This document shows, piece by piece, positions 1 through 64,000 of a DNA stretch of 64,000 nucleotides (within the stretch, counting starts at the first letter, position 1; every line of letters begins with the position of its first letter). The translations under genes and the position numbers were made by a program. The DNA comes from Roridomyces roridus. Taxonomy: Eukaryota; Basidiomycota; Agaricomycetes; Agaricales; Mycenaceae. The stretch is from contig JARKIF010000001.1 of the NCBI GenBank assembly GCA_029378245.1, positions 434,001 through 498,000 of the forward strand, given 5' to 3'. The notes under the pieces were generated by a model. It was not told the DNA's origin and did no database searches. It was given only the letters and a program-made list of their open reading frames with translations.

Positions 1-289
1 GCACCCCAAATTCGAATCTCGACGCCTTAAAACGCTCCGAGTCCGAGCCCAGCTGCACATTGCGCAGCTTCACTTCCACCTGTGTGGTTGCCCGCATCCA
101 CAGGCCATTGGACCACGGAAAGGGATTTCGGCGGGAAAACCGGAGGCGAGCGAAGGATCGAGGTGGAGTGTCGACATCCACGGAGTGAGTAAGACCCAGC
201 TCGGAGAGCCCATCTCGCAGGCCTCATCCCCCTTCCTCCCAAAGTGCACATCACGCCGCCCAAACGCTACAGAGTAGCATGGGGCAGGA

Positions 290-2385
290 CTAGACGAGGG
301 CAACATCGCATGCCGATCGAGATGAAATAGACACGAACACGGGCTCAGGGTTGTCCACCTCCATGTCTCAAGGTTCTTCGTAGCGTGAGTCGGGCGCCCC
401 CCAAATCCAGGCCGAATGCTGTGTTCCGGAAGCCCAGGCCGGATCGTGCGTCTCAACGAGAGGGTGAGATGGTGATTCGGAAACTGCGTCCGGGACATCG
501 TTGCTGCTTGACATGAAATGTGAGTCCGTGTATCGCCAAAAAGGAGAAGGGATACGGACGCTGGTAGTTCCTCAAAGTTTTCATCCCACTGGGGCAGCTG
601 TTCGACACAAAGGTGGCACACGCCCAGGTCTGTAGCTGCAAAAGGGTAGCCATGGCCTAGTGCCCCGCACGAAGTACATGCGACGATGGGCAGCGAGCCC
701 TGATCTGAAAAAGAGCAGAATGAGCAGGAGTATCATACAAGCGCTGCTGGTGCTTACCTACGACTTGGTGACATAACGGGCAGACTTCTTTCGGGTCTGG
801 CGAATCATGCAATACCACCACACTATCCGCCGTCCTCGTCGCAAGTGTTATTTCTTCACGAACGTAACCCGGGCAACGATGTGCGCTCAGCACGTTCGTC
901 CATGCGAGTTTGTGGATAGGCGTCCGCCTGACGTTGAGATCGCGATGAATCTGAGCAGCAACGGTAGCCAACGACTGCTGCGTCTCCATCGTTCGCCAGA
1001 CGTACTCCCGCCGGGGAGGGACTGAGGGGACTTGCTCGTCCATGTCAGCTTGTCCTTCCACGGTGGCAAAAGATTGTTCTAGAGGCGGGGACCCAGTCAC
1101 CCACGTTGGCAGGGACGAGGGATTGAAAACCACGGGCGTCCTCTCGATATCGTCGTCTGGAGCCGATTAGTGAGTAACTGACCTACGAGTATAAGAAATG
1201 GACCGACCGTGTAAAACACGATTGGCGGACTTCAGGATCTTGAAATGAGTTTAGATAACGATCGGCAGAGTATGAATGTCCTGCACCTTCTGACATAGAG
1301 CATTGAGCAATGCCCAGCCTGAATTGTCGCGATGTGTAGGTACCATCGCATTCGATGGTGGATTGATGCTGAGCAGGAATCGGTCGTTCACGTCGAGGAA
1401 TACATCAAAGTCCTTACAAAAGTCAGACCAAAGGGATCACACATAAAGGAGGGCACTCACTTCGGCACTCAGATGAATAGATGTATCCTGTACCTTGAGA
1501 TAGTTGATTCCAGACTGAGAGAAGTTTAGCAGAGGAAACGGAAAGGGCAGTGAGACGCATACGGAAAGCCCAGCGACCTATCGCACAGTGAGATGAGAGA
1601 GGATCAGGCGAACAAGCTACACACCAGCTTGAATCCCAACACGATGCTTCCGTCAAGACCATCCCTGAGAGCCCCAGCAAGAGGTACTTCCGCGGTTTTC
1701 CAATAAGCTGGCATCCGGTCAGTGGCAGGACGAGAGGATGGAGAGCGAGGACATTACCATCCTCATACGCTATGAATTGAATTGGTGAAGTCGAAGAAGA
1801 TGTCCCGTGGATCCGCAGCACATTGGGGTGGCTACAAAGATGTAGATGGTGTTCTCCCCACTGGTCTTAGATACTTACAACGATCCTTTCGACAGTGCGA
1901 CCGTCGCCTCCAAATGCTATTCGCTTCATCAGCAGATGGGGCGTATGTCCTGGAGAATTTACAGACCTCACGAGCCCTCGCCCCCGCGTTAAAGACCTTG
2001 ACTATAACAGCTCTGTCCTTGTATTGGCCTGCGTGGAAGAGATAGCCAGGGCCGCTGCTCATCTCGTGCATAAGATTGAGGTCCCTCTGTCGGATGACCT
2101 GTTTCGTTGAGACAGTCATCTCGGTGCAGCACGTCTTCACGAACCTCAAGAGCATCTTCCTCCTCCTCTCGCATCCGTTTGCGTGCCGGTTCTTCCCAAT
2201 CACCCGCGGCGTCTGCAGCCACGATTAGCATTCTCTACGCGACAAGAGATACAAGGAAACTGACCTCCAGCCCCGACCTCTTCCCGTTGTCGTTTCGCGC
2301 CGTGATAAATGTTGAGGTTGCCTTGGATGTTGTTGTACGTGCCTCCACCCAGCGTAACGCCAGTGCCGTTGGCGATGAAGGCCAT
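290..2385 (-). CDS. Cassette gene copy 1 (pseudokinase-PHD protein, tail shared with copy 3)
   Basis: Member of the local cassette family. The ATG at 2385 opens MAFIANGTGVTLGGG, the family's N-terminal motif; exon 1 ends at a GTCAGT donor near 2264. Exon 2 carries a basic EEPARKRMRE stretch (candidate NLS). The kinase-like N-lobe (about 2110-1965) keeps the GPGYLFHAG loop and the VIVKVFNAG strand with the VAIK-type lysine. The linker block PPRREYVWRTMETQQ lies at about 1030-960 and the PHD-like cysteines at about 780-600. The tail resembles that of copy 3 (VDNPEP and PSHPLVET blocks), but in the best-matching frame a TGA replaces the CAA codon of copy 3 (about 370) and the blocks are in a different order. 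The 3' end is therefore uncertain; I close the gene at a TAG at 290. Function unknown; a nuclear signalling or adaptor role is inferred. Confidence 0.6.
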
Positions 2386-2674
2386 CGGGGTGAACGGCGA
2401 GGAAGGGGAGAGGAAAGAGCTGTGTTCAAGTTCCCAGGCATAGGCTGTTGCAATCTATTCCAAAAAGTGCGGAAGGTTGCAGGTGCTGAATCGTGCGAAG
2501 ACGTCCATTGTCAACAGCATGTCAAAGACCTCTGCGAAATTCATGATCAGGCCTGAGGGTGTATCGAGTGGGGGCCGAAGTTAGGTGTTGATTAGTGTCT
2601 GTCCTGTTTCCCCACTTTCCCGATCCGGCGTTCTATGCTAATACTACCTATGTGAGTACCTGCCATACCAACAG

Positions 2675-5024
2675 CTATGAGACTGCCGCACGAGCAAGCC
2701 CCTCCCGATGCCACACCAAATCCTCCTCAGTCACCCCAAGCTCCCAATCCAGGACATCAAGAAACTCCCTTTCCACCCTCCCCACATCGCGCTTGCCAAA
2801 AACACCTGTACATAACATAACGCCCAATGCACATTCTTGAAGCTCGAATTGTGGTTGATGTACTTGTCGGCGCAGACCAGAGCACCCAAAAACACGCGCT
2901 CGAGGGCCCACTCTTCGTGCACGATGGAGAGGTGCGGGAGTGCGCGGGATACGTAGGCGAGAGCGACGAGGAGAGTGGGAGTCTTGACTTCCGCGCGCAG
3001 GAGGACGTTGGTAACGAATCCAGCGAACGTTTCGAGTATTAGGCTTCGCGCGCCAGACCAAGGGCGCCCCAATCCGGCTTCAGCTACCTCGGCTACGCGG
3101 TCGACAATGTATGATATAGCGCTGTCCCAATGGAACGACTTGTCGGATACGAACGCATCCGGATGGTAAGACCATCCAAAACTGCTTCCCGAGGAAGCCG
3201 AGCCCGTATTCGGCAGAGCGCAGAAATCGCAAATGAAGTTATCCGGTCTGCCAACACAATCGCGATGACTCCAGAAGTTGCACGATTTACACTTGACAGT
3301 GTGACGCCAACCGGCATCTGCAAGATGATGAGTTAAGCAGCAAAAAAACTAAGCTAAACTCACTTGGAAGACCACAAATGCAGCGGAAACCGTCTGTAGA
3401 GCCCTGGACTTGGTGGCAGATCGGGCACACCTCCTGGAGAGCAGGCGTATCATGAAACACCACTGCACTATCAACCGTTCTCGTCGCGAGTGTTATTTCT
3501 TCACGAACGTATCCCGGGCAACGGTGGATTGGTTGCGCGTCGATTAGAGCAAATCTGCGAATCGCCGTCCGCCTAAGGTCGAGGTCTCTATTGATCTGTG
3601 TGGCAATAGTGGCAAGCGATTGCTGTAGTTCCACCGTCCGCCACACGTACTCCCTCCGCGGCGGAATTGGACGCGAGGTTTCCTCATGAAATTGTGGAAA
3701 GACGATCGGTCGGTCGATTCTCGAGGGACTCGGACCTTGTGTCTCGACCAGCGTCCGCCGAGCTTCAGGGTTCCTTGACAGTGAACTGTCGACAGGGATC
3801 CTTTCGATGTCCTCATCTAAGCCAGTTAGATAGGGTACGCCAGGATGGAGGGCCGACTCACCATGCAATACGCGATTAGCGGATCGCAGTACCTGGACGA
3901 GGAGTCAGCGTCGAAGGAAAGGAAAGAAAAGGAGAAGACGTGCTTTTTGACACAATGCGTTGAATATTTTCCAAGCGTCGGTGCCGTCTTGTTGCAGTGA
4001 GGCGTCGGTGTCCATTGATGGATTAATGCAGAATAAAAACCGATCGTTAACATCGAGAAAGACGTCAAAGCTCTGCCGTCTTCAGACAAAGCCGCTACGG
4101 AAGAGGATGGAATGTACCTCTACTTTTGACGGTACCGCTAGACCCTGTACAGCGAGGTAGTTTATCCCAGCCTGAAGAGGATTAGCGCATCAGACAACAC
4201 CTCAGATAGGATACATACAGAGAGCCCAGCGATCTAGAATATAATGAGAAAAGAAGGCAGTGACGAATAAGTGGACACACCAGCTTGAAACCCAATACGA
4301 TGCTCTTCTCCAGATCCTCCTGGAGAGCCACGGCCAAGGGACCTTCCGCGGTCTTCCAATAAGCTGAGCCACAATGAGACATACGAGTACGATTCAGGCA
4401 AGGATCTCACCGTTCTCATACGCTATAACATGATTCAAGGAAGTCGACGAGGAGACGCCCGCAATGCGCAATACGTTGGGGTGCCTGCAGATTCGTGAGG
4501 GCGCCGTCCACATGCTCTTGATTCGCACTCACAACAATCCTCTCGAGAGCGCCACGGTCGCCTCCAGGTGCTTCGAAACGCCATTGAGCCGCAAAGAAAG
4601 AAACGCGCAGTATACCACATACCTCACGCGCATTCGCCTCTGCATTAAACACCTTCACGATGACCGCTCGACCCTTGACTTCGCCTGCATGGAGAAGGTA
4701 GCCCGGGCCACTACCTATCTCGAAGGCGAGGTTAAGATTCTTGTTTCGGATGATCTGCGTTCTTTCAATACATGAGCTCGAATGCGAAAGCTTTCACAGA
4801 CCTTCAGACCATCTTGCTCCTCCTCTCTTCTCAATCCCCGCGTTACATCCGGGGCGTCTGTAAACCACCAAATTTAGACTGTGCAATTAAAACGCCTTGT
4901 TATGAAGGAAAGACTCACCCCGTATCCGCCCCGCCGCGCCGTTGTATATAACGAGATTCCCATGGATATTGTTGAACGTTCCTTCACCCAGCGTGAATCC
5001 GCTCGCATTCGAGATGAACGCCAT
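2675..5024 (-). CDS. Cassette gene copy 2: pseudokinase-PHD fused to a cyclin box (frameshifted near its end)
   Basis: The ATG at 5024 starts MAFISNASGFTLGEG. The kinase-like N-lobe is at about 4750-4620, the VPPRREYVWRT-type linker at about 3700-3640, and the PHD second half (KCKSCNFWSHRDC, ICDFC) at 3290-3220. Without any intron or stop the same frame runs on into a PCL/Pho80-type cyclin box, with LLVALAYVSRALPHLSI, WALERVFLGALVCADKYIN and SSFKNVHWALC at about 2990-2820. At 2810-2819 the five bases ACATA are present twice. The second copy shifts the frame, so the conserved remainder of the box (GVFGKRDVGRVEREFLDVLD, about 2805-2745) is in another frame that closes with TAG at 2675, while the shifted frame stops near 2731. 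Cyclins of this class bind and activate Pho85-like CDKs; here the last part of the box would be lost unless the duplication is a sequencing error. Confidence 0.72.
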
Positions 5025-5598
5025 CTAAGTAAATGCTTAGGAAGCGTAGATGTCAGGTCTTGAGAACAGGCGCGGGCTGTGGTTGTCCATCAAGCACCAA
5101 GAGCTGTACAAGTTCCATTCGGGCTGCTATTGGGTATCCGTAGGGTGGACGAGATGCGGCGCAAAGAGCCAGTGACGCGTCTGTCGGCATGGAGGGGCAG
5201 GTAGAAGAGTGCCATCCCGACTTTTGATGCAGTGATGCGCTCCGTGTCATGAGGATTCAGCGTACGTACAACACAAGAGCCGGTAGTAGGAAGGGCAAAG
5301 GAAGGGTATAAGTATTTACGAAGGATTCGTACGGCAGTGCTACCACCCGCTCTGGATCAGTGGAATCGCACCGTCGCGGAGCGATCCAAGCCCGACCACA
5401 TTCCTGCCGCGCAGCTCCACCTCCACCGGCGGAAGAGTAATCCGACGAGAAGGCCCATGGAAGGGCTAATGAGGGGACGCCAGGGCATAAAGACCAACGA
5501 AGGACGAAAGCGGAGCGTCCACAGAGTCAAGCCCGCCCTTGTCGGAAATAAGCCCTCGCTCCCCAAGTCCATGTCAGCCACGTCAGCCAGCCCAAACG
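5025..5598. other. Intergenic: 5' flank of copy 2, 3' flank of copy 3
   Basis: No gene recognised. The part next to copy 3 resembles the 3' flank of copy 1 (about 100-280), showing that copies 1 and 3 were duplicated together with their downstream DNA. Confidence 0.4.
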
Positions 5599-7968
5599 CT
5601 ATAGACTAGCATGCGGCAACGAAGGCGGACTAAATGAGGGCAACACCGCATACCGAACCTCGGGTGTCGGGTCAAGGCTGGCAATGGCTGCATTCTCCGG
5701 GCTCCAATGCGGCGACTGAATGAGATAAGAGCCACCGATGCACGTAGTGTAAGGGACGTATGGGAATAAATTGGTTATCGGGTGTCCTGGAGGTGGGTAG
5801 GAGAAGGAACGAGGCGCAATCCACGGGGAATGGCGCGGTTCGGGGGCCCGCCAAGCCCAGTCGTAATCTTCAGTCTCAACAAGGCTTCGGGATGGTGAAT
5901 CAGGAACTGGCTCAGCAGCAAGCTCGTAGCTAACATGAAATGTAAGTTTTGTGTATCTCCAAGTTGAAGATGAAAGAGATACATACAAGGGCTCAGGGTT
6001 ATCCACCTCCATGTCTTGAGGTTCGTCGTAGTTGCCATACTGAGATGGATCCGATACATCTGTATTGGGCTCTATGAACAACGGCGGCGGGCTAGGCAGC
6101 TTTTTGACGCAAAGGTGACACAGGTCCAGGGATACGCTCGCGCCCGCAAGACAGACGTTATGGCTCAATGCACCACACATTGAACACTTGGACGTGATTA
6201 GCCAGCCCGGATCTGAAAAAGGGTATGATAAGCAAAAGTATGGGAAACAGCTACTGGCCATGGTGCTTACCCGAATCCCCGCAAACACATCGAAAGAAAT
6301 CCACCGCAGCCACGATAACAACTTGATGGCATATTGGGCACACTTCTTGCGGATCCGGCGAATCATGCGATACCACCGCACTATCCGCCGTCCTGGTCGT
6401 CAGCGTGATCTCTTCGCGAACATAACCGGGACAACGATGTGCGCTCTGCGCGTTTGTCCATGTGAGTTTGTGGATAGGCGTCCTTCTGACGTCGAGATCG
6501 CGATGAATCTGGGCAGCAACGGTAGCCAACGACTGCTGTGTCTCCATCGTTCGCCAGACGTACTCCCGCCGGGGAGGGACTGAGGGGACATCCTCGTCCA
6601 TGTCAGCTCGTTCTTCCACAGTGGCGAAGGATTGTTCTAAAGGCGTTGTTGAGGAACCTGTCACTGACGTTGGCAGGGACGAGGGATTGAAAACAACGGG
6701 CGTCCTCTCAATATCGTCGTCTGGGGCGGGTTAGTGAGTAACTGAGCTGTGATCATTGGAAAGAGACCGACCATGTAAGACACGATTAGCGGACCTGAAG
6801 ACCTTGAAAAGAGTTCAGATAACGAGCAGAAGGCCATGAAAGACCCGCACCTTCTGACAGAGAGCATTGAGTAAGACCCAGCCTGAATTGTCGCGGTGTG
6901 TGGGTACCATCGCATTCGATGGTGGATTGATGCTGAGCAGGAATCGATCGTTCACGTCGAGGAATACATCAAAGTCCTTCCGAAAGTCAGACCAAAGGGA
7001 TCACACGCAAAGGAGGGCACTCACTTCGGCCCTCAGGACAATAGATGTATCCTGTACGTTGAGATAGTTGATTCCAGACTGAGAGAAGTTTAGCAGAGGG
7101 AACGGAAAGGGCAGTGAGACGCATACGGAAAGCCCAGCGACCTATCGCAGAGTGAGATGGAGAGGATCAGGCGACCAAGCTACGCACCAGCTTAAATCCC
7201 AACACGATGCTTCTGTCAAGACCATCCCTGAGAGCCCCAGCAAGAGGTCCTTCCGCGGTTTTCCAATAAGCTGACAATACGATCATTCTCAGAACAAGCA
7301 CGGACAGTAAGGGCATTACCATCTTCATACGTTATGAATTGACTTGAAGAAGTCGGGGAGGAGGACCCTCGAATCCGCAGCACATTGGGGTGCCTGGAGA
7401 GATGTAGATGGCGTTCCTCCCACTTGGCTGGTATACTCACAGCAGCCCTTTCGAGAGTGCGACCGTTGCCTCCAGGTGCTATATTGGGTTTATCAGCAGA
7501 TGAAGACGTGTGCACTGGAGAATTCACACACCTCACGAGCCCTCGCCCCCGCGTTGAAGACCTTGACTATAACAGCTCTGTCCTTGTATTCGCCTGCGTG
7601 GAAGAGGTAGCCAGGGCCGCTGCACATCTCGTGGATGAGATTGAGGTCCCGGTGTCGGATGATCTGCCCCATTCGCTCAGACGGTGCATATATATGTGCT
7701 GCGAGTCTTCACGAACCTCAAGCCCATCTTCCTCATCCTCTCGCATCCGTTTGCGAGCTGGTTCTCTCCAGTCAAGCTGGTCCGTATTATCTGGAGCCAG
7801 CATGATTCAGCGTCCTCTTCCTTGACAATAGATACGAGGAAACTCGCCCCCATGCCCGACCTGTTCTCGTTGTCGTTTCGCGCCTTGGTAGATGTTAAGG
7901 TTGCCTTGGATGTTGGTGTACGTGCCGCCACCCAGCGTGACGCCAGTACCGTTCGCGATGAAAGCCAT
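5599..7968 (-). CDS. Cassette gene copy 3 (pseudokinase-PHD with Pro/Tyr-rich tail)
   Basis: The ATG at 7968 starts MAFIANGTGVTLGGGTYTN, closest to copy 1. The exon 1 donor appears to be GC (GCGAGT) where copy 1 has GT. Exon 2 holds EPARKRMREDEEDG, and an intron of about 48 nt (GTGAAG...CAG, branch-like CTGAGC) precedes the kinase-like exon, which reads IIRHRDLNLIHEM and VIVKVFNAGARAREV. The linker block VPPRREYVWRTMETQQ lies at about 6580-6530. The PHD-like finger (CPLC, CVCG, then CSMC, H, C, CHLC) ends at 6108. It is less canonical than in other copies because the Trp before the His is absent. The tail of about 165 residues is rich in Pro, Ser and Tyr and matches no domain I recognise. It is open to the TAG at 5599, so copy 3 looks intact where copy 1 looks damaged. 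Confidence 0.65.
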
Positions 7969-8576
7969 CTGGGTGAACACTGAATGGTGAAAAGGGGAGA
8001 GGAAAGAGCTGCGTTCCCAGGCATAGGCTGTTGCAATCTATCCCGAAACGGTTGTACGTCATGTGTAGGTCCCGGGTGCGGAACGAGACCGTGGACCGTA
8101 TACCTAGTTCCGCGCGTTTTGAACTTTCGACGAACCTCGCAAATCATCGGAGGACAGCGAATCACGATTTCGGTCTCGACTGGCAGAAAACCGCGTCAGA
8201 TCATCGAAAAGATGTACACTTACAATCGTTTGCGGTCAAGGAGCGCGCTCTGGCAACCTCAAGACAAATCGTTGGGGCCAGTGCATTTGGCAATGGAAGG
8301 GAGTCGAAGACGACTCACTCTTCCGAAGAGTGACCAGATTGATGGCGCCAAACATTGACAAGCCTGCCATCCACCTTGAGCTTGCCTGCTTGAGCTTTGA
8401 AAATTGAATGGATTCACGGTGGGTTTGAATACTGCTCCCTTTCTCAGGGGCACTTGCTCATCTTTCACAGACCTTCCTGCGACGCTCTCTGCTCTCTGCA
8501 TTGTGTCTCAACTGTGCCGCTATCGAGCCCTTTCCCCGAGCTTTATTCCAACGGCGTGCCTTCAAACTCTCAGCAT
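7969..8576. other. Intergenic between copy 3 and the F-box gene
   Basis: Divergent intergenic region holding the 5' flanks of the minus-strand copy 3 and the plus-strand F-box gene. Open frames exist on both strands but none has recognisable content. The long frame that opens upstream of the F-box gene starts at a TTG, not an ATG. Confidence 0.4.
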
Positions 8577-9893
8577 ATGATCATCTCCGAGTCTATCCGA
8601 AGAGCCAAACAGGATCTCCTCCGCGTCGAGGCCGAAATTGCGACCTTGAAAGCGCAACGCGCAGAGCTGAAGAGATTTATCAGTGTCCATACGGGTATGG
8701 TATCAGCAATGCGTCGATTCCCGAACGAGATTTTGGCGGAGATATTCTCTCGCTGCGTAGACCCCGACGCTGCGTTCGACCCCCTTGGTAACGAAGTCTG
8801 GATTTTGGCGCGGGTTTGCCAACGATGGCGTGCGGTCGCAAGCGATACTCCAGAACTCTGGCGTAACTTTGTACTCAAGGGGACAGGGGGTAACCTAACG
8901 CTGTCTTTGAAGATCCAGCTGGACCGGGCGCGTTCTGCGCCGCTCTCCATTTGTTTCTGGGCTCCGTGGACACTCGATGTCATGGATATCTTCCTCGATG
9001 TTCCGGCTCAGTGGGTAGACGTCCAATTGAGCCACACGGCGGTGTCCAACCGTTTCTTGAGCCAGGATTCCCATTTCCCCCGCCTCAGAAGACTAGAAAT
9101 CACCGGTTACTGGTCTCCCTTGTTGGAGGGAAGAACCAGCACCAAAGTTGACATGGTTGATTCACTCCCCGCTCTGGAAGATCTGTCTTTGGATCTCCAT
9201 CGACAACCATTCCCTCGACAATTGCTACTTCCATGGTCGCAGCTCGGCACATGTACCCTGCGGCAACTCCGTACATTGGATATCCTCTGGATACTTTCCC
9301 TTGTGTCGCAAGACACCCACGTTTCTCTTCTCGACTTCGATTCCGGACCCGATTTTGTCGCCAGGGAGTCTCCAATCCGCTCGGTGGAGATTGGTGGCAG
9401 CAGCAGTGCTTATACGCAAAACATGTTGAGCGCAATGATTTTGCCAAACCTCGAGAAGCTCGAAATTGGTTGGGCTGGAGGCCCTGATATTTCCCCGGGG
9501 GTTATTTCTCTCTTGAACAGATCAGGCTGCCATCTGAAGCACCTACGCTTGTCACAAGGAGGCTAACTTCCATTGTTATGCAACACCATGGAGTCGCTGT
9601 ATGCTCACGACATTGTGCGTCTGGACGTCCCCGACGTTCCGAGCTTCACTGGCATGCACATCCCTGTTTTACTCGCAATGCTTTCGGAGAATGGGGGGCT
9701 TGTCCCGCATCTTCGAACTTTGACTATTCGGGGAGATTCGGGGGATATCGACGCCTTGAATGTCTTGGAATTGCTTGTTGATCGGAAACCCACCATCCGT
9801 AGGCTTTCGTTCAAGCTTTGGGGGTGGGACTTTCCCGAGAGGGCAAGGGATTCGATGGATAGTGGATTGGAAGTGGTGGTCCTTGACGGTTGA
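8577..9893 (+). CDS. F-box protein, Agaricales type, with an in-frame stop
   Basis: The ATG at 8577 starts a helical, coiled-coil-like segment (LRVEAEIATLKAQRAELKRF) followed by the F-box core (FPNEILAEIFSRCVDP, then WILARVCQRWRAVASDTPEL and W). This order, a short coiled coil then an F-box then weak leucine-rich repeats, is typical of the very large Agaricomycete F-box family, which recruits substrates to SCF ubiquitin ligases through Skp1. Downstream, LRR-like leucine periodicity continues (FPRLRRLEITGY, LPALEDLSLDL, LPNLEKLEIGW, HLRTLTIRGD). A TAA at 9564-9566 interrupts the frame, yet LRR-like coding continues in the same frame to TGA at 9891-9893. Either the gene carries a nonsense mutation or a small intron covers the stop: CTAAC at 9562 fits a branch site, but no good GT donor precedes it. 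Confidence 0.75.
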
Positions 9894-10243
9894 ACAAGCA
9901 GGTAAGTAAGCGAAGTTCCTTTGCCAACTTGAATTCAACAAGAGGTCACTCTTCTCACTCCAGTGATCCCGAGTAATTTGGAGGTCGAAAGTAACTGTAC
10001 CACTGTATTAGAATATCCTCAGAGGTGGTTTGTGGGTTATGTGCATTTCTTGACTTCTGTAGATTCCACTTGCATACACCCGCCACTCCCTTTGCCCACC
10101 CCATGGCTCGCAACTTGCTCGGGCTACTCTGGTCGCAATAAATTATAATAGTTCCTCTCCCGGAACTCCTCGCAACAAGTCCTGGCTGCGATTAGCCGTA
10201 GATGAAATGATATTAGCACAACCAGTCAAACATTTACAACGAT
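9894..10243. other. Convergent 3' intergenic region
   Basis: Lies between the 3' ends of the F-box gene and the paladin-like gene. I see no gene here. Confidence 0.4.
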
Positions 10244-13200
10244 CTAGTCGAGTGGCCGCCTCCCCAGGCTCTTTGTAATCTCCGGGTGCTTCTTGAGCCA
10301 ATCAGTAAATGTTACTTCAGGCTGCTTCTTATTCTGAAGTTCGATGAGATAGTCGGCAAACACGATGAGCGAGCCGTAGCGATAGCTGAGCAAAAAAGAT
10401 CAGGAAAGCCAGCAAAAGCGACGAAAAACGAACAGGTAATGCACAGTCAGGTTGTGTAATTTCCGCTCTTTTGCAGAGCCCTTTTCGCAAGCGGCAACCT
10501 TCAGCTTGTTGCTGTTGATACATGAACAAGGACAAGAGATTTAGACAAGACTATTGGGGCGTACTCGTAAATGGCTTTTCTGAGGTTTTGAACATCTTGC
10601 ATCACATCTATCGCTCGGTCTGCGAGGCGCTTGGCCAGCTTCCCGCAGGAGAGCACGCCAACGAGCTGGAGGATGGTCTTGTACCCTCCTAATTCGTGTG
10701 TAAGTTCAATCCAATTCGACATCGAAAGCCGAGTAAAGCACCTTGCAGATACGCCTTCTCCTCCGAGAGCCCGTCGTCATCCGAGGTGATTTCCTCGTCC
10801 TCCCACTTGGGGGGCTCTCCCCCATCCCAATTCTGCGTCGTCGCAATCAGACACGCAGCTACCATAGCCGTAGTCGTTCTCCCGCGACCCATCTGACAGT
10901 TGAACACAAAGTCGCTGCCCTGTGTCAACCCCAAACGCACACCATCAAACAGATGGGAAAGTGCATCAGGGAGCGGAGCTTGTTCATTCGTCTGTGTCAC
11001 GTCAATCAGCCCGAGGAAATGAAATGTCTGAGCTCTTACAATCGCTATTCGGCCATAGTCAATCTGCATAATGTTAGCAGTCATCGTCAAGCAGAAAAAT
11101 CGCTCGCCTTGAATCCTTCCTTCTTCATCAACGTGAAAACCTCCCGCGGTGTCAGGATATCGGATTCCGTGGCCGTAGCCCACTGACAGATAGGCACGAT
11201 AGTCGACGATCCAGGACTTTCCTCGCAATCGTCATGCAGCAAGACTCGACCGTCATTTTCTCTGACCTCGCGAAGCACGTCCTTCTTGAATGCCTCCTCC
11301 ATCTGTTCGACCATCGACGTGGTCACCCCCGTGGTCCTTGACATGGCATAAAATCAAATTTGAACGATAAAAGTATATTCACTTACTCAAGATTCTCGAG
11401 AGGATTCTCAGCAAGCCGAAGAACATGCGGGCTGCCAGCGACGTAGACAACAGCTTCCTCTCGTAAACAAGTCCAAAAGACGTTGTTCTTCCCTGACGGT
11501 CCAGCGTCCAATCTGAACAAGACTCGTCGCAACCTGCGTATTCGAATCAGCAGCCAGGGATGAATGATGAGGAATCGTGTTACCCTTCGACCGTTGGCAT
11601 ACCACTGGCAACAACATTTAGTTTTGAATTCAAGTGCGAACATGGTGTTCACACACCTGCCACAGACCGTCTTAGGACCACCCGGCACAAGACCTGTACC
11701 AGACGACGACCGCAAAGTGAGCGGAAGCTGCCGAAAATTCGGCGCTCCCTCGATATGCCTACACGCCCGCGTGAATAAACCATAAATAATGTGAAAACTA
11801 GCAGTGTAACACACTCGGGAGGAGTCATTTTCCGCAGGTTGGAGAACATGTCATTCTTGAGGATAGTCGACGCCGACAAAATGATCCCGGCACGGTTGCG
11901 CACAACCTTGTTCACTTCATCCGGATCTGCAACACCGTCCGTCACATCTGGACGTTCCAGCGGCTTGAGTGCATCCAATCCATCCGTGAATAATTCATTT
12001 TCAAAGGTCTTGATGACTGAATGGTGGCGTAAGTGGGAGTCGGCACTGTACAGTTATGCCGCACTGACCCGGTCGACTCAAAACGAACGCCTCGATGCTC
12101 TCAAACGACCGCATCGTGTCGGGCTCGGTCGATTGCAGGTACGCCTGGAAAACGACGAGCGTAAAATAACGGTGCAAATGGTGCATTCCTAGATGATCGT
12201 TGAGTTGAAAAATTGGAGTCTCTAGGACGACGCATGCACCTTTCATAGCATGCCTGCGTTTCTCCTTGTCGTCCGTCGCCTGGTGTGCCTTCATACGCGC
12301 CTCTTCAATGCCATCTATGAGGTTATACACAAGAGATGCACGCTCGATCGCTTCGTCGACGCTGTCCTTCACAGTAATACCCTTCGTAAAAACTCGCAAA
12401 AGGTCTGACTATTTTGAGTATACACAAATTTTGATGCCAACGGACACTCACTGTTAATGATATGATACGAATGCGGGCTCTTGACCGTGGATGGCAACGA
12501 AGTGGAGGACGACTTGCGAGAAAAGACGTCCGGGTCGAGCCATTGCCGAATTAACAACAGAATAACCGAGGCCAACGTGCTCATCCCACGACCAAGCTGA
12601 CAATTCACCACAATCGGCGTGTCAGTCGACGAGCCCAGCACAACGTCCATCAGGTCCTGCAAGTCGGGGAAATCCGGCGGCTTTTCGGCTGTCATGGGAA
12701 TACGGTGGTACTCGACGTCCGACATGGTGCTGCGAGAGGTCATCACGTCTTTGAGAACAACAACGTCGTCGAGTTCGTTCTTGATCTCCTTCAAGACCGG
12801 GATGACCGTGCCGTCCTCCGCTTCTGTGTGAAGTAAGAGTCTAAACGAATCAGCGACGCTCAGATTACAGGAAGGATGGCGCACCTCCCAAACGACTTCA
12901 ACTCGGATACCACGTCGTCGCGGAGGTTTTCTTCCAAAACCTCTAAGCGCGAGGCAGAGATTCCATCGTAGTCTTCGCTGATCAGAACCAAATACTCCCG
13001 GGTAAATCTCCTCGTACCTTTCATGTTCCTCAAAGAGAACAACTCCCGTCGGAGACAATATGGCTCTCCATTGATATACACAATGGGTTCCTCCCTCAAC
13101 GTGATCCAAATAATCCGCTGTGCACCCGGATGTGCGTCCTTGATGCGCGAAATCACTTCGTCAATCGCCTCGAGCGTTGGCTGCCCCAGCGCATAGATAT

Positions 13201-15319
13201 TTGACATGGGCACGCGCCGGAAGTTGATCGCGCCTTGTACGCCGTTGTCCACGTGATGAGACTTTTGCAGCCATTGGTCCGATTTGAGGAAGGTGCCTTG
13301 ACGGAGGATGAGACCACTCCGGTGCTGCAGTGGGTGCAATGTTGATCAGCGTGTACGATACGTGAGTGGAACGCACCTTGAAAACATGTGTGGAGTACTC
13401 GTCTCCCACTTGACCGCCAGTTGTGCTGTCAAAAGCACGATCGAGCCAGTCGGATTTCGACAGCGCCAAAAGGTCGTGAATGGGAGCAAATACGTTCAAT
13501 CGCGAGCCGGAGGATTTGCGGAGAAATTTAATCTGACTGGATGCACAGTCAGAAATTGTAACCCTGTTCAAAATCAAGACTCGTACTTCCAAATCTCCGT
13601 TCGAGTCTAAAAACGAGTTAATTACATCCAAACCAGTGACCAAAATCAACCTTGAGCCAATCCGAAAAGCTCGGCGGAATATCGTCAGCACTGTCGACGA
13701 ACGAGGCAAACGCAATTGCGAAGAAACTGTCAATCAAATGAATAAATAGGTAACCGTGTTGGAAACACACGTACTACTTCTCCATCGCCTTGACTGCCCC
13801 GTCCAGCGCGTCTTCACGTTGCGCTTCGTCCATTCCGGTTATGGAATATTTCAAATAATTGATGAGGATGTCTTCTCGCAGGTTGATCACTTGGTCAGCT
13901 ATTCGAAGAATAAGATGAAGCCAACCGTTGACCAAGGTTACTTACTAGCGTCGATGACCCGATCCACGAGTTTCTTTGCTTGTTGTCCATGGTCGAGACA
14001 ACCTAGCAAGCTGAGAATCAACTCGTAATTGCCCACGTGCGCCTTGAGAAGACTCTCTGATAACGCAGGACGAGTCATCAATAGCAAAGCGTACTGAGGA
14101 TTCTGGTTCTGAAGCACTGCATACAATTCAACAAGGATCTCAGCTGAAGAAGAAAATGAGCCAACATTGCTGCAAAAGACACGTCAACCGCACCCGGGAA
14201 TTGCCCAAATCCCGTTGTGCGCTTGCTTGCTCCAGCGCCTGCATGAACCGGGACTCAGTTTCCGGAGTCGGTGGGCCACTCGAGCGCTTGCTGGCGTACG
14301 GATCAGGCAGTCCGCGGATAATGAGTTGTTTGCGTCGAACAATCGACGCAGCCACCATCGCGAATGTCGACCGCACAGCGCCCATGCCGCAAGAGAACAC
14401 GAGCGCCGTCCGGAGGGGATCCGTGTTTCTCACGACACGGAGGTATGCGTCCAGGTAATTGTCTTCGATTGGCTGATCTGGCGCGATAGGGATGCGGTGG
14501 TACTAAGAAAACGCGTCAAACGTGGGTCGGACCGCAGATATGGAATACACACATCGACGTTCCAGCCATCGTCCTTCATTTGGCCCCAAATCTCTTTGGA
14601 TGTCTTAACGTTGGAGGTGTTGGCGTAGGTCCACGTGGGCCTGAGCTCGCCCTTTCCACTATCCGAGGCTACAAATGATGAGATTTGAGCTACACAAACA
14701 ACTGGAGCGTACCCATTTCGTTGTGCGTCAGAATTAGACCGCCGTGTCTGATGTTGTGAATACTCGAAAAACGATTCATCTTGAACGACACACCTCTGGG
14801 CTTCTTGGAGGATATCGTTCTTCATCCGAACTTCTATGTCTTCCAGATTCTCTGCACGATCGGATAGCGAGAGTATCTGTGATGGTTGGGATGCATCGCG
14901 CAGCACAAATGATCGTCCAGAGATGTAGACTGGACAGTTGAGACGAATGTCATGGGTTCTTGACTGGACTCACCAATTGGCTCCTCCCGAGTAGAGAACC
15001 AGACGACATGGGTAGGATCAGGCGTGTCTGGTCGGCATCGGAGGACGGACAATATTGCACGGAGTCCCTGAGTCCGGGGTTGGGCAACGCCGAATACATT
15101 CAGACCGCCGACCGATGGAGCCCGAAAGTTGGGAGCTCCGTGGACGTCTAGGTCGAGATCGAGAGCACGGCCTAAATCGAAGACTAAGTTTCTGCAGACC
15201 AACGACCCAGAGACGATACCTGAAGGATAGTAGTCTGTCTTGAGGATGCAACCTCTCGAGAGCACACTGCCGGTTCTGGACTTTTCCACGAATGGCCCAG
15301 CGCGTCGGAGATGTGCCAT
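10244..15319 (-). CDS. Paladin-like protein with three PTP-like phytase (inositol hexakisphosphate) repeats
   Basis: A large multi-exon gene with three tandem repeat units, matching fungal paladin/PALD1-like proteins. Each unit opens with an L(S/R)xxxxLK segment (SVLSRGCILKTDYYPSG; SGLILRQGTFLKSDQW; AGIILSASTILKNDM), passes a G-A-x-N-F-R motif, a TLREEPIVYINGEPYCLR-like stretch, and ends in a PTP-type loop. The loops are CGMGAVR (about 14390, CX5R), CQLGRGM (about 12605) and CQMGRGR (about 10898, CX5R). In the middle unit the loop Arg is Met (ATG codon), so that unit should be inactive. The C-terminus is read from the exon ending IELQNKKQPEVTFTDWLKKH with TAG at 10244. I chose the ATG at 15319 because the frame upstream has no ATG. 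An intron (GTATCG...TTTAG) splits unit 1. Cytosolic phosphatase or antiphosphatase function is inferred from the family. Confidence 0.82.
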
Positions 15320-15549
15320 TAGGTCGAGAGACGTATCGCCCGAAACCTTCGTGGGCTCTTGAGCTTGAGGATCGATACAGATCCGGTGGTGATTGAAGAG
15401 CGCGTTGCGAAACAAAGGTGGCACGGACCCATGGTGGTTCTCGCTCGTCCTGTGAAGGCCATTGAGCGTTATGGGGTGATTCCAGATCTACCTCGAAATT
15501 TACACCTGAGAGCAAGATGATGTACATATCGCTCACCTCATGAGCACTT

Positions 15550-15665
15550 CACCTAGTGTACCTCCGGATTGCTGACTAATGGACCTCAATGGTCCCATTA
15601 GATGTTGTTTTGATGGGGCCTTGGAGGTCCCCAGCGGAGGTATGTAATGGCGGCGAGAGCGCAGG
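15550..15665 (+). repeat. Left terminal inverted repeat of the 3.4-kb element
   Basis: Matches the reverse complement of 18828-18943 with scattered mismatches, including the blocks CTCCGGATTGCTGACTAATG and GCGGAGGTATGTAATGGCGG. Confidence 0.85.
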
Positions 15666-16850
15666 TAGCTAATTTGGGATCTTCCGACGCCTCCACCAGG
15701 CGCCTCGGGACCACCGGTGCGGTCTGGAGCAGCATTTAGGTGGGGCCAATGTGCGTCGCGCGCACCTGTTCCGCAAGCAGCGAGTCGGGTGCAGCGGGGA
15801 GAGAGCAGTAGGCAAGCGGGAGGGTGGTGTTGGGCCCAGCGCCGGGACCTCTGCCTGCAAGCGGGGCGGCGCGCAAGCCAGAATCAGCTTCAATATGTAC
15901 GCCGTGCAGCCCACTCGTTACATCTGGATGCGGCATGTATTGGAGGCGGTGGGAGGGAGGGGAAGAGCCAGATTTGACATGCTGCTGGCGCACCTGCACA
16001 CCCTCCGCTCGCGGGCGTAGGTAGCTTGCGGGCTTGAATTGAGGTTACCGATCCCCCGTGTGCGCGTAATCCTGAGGTATCGGTCATGTGCTGCATGGGC
16101 GGCTGCAGGATGGTGGCAGGAGGACGGTCTGAGAACAAAAATCATCCCTGCTGCAGCTCGCGTGGCGCCACAACAGGGAGGTTCATGGATTGGTGCGTCG
16201 GATTACCAGAGACCGCTTCTAGTTGCTGAATAAGATAAGTAAATGTGAGAGAGCATTCAAATTCATCTAGGCCACCCAGCATGCCTTGCAACTGTACAGG
16301 CCAGGCTGCAAATACATACAGCCAATATAGACATCCCAGGAGTCATGTAGAGCCCGGCGTACGGTGGTTCGTCAGTTATACCACCGCAGCCACCGACCTC
16401 CGCCGCCACCGCCGCGCAGCTACCTCATAATCTTGGGCTGTAGGCAAGTAGAGGATGCAGCTTACATCCCAGAATCCGAGGGATGTCTTTTAGACAGGCG
16501 GGTGAGGGCCATAACCATCATTTACGAGGCCCAAGGACATACCTCTGCCACCACCGTGACTGTGCCTCTGCTTGGTACCGATACCGGCGGGTCCAGACTC
16601 CATTGGCTGTTAGGACACTAATCGATTTGTATAAATGGTTGGAATGGCCGCCGGGTAGGGGACAGATGCAAAGTTGGAACTGTGGCGGAGGCAAGGGTGA
16701 TCACGCGCAGGTGGCGGAGGTGTAATGTATCGTGGTCTTCGGGGGCTGTACAAGTGCAGAGAGTTGGTTTTCTGATTGCTGATGAGTTCAAGATTTTATT
16801 GGACCGCGTGGTATTCCAGTTAACTGTGGTTGGACGTTGGAGGACGTTGG

Positions 16851-16910
16851 CGGTGGTGGCGAGAAGAAGGCGGTGGTGGCGAGAAGAAGGCGGTGGTGGC
16901 GAGAAGAAGG
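16851..16910 (+). repeat. Three perfect 20-bp tandem repeats
   Basis: The unit CGGTGGTGGCGAGAAGAAGG is repeated three times without mismatch inside the 3.4-kb element, followed by a partial, diverged unit. Confidence 0.9.
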
Positions 16911-17919
16911 CGGAGGTGTCACACACAGCCTCCGAGCTTCTTGCAGATCCATGATGCAATGCATTGATCAGCCAATCAGCAGGCGAATAAAACAAGGATC
17001 ACCTTGATTTCACTCGATAAGAGTCTTTTCAAAGGTGTTTGAGCTCGGGGCAAGTTGCGATAATATCAAGGAGGCCGCCCGGGGTTGCCGGTTCAATTAG
17101 GACGGCGGTTTTGGGGATATTGGTGAAATGCACTGTTTGAACCGGAGAGCTCAATGGTTCTCAGTTGCATTTTGTGTTCAAGTACTCTACTTTTATTTTG
17201 CCATCCAATAAATCTGCTCTGTGCATCTAATTTGGCTCATATACCATTCAACCATCTCTTTGAATGCAGAGATTCCTTCCAAGCTTGTTCTGTGCTCCGC
17301 GAGAACCCAGTTCAACATACCTCCGCCATTTATACAAACCTCCAGAATGTGTGGAAATGTGGATTCTTGGCTCTACCCTTGATCCAAAACCTTGTATGTG
17401 TCTTCAAATGCTGATATTCAGTGTCACAAGCAGGTTCAAGTGGATCGGAAGTACCCCAAAGCTCAACCAAAGCTTGGAGATTTGATTTTTGTTGGGAATA
17501 GGCTTGAATTGCATTCCACTAAGTCAATAAATGGTCTAGGAGGCGGTAACAGACCAGGAATCATGTTATTATGCTAAAAAGGCTGCAGGAACATACCAGG
17601 AGCTCGATCAACCATTTGCCGAACTCTGGACCCGCCACCATCGCCACCTCCGCTCGCTTCATGTTCACCACTCTCACTCTCGACCCATTCTGTGATTCTG
17701 TCAACAAACTTGCAAGATACATACCGTGGACCTCTCTGGAGTTCGAGTCACTGAGATTAGCCTTGGCTGTCGGAGGCGTCCGAGTCGGAAGTGGCGGAGG
17801 TGCTGCATGATGGACCATGGTAGAGGCGGAGGTGCGTAGGCTGCAACTCAGAAGTTCTCTAACTCTCAACACGGCGCTGGGATACAGTTTACCTCGTTTG
17901 ATATCTCCACTCATTGATA

Positions 17920-18161
17920 CTGTAGTATTTCGTTCAATTCGTATGGTCACATGTCACAGCCAATTTTTTATACGGAAAATTTCATATGTCACAGGGTCAC
18001 AAGCCAAATTTTCGCTCTGCCGAGCCCTGCCGGTGCGTGCCGCCGCCTGCCGGCGGATCAAATTGCCTTTTTGGGACGTGCCGGCCGTCGCATACGAAAG
18101 GTTCCATTCGTATAGAAAGTCACACGTCAAATGTCCATTCGAATTGAACGGAATACTACAG
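17920..18161. mobile_element. 242-bp TA-flanked MITE (Tc1/mariner type) nested in the 3.4-kb element
   Basis: Inverted ends CTGTAGTATTTCGTTCAATT (left) and the reverse complement of CTGTAGTATTCCGTTCAATT (right), extending with gaps to about 40 bp. TA dinucleotides flank both sides (17918-17919, 18162-18163), the expected target duplication of Tc1/mariner-type MITEs. The interior is non-coding. Confidence 0.75.
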
Positions 18162-18827
18162 TATTTACAGCCCCACACATCGAGCGGAAAGCCCAGCGGT
18201 GATGTGGCCCGCCGGGTATCCATTTTTCACGCTCAGATTTGCCAAGACCTTTGCTCATCTCTTCTATCCAGGAACTTGTAGAATATAATTGTGCCGTGCC
18301 TCTCAACATTCCTTCAGCTGGTGCTATATTGGGGCTCACACAGCGAAATTTCCTTCTCAAACCGCCCTCCGCCGCCCATGCAATGTTGAATGAATGAAGT
18401 GCACCTCACAACTTACAAGTAACAAGCACCCATGCACGGCAGATTTGATTTGAGCCCCAGTTCCAGCCGCGAGCGGAGGCTGCGGAGGTCCCGCCGCATG
18501 TCAAAAACCGCATTCCAATGCCCTCCCGACGAGTCCAATACAGCGCCTGACCCATACCTACTCAGTGCGCGGCGCGGTGTGCATAGAGACCCCAATCCCA
18601 GCCTGCATGCTACCCCGGCTCACAGGCAAAGGTCCTAGTGCACGCCAAAACGGCTCTCTTTAATTGCGCTCTTCCCGCTGCCCCCGAACCGCGACCTTTG
18701 AAAGATAGGTGCACAACGCGTCCCGTGCCCCCAGGGCAGACCTAGACGACGCTCCCGCCCGCGGCGGCAGTACCCAAGGCGCCTGGCGGAGCCTCCGATG
18801 AGCGTCGGATGCAGCCCAAAATAGCAA

Positions 18828-18943
18828 CCTGCGCCCTTGCCGCCATTACATACCTCCGCCGGGGACCTTCAAGGCCCCATCAAACCAACATATAATGGGA
18901 CCTTCGAGGTCCATTAGTCAGCAATCCGGAGGTGCACTAGGTG
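18828..18943 (-). repeat. Right terminal inverted repeat of the 3.4-kb element
   Basis: Reverse complement of the left end; weaker similarity extends inward to about 18660. Confidence 0.85.
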
Positions 18944-18950
18944 AGCACTT

Positions 18951-19296
18951 GGCCCGGCGATTAACTTTAGAATGATCACTGCTCGACCCTTGATTTCGTC
19001 CGCACGAAGATACCCGGGACCGCTGTCTATCTCAAGTGTGAGACTGAGGTGCTTGTCTCGAAGAATCTATTGCCGTTTGAGTGAGATTCCACAATTTGGG
19101 AGCCGGGAACCGATACGCACCTCCAGCTCCAGAGAATCTGAAAACGAAAGCATCAGAGTCCTGCACTCGACATAGCTGAAAGCCGACCTCCGCGCGTTAC
19201 TCGCCCTTGGTTGATTATGTTCACCAGATTCCCGTGTACATTGGTGTATGTGCCGCCACTAAGAGTGACTCCACTACAGTTGGATATGAGTGCCAT
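18951..19296 (-). pseudogene. Cassette gene copy 4, 5' fragment broken by the 3.4-kb transposon
   Basis: The ATG at 19296 starts MALISNCSGVTLSGGTYTN, the cassette N-terminal motif. The kinase-like N-lobe follows (ILRDKHLSLTLEIDSGPGYL, then KGRAVII). The frame is cut at 18951 by the transposon's target duplication. On the far side of the element, the reverse strand below 15549 continues with the expected codons for the end of this exon and then a GTGAGC donor, so the element inserted within this exon. Beyond that donor, next to the paladin-like gene start, I find no further cassette exons; the rest of the copy was probably lost before or after insertion. Confidence 0.78.
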
Positions 19297-22200
19297 CCGG
19301 GAAGTTGGAGATGATAGTAAGACGAAGACTTGCGGGGGATGAAGAGCTGCGCCTATGGCGCTCCGTTTGGAAAAAAATTCATCTCACACATATTCGTGCC
19401 ATATCTATTGCAACAGGGAACGGTCAATCAAATTTCCGCGATTAGCGACCGCTGCCGAATGTTAGCCGACGGCCATTTACGATAGGAGGGACCCCGGACG
19501 GGCTAGGGAGCATTACGTAACTGATGATTATCCAGATAAGATATGGTGGTTGGCCCGGAGCCTCAGCGCTCAGCGACGGGCGTACATATTACGATTCGAA
19601 GTATTCGGGCCAGATTTCATTCTGGTTGATCAAAGTCTCAACCTCGTTCTGATTCTGAACCATGGGCGGAGCGACTGCCAATGTCAGGGCCCAATGCCAA
19701 GTTGAAGTTGTCATTGCCAACCCGTTACCCCAGGGACGATCGACTCCACAACCAGAGTGGAATATAAACTTTCAAACCTGGCTAATCTGTGTATAATCGG
19801 AGGCTGTCACTGTAATGGCACATGAGATGATCCACCGGCTGGAGTGTTGAACAGGCAAAAAAAAACGGGCCCAGTGACGAGTCGGCATCAGTGCCGGCGG
19901 CAGTCAGTTGGCGCTCGTATCTTCATGAGTGTTTATTGCGAGTTGGACTTGATTTCAGATGCTTTTCTAAGCTGTGGGTGTCACACCGCTCAAGAATTAC
20001 CCATACAAAGTGGTATTTGCCTTCTGTACGGTGCGTACATTATCATTCATTTATGTAAATTTCTACTCAGTTGGGAGTCGCGACGACGTGACATCCTTGA
20101 TACTATGAGAGACTCACTGCAGGGATTGTAGAGTCATATCTTCCGATTATTCAACATTGAATGCACCGTTTGTTGAACTCCAATGATATCAACCATCCAG
20201 TGTTCAAGAGTTTCTAGGCTCACTGTACCAAAGCTCTGCTTCAGCAGGAATCACTCAACTGGATGGTTCAGTGCTCCATACACAACTGGCTGTCCCCGGT
20301 GAACCCCTCTTTGAATGAGCTCACGTACTATAATAGGGACCCTACGGAGCAACACGACAAGTTCAATGTTGATCTGCATCCAGATACAAGAAGGTGATCT
20401 CGTCTACATGGCGCCAGAGGCTGTAGCGCCGTGGCGGCGATGTGTGGCACGCCGCACGCGGCTTCGCTGGCATCTTGCTACCTGAGCCTACCTCGCATAC
20501 GTATCAACACATCACAACAGGCGGCCATCGCGTAGGAGACGGCGTTCAAGAACGAGCACAGTGTCTACTGCTCGTCGGATATCGTCATCTGGCACGAGCG
20601 GGTCTCGGGGCTAACAAGTACTTCGACTGCGCCGGCCACTGTTCGAATCGGGTGGAAGGGGTGGTCAATTTCCAGGGATTTAGAGGATCTTCAACGCAAC
20701 TTGGACGTTGAAAGAACTCGAAGACAGCTCCAAGCCCAAATCCAAGAAGACAAAGAGCCTCAAACCGCAAATTTTCACCTGCGAGAGTCCGATTCCGAGA
20801 TTGGTGAATCAAACTCTGAACCATGTAGTAGTAGTGCTCCGGGCGGATAGGTGTCGTTGAAATCATGTTTGGGACGCTCGTTTATTCACGTTGCGAAACA
20901 AGGTGAAACTCGTTACTGAGGACCTATATATCTTACAAGGGCTGCAATTACCCCACTCAAGCGATGCCATTGGTGGGCCTGGGGCCAGCTGAGGACGCCG
21001 AGAAAGCCGTTACACCATCGGTCGAACACATATAAGGACGTTCACAGAGTGGAGTTGGGACAGCAGCGCAGGAAGAGGCAATGGCTAACCCGCTTCGTCT
21101 ATCAGCAAACAGCGCGACAATTGAGCCAAGAGTTGTCGAAGGGGATTTGACGCCCCGCTGAGTTGGATCTCCTGTTGAGCCTTGGCGGTTAGCAATCCAG
21201 CCACATCGACAACACGTCGTAGATCATCTCGAAAGCAGTACAAGCTTCTGAAGGCGGACAGCTTGAATTTGGCTTGAATGAGTTTGTGGGTTGAGTAATT
21301 GCATGCTGCGAGAGAAATGGCTATTGAGGACCTTCCGAAATTTGTTCAATTGAAATGCCGGCGTGAATCTGTTATTCATCCAAGGCCGTCGCCGAAGCCA
21401 CTTTCTAGGAAATTTTGGTGCAGAACTCCAAGAGAGAGCCAGAGGCATGAACCGCCGGTAGATCAAGGACCACGGCCCATTGAGCACAATATTTACACCC
21501 ATGGGTGCGGATTGAAGGAGAATGCCGCGAAGTCAAGGCAGAGTCAAGACTAGTCCAGGTCAAGGGGTGGTGACTGGCAGCGGTGGCCTTCAGAGTCCAT
21601 ACGAACTTCGCGCGTCGTTTTCACTGCTTGCAGTACTACCAGGGTCCGAGTTGTTCTAATTTGGTGGAGCAGAGTAGCGAGCAGTTCCCAGAAAAGTCAT
21701 AGAGCGGCTAGGATACTCGAGATAGAACGAGGAGGGACTCAGAACACTGAACAGCGAGGCGAGAAAGACTCAGAAAATCAAATAACTCAATTCATGTATA
21801 CGGTGCTGCCAAGGGTCGTGAGGAGGTCTACTCGCCAGTTGGACGGTGTCGTCGGTGGAGGGCAAGTCAAGGGCAAGTGCCAAGTGGGGTGCTGGCGGAG
21901 TGCCGGCAGTGATTGGTGCCAATTCCGTCACCGCTTAGGCCGTAACGGTACCGCGGTGGCCTGGGGTCCATGTTGGCCGGTCGGCTATGCGTCGACAATC
22001 ACGGAAATTTGATTGACCGTTCCCTGTTGCAATACATATCATATATATGTTGGGTGTGCGCATATTTCCAGAGAAGCATCTCAGAATTCTGGCTAGCAAA
22101 TCACTGCATATCTCATATATGTTCGGAGGTGCATCTAATATATATTACTTGGGCCGGACGAGCAACCTGTAACCATCTGCCGAAGTCGAGATCAGCGATG

Positions 22201-24062
22201 AGCGGGCTGCCCCGCCGGTCGTCGCCGCAGATACCGCTCAGACGGCGGTATTGCCTCGGTCATTCCCTGAACTCCGAAACTTTTCTGCCGCCATCATCAT
22301 TTTGCCACTCTTGTGCCACTGATTCGGCAAGTTGCCGAGTGACCCAGCGATCAGATCGTGATGGCCAAGCCGCTGACCGCTGTTACTGCGGCCCTCCTCA
22401 TCTACCGCCGACTTCTGAATATCTTTGCCGTGAACACCAGCAGGAGGTTTCCCGAAGGCTCAACGAAGGCTGCAGTTTTTTTCTTTTTTTTCGCGGGCTT
22501 TAGGAAAATTGAAACAACCGACGCGACGCCGCCCTGGAGCGGCATCCCGACAAAACGTCTGGCAGGCCATCCCGCTCGTCGTTAGTGCAAATATGGGCAT
22601 ACATATGGATTCCTTGAGTGGATTGTCGGACACAAATATGAGAGCCGGCATCTCAGAAATATGGGAGTGGCACATATAAGAGAGATGACGTGGGCTTTGA
22701 GGCCACTGCTTCGCATGGCAGTACGAGTCCGTGGTTGTAGTGTTGTGTGAAACCTGGGGAAGAAAGAGGGTAATTCAATAGCTACATGAAAAATAAACAG
22801 ATAGCCAACCCGCAGATGATCGAAGACGCACAACCTCCCTTTGTCAACAGACAACTTACAGGTTCATTCGAAGCCCATGGGCTTCGGAGACATAGCTTGG
22901 TAGTAGAACTTGAGGCCGAAAACGGAGGGAGCGAATTACTGGGGGGGCTGCCTGTTTTCTGTGAAGACCAATGTCATGAGTGTGAAATACCGCTGGAAAA
23001 AGGAATATAAATTGAGCAAAGCTTCGATGAAAAGAAGAGATACCAACCTCCTCGGTGTCTTGTGCTTCGGGGAGGGCAGGGGCGTCAGCGTGCATGGGTG
23101 TCTTCCGGCTGGTAATGGCCTCTTCACCGTCTCCGGTCACTGAAAAGGCGAGCCAAGGCAACAGACGGAAAGGTGAGGAGCGGTCGTTGGGGAGAACACG
23201 GGAAGGTTACCTGGTGGGGCGTCTGCGCACGCAGAGAGAGTTGGTGCAGCCACGCGATCACCGACTAGTGGCAGAAACAGCCCGCGCTGAAGTCACATAA
23301 ATGCAGACTTCCCAACGCGTCTCCCATTCAACATTGAGCCCGACGAGAGTGAAACTGTCAAAGCACACCTGAACGGATAGCGCGAGGGCTGGTACAGGCT
23401 GGTACAGCGGTATCCGAAGCGCAGTCGGCCATCGTGTCAAAACGGTTCGTGGTATCTGCCAAGATATGAGCTAAATCCGGGGTAATATCTAGGTATCCAG
23501 AGCATCGTACAGGTGAGACTCGAGGTGATAGAAGGAGGATTCTTAGAGATTCGGAAACGGAGGGACCTGGGAGATGGGCGAGGGCGATCGCGATTCCTAC
23601 ATGGCAGTCGAGCTCAAGCGGTCGCCGGAGATCGTAAATCAGCTCGGAACAAAAGTGTCCACAAATAACGACAAGTTCAATGACATCATGGTATTGAATT
23701 GATCGAAAAATGAGGGTAAAGATGATGCCAAGAACGAGTCCTAAAAGGGTTTAGGACTCGTAATTTATTTTCCAAACGGAGCGCCATAGCTGCGCCCCGT
23801 GTGAGCAAAGCTGTTAAATCTATGACGATCTTGACACTCTTAAGGCAATAGCCCATCCTTTATGGGTACAATTGGTCCCGGCATCGCATCGAGAATCTGA
23901 GATGATATTCCCGAGGGCCAAGTCGCGTCAAAGACGCCCAAAAAGGAGCGTAACCATATCGGCTTGGTGCGCGGGCTTAAAGAGCTGTACCTCGTGTGAG
24001 CAAGCTATTAATGCAATGTACAGCTATGAGACTGACTTGGAAAAAGGCCCTAAAAGAGAGTA
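19297..24062. other. Gene-poor stretch of 4.8 kb
   Basis: No recognisable gene. The part next to 19296 is the 5' flank of copy 4, including the TTTTCCAAACGGAGCGCCAT-type block at about 19345-19375; a second, oppositely oriented copy of this block lies at about 23768-23798. Short frames at 20442-20711 (+) and 22856-23161 (-) have no motif I know. The second has an acidic, protein-like stretch (GDGEEAITSR) and could be an exon of an unrecognised gene. Probably decayed cassette DNA and old transposon remnants. Confidence 0.4.
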
Positions 24063-24558
24063 CAGTGGGAAACCCCCATCCGGACCAGACCCTCTGCCAG
24101 ACCAAGGCTCGCCCAACGGGTTTGTTGGCTCCGATGGGGCCAAGCTTTTTTCAGGTGATAGGTAGCCCCTTGAAGTCCCCACTCCCAAATTTACAGGTAG
24201 AACCATAGTCACATTGCAGAGATCTATTCACTTCATTTTTCCTCCGCTTAAATGCTCAAATCAGTGAACACATGAAAGTCTTATGATTTTAACCGGCCAA
24301 CCAGGGCTTCTGTGGGGCTGCAATTATATCCACATATAGGCACCCCAAGGGGCCTCCAATTGACCATTTTACCCGTGGGAAAATCTGCCGGCTGCCGCTG
24401 AAAAAAATGATTTGGTCCGGATGTGGGTTTTTCCAACAGATTGTCATGATATGACCCCAGGCCACAACCCGACGGGTTGTAACACGATCAACCATCAACC
24501 ATCAATACTCTAATCAGTGATCATCACTGATCGGCCGGGTCTTGTCTCAACCCCTGCT

Positions 24559-25027
24559 CACCTTTGGGACCTGTACATCTCTTCAAATTAGAAGGGACAT
24601 ATGGGGGGGGTGTCCTTTCTAATTTGAAGGGATATAGCGATTTTCCCCTAGATGCAATAAAAGTCGCAATAAATGTTGCAATAAAGCTGCAATTTATAGA
24701 GATAGAGACTTCAAGTTGTGTAAAGGTAGTATACGTTGCAATAAAGTTGACCTCACTGTGCAAACGAGTCACCGCCTGCCCGCCGCCCGCCGCCTTATGT
24801 AATCATCGTGGGCGGGACCATCTTCCCGCGATCTTTGGACACCAGAATGAGTAAATACATCGAATTTGCCGTAGAATAAACATGCGCGCGGTGCTACGTA
24901 AGCCCGCCTCTACACGTGCCACGCGCCTTCCTCCCTCTACCCTTGCTATCCGCCCTCCGCATACACCCCACTACCCACCCCTGGCGCTCGTTGTTCGACT
25001 TCTGCAACCGCTACATACCTGCGCCCG
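24559..25027 (+). repeat. Left 469-bp TIR of the 4.24-kb element
   Basis: Near-identical inverted copy of 28331-28799, including the run of Gs after GGGACATAT and the hairpin arms. Confidence 0.92.
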
Positions 25028-28000
25028 ATACTGGCCCACCCCCTGATCTGCACTCCTGGCAAGCGCTTTGCCTTGCCTCGGAACGCTGCGCAAATGACAC
25101 AACAAAGCGTGTACGTACGGCGGCGATTGGATGCGGCGGGGGCGGGTAGGAACAGAGCAAGAGAAAAGGGAGTGTTCAATCCAATGTGTCTCGGCGCTGG
25201 GGCGGCGGATTCTTGAAGGCATGAAAAGTCGGGGAAGCGTAGACGTAGACGGTGCAGAGGGCGTGAAGGTGAAAACTCGCGCGTGAGAAGAAACAAAATG
25301 GCGCCATTTCGGAAGCAGTTCGGATGCAATGCCGTGTACCGGTGGTTCGGTGCTGTACACCGCCGCTCTTTCTTCCGCCACCACCCCATCCTCGCCTCGC
25401 CTCCCGACGTGAAGGGAAGGGAAGTTCTCGCGAGTATTCGGGCTCTGAATCAGCTTCTTCAGAGCTGACTTACCCCCGCAGGGCTACAGCGCGGTTGAGA
25501 GAGTGCGGTGGGAGGGCCTGTATAAGAGTGGGCGGACTGGGAGGAGGCCTCGAGGAAGACAGGACTCCGGAGGAGAAACAAAGATCTGCCTTCAGCTGCA
25601 GGAATGCAAGACGTGTGTTGGGCAGTGTGCATAATGCTCTGGATTCCGTCGAATGTCGGCAAAGTGCGTTCCTCGCCTCTACTCTTTTTCCCATCTAATC
25701 TGTGCGGTGCTCTTCGTGGTGGGCTACGCCGTCTTCTCCGTCCACCAATCATCTTCCGCCTGTATGGGCTTTACCGCTCTCGCTCTCGCCCAACGCCCAC
25801 CTGTATCTGCCACTTCGAGAGCTCCATTCTGGCCGTGCTTCTCTTGGCGCACGAAACTCGACCACGTCTACCAGCTACAGTCTATCAGTCTCCTCACTTG
25901 CCCGCCATCAACCCTCATCTAGATCGACAACCACATCGTCTTGAACCTCCAATCCTCATCCAGCACAAGGAAGGCTCCGGCGTAGGCGCGTTGATACTGC
26001 CCCTCCATCTTCCGTATCGTCCACGACACCTTGTATCGCCATCTGTAACCACACGGACTAGGCTCCGCCCTCGCTTCCCGCCCCTCGATTTCTATGGCTT
26101 CCCGGTATGCTCCGCGCGGGTGTGTGGGGATTATAGTCGGGCTGTGCACCCCTGCAGAAGCCGCCGCCGGCCGTGGCCTCGTCCTGCTCCTCAATTCCAC
26201 CTGTAGTGCATTGGCCGCCTCGCAGACGGTTTGATCCTCCCTTCTGAATCACCGGGCGATGAAATACATCGGACCCGGGACAACACACTTCATTGTGGTG
26301 CTGATTGTCAACGAGTATGGGATTCAATCGGGTTATTTATCTCTTGCCCTACTCTGTATATGATAGTTAGAATGCTACTCTTATTCCTTACCTCCTTGAG
26401 CATGGATGAGTGCTCGAGCCAAGCACCATCTGACGAGACGAGCCTGACATGCCGGTTACCTGGACTCGTCGGGCATATCGGGCATCATCCAAATATTGCC
26501 AGTCTACAATGGCTAGCCCTCCAGGATTTGTCTGAGGGCTGCCAGGGACATCTACTCACGATTTGAAACGAATTTGAGCCCAGATAACCAGTGTTTAGGT
26601 TGAGGATAGGTAGACGAACAAGATTTGACATGGGTGTCTATTCTCGGTGCTTCACTATTGAACGAGTTCGACAGCACACTCGACGGCTTCCTCATGTCGA
26701 TAAAATCTGAGATAAATCAAATGGGGTACTGGATGCTAATAGATGAATTCTATGTCTTCAGTTTCTGCAGATTGCACCTTCAACTCACAAGAAAAAAATC
26801 AATCGTTGAGATCACTCTGGTTTCACACGTGGTAAGTCAGTGATCCCTTTTTCCTTCGTCGACGGCGGCCTCAAACCTCGAACCTCAGCCAAAACTCGAC
26901 TCGGTTTGGAGCATTCTGAGCGCATAGAAGCTATTCCGTGCCAAATCGGATACCTGAAGGTGTGTATTCATTTTGCTCACTGGCAGGCTGCTTGAACACT
27001 GGATGTCATTTTATGGGGAATGCAGGGTACTTGCGGGGTTGAAAACTCGACCGGAGCAAGCCCTTGACAGTTGAGACACTTTTTACAGTAGAATTGGGAA
27101 CCACCTTTCGAGATGGATTGCCAAGAAAGCTGTCTGGTGGTAGTTTGAAGTGCGTGTGATTGTGCCCAGAAAAAAATCCCCAGTACATTTTCAGCTGCTC
27201 ATGATTCATTCAATCAAGTGTATAAGCGACCCAGGCTGGTTGGAAGATCCGGGGCTGGTCTAACGCGCACACTATATGCCCCCCGAGCACGAAATTCTGT
27301 TCTGACGGCAATTATGATGCCATCTCTGGGTATTGTATACATACAAAGATGCAGGGGATAGCTCTGAGTTAATGTGTAGCATATTATCCGGTGCTCCGGG
27401 TGCTGGATGTATGAGGGCAGCCATTTTTCGGTGCGAGTTCGTGCAATTGATTGTTGTTGATCCGTCATGTGATCGCCCAACTCTTCTTTTCCGACATCCA
27501 TCTCCTCTCCTCATGCCCTCTCTTGGTCCGTCTTGGACGACCTCCATGGGCCCATACCGCCTTTTTCGATGCGAACAACATTCTGAGGACTTACTGTCAC
27601 CCCCGGCTACCCTGGCTCGATGGATTATGGCATGAGTGTCGGTGGCTCGGAAGCCTTGGATACAGCAATGGATGCTGGTGTGTCGCTTCGTTGTCCAGAT
27701 TGACCTCTCTTGATAGAGCCCACAGACCTTCATAACACCTCCAGAGATCTCCGGCGACTTCTGCGCCGTACATACCAAGGCCTTGCCGCGGTGTCATGGC
27801 GACGACTACGTGGCAGGCGACGCTGCACATACCCCATCCATCACTACACTCATCCATCCAGTGGCGCTCCCTCGACCTGCTCCGCACCCAAGCGGTAAAC
27901 CGCCGGGAAGAGATCCGCCCTGTGGAACTCCCAACCCGCGTTGGCGTACACCCTTTCCTAATTCCGGGAGTCAGGACTGACATCAGCCTTGCCCGACCCC

Positions 28001-28330
28001 CATCGACATTGACGACACTCCATCTATGTACGCCCCAGCACAAACCTCTCCCCAGCATCGATGCACCCATGTCCTCTCCCCGCGCGGCACATTTCACTTT
28101 ACCAATCCGCTAAAATTACCCTAACAATCCGCCCGGTGCTTGAAGCCCACCCGGAGCCTTTGCCTCCAACGACGGCTTGACGCCCAGCGTATGTAGCTTG
28201 TCAACATCTATGTTTGGCTGGCATTTCTCCACCCCCCACCCAGTCCCCTGCTCCCGGCCGTCTGGCTCTCAGATTCGGGATAACATCGTGCTGGCGGCTC
28301 CCAGTCCTGTTACAAAATGTAGAACGATGA
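25028..28330. other. Interior of the 4.24-kb element, no recognisable gene
   Basis: Low-complexity, Pro/Arg/Leu-rich frames on both strands, without transposase, helicase or other domain signatures. It may be captured host DNA or a decayed coding region. Confidence 0.4.
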
Positions 28331-28799
28331 CGGGCGCAGGTATGTAGCGGCTGCAGAAGTCGAACAACGAGCGCCAGGGGTGGGTAGTGGGGTGTATGCG
28401 GAGGGCGGATAGCAAGGGTAGAGGGAGGAAGGCGCGTGGCACGTGTAGAGGCGGGCTTACGTAGCACCGAGCGCATGTTTATTCTACGGCAAATTCGATG
28501 TATTTATTCATTCTGGTGTCCGAAGATCGCGGGAAGATGGTCCCGCCCACGATGATTACATAAGGCGGCGGACGGCGGGCAGGCGGTGACTCGTTTGCAC
28601 AGTGAGGTCAACTTTATTGCAACGTATACTACCTTTACACAACTTGAAGTCTCTATCTCTATAAATTGCAGCTTTATTGCAACATTTATTGCGACTTTTA
28701 TTGCATCTAGGGGAAAATCGCTATATCCCTTCAAATTAGAAAGGACACCCCCCCCATATGTCCCTTCTAATTTGAAGAGATGTACAGGTCCCAAAGGTG
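28331..28799 (-). repeat. Right 469-bp TIR of the 4.24-kb element
   Basis: Inverted partner of 24559-25027. Confidence 0.92.
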
Positions 28800-28900
28800 C
28801 CCCTGCTTGGTACTCCACTCTCCCCTGCATTTACACCCCTACTTGTTGCGATCGCCCCTGCTCCTACCCCCTACCCCTCGTACCTAATTCGATCATGTAG

Positions 28901-28941
28901 TATATATACCCGTCTACAGTCTCAGTACTGTAGACGAATCT
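28901..28941 (+). promoter_or_regulatory. LTR core promoter: TATA box, palindrome and likely transcript 5' end
   Basis: TATATATA at 28901-28908 is followed by a perfect 10-bp palindrome (28911-28920 and 28927-28936, loop CTCAGT). AGACGAATCT at 28932-28941 begins about 31 nt from the TATA box, the usual spacing to a start site. The same block is in LTR2 and LTR3. Confidence 0.65.
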
Positions 28942-29053
28942 AGTCTATTCTCCCTACGGCTTGCTCTACCTCTTGAGTCTCGTCCGCTGCTCTTCGCTCG
29001 GTCGCCTCCTTCGTTGCCGACTAGAACCCGACTTAGCCCTAGGTGCTGACAAA

Positions 29054-29063
29054 AGATTCGTCT
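29054..29063 (+). promoter_or_regulatory. Primer binding site complementary to the element's own 5' end (self-priming)
   Basis: AGATTCGTCT, 2 nt after the LTR1 end, is the exact reverse complement of AGACGAATCT at the predicted transcript start (28932-28941). There is no tRNA-type PBS beginning TGG. Tf1/sushi elements prime reverse transcription by folding their own 5' end onto such a site. Confidence 0.7.
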
Positions 29064-29096
29064 CCCCTTTACTCGAACACTCGACCGAACGAAACG

Positions 29097-30434
29097 ATGG
29101 ACCCTACTGCACTGGGTATACCGAACCGAGATGCGTTCCAGTCGACGGACGCCATCCACTATCAAGGATTGGATCAAACGGCACGCGAAGCCCACATATT
29201 CGATCGCGCGGAAGCGCTGAGCGCCGCAACTCGCGGGCTATTGACGGAAATCTGGGGACCAGACGGGAACCCGGAGGCGGGGTTGCAAGCCGGAGTCTTG
29301 CACCTACAGAACGATCTCCAGGATGCATTCCAACGCATCTCGATGATGGAGGACCATATTGCGAAGACCAACAGCGTCATGTTGGATATACTGAAGAACC
29401 AGTTGGACGCGAAACAGGGGGGTGGCGATAAATCCCGCAGAGCGCGGGTTGCTGCCCCCGCCGACTTTTCCGGGGCTGCCGAGACCGTGGACGGGTTCTT
29501 GGTGGGTTGCTACCTTAACTTCCAGGACAACCCCGTATACGAAAAGGACTCCGCCAAGATCAATTTCACCCTGTCTTACATGAAAGGGGGGTCTGCGGCG
29601 ATCTGGGCCGAAAACGTAGTAAAGGCCATGCGCAACGGCAGCGGCACTGGCGCCTATACCACCTACGCGGCGTTCGAGGCCGACATTATCTCCAGCTTCA
29701 AAGGAGGAGCCCAGGTGGAGGAAGCCCAAGCCAAGATGGAACACCTTCGACAGGCGAATGGTACGGCCACGAGCTACTTCACCATTCTCGACTCGTATAA
29801 CAGAACGGCGGGATACGACGATACTACGCTTATCCGCCTCCTCAAGACAGGTCTCAGCCAAGAGGTGGTGGAATCGATTTACGAAGGAGTTAACGGAGAA
29901 CTCCCCAAGACCTACGCAGGGTGGAAAGAAGAAGCCATCAAACGTGATGGGCTCAAGAGACAGTTCCGCGTCCTGAAGAATACTCTCCTGACAGGAGATA
30001 AGGCGGGATTCGGGAAAGCGGGAAACCCCAACTCGGGGTCGTACGGAGGCGGGGGACGGAACCCGATGCAGAACCCGAAACGACTTGAAGGGTTCAATCG
30101 TACGGAAGGGTTCAACCGATTCGGCACCCAGCGCACGAACACGAACACGAACGCTTCAGGAAGCAGTACCAGCAACCCCACTATACGTACCAGCATCGCT
30201 ACAACCGCGAGCAACGTCCCGGCCCCCATGGACATCGATCGCACGAATACGGGCCGTCGTCAACCTAGCAACGAAGTTCACTGCTATGGCTGCGGGCTCA
30301 AAGGGCACATCCGCCGTAACTGCCCAACCCATGCGCACGTTACCACGCAGTTCCGTGCCATGGTGGAAGAACCCGACACCAAGGAGAACTCGGACGAAGA
30401 GTCCCCAGAGGATTTTTCCAACGACCGGGATTGA
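29097..30434 (+). CDS. gag: Gypsy gag (nucleocapsid polyprotein)
   Basis: The ATG at 29097 (MDPTALGIPNRDAF) is preferred over the upstream GTG that keeps the frame open from 29043. The protein has a retrotransposon gag core (about residues 110-270; DGFLVGCYLNFQDNP, AIWAENVVKAM, YFTILDSYNRTAGYDD, AGWKEEAIKRDGLKRQFR), a low-complexity Gly/Asn/Thr region, and one CCHC zinc knuckle CYGCGLKGHIRRNC near the C-terminus for RNA binding. An acidic tail ends at TGA 30432-30434. The pol frame overlaps in -1; a run GATTTTTCC (T run at 30413-30417), about 20 nt before the stop, could allow slippage into it, but it is not a textbook heptamer. Acts in the cytoplasmic virus-like particle. Confidence 0.9.
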   Translation: MDPTALGIPNRDAFQSTDAIHYQGLDQTAREAHIFDRAEALSAATRGLLTEIWGPDGNPEAGLQAGVLHLQNDLQDAFQRISMMEDHIAKTNSVMLDILKNQLDAKQGGGDKSRRARVAAPADFSGAAETVDGFLVGCYLNFQDNPVYEKDSAKINFTLSYMKGGSAAIWAENVVKAMRNGSGTGAYTTYAAFEADIISSFKGGAQVEEAQAKMEHLRQANGTATSYFTILDSYNRTAGYDDTTLIRLLKTGLSQEVVESIYEGVNGELPKTYAGWKEEAIKRDGLKRQFRVLKNTLLTGDKAGFGKAGNPNSGSYGGGGRNPMQNPKRLEGFNRTEGFNRFGTQRTNTNTNASGSSTSNPTIRTSIATTASNVPAPMDIDRTNTGRRQPSNEVHCYGCGLKGHIRRNCPTHAHVTTQFRAMVEEPDTKENSDEESPEDFSNDRD

Positions 30435-33400
30435 AAGCCACGTCCTCCCGGTCTCCCTCGATACCCCATGTACACAAGTCGTTCACTAATCAATTTCATA
30501 CTCTATTGAACGATAAAGATTCTCAAATCGTGGCAAACGAACAAGAAAACGACACTCCTGCCCCCGAGTGGAGGAGTAAGAAGCCGATACCCCGAAAGAA
30601 GGTTACCGTCGTACCTCCTACACCAAAGGCGTCGTGGAAGGGGCTACCACCCAACAGTGCCGAGCGACTGCTGGACCGAATGTACGCCCAGCGCCCGCAT
30701 GCAGTAGAGATGCTGCAGAATTGGACGTACAAAACCCGACGCACCGAAATTACCGAAGGATACGTGGAGGAGCTACTGGGTCTCTATCGACCCGACGCTC
30801 TTACAGCCATCGAAGAGCTGCAAAATCCGCCTTCCTTCATTCGCGCTATGGGTGGGGTGTCAGTGATGGTCCCTATGGTGGTGCAGGATTTGGCTAGCCT
30901 CCGTGGGTATACGGTGGTGGGGCTTTTGGACACTGGGGCTACCGTGGAAGGATTCATGAACCAGTCGTTCGCCGAGAGGCATGGGCTCGACGTGGAGGAT
31001 CTTCCGATGCCGGTACCTGTCTACAACGCGGATAACACCCCCAACGCGGGGGGCAAGATTCGACAAGTGGTCAGAATGCGCACTACGGTGGAGGATCATG
31101 AGGAAGTAATGACCTTTGCCCTGACCAATACCGGGAAGACGGATGTCATTCTGGGGTACAAGTGGTTGAAACGACACAATCCCGAGATTGACTGGAGTAA
31201 CGGAAAGTTGTCTTTTACTCGCTGCCCGCCTGCGTGCCGCACCGAACGCCTCTGGAAGCAATGGGAGGCCGAAGACGAAGATGGGTTGGAACCCGACGAT
31301 CGGGTATTCGTCACCCGAATTTACGAGGAAGAGGACGCCCAACACGCGGAGCATATCCGAGCTATGGGTTCGGCTGCGACAAAACTAGCAGCGGCAGCCC
31401 ATAACGCGAAGGGCGACCAGGCAATGGAGGATATTGTCCCGGCCCATTACCTCGATGAGTTTCGCAGTGTCTTCGACAAAAAGGATTTCGACAAACTACC
31501 GGAACGGAAGCGTTGGGACCACGCTATCGAACTGAAGGACGAGGCGGAACCCGCCCGGGGTCGGGTTATTCCCCTGTCAATCCCAGAACAGAAGGAGTTG
31601 GACGAGTTCATTGCGGAACACTTGAAGACTGGGCGGATACGCCCCTCGAAGTCTCCGTTTGCGTCTCCTTTCTTTTTCGTGAAGAAGAAAGACGGGAAAC
31701 TTCGACCAGTACAAGATTACCGAAGGTTGAACGCGATTACGATCAAGAACCGGTACCCGATTCCCCTGATCTCCGAAATAATGCACAACCTCCGGAACGC
31801 GACGTGGTTCACCAAGTTGGACGTACGATGGGGTTATAACAACATTCGGATAAAGGAAGGAGACGAGGAGAAGGCGGCATTCATCACCAATCGAGGGCTG
31901 TTTGAACCCTTGGTGATGTTCTTCGGGTTGACAAACTCGCCGGCGACCTTCCAGTGCATGATGAACGACATCTTTGCCCGACAGATCGCCGAGGGTCGGG
32001 TTATTGTCTACTTGGACGACATTTTGATTTATTCCTCCAACAAGGAGGAGCACCAGAGGACAGTGCGCGAGGTGCTGCAGATCCTACAGGAGAATGACTT
32101 GTACTTGAAACCCGAAAAGTGCGAGTTTGAGAAGCGGGAGGTCGAATACCTTGGGGTGATTATCGGGGATGGAAAGATTCAGATGGATCCCGTGAAAGTT
32201 GCGGGAGTACGCGAGTGGGCAGAACCCAAAACGGTCAAAGAGGTTCAGAGCTTCCTTGGGTTCCTCAACTTCTACCGTCGGTTTATTGCCGGGTTCGGGA
32301 TCCACTCCAAACCCCTAACACGGCTGACGAGGAAAGATTACCGGTGGCGATGGGGAGGTGAAGAAAGGAGAGCGTTTGAAACGCTGAAGGACTTGGTCAC
32401 CGCCGAACCGGTGCTGCATTTTCCGACTGACCATGGCGAATGGCGGATGGAAGCCGACTCTTCGGATTTCGCGACCGGGGCGGTGCTTTCTCAACTCCAG
32501 AACGGAGTCTGGGTTCCGATCGGGTTCTTGTCCAAATCTCTTAACGACACGGAGCGAAATTACGACATTCACGACAAGGAGATGCTGGCGATTATGCGCG
32601 GTTTGTACGAATGGAGGCATTTCCTTCAAGGCAGCAACAAAACCTTCGAGATTTGGACGGACCACAAGAATTTGGCTTACTTTATGACGACAAAGAAGCT
32701 GAACCGGAGGCAGGCACGCTGGTCGCTGGAGTTGAGTGAATACGACTTTTTGCTGATCCACAAGCCCGGTAAAACGCATAACAAAACGGATGCCCTTTCG
32801 AGGCAAAATGGCCATGAAAAGGGGGCAAAGGATAACAGCGATATCACGTTGCTACCAGCGGACAAATTTCAACAGATACCGAAGGAGGAATTTCTGCGAG
32901 CAATCCCAGACCAGGAGGGAGGGGACCAATTTTTGCAACGCATCAAGGACGCCCACGACAAGTGGGAGGATGCGGCCAAAGAGGGTTTGGCCAAGAGCAA
33001 GGATGAAGAAGCCGAGGAGGAGAACCCGACCTGGCAGGAACACGACGGGTTCTTGACTAGGCATGGATCGGTATACGTCCCTTCCGACAAGGAGCTACGC
33101 CATCACATAACCCGAGCTCACCATGATACGTATATGGCCGGTCATCCTGGACAGTATCGAACGGCGGAATTAGTAGCGCGAAACTACTACTGGCCGTCCA
33201 TGACCCGGGACATCAAGCGGTACGTAGCCGCTTGTTCGACGTGCCAGAAGACGAAGACGTTTCCATCCAAACCCCGCGGACCCTTATCACCGAACGCAGT
33301 GCCCGAACGAGTGTGGCAGAACGTCTCGATCGACCTAATCACGAAGTTACCTGAGTCCAAGGGGTACGACAGTATCGTGGTGATTGTGGATAGACTGGGT

Positions 33401-34426
33401 AAGGGAATTCGGGTTGTGCCCTGTCGGGAACAGATTACCGGTGAAGGGATTGCTCGGGTTTATCGGGACAATGTGTGGAAGGATTACGGGTTACCGGAGG
33501 TGGTAATCAGCGACCGTGGAACACAATTCGTGGGCCACTTTATGCGCGACTTGATGAAACTTCTGGGAATGAAGTCGAATGCGTCGACAGCATATCATCC
33601 GCAAACCGACGGTCAAACGGAACGGGTCAACCAAGAGGTGGAGCAGTATCTCCGGATCTTTACGAACTTCATGCAAGACGACTGGGCAGAATGGTTGAAC
33701 TTGGCCGAATTCTCCTACAACGACAAGGTCCACGCAACGACGGGATTCAGCCCCTTCTTTATGACTCTCGGGTTCCACCCGCGCAAAGGGATTGAACCAC
33801 TACGAGAGGTTCCGACGGAGAAGGCGATGGAATTTGCGCAGAGAATGGAGAAGGTACGGGCAGAAGCCGCAGCGGCAATGCGCCACGCACAAGAAGTTAT
33901 GAAGAAATACTACGATCGCAGTCGACAACCCGACCCGGGGTACAAAGTAGGCGACAAGGTGTGGCTAGAAGGGAAGAATCTGCAGACGCACCGACCCACC
34001 AAGAAATTCGAGGACCGACGGTATGGTCCTTTCCCGGTGGTGCGCAAGGTTGGATCCCTCTCGTACGAAATCAAGACGCCTGCATCTTGGAAAGTCCACC
34101 CGGTTTTCAATACGGTCTACCTTCGACCTTGGGTACCACCAGTGGCCGAGCATCAGAAAGCGGTGGATCCGCCACCCCCGGACGTGGTTGACGGTCATTA
34201 TGAGTATGAGGTGGAGGAGATCCTGAAAGTCAAGAGAGGCGGCGGGAATCAGCGCAACACGTTGCGCTACTTCGTCAAATGGAAGGACTATCCCCCGGCT
34301 GAATGGACTTGGGAAAAGCGCGCTTTGTTGGATGGAGCAGAGGAATGCATAGAGGAGTTCTATGAGAAGAACCCGACTGCACTCCGTGAAGAACGGGTTA
34401 ACGGCCGATGGAAGATCGTGTCCTGA
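30431..34426 (+). CDS. pol: Gypsy pol: protease, reverse transcriptase, RNase H, integrase, chromodomain
   Basis: Open for about 1331 codons. Visible domains in order: aspartic protease with LLDTGATVEGF (about 30920); RT with KKKDGKLRPVQDYRRLN and the YLDD active site (VIVYLDDILIYS, about 32010); RNase H (MEADSSDFATGAVLS, about 32445); integrase HHCC finger (AHHDTYMAGHPGQ to CSTCQKTK, about 33110-33250) and DDE core (SIDLITKLPES, ISDRGTQFVGHF, TDGQTERVNQEVEQ); GPFPVVRKVGSLSYEI; and a C-terminal chromodomain (YEYEVEEILKVKRG, RYFVKWKDYP.EWTWE, about 34200-34320). The chromodomain places it among chromoviruses, which target heterochromatin. The frame begins without an ATG (TTG at 30431), in -1 relative to gag, so translation by frameshift is likely. 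All key residues are present and the element may be autonomous, although its 5' LTR is split. Confidence 0.95.
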   Translation: MKATSSRSPSIPHVHKSFTNQFHTLLNDKDSQIVANEQENDTPAPEWRSKKPIPRKKVTVVPPTPKASWKGLPPNSAERLLDRMYAQRPHAVEMLQNWTYKTRRTEITEGYVEELLGLYRPDALTAIEELQNPPSFIRAMGGVSVMVPMVVQDLASLRGYTVVGLLDTGATVEGFMNQSFAERHGLDVEDLPMPVPVYNADNTPNAGGKIRQVVRMRTTVEDHEEVMTFALTNTGKTDVILGYKWLKRHNPEIDWSNGKLSFTRCPPACRTERLWKQWEAEDEDGLEPDDRVFVTRIYEEEDAQHAEHIRAMGSAATKLAAAAHNAKGDQAMEDIVPAHYLDEFRSVFDKKDFDKLPERKRWDHAIELKDEAEPARGRVIPLSIPEQKELDEFIAEHLKTGRIRPSKSPFASPFFFVKKKDGKLRPVQDYRRLNAITIKNRYPIPLISEIMHNLRNATWFTKLDVRWGYNNIRIKEGDEEKAAFITNRGLFEPLVMFFGLTNSPATFQCMMNDIFARQIAEGRVIVYLDDILIYSSNKEEHQRTVREVLQILQENDLYLKPEKCEFEKREVEYLGVIIGDGKIQMDPVKVAGVREWAEPKTVKEVQSFLGFLNFYRRFIAGFGIHSKPLTRLTRKDYRWRWGGEERRAFETLKDLVTAEPVLHFPTDHGEWRMEADSSDFATGAVLSQLQNGVWVPIGFLSKSLNDTERNYDIHDKEMLAIMRGLYEWRHFLQGSNKTFEIWTDHKNLAYFMTTKKLNRRQARWSLELSEYDFLLIHKPGKTHNKTDALSRQNGHEKGAKDNSDITLLPADKFQQIPKEEFLRAIPDQEGGDQFLQRIKDAHDKWEDAAKEGLAKSKDEEAEEENPTWQEHDGFLTRHGSVYVPSDKELRHHITRAHHDTYMAGHPGQYRTAELVARNYYWPSMTRDIKRYVAACSTCQKTKTFPSKPRGPLSPNAVPERVWQNVSIDLITKLPESKGYDSIVVIVDRLGKGIRVVPCREQITGEGIARVYRDNVWKDYGLPEVVISDRGTQFVGHFMRDLMKLLGMKSNASTAYHPQTDGQTERVNQEVEQYLRIFTNFMQDDWAEWLNLAEFSYNDKVHATTGFSPFFMTLGFHPRKGIEPLREVPTEKAMEFAQRMEKVRAEAAAAMRHAQEVMKKYYDRSRQPDPGYKVGDKVWLEGKNLQTHRPTKKFEDRRYGPFPVVRKVGSLSYEIKTPASWKVHPVFNTVYLRPWVPPVAEHQKAVDPPPPDVVDGHYEYEVEEILKVKRGGGNQRNTLRYFVKWKDYPPAEWTWEKRALLDGAEECIEEFYEKNPTALREERVNGRWKIVS

Positions 34427-34462
34427 GCACTTCGGGACGCAGCGCTTGAACGGAGGGGATAA

Positions 34463-34825
34463 TGTCATGAAATGACCCCAGGCAACAACCCGACGGGTTG
34501 TAACCCGATCAACCATCAAACCATCAATACCCTAATCAGTGATCATCATTGATCGGGCGGGTCTTGTCTCAACCCCTGCTTGGTACTCCACTCTCCCCTG
34601 CATTTAAACCCCTACCGGTCTCGATCGCCCCTGCTCCTACCCCCTACCTCCTCGTACCTAATTCGATCATGTAGTATATATACCCGTCTACAGTCTCAGT
34701 ACTGTAGACGAATCTAGTCTATTCTCCCTACGGCTTGCTCTACCTCTTGAGTCTCGTCTGCTGCTCTTCGCTCGGTCGCCTCGTTCGTTGCCGACTAGAA
34801 CCCGACTTAGCCCTAGGTGCTGACA
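34463..34825 (+). repeat. LTR2 (internal LTR, 363 bp)
   Basis: Begins TGTCATGAAATGACC and ends GTGCTGACA, directly after pol and a purine-rich tract (GGAGGGGATAA). It differs from LTR1 and LTR3 at a dozen or more positions, for example AAATG for ATATG at its start. Confidence 0.92.
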
Positions 34826-35194
34826 CTCTCGTACGAAATCAAAACGCCGGCATCCTGGAAGGTTCACCCGGTTTTTAATACGGTCTACCTTCGACCCTGG
34901 GTGCCACCAGTGGCCGAACATCAGAAGACGGTGGACCCACCACCCCCAGACGTGGTTGACGGTCACTATGAGTACGAGGTGGAGGAGATTCTGAAAGTCA
35001 AGAGAGGCAGTGGGAATCAGCGCAACACCTTGCGCTACTTCATCAAATGGAAGGATTACCCGTCGGCCGAATGGACTTGGGAAAAACGCGCCTTGCTGGA
35101 TGGGGCGGAGGAATGCATAGAGGAATTCTACCAGAAGAACCCGACCGCACTCCGTGAAGAACGGGTTAACGGACGATGGAAGATCGTGTCCTGA
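34826..35194 (+). pseudogene. Truncated second pol: C-terminal chromodomain fragment
   Basis: Starts abruptly after LTR2 with codons equivalent to the SLSYEIKTPASWKVHPVF region of pol and continues to its own stop with an intact chromodomain (EVEEILKVKRG, YFIKWKDYP, EWTWEKRALLD). It lacks everything upstream. It is very similar to, but not identical with, the full pol 3' end (for example SAEW for PAEW). Confidence 0.9.
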
Positions 35195-35230
35195 GCGCTT
35201 CGGGACGCAGCGCTTGAACGGGGGGGATAC

Positions 35231-35591
35231 TGTCATGATATGACCCCAGGCCACAACCCGACGGGTTGTAACACGATCAACCATCAACCATCAATACTCT
35301 AATCAGTGATCATCACTGATCGGCCGGGTCTTGTCTCAACCCCTGCTTGGTACTCCACTCTCCCCTGCATTTACACCCCTACTTGTTGCGATCGCCCCTG
35401 CTCCTACCCCCTACCCCTCGTACCTAATTCGATCATGTAGTATATATACCCGTCTACAGTCTCAGTACTGTAGACGAATCTAGTCTATTCTCCCTACGGC
35501 TTGCTCTACCTCTTGAGTCTCGTCCGCTGCTCTTCGCTCGGTCGCCTCGTTCGTTGCCGACTAGAACCCGACTTAGCCCTAGGTGCTGACA
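35231..35591 (+). repeat. LTR3 (3' LTR, 361 bp)
   Basis: Follows a G-rich tract (GGGGGGGATAC). Matches LTR1 except for one base (C in LTR1, G in LTR3, in the GTCGCCT.GTTCG-type segment near the end). Followed by the CAGAT duplication. Confidence 0.93.
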
Positions 35592-35779
35592 CAGATGGAC
35601 AAACTCAATAAATTGGATGCCACAGACTGAAGGCCCCACTTACATGCCCTGGGAAAAATGCACAATACAGGGTGCATCCCTACCTATCAGACCCCAGTAG
35701 TATGGCGCTTCATCTCCATCTAAGCTCATTGTATAAATTGATCTTCCATGGGCGGTCCGGATAGGGGTTTCCCACTGTA

Positions 35780-36750
35780 CTAGCAGTGTTTTCCTCTCCG
35801 AATGTCATGGAATAGCTGGACACGGCTAGACCAGACCTTCAAAATTCGCTTCAGGAGGAAAACAGCACAAAATCACAGAGAGGATGTTTGGAGGATGTGC
35901 AGAATCCTGGTCGAAGTTGGTGGAAGAAGAGAACGTGCGGCCGGTGATGCATTGATGACGGATCTCCGTGACACGATCACGTGATGACCGACGCTTTCAA
36001 GGCTCAAAATGGGAACGTGAGATCTCTCTCCTCAGACGGCATATCTCGATGAACTTTCACGAAGGCTTTCTCCTGCGACAAGTTCCAACAAAGTGCTGTA
36101 TTGATAACCATTACAACGTTCCATATTCAACAGCCCTTTACAGCTTTACAGCCTAGCTGCCTGAATGGTTGGTCTCGGGGGGTTGACGGCGCCGCATGTC
36201 GGCAAGCCGCCGCAACCTTCGCATATAAGCACACCCCGCGACAGCTGCTCATACTAATCTCCTAGGGGCTCCTTTCCTCAAATTGTTCAAAATCCGCTTC
36301 ACACGGCGCCACTGTCTATCCGGCTGTGCAGCCTGTGCTCCTCCCGTGGCCCTCTCACTTCAATGTCTACTTGGGAATATGCTCCGAATATCCAAAGTGT
36401 TTGCTCTACGTGCCATGATCAATCGAAAGGTCACGGCGAAGGCCCAAAATTTCAATTGAACGCAACATATCTCTTTTCGGGGGTGCGGCACCTGAAATTA
36501 ATTAGTGCGGCGGTCCCAACCAAGAGATATTACGGACGCTCGACTCCCTTTACAGCAGCACTCTTGCAGCGGCTGCAGAGTGACAAAAAATTCAACCTCT
36601 TGGCCCCGGGGACCATCTTCAATTGTCACTAGTCGTTCGAATGGGCCCCCGTCGCTAGTAGTCATTGACATACATGCATCTTGATTGTCACTGATATTTT
36701 TGGCTGTTACTACAGAGACTACATTGCTAGTGGGTAGTATGGTCTAAGCA
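35780..36750. other. Intergenic, no gene seen; contains a repeated spacer segment
   Basis: The part at about 35800-36010 is related to 39660-39915 and, inverted, to about 44450-44600; shared pieces include AAAATCACRGAG and GGGAACGTGAG. These are remnants of duplicated 5' flanks of cassette genes. Nothing recognisable in the rest. Confidence 0.4.
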
Positions 36751-39420
36751 CTACGAGCGAGCGGGCCGCTCGGAGCGGGCCGAGCGGCTGGATTGAGGCA
36801 TGAACTGGCCAGCGGCAGCGTTAATGGTGGTGGCAGGTGCTTGAGGCATGAACCGGCCAGCAGCAGCGTTAATGGTCGTGACAAGTGCTTCCGATGCCTG
36901 GTTCTGACGGACCGGACCAGACGCAGCTTGCTTGCCCGTCTGGTCCCACTCAAGCCGCTGCTGTACCCCGGCGTGGCCCCATTCCAACTCTCTCGGCGCG
37001 ATTTGGTTCCGCTTCTGCATGACAGCCCGCGCCTGTTCTCGCTGCATCCTCTCCGCAAGGGCGCGTCGTTGTTTCTCTGCTTCTCGTTGGATGCGCTCGG
37101 CCTCTTTCTTGTTTTTCTTGACATCAACCCGACCCAGCTCCTGCATGGCAGGAGACGGTTCACGCAGAGATCTGCTGTCCGAGCTGGCAGAACCAAACAT
37201 CCCTGTAAGACCCCAGCCACCACTCCGCTTCTTGCCAAAGCCCAGGGAACCAAGCTTGCCGAGTTTGTTCCCGTTGACACCATTCAGCACGGCGCGCATG
37301 GGTTCGACGATGTGCTGACGAGCAGGGAACTCTTGAACAGGAGGCGATCGGGATTGGTTCTGTAAATCAGAAAGCGACCCGGGCTGTATAGTATGCCTCC
37401 CTTGGACGGTTGGGGTATCGGAGGCAACGGGGAGAACATGCTGTTCATGTACATTTTCATGAAGCGCTTGAAGGGTCGTGCATAGAGAGCATATGGACTC
37501 GCTTGCAGTGGGGCCACAGTCCCTGTGACTCCATGACTTGCATGAGCGACATTTGAATGTGGGGCGTGAGCCTGGTTCTAGAAAGAACTGAGATCAGGCG
37601 GAGTTCCCTCATGGCAACTTTGCCTACCTTTCTGGCCGCAAACACATAGGAAAACCTCTCCCGAATTCACGACTTCGTGGCAGACGGAGCACACCTCCTG
37701 GATAGTGGGCGTATCGTGTGATACAACGGCGCTATCTGCCGTCCGAGTCGCCAGCGTTACTTCTTCACGCAGATATCCCGGGCAACGGTGTATGCTTCTG
37801 CTGTCGCTCCGAGCCAGCCGATTGATGGATGCGCGGCGCAGGTCAAGGTCTCGAGCAATTTGGGTGGCGATGCTAATTAAGGATTGCGGAACGTCCATCG
37901 TCCGCCAGACGTATTCCCGCCGAGGCGGTACTGAGGGAGCCTCCTTACGATCAGTTGGGGTCGCTTCCTCCGAGTCTTTAGTCTGGATGAAAGCTTGGTC
38001 CAACGAAGGCATCGGCGATGGTTGCGAGAGCGCTGGTGAGCGAACAGAAGAATCAAAAACGGTAGGTGTCCGCTCAATATCCTCATCTGGGGGTGCAGTA
38101 AGTAAGGTGATTTTGGTATTGAAATGAGCCGCACCGTGTAATACGCGATTGGCCGACCTCAAGACCTACACAAGAAAGGTCAGCGCTTCGATCAAGGCGT
38201 TAAGAGTTGGAGTGACCTTTTGACACAATCCGTTAAACAAAGTCCACACGTTATGGGCATCGTCTTGTTCTTGGTGGGTAACATTAGCGTCAGTTGGTGG
38301 ATTGATGCTCAACAGAAATCGCTCGTTGATATCCAGAAAGATGTCAAAGTTCTATCGGATTGAGACAATGGAATCCGAGCAGAACGATGAAGGTACCTCG
38401 GGTCCCAGAGCAAGGGCGATGCCTTCCGTGTGCAGATAATTTATTCCCGACTTTGGAGGGATTAGGATAGGAATGGAGAAGGGATGGATTTCCTACGGAG
38501 AGGCTGGAAATCTGCCATCTGGTGAACGAGAAAGACGGAGACCATGGAGAGCACGAACCATTTTGAATCCAAGCACAATGCTCTTGTCAAGATCGTCCCT
38601 AAGAGCTGCGGCGAGTGGACCTTCCGCTTTCTTTCGGTGGGCTAACAAACTTTCAGTAACCAGTTGTATACCACGACTTGCTAAAGGAGGTTTGTACCAT
38701 CTTCATATGCGATAAAGTGATGGATGGATGTCGACGACGAGATCCCTTCAATTCGTAGCACATTGGGATGCCTGAGAAACCGTCCATGCTGTCAACTACA
38801 GTGCTTGTTTGTTCCTCACAATAGTCTTTGCGAGAGCTTCACAGTGGCTTCCAAATGCTTTCGAAGTCATTTTAGAATCGAGTCGAAAAGGGGCATAAAG
38901 TATAACACACCTTACGGGCATTCATTCCTGCGTTAAAAACCTTCACGATGACCGCCCGACGCTTTATGTTGCCTGCGTGAAGTAGATAACCAGGACCACC
39001 GCCTATCTCATGAGTGAGATCGAGGTCCTTGTGTCGGATGATCTGCTCCATCCGGTGAGATAGTGCGTTCCTGCGTGCTGCCGATCTTCACGAACCTCCA
39101 GCCCATCTTCCTCTTCGGACTTGCCTCGACGCGCTGCTTCTACCCAGGCGTTTCAATTTTCGCCCTCAGGAGGACCAAGATGAATTCACCTTCCACATCT
39201 GTCGAGTCCTCTCTCCGCCGTCGTTCGTCTAGAATCGACTCCATGAGAGCTAGCGGAATTGCTTTCGTTGGTTTCCCACCCCCCATTTCAGCCAGCAATA
39301 CTCACCGCCGATATCTGCTCGTTGGCCTTCAGGCAGGAATATATTCACGAGATTCCCCTGGACATTGTTGAAGGTGCCTTCGCCTAGGGTGATTCCACTC
39401 GCGTTGGAGATGAACGACAT
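36751..39420 (-). CDS. Cassette gene copy 5: pseudokinase-PHD fused to a charged helical tail
   Basis: The ATG at 39420 starts MSFISNASGITLGEGTFNNV. The N-lobe exon (about 39060-38920) and the linker (EDIERTPTVFDS, VPPRREYVWRTMDVPQSL at about 37930-37880) match the family. The PHD (CSVC, CVCG, CRSC, WSHRDC, CSLC) ends at 37480. The same frame runs without a break through a Gln/Ser-rich spacer into KLGKLGSLGFGKKRSGGWG, a strongly charged helix (VDVKKNKKEAERIQREAEKQ and on to QREQARAVMQKRN), and two copies of TTINAAAG(R/Q)FMPQ before TAG at 36751. The helix looks like a piece of a conserved fungal protein, but I cannot name it. Confidence 0.72.
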
Positions 39421-39984
39421 CCAGGAGGGCGGGAATGAGGAGGAAGATGAAAGTTGCTCAAGAGCTGCCTCGTGTGACTCAAACTTGAAGCTGCAAAGCT
39501 ATGAAACCCATTTTTAGCATCGGACCGCAGTTAGACGCGTTGCAGGCAAGCATTGTCCGAGCAAATGCCAAAGCTAGAGCACGTGCGACGTTTCACGCCG
39601 ATGCCGACGGGCCCTGCAAGGTGCGTCTCCAAGAAAGAAAGTTATGGATCCGAGTCCTGAGTCCAAGGGCAGACAGTTGATTTGAGGGAAACCGCGCAAA
39701 ATCACGGAGTGTGCAGAATTTGAGCCATTTACCAGCCAAAGATCCAGGAGCCGGCGCCACTGAAGAGTTTTTGTTTTCGAACCATCCGTTCTCAAAGTGG
39801 CCGAAGTTGGTGGAAGAGAGCAAGAAGAGAGCCGAGCGGGCGCTGCTGATGGCGGATCACTATAGCACGATCACGTGGCGATTCACGTTTGCAAGGCCAA
39901 AATTGGGAACGTGAGTTATCGCACTTGAGTACAAGTAATTATTCCAGTGGTTCCTAACTTATATGTAGGATTCCGTTGTTAGCG
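39421..39984. other. Intergenic: 5' flank of copy 5
   Basis: Contains the repeated spacer segment (39660-39915). No gene recognised. Confidence 0.35.
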
Positions 39985-41000
39985 TTATTGAACTCCTAGA
40001 TAGATGTCTGGCAAACTTCGGTGCTCGGCCTGGTAACGTCGTCTTTCCGAGTCCTCGTATACCGGTGGAAGCTGGTTCGGCTGGCGAGTATCCGCAGTCT
40101 GCTTTCTTGAATTATCAGCCAGCCGCCTTGACGCGACTTCGACTTTTCTTCGCCACAGTCCTGGCACTTTCCTTCTGTACCTCCTGCTTTTGTATGTCCA
40201 CGCATGTTCGACATGTGGTATCACACGGAATAGGAGCACAACCACTATGGCTCCAAGACTTGCATACTTACGCGACATTTGACTGTAGGCCGCGCGCGAA
40301 CCTGGATCTGCCAAAAACAAAGCGATGATAAATGATAAACGAATATCCAACACAGCGGCGAGATTGATTTCACATACTCGGTTCGCCGCAGATAAACGAA
40401 AAGACCTCCCCGAAGTCACAACCTCATGGAAGACGGAACACACTTCCTGGATGGCAGGCGCATCGTCAGTTACGACAGACAGCACTATCCGTCGGCCGCG
40501 TCGCAGCTGTAATTTCTTCCCGAACATATCCCGGGCAGAGGTGCATACTTCCACCATCGCTCCAAACCAGCCGGTAAGTGGATGCCCGGCGCAGGTCAAG
40601 ATCTCGAGTGATTTGGGCAACGGTTGTGGCACATCCGTTGTTCGTCAGAGGTACTCCCGGCGGGGCGGTACTGAATTTCAGAAAGATTCTTCTCCCTCGG
40701 TATGGTATGTGTTGTAACTCTGTCCCACGAAGGCAGCGATGAGGGTTCCACCAGCGATGGAGAGCCCGGCGCAGTGTCGAAAACAGGGGTCCGTTCAATA
40801 TCCATTATATCCTCATCTGGTGGTTAAGCGCGTCTTTGGTAATCTTTCCAACATTCAAGGAAACAGCATACCATGCAATACGCGATTGGCCGACCTCAGA
40901 ACCTAGACGACCAAGTTGAGGGTTTCGGAACCGAAATATTACTGAACTGACCTTTTGACATAGTGCATTTAAGTCTCAAATGGTACAAGTATCTTCCTCT
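39985..41000 (-). pseudogene. Cassette gene copy 6, decayed 3' half
   Basis: Only the second half of the cassette is recognisable: the NALCQ / LRSANRVLHG exons (about 40990-40880), a DIERTPVFDT linker, a frame-shifted remnant of the arginine-rich block (ITRDLDLRRASTYRL), and AIQEVCSVFHEVV where the PHD-region CSVC has become CSVF. Frames change repeatedly and the N-terminal motif and N-lobe are missing. It lies head-to-head with copy 7. Confidence 0.75.
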
Positions 41001-41502
41001 TGTTGCGAGTTATCGGGGTTGGCCGCAGTCTACTTGCTCGATTTGTGTGTCCACGCATGTCGGCTCCAAGGCTTAGTGCAAGCACGCAAAGAGATATCGG
41101 CCGTTAATTTGGAAGGACCATTGGTCACATGATCGCGTCGTGCAATCCTGCGATCGCCGATCAACGGCCCGCTTCTCTGTCAGCAACTTCCACCACTTTG
41201 GGCACGATGACCCCTCAGTATCTGGTGGCTCTTGAGTGCCTACTACTGGAAAGTCTCGGAGACTCGGACTCGGATGGATTCTTCAATCTAGACCTCAGAC
41301 TTTGCCTCAGACATTCCTTGACACTCGGGGGAAAGCACTTCTTTTTGGCGCGCCCCCAGCGCGTCTATCTGTCGGCCCGATGCCCAAGCCAGTGTCATAG
41401 CTTTTTGGTGCAATGACAGCTTGCTCACACGAGGCACAGCTGTCTACTACTTACCGCCCGCGAGCACAACTCTACATCTTACTCTCATCTCTATCCTTCC
41501 CA
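41001..41502. other. 5' flank of copy 7
   Basis: Contains TGCTCACACGAGG at about 41424-41436, a motif also seen inverted upstream of copy 5 (CCTCGTGTGA at about 39467) and as an orphan at about 23990. Possibly a promoter element. No gene recognised. Confidence 0.35.
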
Positions 41503-44381
41503 ATGGCCTTTATCTCAAACGCCAGTGGTATCACTCTGGGTGAAGGCACCTTCAACAACGTACACGGAAACCTGGTGAATATATTCCAAGTGAGACGCCG
41601 GCGAGGGGAGCATGGAGGTCAGTTTTCTACTTTCCCAACTCCGGGACTCCAATTTTCCGCTTGCAGATTCTTCGGATCTCTACGACCTGGAACACGGAGG
41701 ATTCACGCGAGAACGAAGACGAGAAGCAGAAATAGATGGAATCAAGGTGTCTAGAGGTTTCCAGCCTCAAGATCCCGAACTCACAGCCGACACAGGTTAT
41801 CAGGGACAAACACCTCAATCTTGCTGTCGAGATAGGCGGTGGGCCGGGCTATCTGCTTCATGCAGGGGAAATTAAAGGTCGAGCGGTCATCGTGAAGGTG
41901 TTCAACGCAGGGCCGACTGCTCGTGATGTGGGTGATCCGGGTTGTCTTCCTTGGCCACGCGACTCAAACAGCTTTGAAGCACTTGGAGGCGACGGTTCTG
42001 CGTTCCAGAGGATTTCTGTGAGTGTACATTCGAATAAAGGCCGATGCTTTCACGGACAGCCTTCCAGGCATCCCAATGTGCTCCGCATTCGAGGCAGATC
42101 TTCCCCTACATCCTCTTATCATTTTATAGCCTATGAAAATGGTAATCTCTGTCTTTGAAAAGGCAACAGTGTGTGTCTGATCTCGTGCAAGCTTTCTGGA
42201 AGGCAGCAGAAGGCCCGTTGGCGGCGGCTCTTAAGGACGATCTTGAACGGAGCATCGTTCTCGGATTCAAACTGGTTCGTAAACTGGATTGATATTGACT
42301 CTCTCTTGACTCACTGAGAGCTCAACAGGTTGCTGGACTTTCCGTGGGTCTGCCGTCTTTTTTTTCGCCGTGGACGCTGATCTGGTCCAGTCGGGAATAA
42401 ACTATCTCGATGCCCAGGATTTGACTACCATCAGGAGTCGAGGTATGGTCTGAGATCTTTCTCCACTGCTTACGCCTAGCCGTTCTGCAGAACTATAATG
42501 TTTTCCTCGATATCAACGATCGATTCTTATTCAGTATCGACTTTCCATTGAGCAACACCGATACCTCACAGCCAGAGGATGATACTGGTGACTCTTGGAG
42601 CTTATTCAACGCGTTGTGTCAAAAGGTCAGCTCGCGATTTTCCCGTCTGTGCAATGTTCAACCTTCAGCGCTTAGGTCTTGAGGTCTGCCAATCGCGTAC
42701 CACATGGTATGGTTGTCTCACCGGCAAATCGCGTGAACCACTCATCATAACGCAGAGGAGGATATTGAAAGAGCACCTGCTGCTCTCAACTCTTTCTCCT
42801 ACTCACCGCCGATCTTTGAACCCTCGCCTGTGCCTCTGAAAAACACAGCTGTAGAACAACCCGAAGAGGAACCAGCTCCAGATGGCCGCGAGTTACCTCC
42901 AGTGCCGCCTCGGCGAGAGTACGTCTGGCGAACGATGGAGTTGCCGCAGTCGTTGGGTCGCATTGCCACTGAAATCACTCGCGACCTGGACGTTCGCTGG
43001 AGGTCCATCGACAGGCTGACTCGGGTGGATGCACTGAGTGTGCACCGCTGCCCCGGCTACGTTCGAGAAGAAATAACTTTGACGACAAGGACGGCAGACA
43101 GTGCTGTCGTTTCTCACGATGCGCCTGCTATTCAGGAAGTGTGTTCGGTGTGCCATGAAGTCGTGGACGAGGAAGCGGTCTTTTCGTGCGTCTGTGGGGT
43201 ATCAAGTCAGCATCAACATCCTTTCTGCCGCAGTATCTTCTCATTTAGTTCCTTTGTAGATCCAGGGTCGCGTCCTACGGTCAAATGTCAGTCCTGTGAG
43301 ACCTGGAGTCACAGCGATTGTGTTTCCAGCTCCAACTTGAACGATTTCATATGCGAAGACTGCGTTTCGATGGAAAGCTCGGGCTCGGAATCCGATGATT
43401 CTGACTCCGACTTCGACTTTGACTCCGGCGCCGAATTCGACTCCGACGATTCTGATTTTGACGCTGACTTCGAGCGAGCTTGGACCGCTGACTTTGAGCG
43501 AGCTTGGACAACAGATGCAGATGTCATTATTGCGAAGAAATTGTATTTGGGCAAGTCAGTGGGCTTTTCTCCGAGGTCCTGCGAGTCTCCAGTGCTAAAA
43601 CACATTCATGAAGCATCGTGGCCGCCCGTTCAACCGAATTGATCACGGGTTCGTCCGAGCGCCAATCGTTTACAACTCAACTGACGAACCGTAGCGTTGC
43701 GTATCACCCACATTTTGTCCGTCTGTTTCGATGAGATACCGGCGCAATACGCACAAAGTGGAATCCGGCACATGCGTATCTCTATCGAGGATGAAGATCA
43801 TGATCTTTTAGTCCATCTTCCTGCCGCGTGCCAATTCATTCATCATGCGTTGCAATCCGGGGGAGCTGTCTTGGTCCACTCTGTTCAGGTTTGTGATTTT
43901 TTCATTCGGGCTTATTCCCAACGCTGACTTGATGTCAGGGTCTTTCTCGGAGTGCGGCAGTCGTGGCGGCCTACCGTGAGCTCTGGTTGGTTCTATTCTG
44001 GTTCATTTGACTGACCCCGCCAAGTTATGTGGTCTCGGCGCATTGGACCGACTAAAGCGTTGGAAGCAGTTAGAAGAGGTCAAGTCCAACGGTCTCTTTT
44101 ATGCCCCTCCCGCCCTGATGTTTGAGCATTGAGCAGCACGGGAACAAATTTGGCCGAATTCTGGCTTTCAAGAACAACTGGTGCTTTTCGAACTTTGTCA
44201 ATACGCACCGTCGCCTATGTCTGGGGTTTATCAGGGTTGGAGATACAAGCGCGATCACTGTCAGAGACACAAGCTTCCACTATTGGCACCATCCTCCCCG
44301 AACCGCTTGGAAGGAGATGGATGGGCGTGGAACAACTTTCAGCATGGACAACCGGGGGTCGGACCGAGCCAGTGGATGTAA
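41503..44381 (+). CDS. Cassette gene copy 7: pseudokinase-PHD fused to a dual-specificity phosphatase fold
   Basis: The only plus-strand copy. The ATG at 41503 starts MAFISNASGITLGEGTFNNV; exon 1 ends at 41617 (GTCAGT). The N-lobe (DKHLNLAVEIGGGPGYLLHA, VIVKVFNAG), C-lobe-like exons and linker (VPPRREYVWRTMELPQSLG) match the family. The PHD (CVCG, CQSC, WSHSDC, CEDC) ends at 43364. The same exon continues through a Ser/Asp-rich acidic spacer with repeated DFERAWT into a dual-specificity phosphatase: IIAKKLYLGN, TALRITHILSVCFDEIPAQ, EDHDLLVHLPAACQFIHHAL, VLVHSVQGLSRSAAVVAAYL, MWSRRIGPTKALEAVRRA, IWPNSGFQEQLVLFELCQY. Five clean introns fit (43555-43613, 43649-43694, 43889-43938, 43976-44024, 44079-44133). 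The signature HCX5R reads HSVQGLSR, Cys to Ser, so catalysis is doubtful. The TAA at 44379 overlaps a perfect GTAAGT donor, so one more exon is possible. Confidence 0.8.
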
Positions 44382-45270
44382 GTAGCGTTGTTGGCTGTAG
44401 TAGACATGTAGCAGTGATTATGCCGCCAACGATTTCTCCTGTGCGCTCCTTGACCGGGCACAAATGGCCCGAACGTCTCCGTGATTTTGCGTGGTTTCCT
44501 GTCGAGCCGAAATCGTTGTCCCTTGTTGTCCCCCGATTGCGAGGCTCGTCGAGTTGGGAACCGCGCGGACGCGCGTTCTCGGAGACGTCCATGATGTTCC
44601 TGCGCCAAAAAAAGTGTGTATAAATGTAAGATTTGAACCAGAATTCAAAAGAAAGGGAGATGTCCGGTTGGAAATTCGAGATATGTTGATCCAAACGACG
44701 CGACGCGATGGATTTTCCAAACCACCAAGAATGACCTGGCGGCAAAGGCTGGATACTCCAATTCCAACCAATTGTCTCGTTTCCGAGGATGGCGGCCCCG
44801 TGCGGCATCGAATGACCAGAATAGACGTCATAGGCACATCACACGAGCAAGGCACGAGGGGAATCGGAGCTTCATTCCGAGTCGGGGCAGTCAAAAGGCC
44901 GTTGGTATGCAAACGTGGAAACCTCATGCCGAGCGTCATGACGGCGTTTTTGGGGCGATATTACTGTGAGAAGACACCGGCGTCCAGAAAGGGCGCATTG
45001 TGCTATTGTCCTGCATTAGCCAAATATGGGCAGTTCGGGGGCCGAGCTCGGGATGAGTCAAGGGCGGGGGCGGGCACGATGGTTGGGAGGGGCGGGACGG
45101 GTTGACAACTGAATCTGAATCAATGTCGACGTGGACGGAGGCAGATTGAGATGAGTTCGCGACGCGTCTGAGTGATCGGGAGCAAAGAACAATGTGTGGC
45201 GGTGCATGACTCAGACAGTAAGGGGCTTTATTTGACCCGCCGGTCTTCCACCCGGTTGTCACCTCCTTTC
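44382..45270. other. Intergenic between copy 7 and the first acidic hypothetical gene
   Basis: Contains the inverted copy of the repeated spacer (about 44450-44600). A 204-codon plus-strand frame (44491-45105) has no recognisable feature and begins inside the repeat. Confidence 0.35.
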
Positions 45271-46329
45271 ATGTCTGTCTGCGTCCAGGTCCAGGTAGAC
45301 GCTATCCCTACCCAGCGGAAGCGTACAGCTTCAGCTTCTTCATTCTCGTGTGATGCCCGTCCGAGAAAGCGTCTACACCGCACCGAATCCGTCCTTGACC
45401 TCGCCACGCTCGCCACAGAGCAGCCTCCTCCGCAGCAGCCGGAGTCGCAGCCACTCCCGGTACAGGTCCCCTACAATCGCACCCTGCGCTACTACAAAGA
45501 GCAAAAGGACCGTCGGAGGACGCTTGTGCGAGCAGCACTCTCGCCAGCTCCACAAACTTTGACATTCACCCCGACACCCCTATCCCTTCCTCCTGCTCCT
45601 CCCATCCATCAGCGTAAACCTCAGCTCCCCGCTGCACGCTCACCCCTCGCTCGTGACACCGACTTGCCAATTCCCTCATCACCACCGCCACGCGCCCTCC
45701 TCATCGTCCCGGCGGCCGCACGGGCTCGCACGACCTGTGGCACCGGCGTTCCTCCAGGCTCATCCCGCCCTTCACCTTCCTCAAATTCTACCTCATCGTC
45801 ATCCCGTCGCTCATCCCCGCCGTCCTCATGCATAACACTCCCTCCGATCACACCGGACCCGACGACGCCGAAAGTGACAAAGCCGAAACCGAAACGCAAT
45901 CCCCCGCAGACGCTCCACCGACGAGCCGTCCTCGCGAGTCTGCGTGCGACGCCCCATGGTGCCAAGATTCTGCACATGGGCGCTCGGTTGGCCGTTGGTA
46001 TTTTGGGAGCCACTGCTGAGCTGGAGCGGTTATGCACTCCAGGGACGAGTCATGTGGAGGAGGAGGAGAGTGACGAAGACGCCGAAGGGGAAATCGACGA
46101 AGAGTTGCTGCTTGAAGGCGTTATGGATGTCGAGCCCGACTTTTACCTGTCGGATCCGGAGGAAGCGGAACCGGACGTGGCGATGCCTGACGCTGAGCTG
46201 GAGATGGAGATGCCCCCCGTGCTTAGCGCGTCGTGGGTCGTCCTCGGGGAGTCTCCTCAGGCTCTGAATGAGTCTCGGATGCAGAGTCGGTCGGCGGCGG
46301 CGGAGCAAGAGTGGGAGATGGTCGAATAA
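45271..46329 (+). CDS. Acidic Pro/Ser-rich hypothetical protein (founder copy of a duplicated gene)
   Basis: I do not recognise this protein. The ATG at 45271 starts MSVCVQVQVDAIPTQRKRTA; the open frame extends upstream only to a GTG. It has an N-terminal basic NLS-like stretch (RPRKRLHRTE), a Pro/Ser-rich middle, a conserved-looking helical block (TLHRRAVLASLRATPHGAKI, MGARLAVGILGATAELERL), then an acidic tail (EEEESDEDAEGEIDEELLLE, MDVEPDFYLSDPEEAEPDVA) and the C-terminus EQEWEMVE. A role as a nuclear acidic regulator is a guess. Three damaged copies lie at 50996, 55560 and about 60190, each upstream of a cassette gene facing it. Confidence 0.7.
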   Translation: MSVCVQVQVDAIPTQRKRTASASSFSCDARPRKRLHRTESVLDLATLATEQPPPQQPESQPLPVQVPYNRTLRYYKEQKDRRRTLVRAALSPAPQTLTFTPTPLSLPPAPPIHQRKPQLPAARSPLARDTDLPIPSSPPPRALLIVPAAARARTTCGTGVPPGSSRPSPSSNSTSSSSRRSSPPSSCITLPPITPDPTTPKVTKPKPKRNPPQTLHRRAVLASLRATPHGAKILHMGARLAVGILGATAELERLCTPGTSHVEEEESDEDAEGEIDEELLLEGVMDVEPDFYLSDPEEAEPDVAMPDAELEMEMPPVLSASWVVLGESPQALNESRMQSRSAAAEQEWEMVE

Positions 46330-47101
46330 ATTGGTCGCAGATGATGCCTACTCGTGCAGGTCGGCAGGACCTCGCACCACTTTTTTACGATTTTGGGTTT
46401 CTTTCAAGCATGCATAACAACATCCAATCCACTTACAAGCAGAACAATTGTCCAATACATACGATACACACGAATTTTTCCTTACTCTTACAGAGCTGTA
46501 GCAACCGACCGTCCAAGTCTCTATGTCCGTGTGTAATTTGTTGTAGGGATATGAATACGGATTGACTTGAAACGAATGGGAGAACGGCGCGAAATCGGGT
46601 GCTACGGTATCATGCCATTGGGTGGGTATAGTGGGATAGCAAGATGGGAACGGGAACGGGAACGGGATGAGGGTAAAACACGGGGTATATAGGGAATCAT
46701 ATTCATCTACGGATGGCGACAAAAGATCGGTGTGTGGCGGGAAATCATGATACCTTCGCCGCCGAGCGTGGACCTCGCAGGGCAATCTTTCGCCGCCGAG
46801 TGTAGACTTCAGGGTAATGCGCAGGCCATGGCCCATCGCATCTGGAGACACCACTGAGTCGATAAGATAGGCCTGGACGCCTGGATCCCGATTCACTCTG
46901 ATGCATGATGAATGACTCGGGTCGGGTGCCATTCAAAGCCCTTGCCCTTGAGTTAAGACGCCTATGGCAGCCTGGAGCGGGTACTCCTCGTCCAATCGCC
47001 ACAAGTAGTTAAGCGCCACTGTTCAAGGACCCAGACTCTCACGAGCCCTACTAGAGGGAGTCGTATGAAATCAGTCGGAAGCATAGTAATGCGGGGAGAA
47101 T
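46330..47101. other. Convergent spacer between the hypothetical gene and copy 8
   Basis: No gene seen. The first part (CAAGCATGCATAAC, CCAATCCACTTACAAGCA) recurs after the second (51600 onward) and third (56500 onward) hypothetical copies, marking the 3' part of the duplicated unit. Confidence 0.45.
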
Positions 47102-50100
47102 TCATACCTTCGAGCTTCCATCCTGCGAAGAGCATTTCGCCTTGTGGCGCTTCAAGACATGCGCAGTCCCAAACTGCTCACCACAGCCGCACTCGAAGTT
47201 CTTGATAACCAGGTGCGAGTTCATATGGTTAGTCAGATTGTGCTTGGCCGTGAAATCGTGCCCGCACACGTTGCAGATGAAGGCCCCGATCTTGAAGGGA
47301 TCCTTGCGCCGGGCAGTGGACGCACGGACTTTTGCGTCCGTCCCGACTTGAGCACGAATCGGCTGCGAGCTCATCGGGCCCTCCGGCGACATTTGACCGT
47401 CCCAGAGACCCGAGGCGTCATCGGCCTGTCCTTGCCCATCAGCCTTGCGATGCTGGGGCGGGTAGGGGCTCCGCTCCTTGCGACGGGGTTGTACTTTACG
47501 AATGCCGCCACTGATGACGGTAACAGAAGGTGCGTGCTCAGTGCCGGCGTTATGGATGTCGTTGGCTTCCAACTCCGTAGGAGCTGCTGCCGGGCGGGGT
47601 ATCGGCGACAAGGACGAGGAAACCTGAGCGGACACCCTCCAGGCTTCTTCCAAATCAGTCTGAGGACCCTGCGGGGTGACAGAGGGGCCCTCATAGCCCG
47701 CCTGCCCATCGAGAGACCCAAAATCCTGAGGAATGAGCCGGCCCATGTACGATTCATCGTGGATGTGAGTGGGGTACGGCACATCCGGCTGCGGCGTTTC
47801 CTCGATAGACTGAGCATCCAAGTTCCTGTCTATGCCATTGACCGACGGGTCGATGGACAGGAATCGTCTGGGCGACCCTCCTCTGTGAGTGGATCTCTGG
47901 CGGCTGGGGGAGACGATCATAGGGTTCGGTAGCTGCAAGTAGCTGGGCGTGCCAGGGGACACTGGGGCGGCCGATGAGGTCTCCGATCCCGCTAAAGAGG
48001 CGGGAGAGTGAGGGGAAGGGCTTGGAGGCGACGCCGGGAAGTATTGGCTGGGCTGCCACCCGGACTCAAGGAGCTCGGGTGTTGTGTCCACACGGAGATT
48101 GCGTGGCCAATGGGGCGAAAGAAACTCGGGGCTGAACGGCACGGGAGAAGGCATGGGCTCCTGGAGGCGCAGCTGACCGTAAGAAGGACGAGTGGGAGGA
48201 AGGGGTTCGTCGCAGTCGTCGTCCTTGAGGGCGGACCCGGAGGCATCAAACGGATTGTGGGGCAAGTGACTCATTCCTGGGAACGACACACTGTCTGATT
48301 GAGCCTGGGGACGCAACTGAACCCGATAGAAGGAGCTCGTCTCCTGCCCGAAGCTTTGCGACCGGATGGCGGTAATCGAGGCAGCGTCATCCCAGTCCAC
48401 GACTTCGTTCTCTCGATGCCTTTAGCAGGGTCAGTAACCACGCCTTCGAGAGAGAAGGGTTACCAACGGTGGAGAATCCTCGATGTTGAACGTGAAGTCG
48501 CCATCCTCCTCGGCGGTGCTTGGAGCAATGCTCGAACCTGTTGTATGGTGCTCAGACAAGTGATACTGCTGGTTTTGCATGGTGCAAAAGTAACAAATAG
48601 ACTCGTTCGGAGTGGGGCCACAGTCCCTGTGACTCCATTTCTTGCACGAGCGACATTTGACCGTGGGGCGCGACCCTGGTTCTAGACAGGAACAGAGATA
48701 AGGGGTCATGTCGCACGGCTGCTAGGTTTTGCCTACCTTCTTGTCTGCAAACACAACGGAAAACCTCTCCCGAATTCACCACCTCGTGGCAGATGGAGCA
48801 CACCTCCTGGATAGTGGGCGCATCGTGTGATACGACGGCACTATCTGCCGTCCTGATCGCCAGCGTTACTTCTTCCCGAATGTATCCCGGGCATCGGTGA
48901 ATGCTCCCGCCATTGCTCGAAACGAGCCTATTAATGGACATGCAACGTAGGTCAAGATCTCGAGTGATTTGAGCGGCGATGGTAGCCAAGGACTGCGGCA
49001 GATCCATCATTCGCCAGACGAATTCTCTACGAGGGGGCACTGCCGCGGCATTCTGGCGATTATTTGGGATAGCTTCTTCGTTTTGTAGGGTGGCTTGATC
49101 CTGCGACGCCACCGGCGAGGGTTCCAAGATCGCTGGTGAGTGAGAGGAATCGAAAACGGTGGGTTTCCTTTCAATATCCTCATCTTTACGGTGAGGTAAG
49201 CAAGATGATTTGGCCTTCGGGGGAGACATACCGTGTAATACGCGATTGGCCGACCTCAAAACCTGCACACGAAAGGTCGGCGCTCATCGAGGAAGATATC
49301 GCAGGCAGCACTAGCACTGACCTTTTGACACAATCCGTTGAACAAGGTCCAGACGTTTGTCTCGTCTTCTTGTTCGCGCTGCGTTGTATTAGCATCGGTT
49401 GGTGGATTGACGTTGAGTAGGAATCGGTCGTTGATATCGAGGAAGACGTCAAACCTCTGCGTTGGACTGAGACAAAGGAAGACAAGCCCAAAATAGCCAT
49501 ACCTCGGGTCCCCGGGGGAGCGTGACGCCTAGGGTACTCAGATAATACATTCCCGACTGCGAAAGGGGAATAAGCATGACAGTGAGAAGAAGGACAGCTT
49601 TCCTACAGAGAGGTCCGAGATCTGGTATGCGGTGAGACAATAAAAATGGAACCGACCAAAACCTACAAACCATTTTGAATCCGAGCATAATGCTCTTGTC
49701 GAGATCTTCCTTCAGGGCCGCGGCGAGTGGCCCTTCCGCTGTTTTCCCTTGGGCTAAAAAAACTCAGTTGTACACCACGATATGCGAGGTGAGGTCGGTG
49801 CCATCTTCATACGCTATAAAGCGATGTACGGACGTCGGAGCCGAGATCCCTTCGATTCGTAGCACATTGGGATGCCTAAAAAACTGTTCATGCTGTAAAC
49901 TCAAGTGCCCGTTTTTCTCCTCACAATAATCCCCGCGAGAGGCTCACAGCGGCTTGCCAGTGCTTTCCGAGCCATTTCAGATTCAAATCGAGAAGGGCAC
50001 AGTATGACACACCTTGCGGGCATTCGTTCCTGCGTTAAAAACCTTCACTATGACCGCCCGAAGCTTGATGTTGCCTGCGTGAAGGTGATAGCCAGGTCCG

Positions 50101-50523
50101 CAGCCTATCTGGTGGGTCAGTCTGAGGTCCTTGTATCGGACGACCTGCTCCATGCGTTGAGATAGTGCATTCCCGATTCCCAAGCTTCACGAACCTCCAG
50201 CCCATCATCCTCCTCCGTGTCCTCTCGTCCCCGCGCAGGTTCTGCCAAGGGTTTCAGTTCCCGCTCTCCGGACGACCAAGCGACTCACCTTCCACAACTG
50301 TCGACTCCTCCCTCCGCCGCCATTTGTCTCCTAACAGCGACTGCAGCAGTGCTAGCGGAAGCTTCTGTTACTGTACCTGGGCTGATATTAACGAGCAATA
50401 CTCACCTCCGATATCTCCGACTGGTTGGCCCTCAGGCTGGAAGATGTTCACGAGGGGCCCGTGCACATTGTTGAACGTGCCTTCTCCCAGAGTGAATCCA
50501 CTGGCGCTCGAGATGAACGACAT
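47102..50523 (-). CDS. Cassette gene copy 8: pseudokinase-PHD fused to a C2H2 zinc-finger transcription-factor region
   Basis: The ATG at 50523 starts MSFISSASGFTLGEGTFNNV. The N-lobe (VVRYKDLRLTHQIGCGPGY), linker (VPPRREFVWRMMDLPQSLAT, about 49050-48990) and PHD (CSIC, CVC, CRSC, WSHRDC, CYFC, ending 48583) match the family. After a short acidic exon, a 48-nt intron (48420-48467; GTTGGT, CTGAC, AAAG) joins in frame to a long Pro/Ser-rich exon of about 430 codons. It ends in two zinc fingers: FICNVCGHDFTAKHNLTNH plus MNSH (C2H2) and ECGCGEQFGTAHVLKRHKAKC, which is C-x-C...H-x3-C. This finger pair and the long disordered region resemble basidiomycete C2H2 transcription factors. TGA is at 47102-47104; a GTATGA next to it could be a donor. 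Nuclear DNA binding is inferred. Confidence 0.8.
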
Positions 50524-50995
50524 CCAGGAGGGCGGGGAAGAGGCAGCAGCTGTGAGTGTGGCCGTGTGGTCAAGCTATTATTGTGAAAGCTGTTGACCAC
50601 CGGCATCGGACCGTCACAGGACACCTTAAACCTGCGTCGAACTTTGAAGACACGCCGTAAGTACCCGACCGTCCATCTACGATCTTCAAGTTAGCGACTT
50701 TTGCTAGCCAGATCGCCCGTCCATGGTCAAGAAGGCCGCCAAACGAACAGGAGAAACTTGAAAGTGTCGCGCCGTTGATGGCGGCTCTCGGCGGCACGTG
50801 CAGATGATGCGTTGCGAGTCGGTTCTTCCAACGCCACATACCCAGCTCCAGCCGGGCATTGCTTAGGTGACTTCCCATTCCACCAGTGCCATGCAATCTG
50901 GACAATAATACTTTCACTACCACTAGCCAGCCCTCGCGCATTGCACGTCGGTTTTATCTGATGCCGTGGCTCGGGAGGCGATATACAGCCCTTGA
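50524..50995. other. 5' flank of copy 8
   Basis: Contains GTGAAAGCTGTT (about 50582), also found upstream of copies 9-11 (as TGAAAGCTGTT). No gene recognised. Confidence 0.35.
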
Positions 50996-51496
50996 ATGAG
51001 ACGAACTCGTTCCTCAGCGATTCCTCCGAATTCCGGCACTCATCCCCGTCATCCTCATGCATATCACTCGAAACGCACTCCTTCGCAGACGCTCCATCGA
51101 CGAGCCGTCCTCGCGAGTCTGCGTGCGACGCTTCATGGTGCCAAGATCCTGCATATGGGCGCGCGGCTGGCTGTTGGTATCTTGGGAGCCACTGCTGAGC
51201 TCGAGCGATTATGCGATGGGGCGAGTCATGGGCATGTGGAGGAGGAGAGTGACGAGGACGCCGAAGGTGAAATCGACGAAGAGTTGCTGCTCGAGGCTGT
51301 TATGGATGTCGAGCCCGACTTTTACCTGTCGGATCCCGAGGAAGCGGAGCCTGACGTGGCGATGCCTGACGCTGAGCTGGAGATGGAGATGTCCCCGGTG
51401 CTTAGCGCGTCGTGGATCGTCCTCGGAGAGTCTCAGTGTCGGATGCAGAGTCGGTCATCGTCGTCGGCGGAGCAAGAGTGGGAGATGGTCGAATAA
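50996..51496 (+). CDS. Second copy of the acidic hypothetical gene, 5'-truncated
   Basis: Matches the C-terminal half of the 45271 gene: TLHRRAVLASLRATLHGAKI, VGILGATAELERL, EEESDEDAEGEIDEELLLEA, YLSDPEEAEPDVAMPDAELE and EQEWEMVE are kept in frame. The N-terminal NLS and Pro-rich half are absent and replaced by unrelated codons from ATG 50996. It may still express a short acidic protein or be a relic. Confidence 0.6.
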   Translation: MRRTRSSAIPPNSGTHPRHPHAYHSKRTPSQTLHRRAVLASLRATLHGAKILHMGARLAVGILGATAELERLCDGASHGHVEEESDEDAEGEIDEELLLEAVMDVEPDFYLSDPEEAEPDVAMPDAELEMEMSPVLSASWIVLGESQCRMQSRSSSSAEQEWEMVE

Positions 51497-52708
51497 ATTG
51501 GCCGCAGCTGATGCCCACTCTTACTCTTACTCTTGCTTGATGTCGTGCGAGTCGACAGGACCTCACGCGTCAGACTCACTCACGAGTTACTTTTCGATTT
51601 TGGGTTTCTTTCTTTCTTTCAAGCATGCATAACGCCGTCTAATCCACTTACAAGCAAATTGTCAATACATACGAGACGCACCTTTTTTCTTTACTCTTAC
51701 AGAGCTGTAGTAACCGACCTGTCTGTGTAATTTGTTGTAGAGATACGAATGCGAGTATACTCGAAACGAATGGGAGAACGGCGTGAAATTGCGGAAGGTA
51801 TCATCTCATCGGTTGGATATAGTAGCAATAGCAAGATGGGAACGGGAAGGGATGGGAACGGGATGGAGGTAAAAGGTAGGGAATCACTTTCATCTTGGAT
51901 GGATGGATGTGCAACTAGTAGAGTAGAGATGGCTACGAAGATCGGATGTGTGGCGTGAAAATCAAAGCATGATACTAAGACTTCCGCCGCAGAGTGTGGA
52001 CTTGAAAGGCCATGGCGAGTTGGTGAGTGGTAGAGCCGATGTTTTTTAGGATTCAGAATGGGTCCATTGAATGCGGATATGGCCATGGCTGCGTTGATAA
52101 GATAGACATGGACACCGGCGCCGGCGCGGGCGGGTGGCTTGACGTCACTGTGGACGAGGCTGGACGCCGGGATCGCGATTCGCTCCCTCGAGTCAAAGCA
52201 GGGAATACTGCACGCGGGGGAAGGTATATATGTGGGAGGAGGAGGGGCGATTCCGGGGTAGATATTGCAGTTCACCAGTGCCGCTCGAACAAGTCGAAAG
52301 TCTGATGAATATTATTGGTAATGGGAAGGCCATGGGGTCGGATGGGAGATGGTGAATGGGTCAATCAAGTCCGTTGGGGCTCGCGACGGGTCCAGGGATG
52401 ATTGGTAGAACACGCCTGCTTTGCGCAGACGGAAGGAGGGTGGAGAATGGTGTCGGTTGTCGCGTCGACGTTGGAAAGAATTACCAGTCCTGCGGACGCC
52501 GACCGTGAGAAGCAAGCAATCCGGAGACCGTACTCCGCGGTATCCGGATTGAGGGGTATGCGGACGCTGGCCGGCTGTCGGTGACTGTCAATAAGTTTGT
52601 CGACCTTAACTCATCCCTACAGCCTCTCTTTCGATACAAAACACGAGGTCTGCATGCCCTCGACAAGCACCCCACCGCCGCTCCTTTTTCTTGTCTTCCT
52701 CGTTCTCC
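51497..52708. other. Spacer of the second duplicated unit
   Basis: No gene seen. Related to the 46330-47100 spacer over its first part. A minus-strand frame at 52275-51697 has no recognisable feature and matches the shadow of the parent spacer. Confidence 0.4.
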
Positions 52709-54893
52709 TCATCGTCTAAACGGATTATTGTGGGTCCTGAACGGATTCTGGCTCCGCAATCGACGGGATGCGGCCTTGTCCACGGTCGGCAGCGCAGGCG
52801 CTTCCTCGCTGGTATCGATAGCACCAGCGTCATGAGGTGCCATGGCCGGTCGTCTTTGGGCGTCTTGCATGTCCTCGCTGTCAGCTGGGGCAGACGGGTC
52901 GATGTTGGAAATAGCAATGCCGTGGTCTTGAGCGGAAGTCCTTGAAAAGCAAAAGGCGCATAGAGAATCATTAGAAGCGGGGGCACAGTCCCTGTGACTC
53001 CACGACTTGCATAAGCGACATTTGGCCGTGGGACCCAACCCGGGTTCTAGAAAGGGACAAGATAAGGGGCATATCGCACGACAGCTCGACTGTGCTTACC
53101 CTTTTTTCCGCAAATACAATGGAAAACCTCTCCTGAGTTCACAACCTCGTGGCATACCGAGCACACCTCCTGGATAGTGGGCGCATCGTGTGATACGACG
53201 GCACTATCTGCCGTCCTGATCGCCAGCGTTACTTCCTCCCGGATGTATCCCGCACATCTGTGAATGCTCCCGCCATCGCTCGAAACGAGCCTGTGAATGG
53301 ACACGCGACGCAGGTCGAGATCTCGAGTGATTTGAGCGGCAATGGTGGCCAAGGACTGCGGCAGATCCATCATTCGCCAGACGAATTCCCTACGAGGGGG
53401 CACCGCGGTGACATTCTGGTGATTATTTGGGATAGCTTCTTCGTTTTGTAGGGTGGCTTGATCCTGCGATGCCACCGGCGTGGGCTCCAAGATTGCTGGC
53501 GAGTGAGAGGAATCGAAAACGGTGGGTTTCCTTTCAATATCCTCATCTTTACGGAGAGGTAAGCAAGATGATTTGGCCTTGGGGGGAGACATACCATGCA
53601 ATACGCGATTGGCCAACCTCAAAACCTGGAGACGAAAGGTCAGCGCTCATCGAGGAAGATATTGCCAGCAGCACTGACCTTTTGGCACAATCCGTTGAAC
53701 AAGGTCCAGACGTTTGTCTCGTCTTCTTGTTCGCGCTGCGTTGTATTAGCATCGGTTGGTGGATTTACGTTGAGCAGGAATCGGTCGTTGATATCGAGGA
53801 AGACGTCAAAGCTCTGTGTCAGATTGAGACGAAGAAGACAAGCTTAAAGATAGCCATACCTCGGGTCCCTGCGGAAGGGTGATGCCTTGAGTACTCAGAT
53901 AATCCATTCCCGACTTTGGAGATATTAGCATGGCGGTAAGAAGAGGGACAGCTCTCTCACAGAGAGGTCCGAGATCTGGTAACCGGTCAGGCAATGAAAA
54001 TGGATACGATCAAAGACATGGACCATTTTGAATCCGAGCATGATGCTCTTTTCAAGATCTTCCCTGAGGGCGACGGCGAGTGGCCCTTCCGCTGTCTTCC
54101 GATGGGCTAGCAAACGATCAGTTGTGCAGCACACTACTTGTGAAGTGAGGACGGTACCATCTTCATACGCTACAAAGTGATGTATGGACGTTGGAGCCGA
54201 GGTGCCTTCGATTCTTAGCACATTGGGATGCCTGGAAAACCATCATGCTGTGAACTAAAAGGTCTGTTTTGTTGCTCACAGTAGTCGTCGCGAGAGGTTC
54301 ACAGCGGCTTCCCAGTGCTTTTTGAGTCATTTCAGATTCAAATCGAGAAGGGCACAGTATGACACACCTTGCGGGCATTCTTTCCTGCGTTAAAAACCTT
54401 CACGATGACCGCCCGAAGCTTGATGTTGCCTGTGTGAAGGTGATAGCCAGGTCCGCGGCCTATCTCGCGGGTCAGTCTGAGGTCCTTGTATCGGACGACC
54501 TGCTCCATTCGTTCAGATGTGGTATATCCATGTGCCGCGGGTCTTCACGAACCTCCAGCCCATCTTCCTCCTCCGTTTCCTCTCGTCTCTGCGCAGGTTC
54601 TACCCAGGGGTTTGAGTTTCCGTTATCTGGAGGTCGATCGTGACGTCACCTTCTACACCTGCCGAGTCCTCTCGTCGCCGTCGTTTGTCCTCAAGAAGCG
54701 ACTGCAGGAGACCTGGCGTGTCGAGCCGAACGCATGAGTCTGTGTCCTTCGTCTGGCATCCACGGGAAAACTCACTACCGATGTCTGCTGATGCCAGGTT
54801 CCCAGCCTGGAATATGTTCACGAAGTCCCCCTGAATATTATTGAAAGTGCCTTCGCGCAGGGTGATTCCACTGGCATTCGAGATGAATGACAT
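52709..54893 (-). CDS. Cassette gene copy 9 (pseudokinase-PHD with a short tail)
   Basis: The ATG at 54893 starts MSFISNASGITLREGTFNNI; exon 1 ends at a perfect GTGAGT donor. The N-lobe lies at about 54500-54370, HPNVLRIEGTSAPT at about 54230, and the C-lobe-like exons (RKTAEGPLAVALREDLEKSI; GMDYLSTQGITLP; FDVF) at 54110-53800. The linker (VPPRREFVWRMMDLPQSLAT) and PHD (CSVC, CICG, CRLC, WSHRDC, CAFC) end at 52948. The tail is only about 79 residues, acidic then basic (DSEDMQDAQRRPAM, RRLRSQNPFRTHNNPFRR), with no known domain. A splice into another frame (DDEENEEDKKKERR, about 52720-52680) cannot be excluded. Confidence 0.72.
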
Positions 54894-55559
54894 CGAGCGG
54901 TGTGAGCAGAGTGGACGTTAGAGTAGAATGGCTTTATGTGCCGCTGTGCGTGGCCTCGCGCTAGCTGTGAGCTTGTCAGTGAAAGCTGTTCGGTGTTCCG
55001 CACCGGCTTCCAGTCCCGCGGGGATGGATGTTGAGACGTGGGAAATCCCAACCACGAGAGGATGCATCGTCCGGCAAAGCGCTGGTCTACCTGAAGGAAG
55101 AGCGGAAAGTCGAGACTGTTGCTGCGTGTTTCAAAACTTTTGGGTAGTGATACGAAATTGACGCTTTTCGAACGGAATTTCCTTGGAATTTCCTGACTTT
55201 TGTATCGGGCATCGTCGTTGAGGCAGAACGAGTATGGTATTGTTACCAAGCTGAGTGAGGAAGACGATGGTCTCGGGAACAAGGTTGATCGCGGCATCAA
55301 TAAAGATCATGATCAAGTGCAGTGAGTGGCGTGCCGCAAGTGCTCTTGTCTTCCAACCACCACTCGGCGGATTTCAGCTAGCCCTCGTCTGTTCCAACTG
55401 GGCATGGCCAGGGCTTTTACTTACGCGAGGTCGTCCCCTTCCGACCACTGGCATGCAATCGAATGTTATCTCCCTGGCTTATAACCCCGCGTTGCCCGTC
55501 AGTTTCCTCTAGCGCCTCCAACCCAAACTTGGTCGAGAAGAACGCAGGAAAGCATGAAC
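54894..55559. other. 5' flank of copy 9
   Basis: Holds the conserved promoter block at 54930-54945. The stretch at about 55320-55460 is closely related to 60185-60310 and is the 5' flank of the duplicated hypothetical gene. No gene seen. Confidence 0.4.
54930..54945 (-). promoter_or_regulatory. Conserved promoter block of copy 9
   Basis: GGCTTTATGTGCCGCT on the plus strand, read AGCGGCACATAAAGCC toward the gene, 37 nt before the ATG. It contains a TATA-like CATAAAG and recurs at almost the same distance before copies 10 and 11. Confidence 0.55.
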
Positions 55560-56387
55560 ATCATCTGCAATTCCCTACACTCGCACCCTGCGCTATTACA
55601 AAAAGCAAAAGGACCGTCGACGGAGCCTCGTACGAGCAGCAGCACCCTCGCCCACAAACTCTGACATTCACCCCGACGCCCCTGTCCCCTTCCCCCCGCT
55701 TCCTCCCATCCATCATCGTAAACCTCAACTCCCCGCTGCGCGCTCACACCTCGCCCGCAACATTCCCTCAATCACCCCCGCCACGCGCTGTCCTCATCGT
55801 TCCGGCGGCCACGCGTACTCGCACGACCTGTGGCACCGGTGTCCCTCCTGGCTCCTCACGCCCTTCTCCTTCTTCAAATTCCACCTCACCACGCCGCTCA
55901 TTCCCGCCGTCCTCATGCGTCTCACTCCCTCCGATCACAACGTCACCGAAAGTGACGCACACAAAGCCGAAACCGAAACGCACTCCCCCGCAGACGCTCC
56001 ATCGACGAGCCGTCCTCGCGAGTCTGCGTGCGACGCCCCATGGTGCCAAGATTGTGCACATGGGCGCTCGGTTGGCTGTTGGTATCTTGGGAGCGACTGC
56101 TCAGCTCGAGCGGTTATGCACTGGGGAGCAGATGCACGATGGGATGAGCATGTGGAGGAGGAGGAGGAGAGCGACGAGGACGCCGGCTCGAAGCCGTTAT
56201 GGATGTCGAGCCCGACTTTTACCTGTCGGATCCAGAGGAAGCGGAGCCGGACGTGGCGATGCCTGACGTCGAGCTGGAGATGCTCCCCGTGCTTAGCGCG
56301 TCGTGGGTCGTCCTCGGGGAGTCTCAGCCCGAGTCTCGGATGCAGAGTCGGTCGGAGGCGGAGCAAGAGTGGGAGATGGTCGAATAA
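55560..56387 (+). pseudogene. Third copy of the acidic hypothetical gene, frameshifted
   Basis: Parent blocks occur in order but in several frames: TRTLRYYKKQKDRRRSLVRA, then PQTLTFTPTPLS, HHRKPQLPAARSHLA, TLHRRAVLASLRATPHGAKI, EEEEESDEDAG and YLSDPEEAEPDVAMPDVELE to EQEWEMVE. A deletion removes the GEIDEELLLE codons, so one continuous protein cannot be made. Confidence 0.8.
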
Positions 56388-56730
56388 ATTCGTCGATGCC
56401 TACTCTTGCTTGATGTCGTGCAGGTCGGCAGGACTCGCGCGTCGCTCACGAGCTACTTTTTCGATTTTGGGTTGATTTTGGGTTTCTTTCTTTCTTTCGA
56501 GCATGCATAACAACAACATCCAATCTGATACTTACAAGCAGAACAATTGTCCATACATACGATACGCACGACGTACTCTTTTTCTGACTCTTATGGAGCT
56601 GTAGCAACCAGCCAAGTCTGTGTGTGTAAGTTGGTGTAGGGTTACGAATACGAATGAAAACGAATTGACTTGAAACGAATGGGAGAGACGGAATGGGAAA
56701 TTCAGAAGGGTGTCCCGCGTTATATTCACA
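56388..56730. other. Convergent spacer of the third unit
   Basis: Shares GGGTTTCTTTCTTTC and CATGCATAAC blocks with the spacers after 46329 and 51496. No gene seen. Confidence 0.45.
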
Positions 56731-59700
56731 TCACCCTTGCCGTCCCAGTCCTTCCGAGTGTGTGCTGCGCACCACGCCGGTATCCACCGTTTCCAGCATA
56801 GCTCTCCTTTTGTTTCGCAGGCCGAGGTCACGCAGACGATCGCGGTCATACTTCAGCGAGAGCTAGACACAGTCAAAATTAGGCAAGAAGAGGATGATAA
56901 AGCGCTGACCTTCCGGAGTCTCTCACGATCAGTGTCGCGGTCACGACTACGCGGAGACTGGTGTTTGAAGCTTCCCATTTGAGCAGCTGGGGACGGTTCG
57001 GACCGGAACGGCTGTTGGGGGCTGGGGCGGGCGTCGGGGAAGACGGCGTAGAAGCGCTCGTCATCAACGCCGTGGACGGCAGGCATACCCGCAAGTCCGA
57101 GTTGACTGAGATTAACGGGGTCAAAGTAGGATTCTCTGAAGAAGCTGGAGCCACCGCTGGTGTCAGAGATGTCACGTCCCCGCGTGGTCAAAAAATCCTG
57201 CACAGCGGCCAACTCCTCTGGTGTGCGAATATCGAGAGAGACGGAGCGGGGATTCAAGGGAGTGGGCTCATGTCGGTACGAGTGAAGCCGTTCCGCCATA
57301 CGGGGATTATATGACGGGCCGACCCGGCGTTTCTTCATGTCGGTAAAGAACTCCTCGACAGTAAAGTCATCACCGTGAGCACGCTTGGAGCCGGTAGCAG
57401 TGGTATCCCAAGGCTGATGGGGCATGAAGATTTCGTCCGTTGGGGAGCGGCGATCTGAGGGAGGGGTGGGAGGAAAGTCAAGGCTGATGTCGGTATACTG
57501 CTCACTCTGCCTCTGCCTCTCATCCTCATCACCGCCCCAAGCTCTCATCGCAGCAGCAAACGTATCTGGGTCCAACATCGGACTCCCGCTCCTGCTCCTT
57601 GGCATTCGTCGCTGTGCTGACGAACTCGTGCCTGGGAGTCCGTCGTCGTCGTCAGGATGGAAATAATCGGGTTCGAGATTGGGGTTGGCGGAGATGTAGG
57701 GCGAGCTGTACGGTGAGGATGGGTAGGCGTACGGTGTGGATGGGTAGACGGGGCCCGGGTCTATTCCCTGGTATGGACTGACAGAACCACCGGGACCGTA
57801 GGCAGTGTAATCGTTGACCGTGGGCACGCAGAGGTGGCATAAGAATTCGCTGATATTCCGAACGCACTGGCGATGACTCCAGAACTTGCAGGATTGACAC
57901 TTGACCGTGGGGCGCCAGCCGGGATCTGTAAAAGAATGAGGAGGTGCGGCAAAAAAACTAGTCTTGGCCTACATACATGCATCCCCACAAATGCAACGGA
58001 GCACGGCTCCCGAGTCCACGATTTCGTGGCATACCAAGCAAACCTCCTGGATAGTGGGCGCATCGTGCGAGACGACAGCACTATCTGCCGTCCGTGTTGC
58101 TAGTGTCACTTCCTCCCGAATGTATCCCGGGCAGCGGTGTATGCTTCCAGTGTCCCTCCCAGTCAGTCGATTGATGGACGCGCGGCGCAGGTCGAGATCT
58201 CTAGATATTTGGGTGGCAATGCTGGCCAATGACTGTGGCACGTCCATCGTTCGCCAGACGTATTCCCGTCGAGGCGGTACTGGCGATACCTCCTCGCGAT
58301 CGGTTGGGATGGTTTCTGCGTTTTCTACGATGGCTTGGTCCGACGAAGGCACCGGGGAAGATTTCGAGATCGGCGGCGAACGAGGAGAAGAGTCGAAAAC
58401 AGTAGGTATCCTTTCAATATCCTCATCTGTCCGGTAGAGTAAGTAAGACGATTTGCAGCATTGGAATGAGCCATACCGTGTAATAGGCGATTGGCCGACC
58501 TCAAGACCTACACACGAAACGTCAGCGTTTCAAGCAAGCCGTCATGCGGTAGCCTGACCTTTTGACACAATGCGTTAAACAAGGTCCAGACGCTTCGTGT
58601 GTCGTCTTGTTCTTGGTCTTCTGCTGGTGGATTGATGCTCAGCAGAAATCGGTCGCTGATATCCAGAAAGACGTCAAAGTTCTGTTGGATTGAGACAAAG
58701 GAGTGCGAACATAAAGATGACAATACCTCGGGTCCCAGCGGCAGAGCGACGCCTTGCGTATTCAGATAATTTATTCCCGACTGCAGAGGGGAATCAGTCC
58801 GGGGAATGGAAAAGGGGTGGGTTCCCTACAGAGAGGCTAGAAATCTGGGATCCCGTGAGGAACAGAAGACAGACACGACCAAGAACACGAGCCATTTTGA
58901 ATCCAAGCACAATACTCTTGTCAAGATCGTCCCTCAGGGCCGCGGCGAGTGGACCTTCTGCTGTCCTCCGTTGGGCTAGCAAATGATTAGTTCTACAGCA
59001 CGGCCTGCGAAGTGAGGACGGTATGTACCATCCTCATTATCATATGCGATAAAGTGATGTATGGACGTCGGGGAAGACACCGCTTCGATTCGTAGCACAT
59101 TGGGATGCCTGCAAAACCGATCATGCTCGAGATCAAAGTGCCTTTTTTTCCCCTCACAATAATCTTTGAGAGAGGTTTACGGTGGCTTCCAAGTGCTTTC
59201 CGAGTCACTTGAGTCAAGTCGAGAAGGGCATAGTGCTATGACACACCTTGCGGGCACTCGTTCCTGCGTTAAAAACCTTCACGATGACCGCCCGACGCTT
59301 GATGTTGCCCGCGTGAAGGAGATAACCAGGTCCACCGCCTATCTCATGAGTGAGATCGAGGTCCTTGTGTCGGATGACCTACTCCTTTGGCTGAGACAGT
59401 GCATCTATGTGTTGCGGGTCTTTACGAACCTCCAGCTCATCTTCCTCCGCATTCTGTCGCCTCCGTTTCCGCGCAGGTTCTACCAAGGGTTTCAGCTCCC
59501 GCTCTCAGGAGGATCAAGACAAATTCACCTTCAGTATTAGTCGAGTCCTCGCTCCGCCGCCGTTTGTCTCCCAGAAGCGACCCCAGAAGAGCTAGTCATC
59601 GAGCCAAAAGCGTCAGTCCACGTTGCTGCTCTGAGGTTAACGAGAAACTCTCACCTCCGATGTTCGCTCCGAGTCGTTGGCCCTCATGGAAATACATATT

Positions 59701-59775
59701 CACGAGATTCCCCTGCACATTGTTGAAAGTACCTTCGCCTAGGGTGATTCCACTGGCGTTCGAGATGAATGACAT
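56731..59775 (-). CDS. Cassette gene copy 10: pseudokinase-PHD fused to a nuclear-regulator-like disordered region
   Basis: The ATG at 59775 starts MSFISNASGITLGEGTFNNV. Exon 2 has an EEPARKRRR-type NLS. N-lobe, DRFLLSINPPAEDQ, linker (VPPRREYVWRTMDVPQSLAS, about 58280-58220) and PHD (CLVC, CICG, CQSC, WSHRQC, CHLC ending 57828) match the family. The PHD frame runs on for about 320 codons: a Tyr/Pro/Ser-rich part (YPSTPYAYPSSPYSSPYIS), then KRAHGDDFTVEEFFTDMKKR, NPRMAERLHSY, NPRSVSLDIRTPEELAAVQD and SYFDPVNLSQLGLAGMP. These blocks look like a conserved basidiomycete nuclear protein, but I cannot name it. An intron (GTCAGC...GTCTAG) leads to a basic last exon (LRDLGLRNKRRAML) with TGA at 56731. 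Confidence 0.76.
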
Positions 59776-59815
59776 TGAGCGGCGGAAACAATATCGGTGT
59801 CAGAGTGAGTAGGAT

Positions 59816-59831
59816 GGCTTTATGTGCCGCT
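59816..59831 (-). promoter_or_regulatory. Conserved promoter block of copy 10
   Basis: Same 16-mer as before copies 9 and 11, 41 nt before the ATG at 59775. Confidence 0.55.
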
Positions 59832-60189
59832 CTCCGTGGGGGCCTCGTTAGCACTGTCAACTGAAAGCTGTTCGGCACAGGTTTCAAATCCCACGGGGTC
59901 TCCGACAGGAGACATGGACTCGGACATGGAGTATCGGAAAAAGTGGCAAAAGGACCAGAGGATGAATCGTACGGCAGGAAGCTGCCAAAATGCTGGATCA
60001 TCCAGCCGGGAAGGACCAGTAGTTGAGAAGGGTTGAGAGGTAATCAGAGTGATACCAGATTGGAGCTTTTCGAATGGAATCCCGGATTATCATGAGGAGT
60101 TGGCCCGCGGGCGGCCGCATTTTAGACAAAAAGACTGTTCTACTGAGCGTGACGGTGGTGGAAAAAGAAGGATGATTGATGGCTTTGTG

Positions 60190-60400
60190 CTCTTGCCATG
60201 TCTTCCAAAACCACTTGGCGGATTTCAGCTAGCTCTTATCTGTTCGCAACTGGGCATGGCCATGACTTTTATACTTGCGGAGGACGTCCCCTGCCGACCA
60301 CTGGCATGCAGTAAACTTTTTTCAAGGCCTCCTACAATCGCACCTAGCGCTACTACAAAGAGCAAAAGTAGGCCCCGGAAAGCTTCGGCTCAGCCTTGTC
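60190..60400 (+). pseudogene. Vestige of the acidic hypothetical gene and its 5' flank
   Basis: 60190-60310 matches the 5' flank of the third copy (TTGGCGGATTTCAGCTAGC-like block, CTGGGCATGGCC, CGACCACTGGCATGCA). 60331-60372 keeps only the parent codons for a YNRT.RYYKEQK remnant, now with a stop. The rest is gone. Confidence 0.75.
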
Positions 60401-60526
60401 TGCCGATCAAAACCCCAATGTTTTGACGTATCTAGCTGATGCTGCGCACATTCCTGGGACGGCGGGGAGTCGGGAAACCGACGTCATCATTCCAGGCGAA
60501 CGCCGTTGGAATTAAAACATCAGTAC

Positions 60527-62913
60527 TCAGTGTTCGGACTGGACATCAGTTTCAGGAACCCAGTTGGCCTGGTGTTCGAGTCAGACACCAAGCGATGGAA
60601 AGTATGTACGGATTCAGACTTACCCAAGACTCGCGACGCCGGTTAAAGTCGGGCACCCCACCCACGGTGCCAATATCAGAGTAGTAGGCACTCGTTGCAG
60701 CGGAGTCGGCAGCGATAGCGCTAAAGCGAGATTGATACGACGCAGAGCCATCGTCGGTGTCGGTATCGTCGCGGGGGAACGTGAAGCCACTAAAGTCGAC
60801 AGGAGAATCAGGCCCGCTGTCGAGCGGCACGGAGGGCATCCCAAACGTGAAGCCGGGTACGGGGAGAGGACCAGGGACGGGCACGGCAATCTTGCGCGGG
60901 GAAATGCGGGACTGATCCTGGAGCGAGGCAAGGATAGCATGGTGGCGTGAAAGCGGGGAATGTGATGGGCAAGGGGGAAAACAAGATCCGTTCGAAGAAA
61001 GACCACAGTCCCTGTGACTCCATGACTTGCAGAATCGACATTTGACCGTTGGGCGCGAACCGGGTTCTGGGAAAGAAATAAGGGGATATGTCGCACGGCA
61101 GCTCTACTGTGTCGTACCCCTTTCTCCGCAAACACAACGGAAAACCTCCCCCGAAGTCACAATCTCGTGGCAGACGGAGCACACCTCCTGGATGGTGGGT
61201 GCATTATACGACACGACTGCGCTATCTGCCGTCCTGGTCGCGAGCGTTACTTCCTCCCGAACGTATCCCGGGCATCGGTGTATGCTCCCGCCATCGCTCG
61301 AAACGAGCCTATGGATGGACGCGCAACGCAGGTCGAGATCTCGAGTGATTTGAGGGGCAATGGTAGCCAAGGATTGTGGCATTGCCATCGCTCGCCATAC
61401 GAATTCCCGCCGAGGCGGTACTGGGGGTGACTTTGGGGCAGCTTCTTCTTCATTTCGTAGGATGGCTTGGCCCGGGGCAGGTACCGCAAAGGGTCCCAAA
61501 ATCTCTGCTGGGCGAGGAGAAGAGTCGAAAACGGCAGGGGTCCTTTCAATATCCTCATCTGTACGGTTAAGTGAACTGAGGTGTTTCATCAGCATCGGAA
61601 ACGCCGCACCATGCAATAGGCGATTGGCCGACCTCAGGACCTAGACAGGAAAGGTGAGTACTCGTCGGTCAAGCCATTTTATGAGCTGGACTCACCTTTT
61701 GGCACAATGCGTTGAATAAATCCCAGACGCTGCGTGCCGCAGTGCGTGTATCTTCCTCTGCCGTATTAGGGTCCAGTGGTGGATTGATGCCGAGCAGAAA
61801 TCGGTCACCGATGTCGAGGAAGACGTCAAAGCTCTGTGCCGGATTGAGCCAAATGGAGACGAGCAAAGGAAGGTCATACCTCGAGCGGAATGGTGATGCC
61901 TTGTGTACTCAGATAATCTATTCCCGACTTGGGAGGGATTAGCATGGGTATGGTAAACGGCAGGGTTCCGTACGGAGAGACTCGAAATCTGACATGTGAT
62001 GAGCCTAACAAGAGGAATACGACCAAAACACAAACCAATTTAAATCCCAGCAGAATGCCCTTGTCAAGATCCTCCTTAAGGGCCGCAGCAAGTGGGCCCT
62101 CCGCTGTCTTCCGATGGGCTAGCGAACGATCAGTTGTATACCACGACCTGCGAAGTGAGGACGGCACCATCTTCATAGGCGATAAAGTGATGTATGGACG
62201 TCGGAGCCGAGGTCCCTTCGATTCGCAGCACATTAGGATGCCTAGAAAACCGTCCATGCTGGGAGCTACAGTGCTTGTCTGTTCCTCACAATAGTCTTCG
62301 CGAGAGATTTGCAGTGACTTCAAAGTGCTTTCCAAATCATTTCAGAATCAAGTCGAGAAGGGCATATGTAGTATGACACACCTTACGGGCATTCGTTCCT
62401 GCGTTAAAAACCTTCACAATGACCGCCCGACGTTTCATGTTGCCCGCGTGGAGAAGATAGCCAGGTCCGCGGCCTATCTCGTGGGTGAGATTGAGGTCCT
62501 TGTATCGGACGACCTGCTCCATTCGTTAAGATACCGCATATGCATGTGCTGCCGGTCTTCACGAACCTCCGGCCCATCCTCCTCCGCATTCTCTCGCCTC
62601 CTTTTCCGCGCAGGTTCTGCCAATTTCAGTTGCCGCTTTCCGGAAAGGCTAAGACGAAATCACCTTCCGCATCTGTCGATTCCTCTCTCCGCCGTCGTTT
62701 TTCTCCTAGAAGCGACTCCAGAAGAGCTACCCATCGATCCGGAAGTGTCAGTCCACATCGCTGCGCTGATTTTAACGAGAAATACCGTGACCCACCTCCG
62801 ATGTCTACTCGTGCCAGGTTCTCAGCCTGGAATATGTTCACAAGATCCCCCTGGATATTGTTGAAAGTGCCTTCGCGCAGGGTGATTCCACTGGCGTTCG
62901 AGATGAATGACAT
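60527..62913 (-). CDS. Cassette gene copy 11: pseudokinase-PHD with a regulatory-type tail
   Basis: The ATG at 62913 starts MSFISNASGITLREGTFNNI. Exon 2 has two basic clusters (EKRRRREE, EPARKRRRE), an intron with branch CTTAAC and acceptor CAG precedes VVRYKDLNLTHEIGRGPGYL, and VIVKVFNAGTNARK ends the N-lobe exon. Linker VPPRREFVWRAMAMPQSLAT is at about 61420-61360. The PHD (CSVC, CVCG, CRFC, WSHRDC) ends with CFPPC (C-x3-C rather than C-x2-C) at about 60969. The same frame continues into SQDQSRISPRK-like sequence, GFTFGMPSVPLDSGPDSPVD and SYQSRFSAIAADSAATSAYY, resembling disordered parts of basidiomycete transcription regulators. A GTAAGT donor, CTGAC branch and CAG acceptor lead to the last exon (ANWVPETDVQSEH) with TGA at 60527. 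Confidence 0.78.
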
Positions 62914-62949
62914 CGAGCGGGGTAAACAGAGTCGGTGTCAGAGTAGGAG

Positions 62950-62965
62950 GGCTTTATGTGCCGCT
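62950..62965 (-). promoter_or_regulatory. Conserved promoter block of copy 11
   Basis: Same 16-mer, 37 nt before the ATG at 62913, followed upstream by TGAAAGCTGTT and a further conserved flank of about 100 bp. Confidence 0.55.
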
Positions 62966-64000
62966 GTCCGTGGCCTCGCGTTAGCTGTGAGCCTGTCAAC
63001 TGAAAGCTGTTGCGCACAGGTACAGGCTTCCAATCCCACGAGGCCTCCGACAGGTGAATCGTGAGGCATAGAGTACGAGAAATATTAATGGCAGCAGAAC
63101 GACCAGATCGTACGGCAGGAAGCTGACAATATCCAGAGAGGTGGTCGAAATTGGAGCTCTTCAACGGAATATCATGGGACACTGCACTCACCACAGGATC
63201 GCGTCACACAATGTGACATGTGATGATCCCATCAACCTGGCGGCGCCGTTTCGCTAGCGCTGCCTGTTGCCTCGCGGCACCTTCGCCTGGCCGCGCGGTT
63301 TCGCTCACGCTGTCTCGGCCTCGCGGCACGTCCTCGCTCCCGCTGGGTTTTGCCTAGCGGCCCATTTTCGCTAGCGCGGCAGCTTCCCCGGGCGGCCAGT
63401 GCACTACATAGTTTCCTTGCATCTGTACTAGTCCATGGTTTTCTGGCATCTGGAACCTGTGAAATGATTATTCCTCATTTAAATGCTCGTGGTGCTGCCC
63501 GGTTTCTCGCTGGCAACTTTGTTGCACAGCGGAACCTTTTGAACCTCCCCGAAAGATCGATGAGAGTGGAACACTCATTGCGGCGCCGGCCGCGACGGCC
63601 AGGGTTCCACCCTGGACCCGCCGGGGCTTTGCCCCCGGACCCCATCGCTGCGCGAAGCTTGCCGCTCGCCGCGGAGGCCCACTGCGTGGTGCTTTTGCGC
63701 TGCCGCGCGGGCAATCCTTTCAAGTTATCAGCTCATCGTTTTTTATGCCAATCTTGGAACGGTGATTCCATTCAGAATGAAAACTACATAAATACATGAG
63801 CCGAATCACACGAAGTCTACCATAATCTTAACGCATCCGGAGCACGGTAGCGAAGGGTGCCTTGGTGGTATTGAGGAGCGGAGGATGTAGGCTAGGCAAC
63901 CACATGCGGCCAAGATGGAACGTGCCACGACAACGGTCGGCGGAAAGGGTGGGGTGCAGGCATGCCGAGGAGAGGGAGCGAGGAAAGGGAGTGTATGTGG
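62966..64000. other. Gene-free right edge with GC-rich hairpins
   Basis: 63235-63400 is a degenerate repeat of CTCGCGGCACCTTCGC / TTTCGCTAGCGC units. 63575-63650 holds several small inverted repeats (GGGTTCCACCCTGGACCC; CCGGGGCTTTGCCCCCGG). No gene, tRNA or recognisable transposon end was found. Confidence 0.4.

Follow-up and report, generated by a model that had tools for sequence, protein, structure and literature searches.

A Mycenaceae gene family with a pseudokinase-PHD platform and varied, often host-derived C-termini, possibly encoding intracellular decoy receptors

The analyzed window, a 64-kb stretch of Roridomyces roridus DNA, contains a family of genes which share one platform, consisting of a short N-terminal motif, a truncated TK-like pseudokinase, a linker and a PHD finger. 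Spliced alignment located this platform at eleven places (Table 1), so that the eleven-fold cassette of the original prediction is right as a number of places but not of genes. Nine copies appear intact (A, B, C, D, F, G, H, I and J), one is a pseudogene (E) and one is a fragment (K). Splicing of the window DNA gives five published proteins residue for residue, while copy A is not covered by any of the published models mapped. The PHD finger of copy A is degenerate, as its model has neither the CxCG pair nor the cysteine after the histidine. The spliced alignment also shows one stop in copy A, one in copy C and one frame jump in copy I, all within the linker; those of copies C and I correspond to a small intron in the published models.

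Table 1. Copies of the platform in the 64-kb window (positions counted from the first nucleotide of the window)
Copy	Position	Strand	Features	Basis
A	607..2385	-	Platform with degenerate PHD; tail frame open to 72	Spliced alignment, tail frame
B	2734..5024	-	Platform with cyclin-like tail (2734-3219; weak assignment), tail in the PHD exon	Published P0008 reproduced 585/585
C	5602..7968	-	Platform with tail 5602-6108	Spliced alignment; allele P0012 (544 aa), 521 residues identical
K	18949..19296	-	Fragment with N-terminal motif and beginning of the kinase N-lobe	Motif score 58.2 at 19293
D	36754..39420	-	Platform with IME2/MAK-type kinase tail (charged helix)	P0001 reproduced 688/688
E	40190..40969	-	Decayed pseudogene without N-terminal half	Six frameshifts and one stop (spliced alignment)
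F	41503..43639	+	Platform with acidic tail (43365-43639)	Spliced alignment, tail frame
G	47042..50523	-	Platform, one intron, then C2H2 module (47108-48419)	Published P0141 reproduced 923/923
H	52712..54893	-	Platform with short 79-aa tail	Spliced alignment; allele P0002 503/524 identical
I	56734..59775	-	Platform with host-gene tail; captured DNA about 57082-57478	P0137 reproduced 796/796
J	60530..62913	-	Platform with homeodomain transcription factor piece	P0003 reproduced 569/569

The copies of the window belong to a 350-kb cluster with about 31 platform places, which is accompanied by a second haplotype. Three further copies of the cluster, at C1:512, 519 and 523 kb, look disrupted, with split exon matches and in one case a stop. 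Carriage of the cassette by a mobile element is unsupported: the Ty3-type element at 29043-34423 stands between the copies and not inside any of them.

The kinase-like part of the platform gives weak matches in Pfam and PDB, and its nearest PDB kinases are mostly tyrosine kinases. A position table of up to 150 aligned hits, in which the HRD and DFG columns were set by eye, shows that the lysine is kept in 138 of 144, whereas the HRD and DFG aspartates are mostly lost; next to the DFG place, 13 of 148 aligned hits have an aspartate. A normal activation loop is missing as well. With both catalytic aspartates mostly lost, this part is predicted to be a pseudokinase. The PHD finger, apart from its degenerate form in copy A, can be assigned from its C4-H-C3 zinc pattern and from PDB profile matches to SHPRH (E 1.4e-6) and ASH1L (E 1.8e-6), which are its nearest relatives together with MLL5. 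For the window copies no Pfam family reaches the cut-off in the platform, PHD matches included, while relatives of the platform reach PK_Tyr_Ser-Thr with E 5.7e-7 and PHD_5 with E 7.9e-5. No Pfam match to NB-ARC or NACHT was obtained in 92 of the 120 listed relatives at E 0.001, nor in two platform models and the tail ORFs of the window at E 1. A second kinase domain was not found; the window models and the Pfam results show one kinase region, the Pfam family tables for the relatives listing members and not domain counts. Basic, NLS-like stretches were seen in the sequences by eye.

The end of the PHD finger lies at 3220, 6109, 37480, 43364, 48584, 52949, 57828 and 60969, in agreement with the original prediction, and at 607 in copy A. 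DNA similarity among the copies mostly ends at these positions, with short stretches of likeness beyond them in the pairs A/C (142 bp), C/J (74 bp) and H/I (178 bp at 71%), and the capture junctions are sharp in the genomic DNA. Joining of neighbouring genes by annotation would produce false fusions, but in copies B, C, D, H, I and J the PHD and the start of the tail lie within one exon (for C and H, as mapped by allele proteins), which rules this out at the DNA level for these six. The spliced DNA agrees in every residue, tails included, with five published proteins, namely P0008 (B), P0001 (D), P0141 (G), P0137 (I) and P0003 (J). For copy G an annotation error is unlikely, since P0140 on the contig of the other haplotype is fused in the same way. 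Reading on from the last PHD cysteine, at least 50 open codons were found in 38 of 42 loci, among which alleles are not independent; random DNA would give about 9%.

For seven of the eight tails searched, the genome contains a relative at another place, not joined to any platform hit. The exception is the tail of copy C, which matches only itself and the other haplotype. The captured DNA of copy D (36836-37349) is 93% and 91% identical in two blocks to C491:1767025-1767625, the donor being a meiosis kinase of the IME2/MAK type, whose tail was copied. In copy J the captured DNA (60542-60982) begins at the last PHD cysteines and matches a donor at C112:1725137 (71% amino acid and 77% nucleotide identity), which has a homeodomain exon. 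The tail of copy I has relatives on contigs C491 and C440, with 86% nucleotide identity over 419 columns, and another captured tail is a MAPKKK-like piece with 88-91% nucleotide identity to its relative elsewhere. The charged helix (D), the regulator pieces (I and J) and the short tail (H) of the original prediction are present. Its cyclin box in copy B and C2H2 fingers in copy G are matched below the cut-off. The tail of copy B has 51 matches in the genome, itself and its allele included, but reaches Pfam Cyclin_N only with E 0.026 and has no PDB sequence match, so that it may at most be called cyclin-like. Copy G has one C2H2 finger (E 8.7e-5 in the ORF, 0.0021 in P0141), and its C2H2 module has relatives elsewhere in the genome. 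A predicted phosphatase fusion is unsupported: the scan of ORFs gave a single phosphatase-like domain (12372-13109), which stands about 5.8 kb away from fragment K and is not connected with any copy. In some cases the tail is short or lacks a known domain.

Outside the Mycenaceae, no member of the family was found among 147 distinct proteins listed (best 120 of 177 and best 120 of 185 matches), each search for relatives having scored 8000 candidates. The listed relatives have no fixed C-terminus. In 92 of 120 listed proteins, chosen for having a tail, the tails include the Pfam families dsRBD, PAH (Sin3-type), SCA7, homeodomain, bZIP, GATA, C2H2 and DUF6699, and 63 tail groups were obtained among 141 tails, alleles and duplicate records counted. 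The same kinds of host protein recur as tails in different species. On a platform tree of 116 of the 120 listed proteins, dsRBD tails (12 changes vs 13.5 shuffled) and PAH tails (6 vs 6.9) are scattered, though slightly more clustered than in most shuffles (the observed value is reached in 16 and 20 of 200), while species do cluster (42 changes vs 86 shuffled). Taken with the relatives of the tails searched, this strongly supports the predicted layout of one platform with varied host-derived C-termini, similar to integrated decoys. In R. roridus the IME2 tail falls together with the IME2 of the species itself (98/95), and the tail of a Mycena latifolia platform protein shares 87-91% identity with IME2 from three further species of Mycena. 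Both the tree and the identities speak for two captures, and M. latifolia has probably captured its IME2 tail independently; a single origin is not rejected by the AU test (p 0.057), in which P0025 forms a long branch of odd composition.

One conserved platform has been expanded in a cluster which differs between haplotypes, and it carries varied C-termini, several of them copied from the regulators of the fungus itself. A role as decoy receptor would fit these observations best, and we tentatively regard the family as intracellular decoy receptors of the Mycenaceae, a reading to which we give slightly less than an even chance. The originally predicted roles in defence, allorecognition or manipulation of the cell cycle are inferences.

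The cluster could also be mostly a non-functional by-product, in which 3' ends are added at random to an unstable tandem array and many of the fusions are subject to drift or decay. The pseudogene and the fragment in the window, the disrupted copies in the cluster and the short tails without a domain would be expected then. Between haplotypes the pooled dN/dS is 0.83 for the tails, a value that would be inflated where tail frames run into introns, and decay would give the same almost unconstrained tails. The pool comprises 12 of 14 allele pairs, without L024/L021 (tail too short) and L037/L080 (28 codons alignable); dN/dS was also computed for the tail pair of copy B but kept out of the pool. 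However, the platform has a dN/dS of 0.17, the frame after the PHD stays open in most loci, similar host proteins recur across species and the Pfam-named tails are nearly all of regulator types, so that we consider a mere by-product improbable.

Another possibility is that the proteins are chimeric regulators, taken to chromatin by the PHD finger, where, in development or the cell cycle, the captured piece competes with its parent regulator as a dominant-negative form or redirects it by rewiring. Most Pfam-named tails are of nuclear or nucleic-acid-binding type, the nearest PHD fingers and the NLS-like stretches would fit, and the tails of D, J, L013 and L015 compared with their donors show dN/dS of 0.23-0.30, which suggests that the copied part is kept, although the donor's own constraint is included in these values. 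On the other hand, a MAPKKK-like piece, presumably cytoplasmic, was captured as well, constraint on the tails is weak between haplotypes, and regulators are seldom found in fast-turnover clusters with presence/absence variation. We regard a regulatory role as rather unlikely.

The N-terminal motif of the platform weakly suggests a link to NACHT genes of the same genome. Short amyloid-like N-terminal motifs with a C-terminal G[DN] pair are described for Agaricomycete NACHT/NB-ARC proteins in PMC9815663, and a profile scan placed a similar motif (M-F-x-N...GG-x-F...G[DN]) upstream of NACHT in L069 and L070. Over 10 NACHT loci (33.6 kb) the scores were 9.5, -0.6, -3.6 and -9.8, of which -0.6 and -3.6 lie in NACHT orientation, so that the motif is correctly oriented upstream of NACHT in only two of the 10 loci; family members score 65-90. 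Controls gave -5.7, -7.6 and -11.3 (64-kb window outside the motif copies) and -10.4 (39 kb of other loci), none of them with an M-F start. A regular expression for the motif found no match in the NACHT loci.

Members of the NACHT class take part in nonself recognition of fungi (PMC12258605, PMC9815663), and the weak resemblance would also suit an allorecognition locus. The cluster would then be a heterokaryon-compatibility locus with different sets of captured tails in the haplotypes, and the platform would react to a mismatched regulator or platform variant from a partner nucleus. Some copies are in fact missing from one haplotype, the tails of D and J have no match on C190, the contig of the other haplotype, and the disrupted-looking copies of the cluster point in the same direction. 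Most allele pairs found have the same tail, however, and the two haplotypes coexist in one assembly, which makes allorecognition an unlikely function.

Decoy integration is among the best-known tricks of plant immunity. In plant NLR-ID proteins host regulatory domains were captured repeatedly, and the loci are clustered and polymorphic. The R. roridus family likewise has a constant part with varied, repeatedly captured host domains in a clustered, polymorphic locus, but it is fungal, without NB-ARC in the Pfam scans, and its scaffold is a pseudokinase with a PHD finger. Tandem kinase and kinase-fusion resistance proteins of plants (e.g. Sr43, WTK1, Pm13) also have a kinase or pseudokinase platform with extra domains, which in some are thought to serve as decoys; here one truncated kinase is followed by a PHD finger. 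Integrated decoys are treated in PMC12258605. The fungus-specific FslK kinases near tyrosine kinases are, according to PMC3937382, an Agaricomycete expansion of TK-like kinases as well, but they are predicted to be active, while the R. roridus family has mostly lost HRD and DFG. From the Agaricomycete NACHT/NB-ARC proteins the platform differs by the missing NACHT or NB-ARC match. Literature searches restricted to open-licence papers brought up nothing similar in fungi that is built on a non-NLR scaffold.

If the family does encode decoy receptors, each captured piece would be a bait for something which attacks, or differs in, the respective regulator, such as a mycovirus, a mycoparasite, a bacterial factor or a nonself partner. 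Whatever happens to the bait may alter the pseudokinase-PHD platform and release the N-terminal motif, which might then nucleate a response, either at chromatin or by way of the signalling network of NACHT proteins. A fungal receptor system without NB domain, with an NLR-type signalling motif and repeated capture of own regulators as baits, is a still more tentative proposal. Most likely, the platform would first have been duplicated and converted locally; new 3' ends would then have been captured by non-homologous joining, at the PHD or behind it, and birth and death of copies would have followed.

Since the donors are still present in the genome, the tails suggest what may be targeted, namely the meiosis kinase IME2, a MAPKKK, a homeodomain factor, Sin3-type PAH domains and SCA7. 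An integrated-decoy system would then have evolved independently in another kingdom, with targets readable from the captured tails, and the question of which threats fungi resist and by what means they perceive them could be turned into a list of testable baits. Both haplotypes occur in one assembly, which offers a natural system for the study of domain capture.

The eleven platform copies in the window (A-K) comprise nine apparently intact ones, the decayed copy E and the N-terminal fragment K, as found by spliced alignment. The platform consists, in this order, of an N-terminal motif (SFISNASGITLGEGTFNNVQGNLVNI in copy D), a basic stretch, a kinase-like part, a linker and a PHD finger, and each model is built from 11 to 15 small exons. 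Splicing of the window DNA yields five published R. roridus proteins with all residues identical, namely P0008 (copy B), P0001 (D), P0141 (G), P0137 (I) and P0003 (J); the window (C1:434001-498000) thus belongs to the published genome of R. roridus, a member of the Mycenaceae. The spliced alignment also shows one stop each in the linkers of A and C and a frame jump in that of I; the published models of C and I have a small intron at the stop and the frame jump, respectively. All platform matches of the window copies to Pfam were below the cut-off. A profile of ten distant members matched, in the PDB, the PHD fingers of SHPRH, ASH1L and MLL5 (E 1.4e-6 to 1.7e-5) and a set of kinases among which tyrosine kinases predominate (E 4.9e-5 at best). 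Aligned family hits retain the beta-3 lysine in 138 of 144 cases but have for the most part lost the aspartates of HRD and DFG. The DFG place, positioned by eye, reads SIN, with an Asp at the last position in 13 of 148.

Platform copies are concentrated on contigs C1 (4,570,463 bases) and C190 (790,909 bases) of the assembly (90.8 Mb, 501 contigs). A 99-residue composite platform piece gave at least 71 exon matches in the genome; all counts of places, for which split exons were joined, are lower bounds. The tail DNA of many C1 and C190 copies, i.e., the piece following the PHD finger, pairs at 87-100% identity in reversed order, and C190 is therefore taken as the other haplotype. The haplotypes vary: the D and J tails, searched in the genome, have no match on C190. 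Such variation might point to allorecognition, which we consider unlikely. In one allele pair (L025/L031), dS is 0.21 for the platform and 0.03 for the tail; gene conversion may have replaced the platform by that of another paralog and spared the tail.

Beyond the last PHD cysteine, at least 50 codons are open in 38 of the 42 loci read, and 39, 26, 21 and 3 in the remaining four. The PHD exon continues without an intron into the tail in B, C, D, H, I and J (allele proteins were used for mapping C and H), and a single intron lies between both parts in G. BLASTP clustering sorted 141 tails, alleles and some duplicated genes included, into 63 groups with 37 singletons. For the Pfam scan (E 0.001), 92 proteins were picked for having a tail from 120 among the matches listed. 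Named tails were dsRBD (9), PAH (5), SCA7 (3), homeodomain, C2H2 and DUF6699 (2 each), bZIP and GATA (1 each); the other tails of the 92 showed no named domain at this threshold. The fusions might act as chimeric regulators, a reading to which we assign a low probability. Among the matches listed, all 147 distinct proteins belong by name to Mycena, Roridomyces or Favolaschia, the latter two being members of the Mycenaceae.

Several tails were captured from host genes. Seven of the eight tails searched in the genome have relatives at sites unjoined to any platform hit of the 99-residue search; for the C tail no relative away from platforms was found. Compared with the DNA of its donor, the gene elsewhere in the genome whose piece the tail resembles, D matches in two sharply bounded blocks (93% and 91%), L013 and L015 at 88-91% across approximately 1.2 kb, I at 86% and J at 77%, the J match beginning with the final PHD cysteines. 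For D, the donor is a complete kinase (Pkinase, 1.2e-41) whose tail occurs in kinases across Agaricomycetes, some annotated as IME2/SME1, CMGC RCK MAK or sporulation kinase pit1, so the piece passed from the kinase to the platform. A homeodomain exon (E 2.8e-9) is present in the J donor, and in the L013 donor gene a protein kinase domain is next in line. The labels MAPKKK, BCK1, Hom2 and PCL are tentative, in part assigned by eye. The 51 cyclin-like matches in one genome seem many. The phytase-domain ORF of the window is perhaps a paladin-like gene.

Features of the window, platform places and relatives of the tails found by genome search
Feature	Location	Strand	Remark
F-box-like gene	window 8397-9563	+	E 1e-8; adjoins copy C
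PTP-like phytase domain	window 12372-13109	-	E 7.2e-18; joined to no platform copy
Ty3-type retroelement	window 29043-34423	+	gag and pol frame with chromodomain
LTR-like repeats	window 34058-35592
Further copies of Ty3-element repeat	window, near 24442-25027 and 28331-29051
Basic, proline-rich ORF	window 45172-46326, 51000-51629, 55558-56472	+	three related copies interspersed with platform copies; no Pfam match
Platform places	C1:300-652 kb		at least 31
Platform places	C190:9-258 kb		at least 27; two remote weak ones more on C190
Stray platform matches	C480, C10, C24		five
Stray platform copies	C480:2558640 and 2561405		~7-10 kb from the cyclin-like member nearest the B tail
Allele pair L025/L031	C1:410512, C190:144817
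B tail relatives	e.g., C1:3.44-3.52 Mb, C480:2.55-2.59 Mb, C212		51 cyclin-like family matches including itself and its allele; nearest other 60%
D tail relative	C491		85%
G tail relatives	C30, C1:396k, C190:158k		the latter two within the cluster region, ~4-5 kb from a platform copy
I tail relatives	C491/C440
J tail relative	C112		71%
L013/L015 tail relatives	C491/C316		92%
L017 tail relatives	C13/C462		56%

P0025, a platform protein of M. latifolia, likewise bears an IME2 tail. This tail shares 87-91% identity with the IME2 proteins of three further Mycena species (P0153, P0157, P0163) and 73% with the D tail, and keeps a stretch absent from D. The tree unites the D tail with the IME2 of R. 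roridus (98/95). Two captures, one in R. roridus and one in M. latifolia, are favoured, short of proof because the P0025 branch is long and unusual in composition and a single origin gave p 0.057 in the AU test. The platform tree unites 22 R. roridus rows, counting alleles, in a single clade (SH-aLRT 100) whose members bear differing tails. The dsRBD tails require 12 changes over 14 rows (13.5 on average after shuffling; no more than 12 in 16 of 200 shuffles) and the PAH tails 6 changes for 7 rows (shuffled 6.9; 20 of 200 as low). Species labels require 42 changes versus 86 after shuffling (lowest shuffle 82).

Pooled across 12 of the 14 allele pairs, dN/dS between haplotypes is 0.17 for the platform and 0.83 for the tail (Fisher on counts, p 6e-8), and 0.17 and 0.59 (p 3e-4) when the two pairs with the most tail changes are removed. 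Individual tails range from 0 to 2.45 between haplotypes; against their donors, the tails of D, J, L013 and L015 show 0.23-0.30, the donor's own constraint included. By these comparisons the platform is conserved and the tails change fast. Fast tail change is compatible with turnover of baits and also with decay. That the fusions are a by-product is, in our view, the least probable reading; a decoy-receptor mechanism fits best, ahead of this one, allorecognition and chimeric regulation, and is preferred tentatively. By analogy, the platform with its captured tails would work like an integrated-decoy receptor. By the features tested, the platform family is neither an NLR nor a tandem kinase.

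Short N-terminal motifs of amyloid-like type that include a C-terminal G[DN] pair have been reported from Agaricomycete NLRs (PMC9815663). A profile of the platform motif, built from 73 family sequences (self scores 65-90), was run on ten NACHT loci. Upstream of NACHT and in the same orientation, L069 contains MFSNSSDFQVHGGTFCQVAGDVHLQ (score -3.6) and L070 MFSNGTQTQIRGGTFYSASGNIHIQ (-0.6); similar motifs in L073 (9.5) and L072 (-9.8) lie on the strand opposite to NACHT, and the remaining six loci have no motif scoring above -12. As controls, those parts of the window that contain no motif copy gave scores of -5.7, -7.6 and -11.3, and 39 kb from other loci gave -10.4; none of these control hits has an M-F start. 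Because of the small margin over controls, the link between motif and NACHT genes is considered a lead. Several platform proteins of M. sanguinolenta (P0081, P0112, P0135, P0136, P0138) have glycine-rich N-termini ending in G-x-GPT/S, and a stretch upstream of an R. roridus NACHT (L075) resembles the glycine-rich N-termini of some platform proteins of this species.
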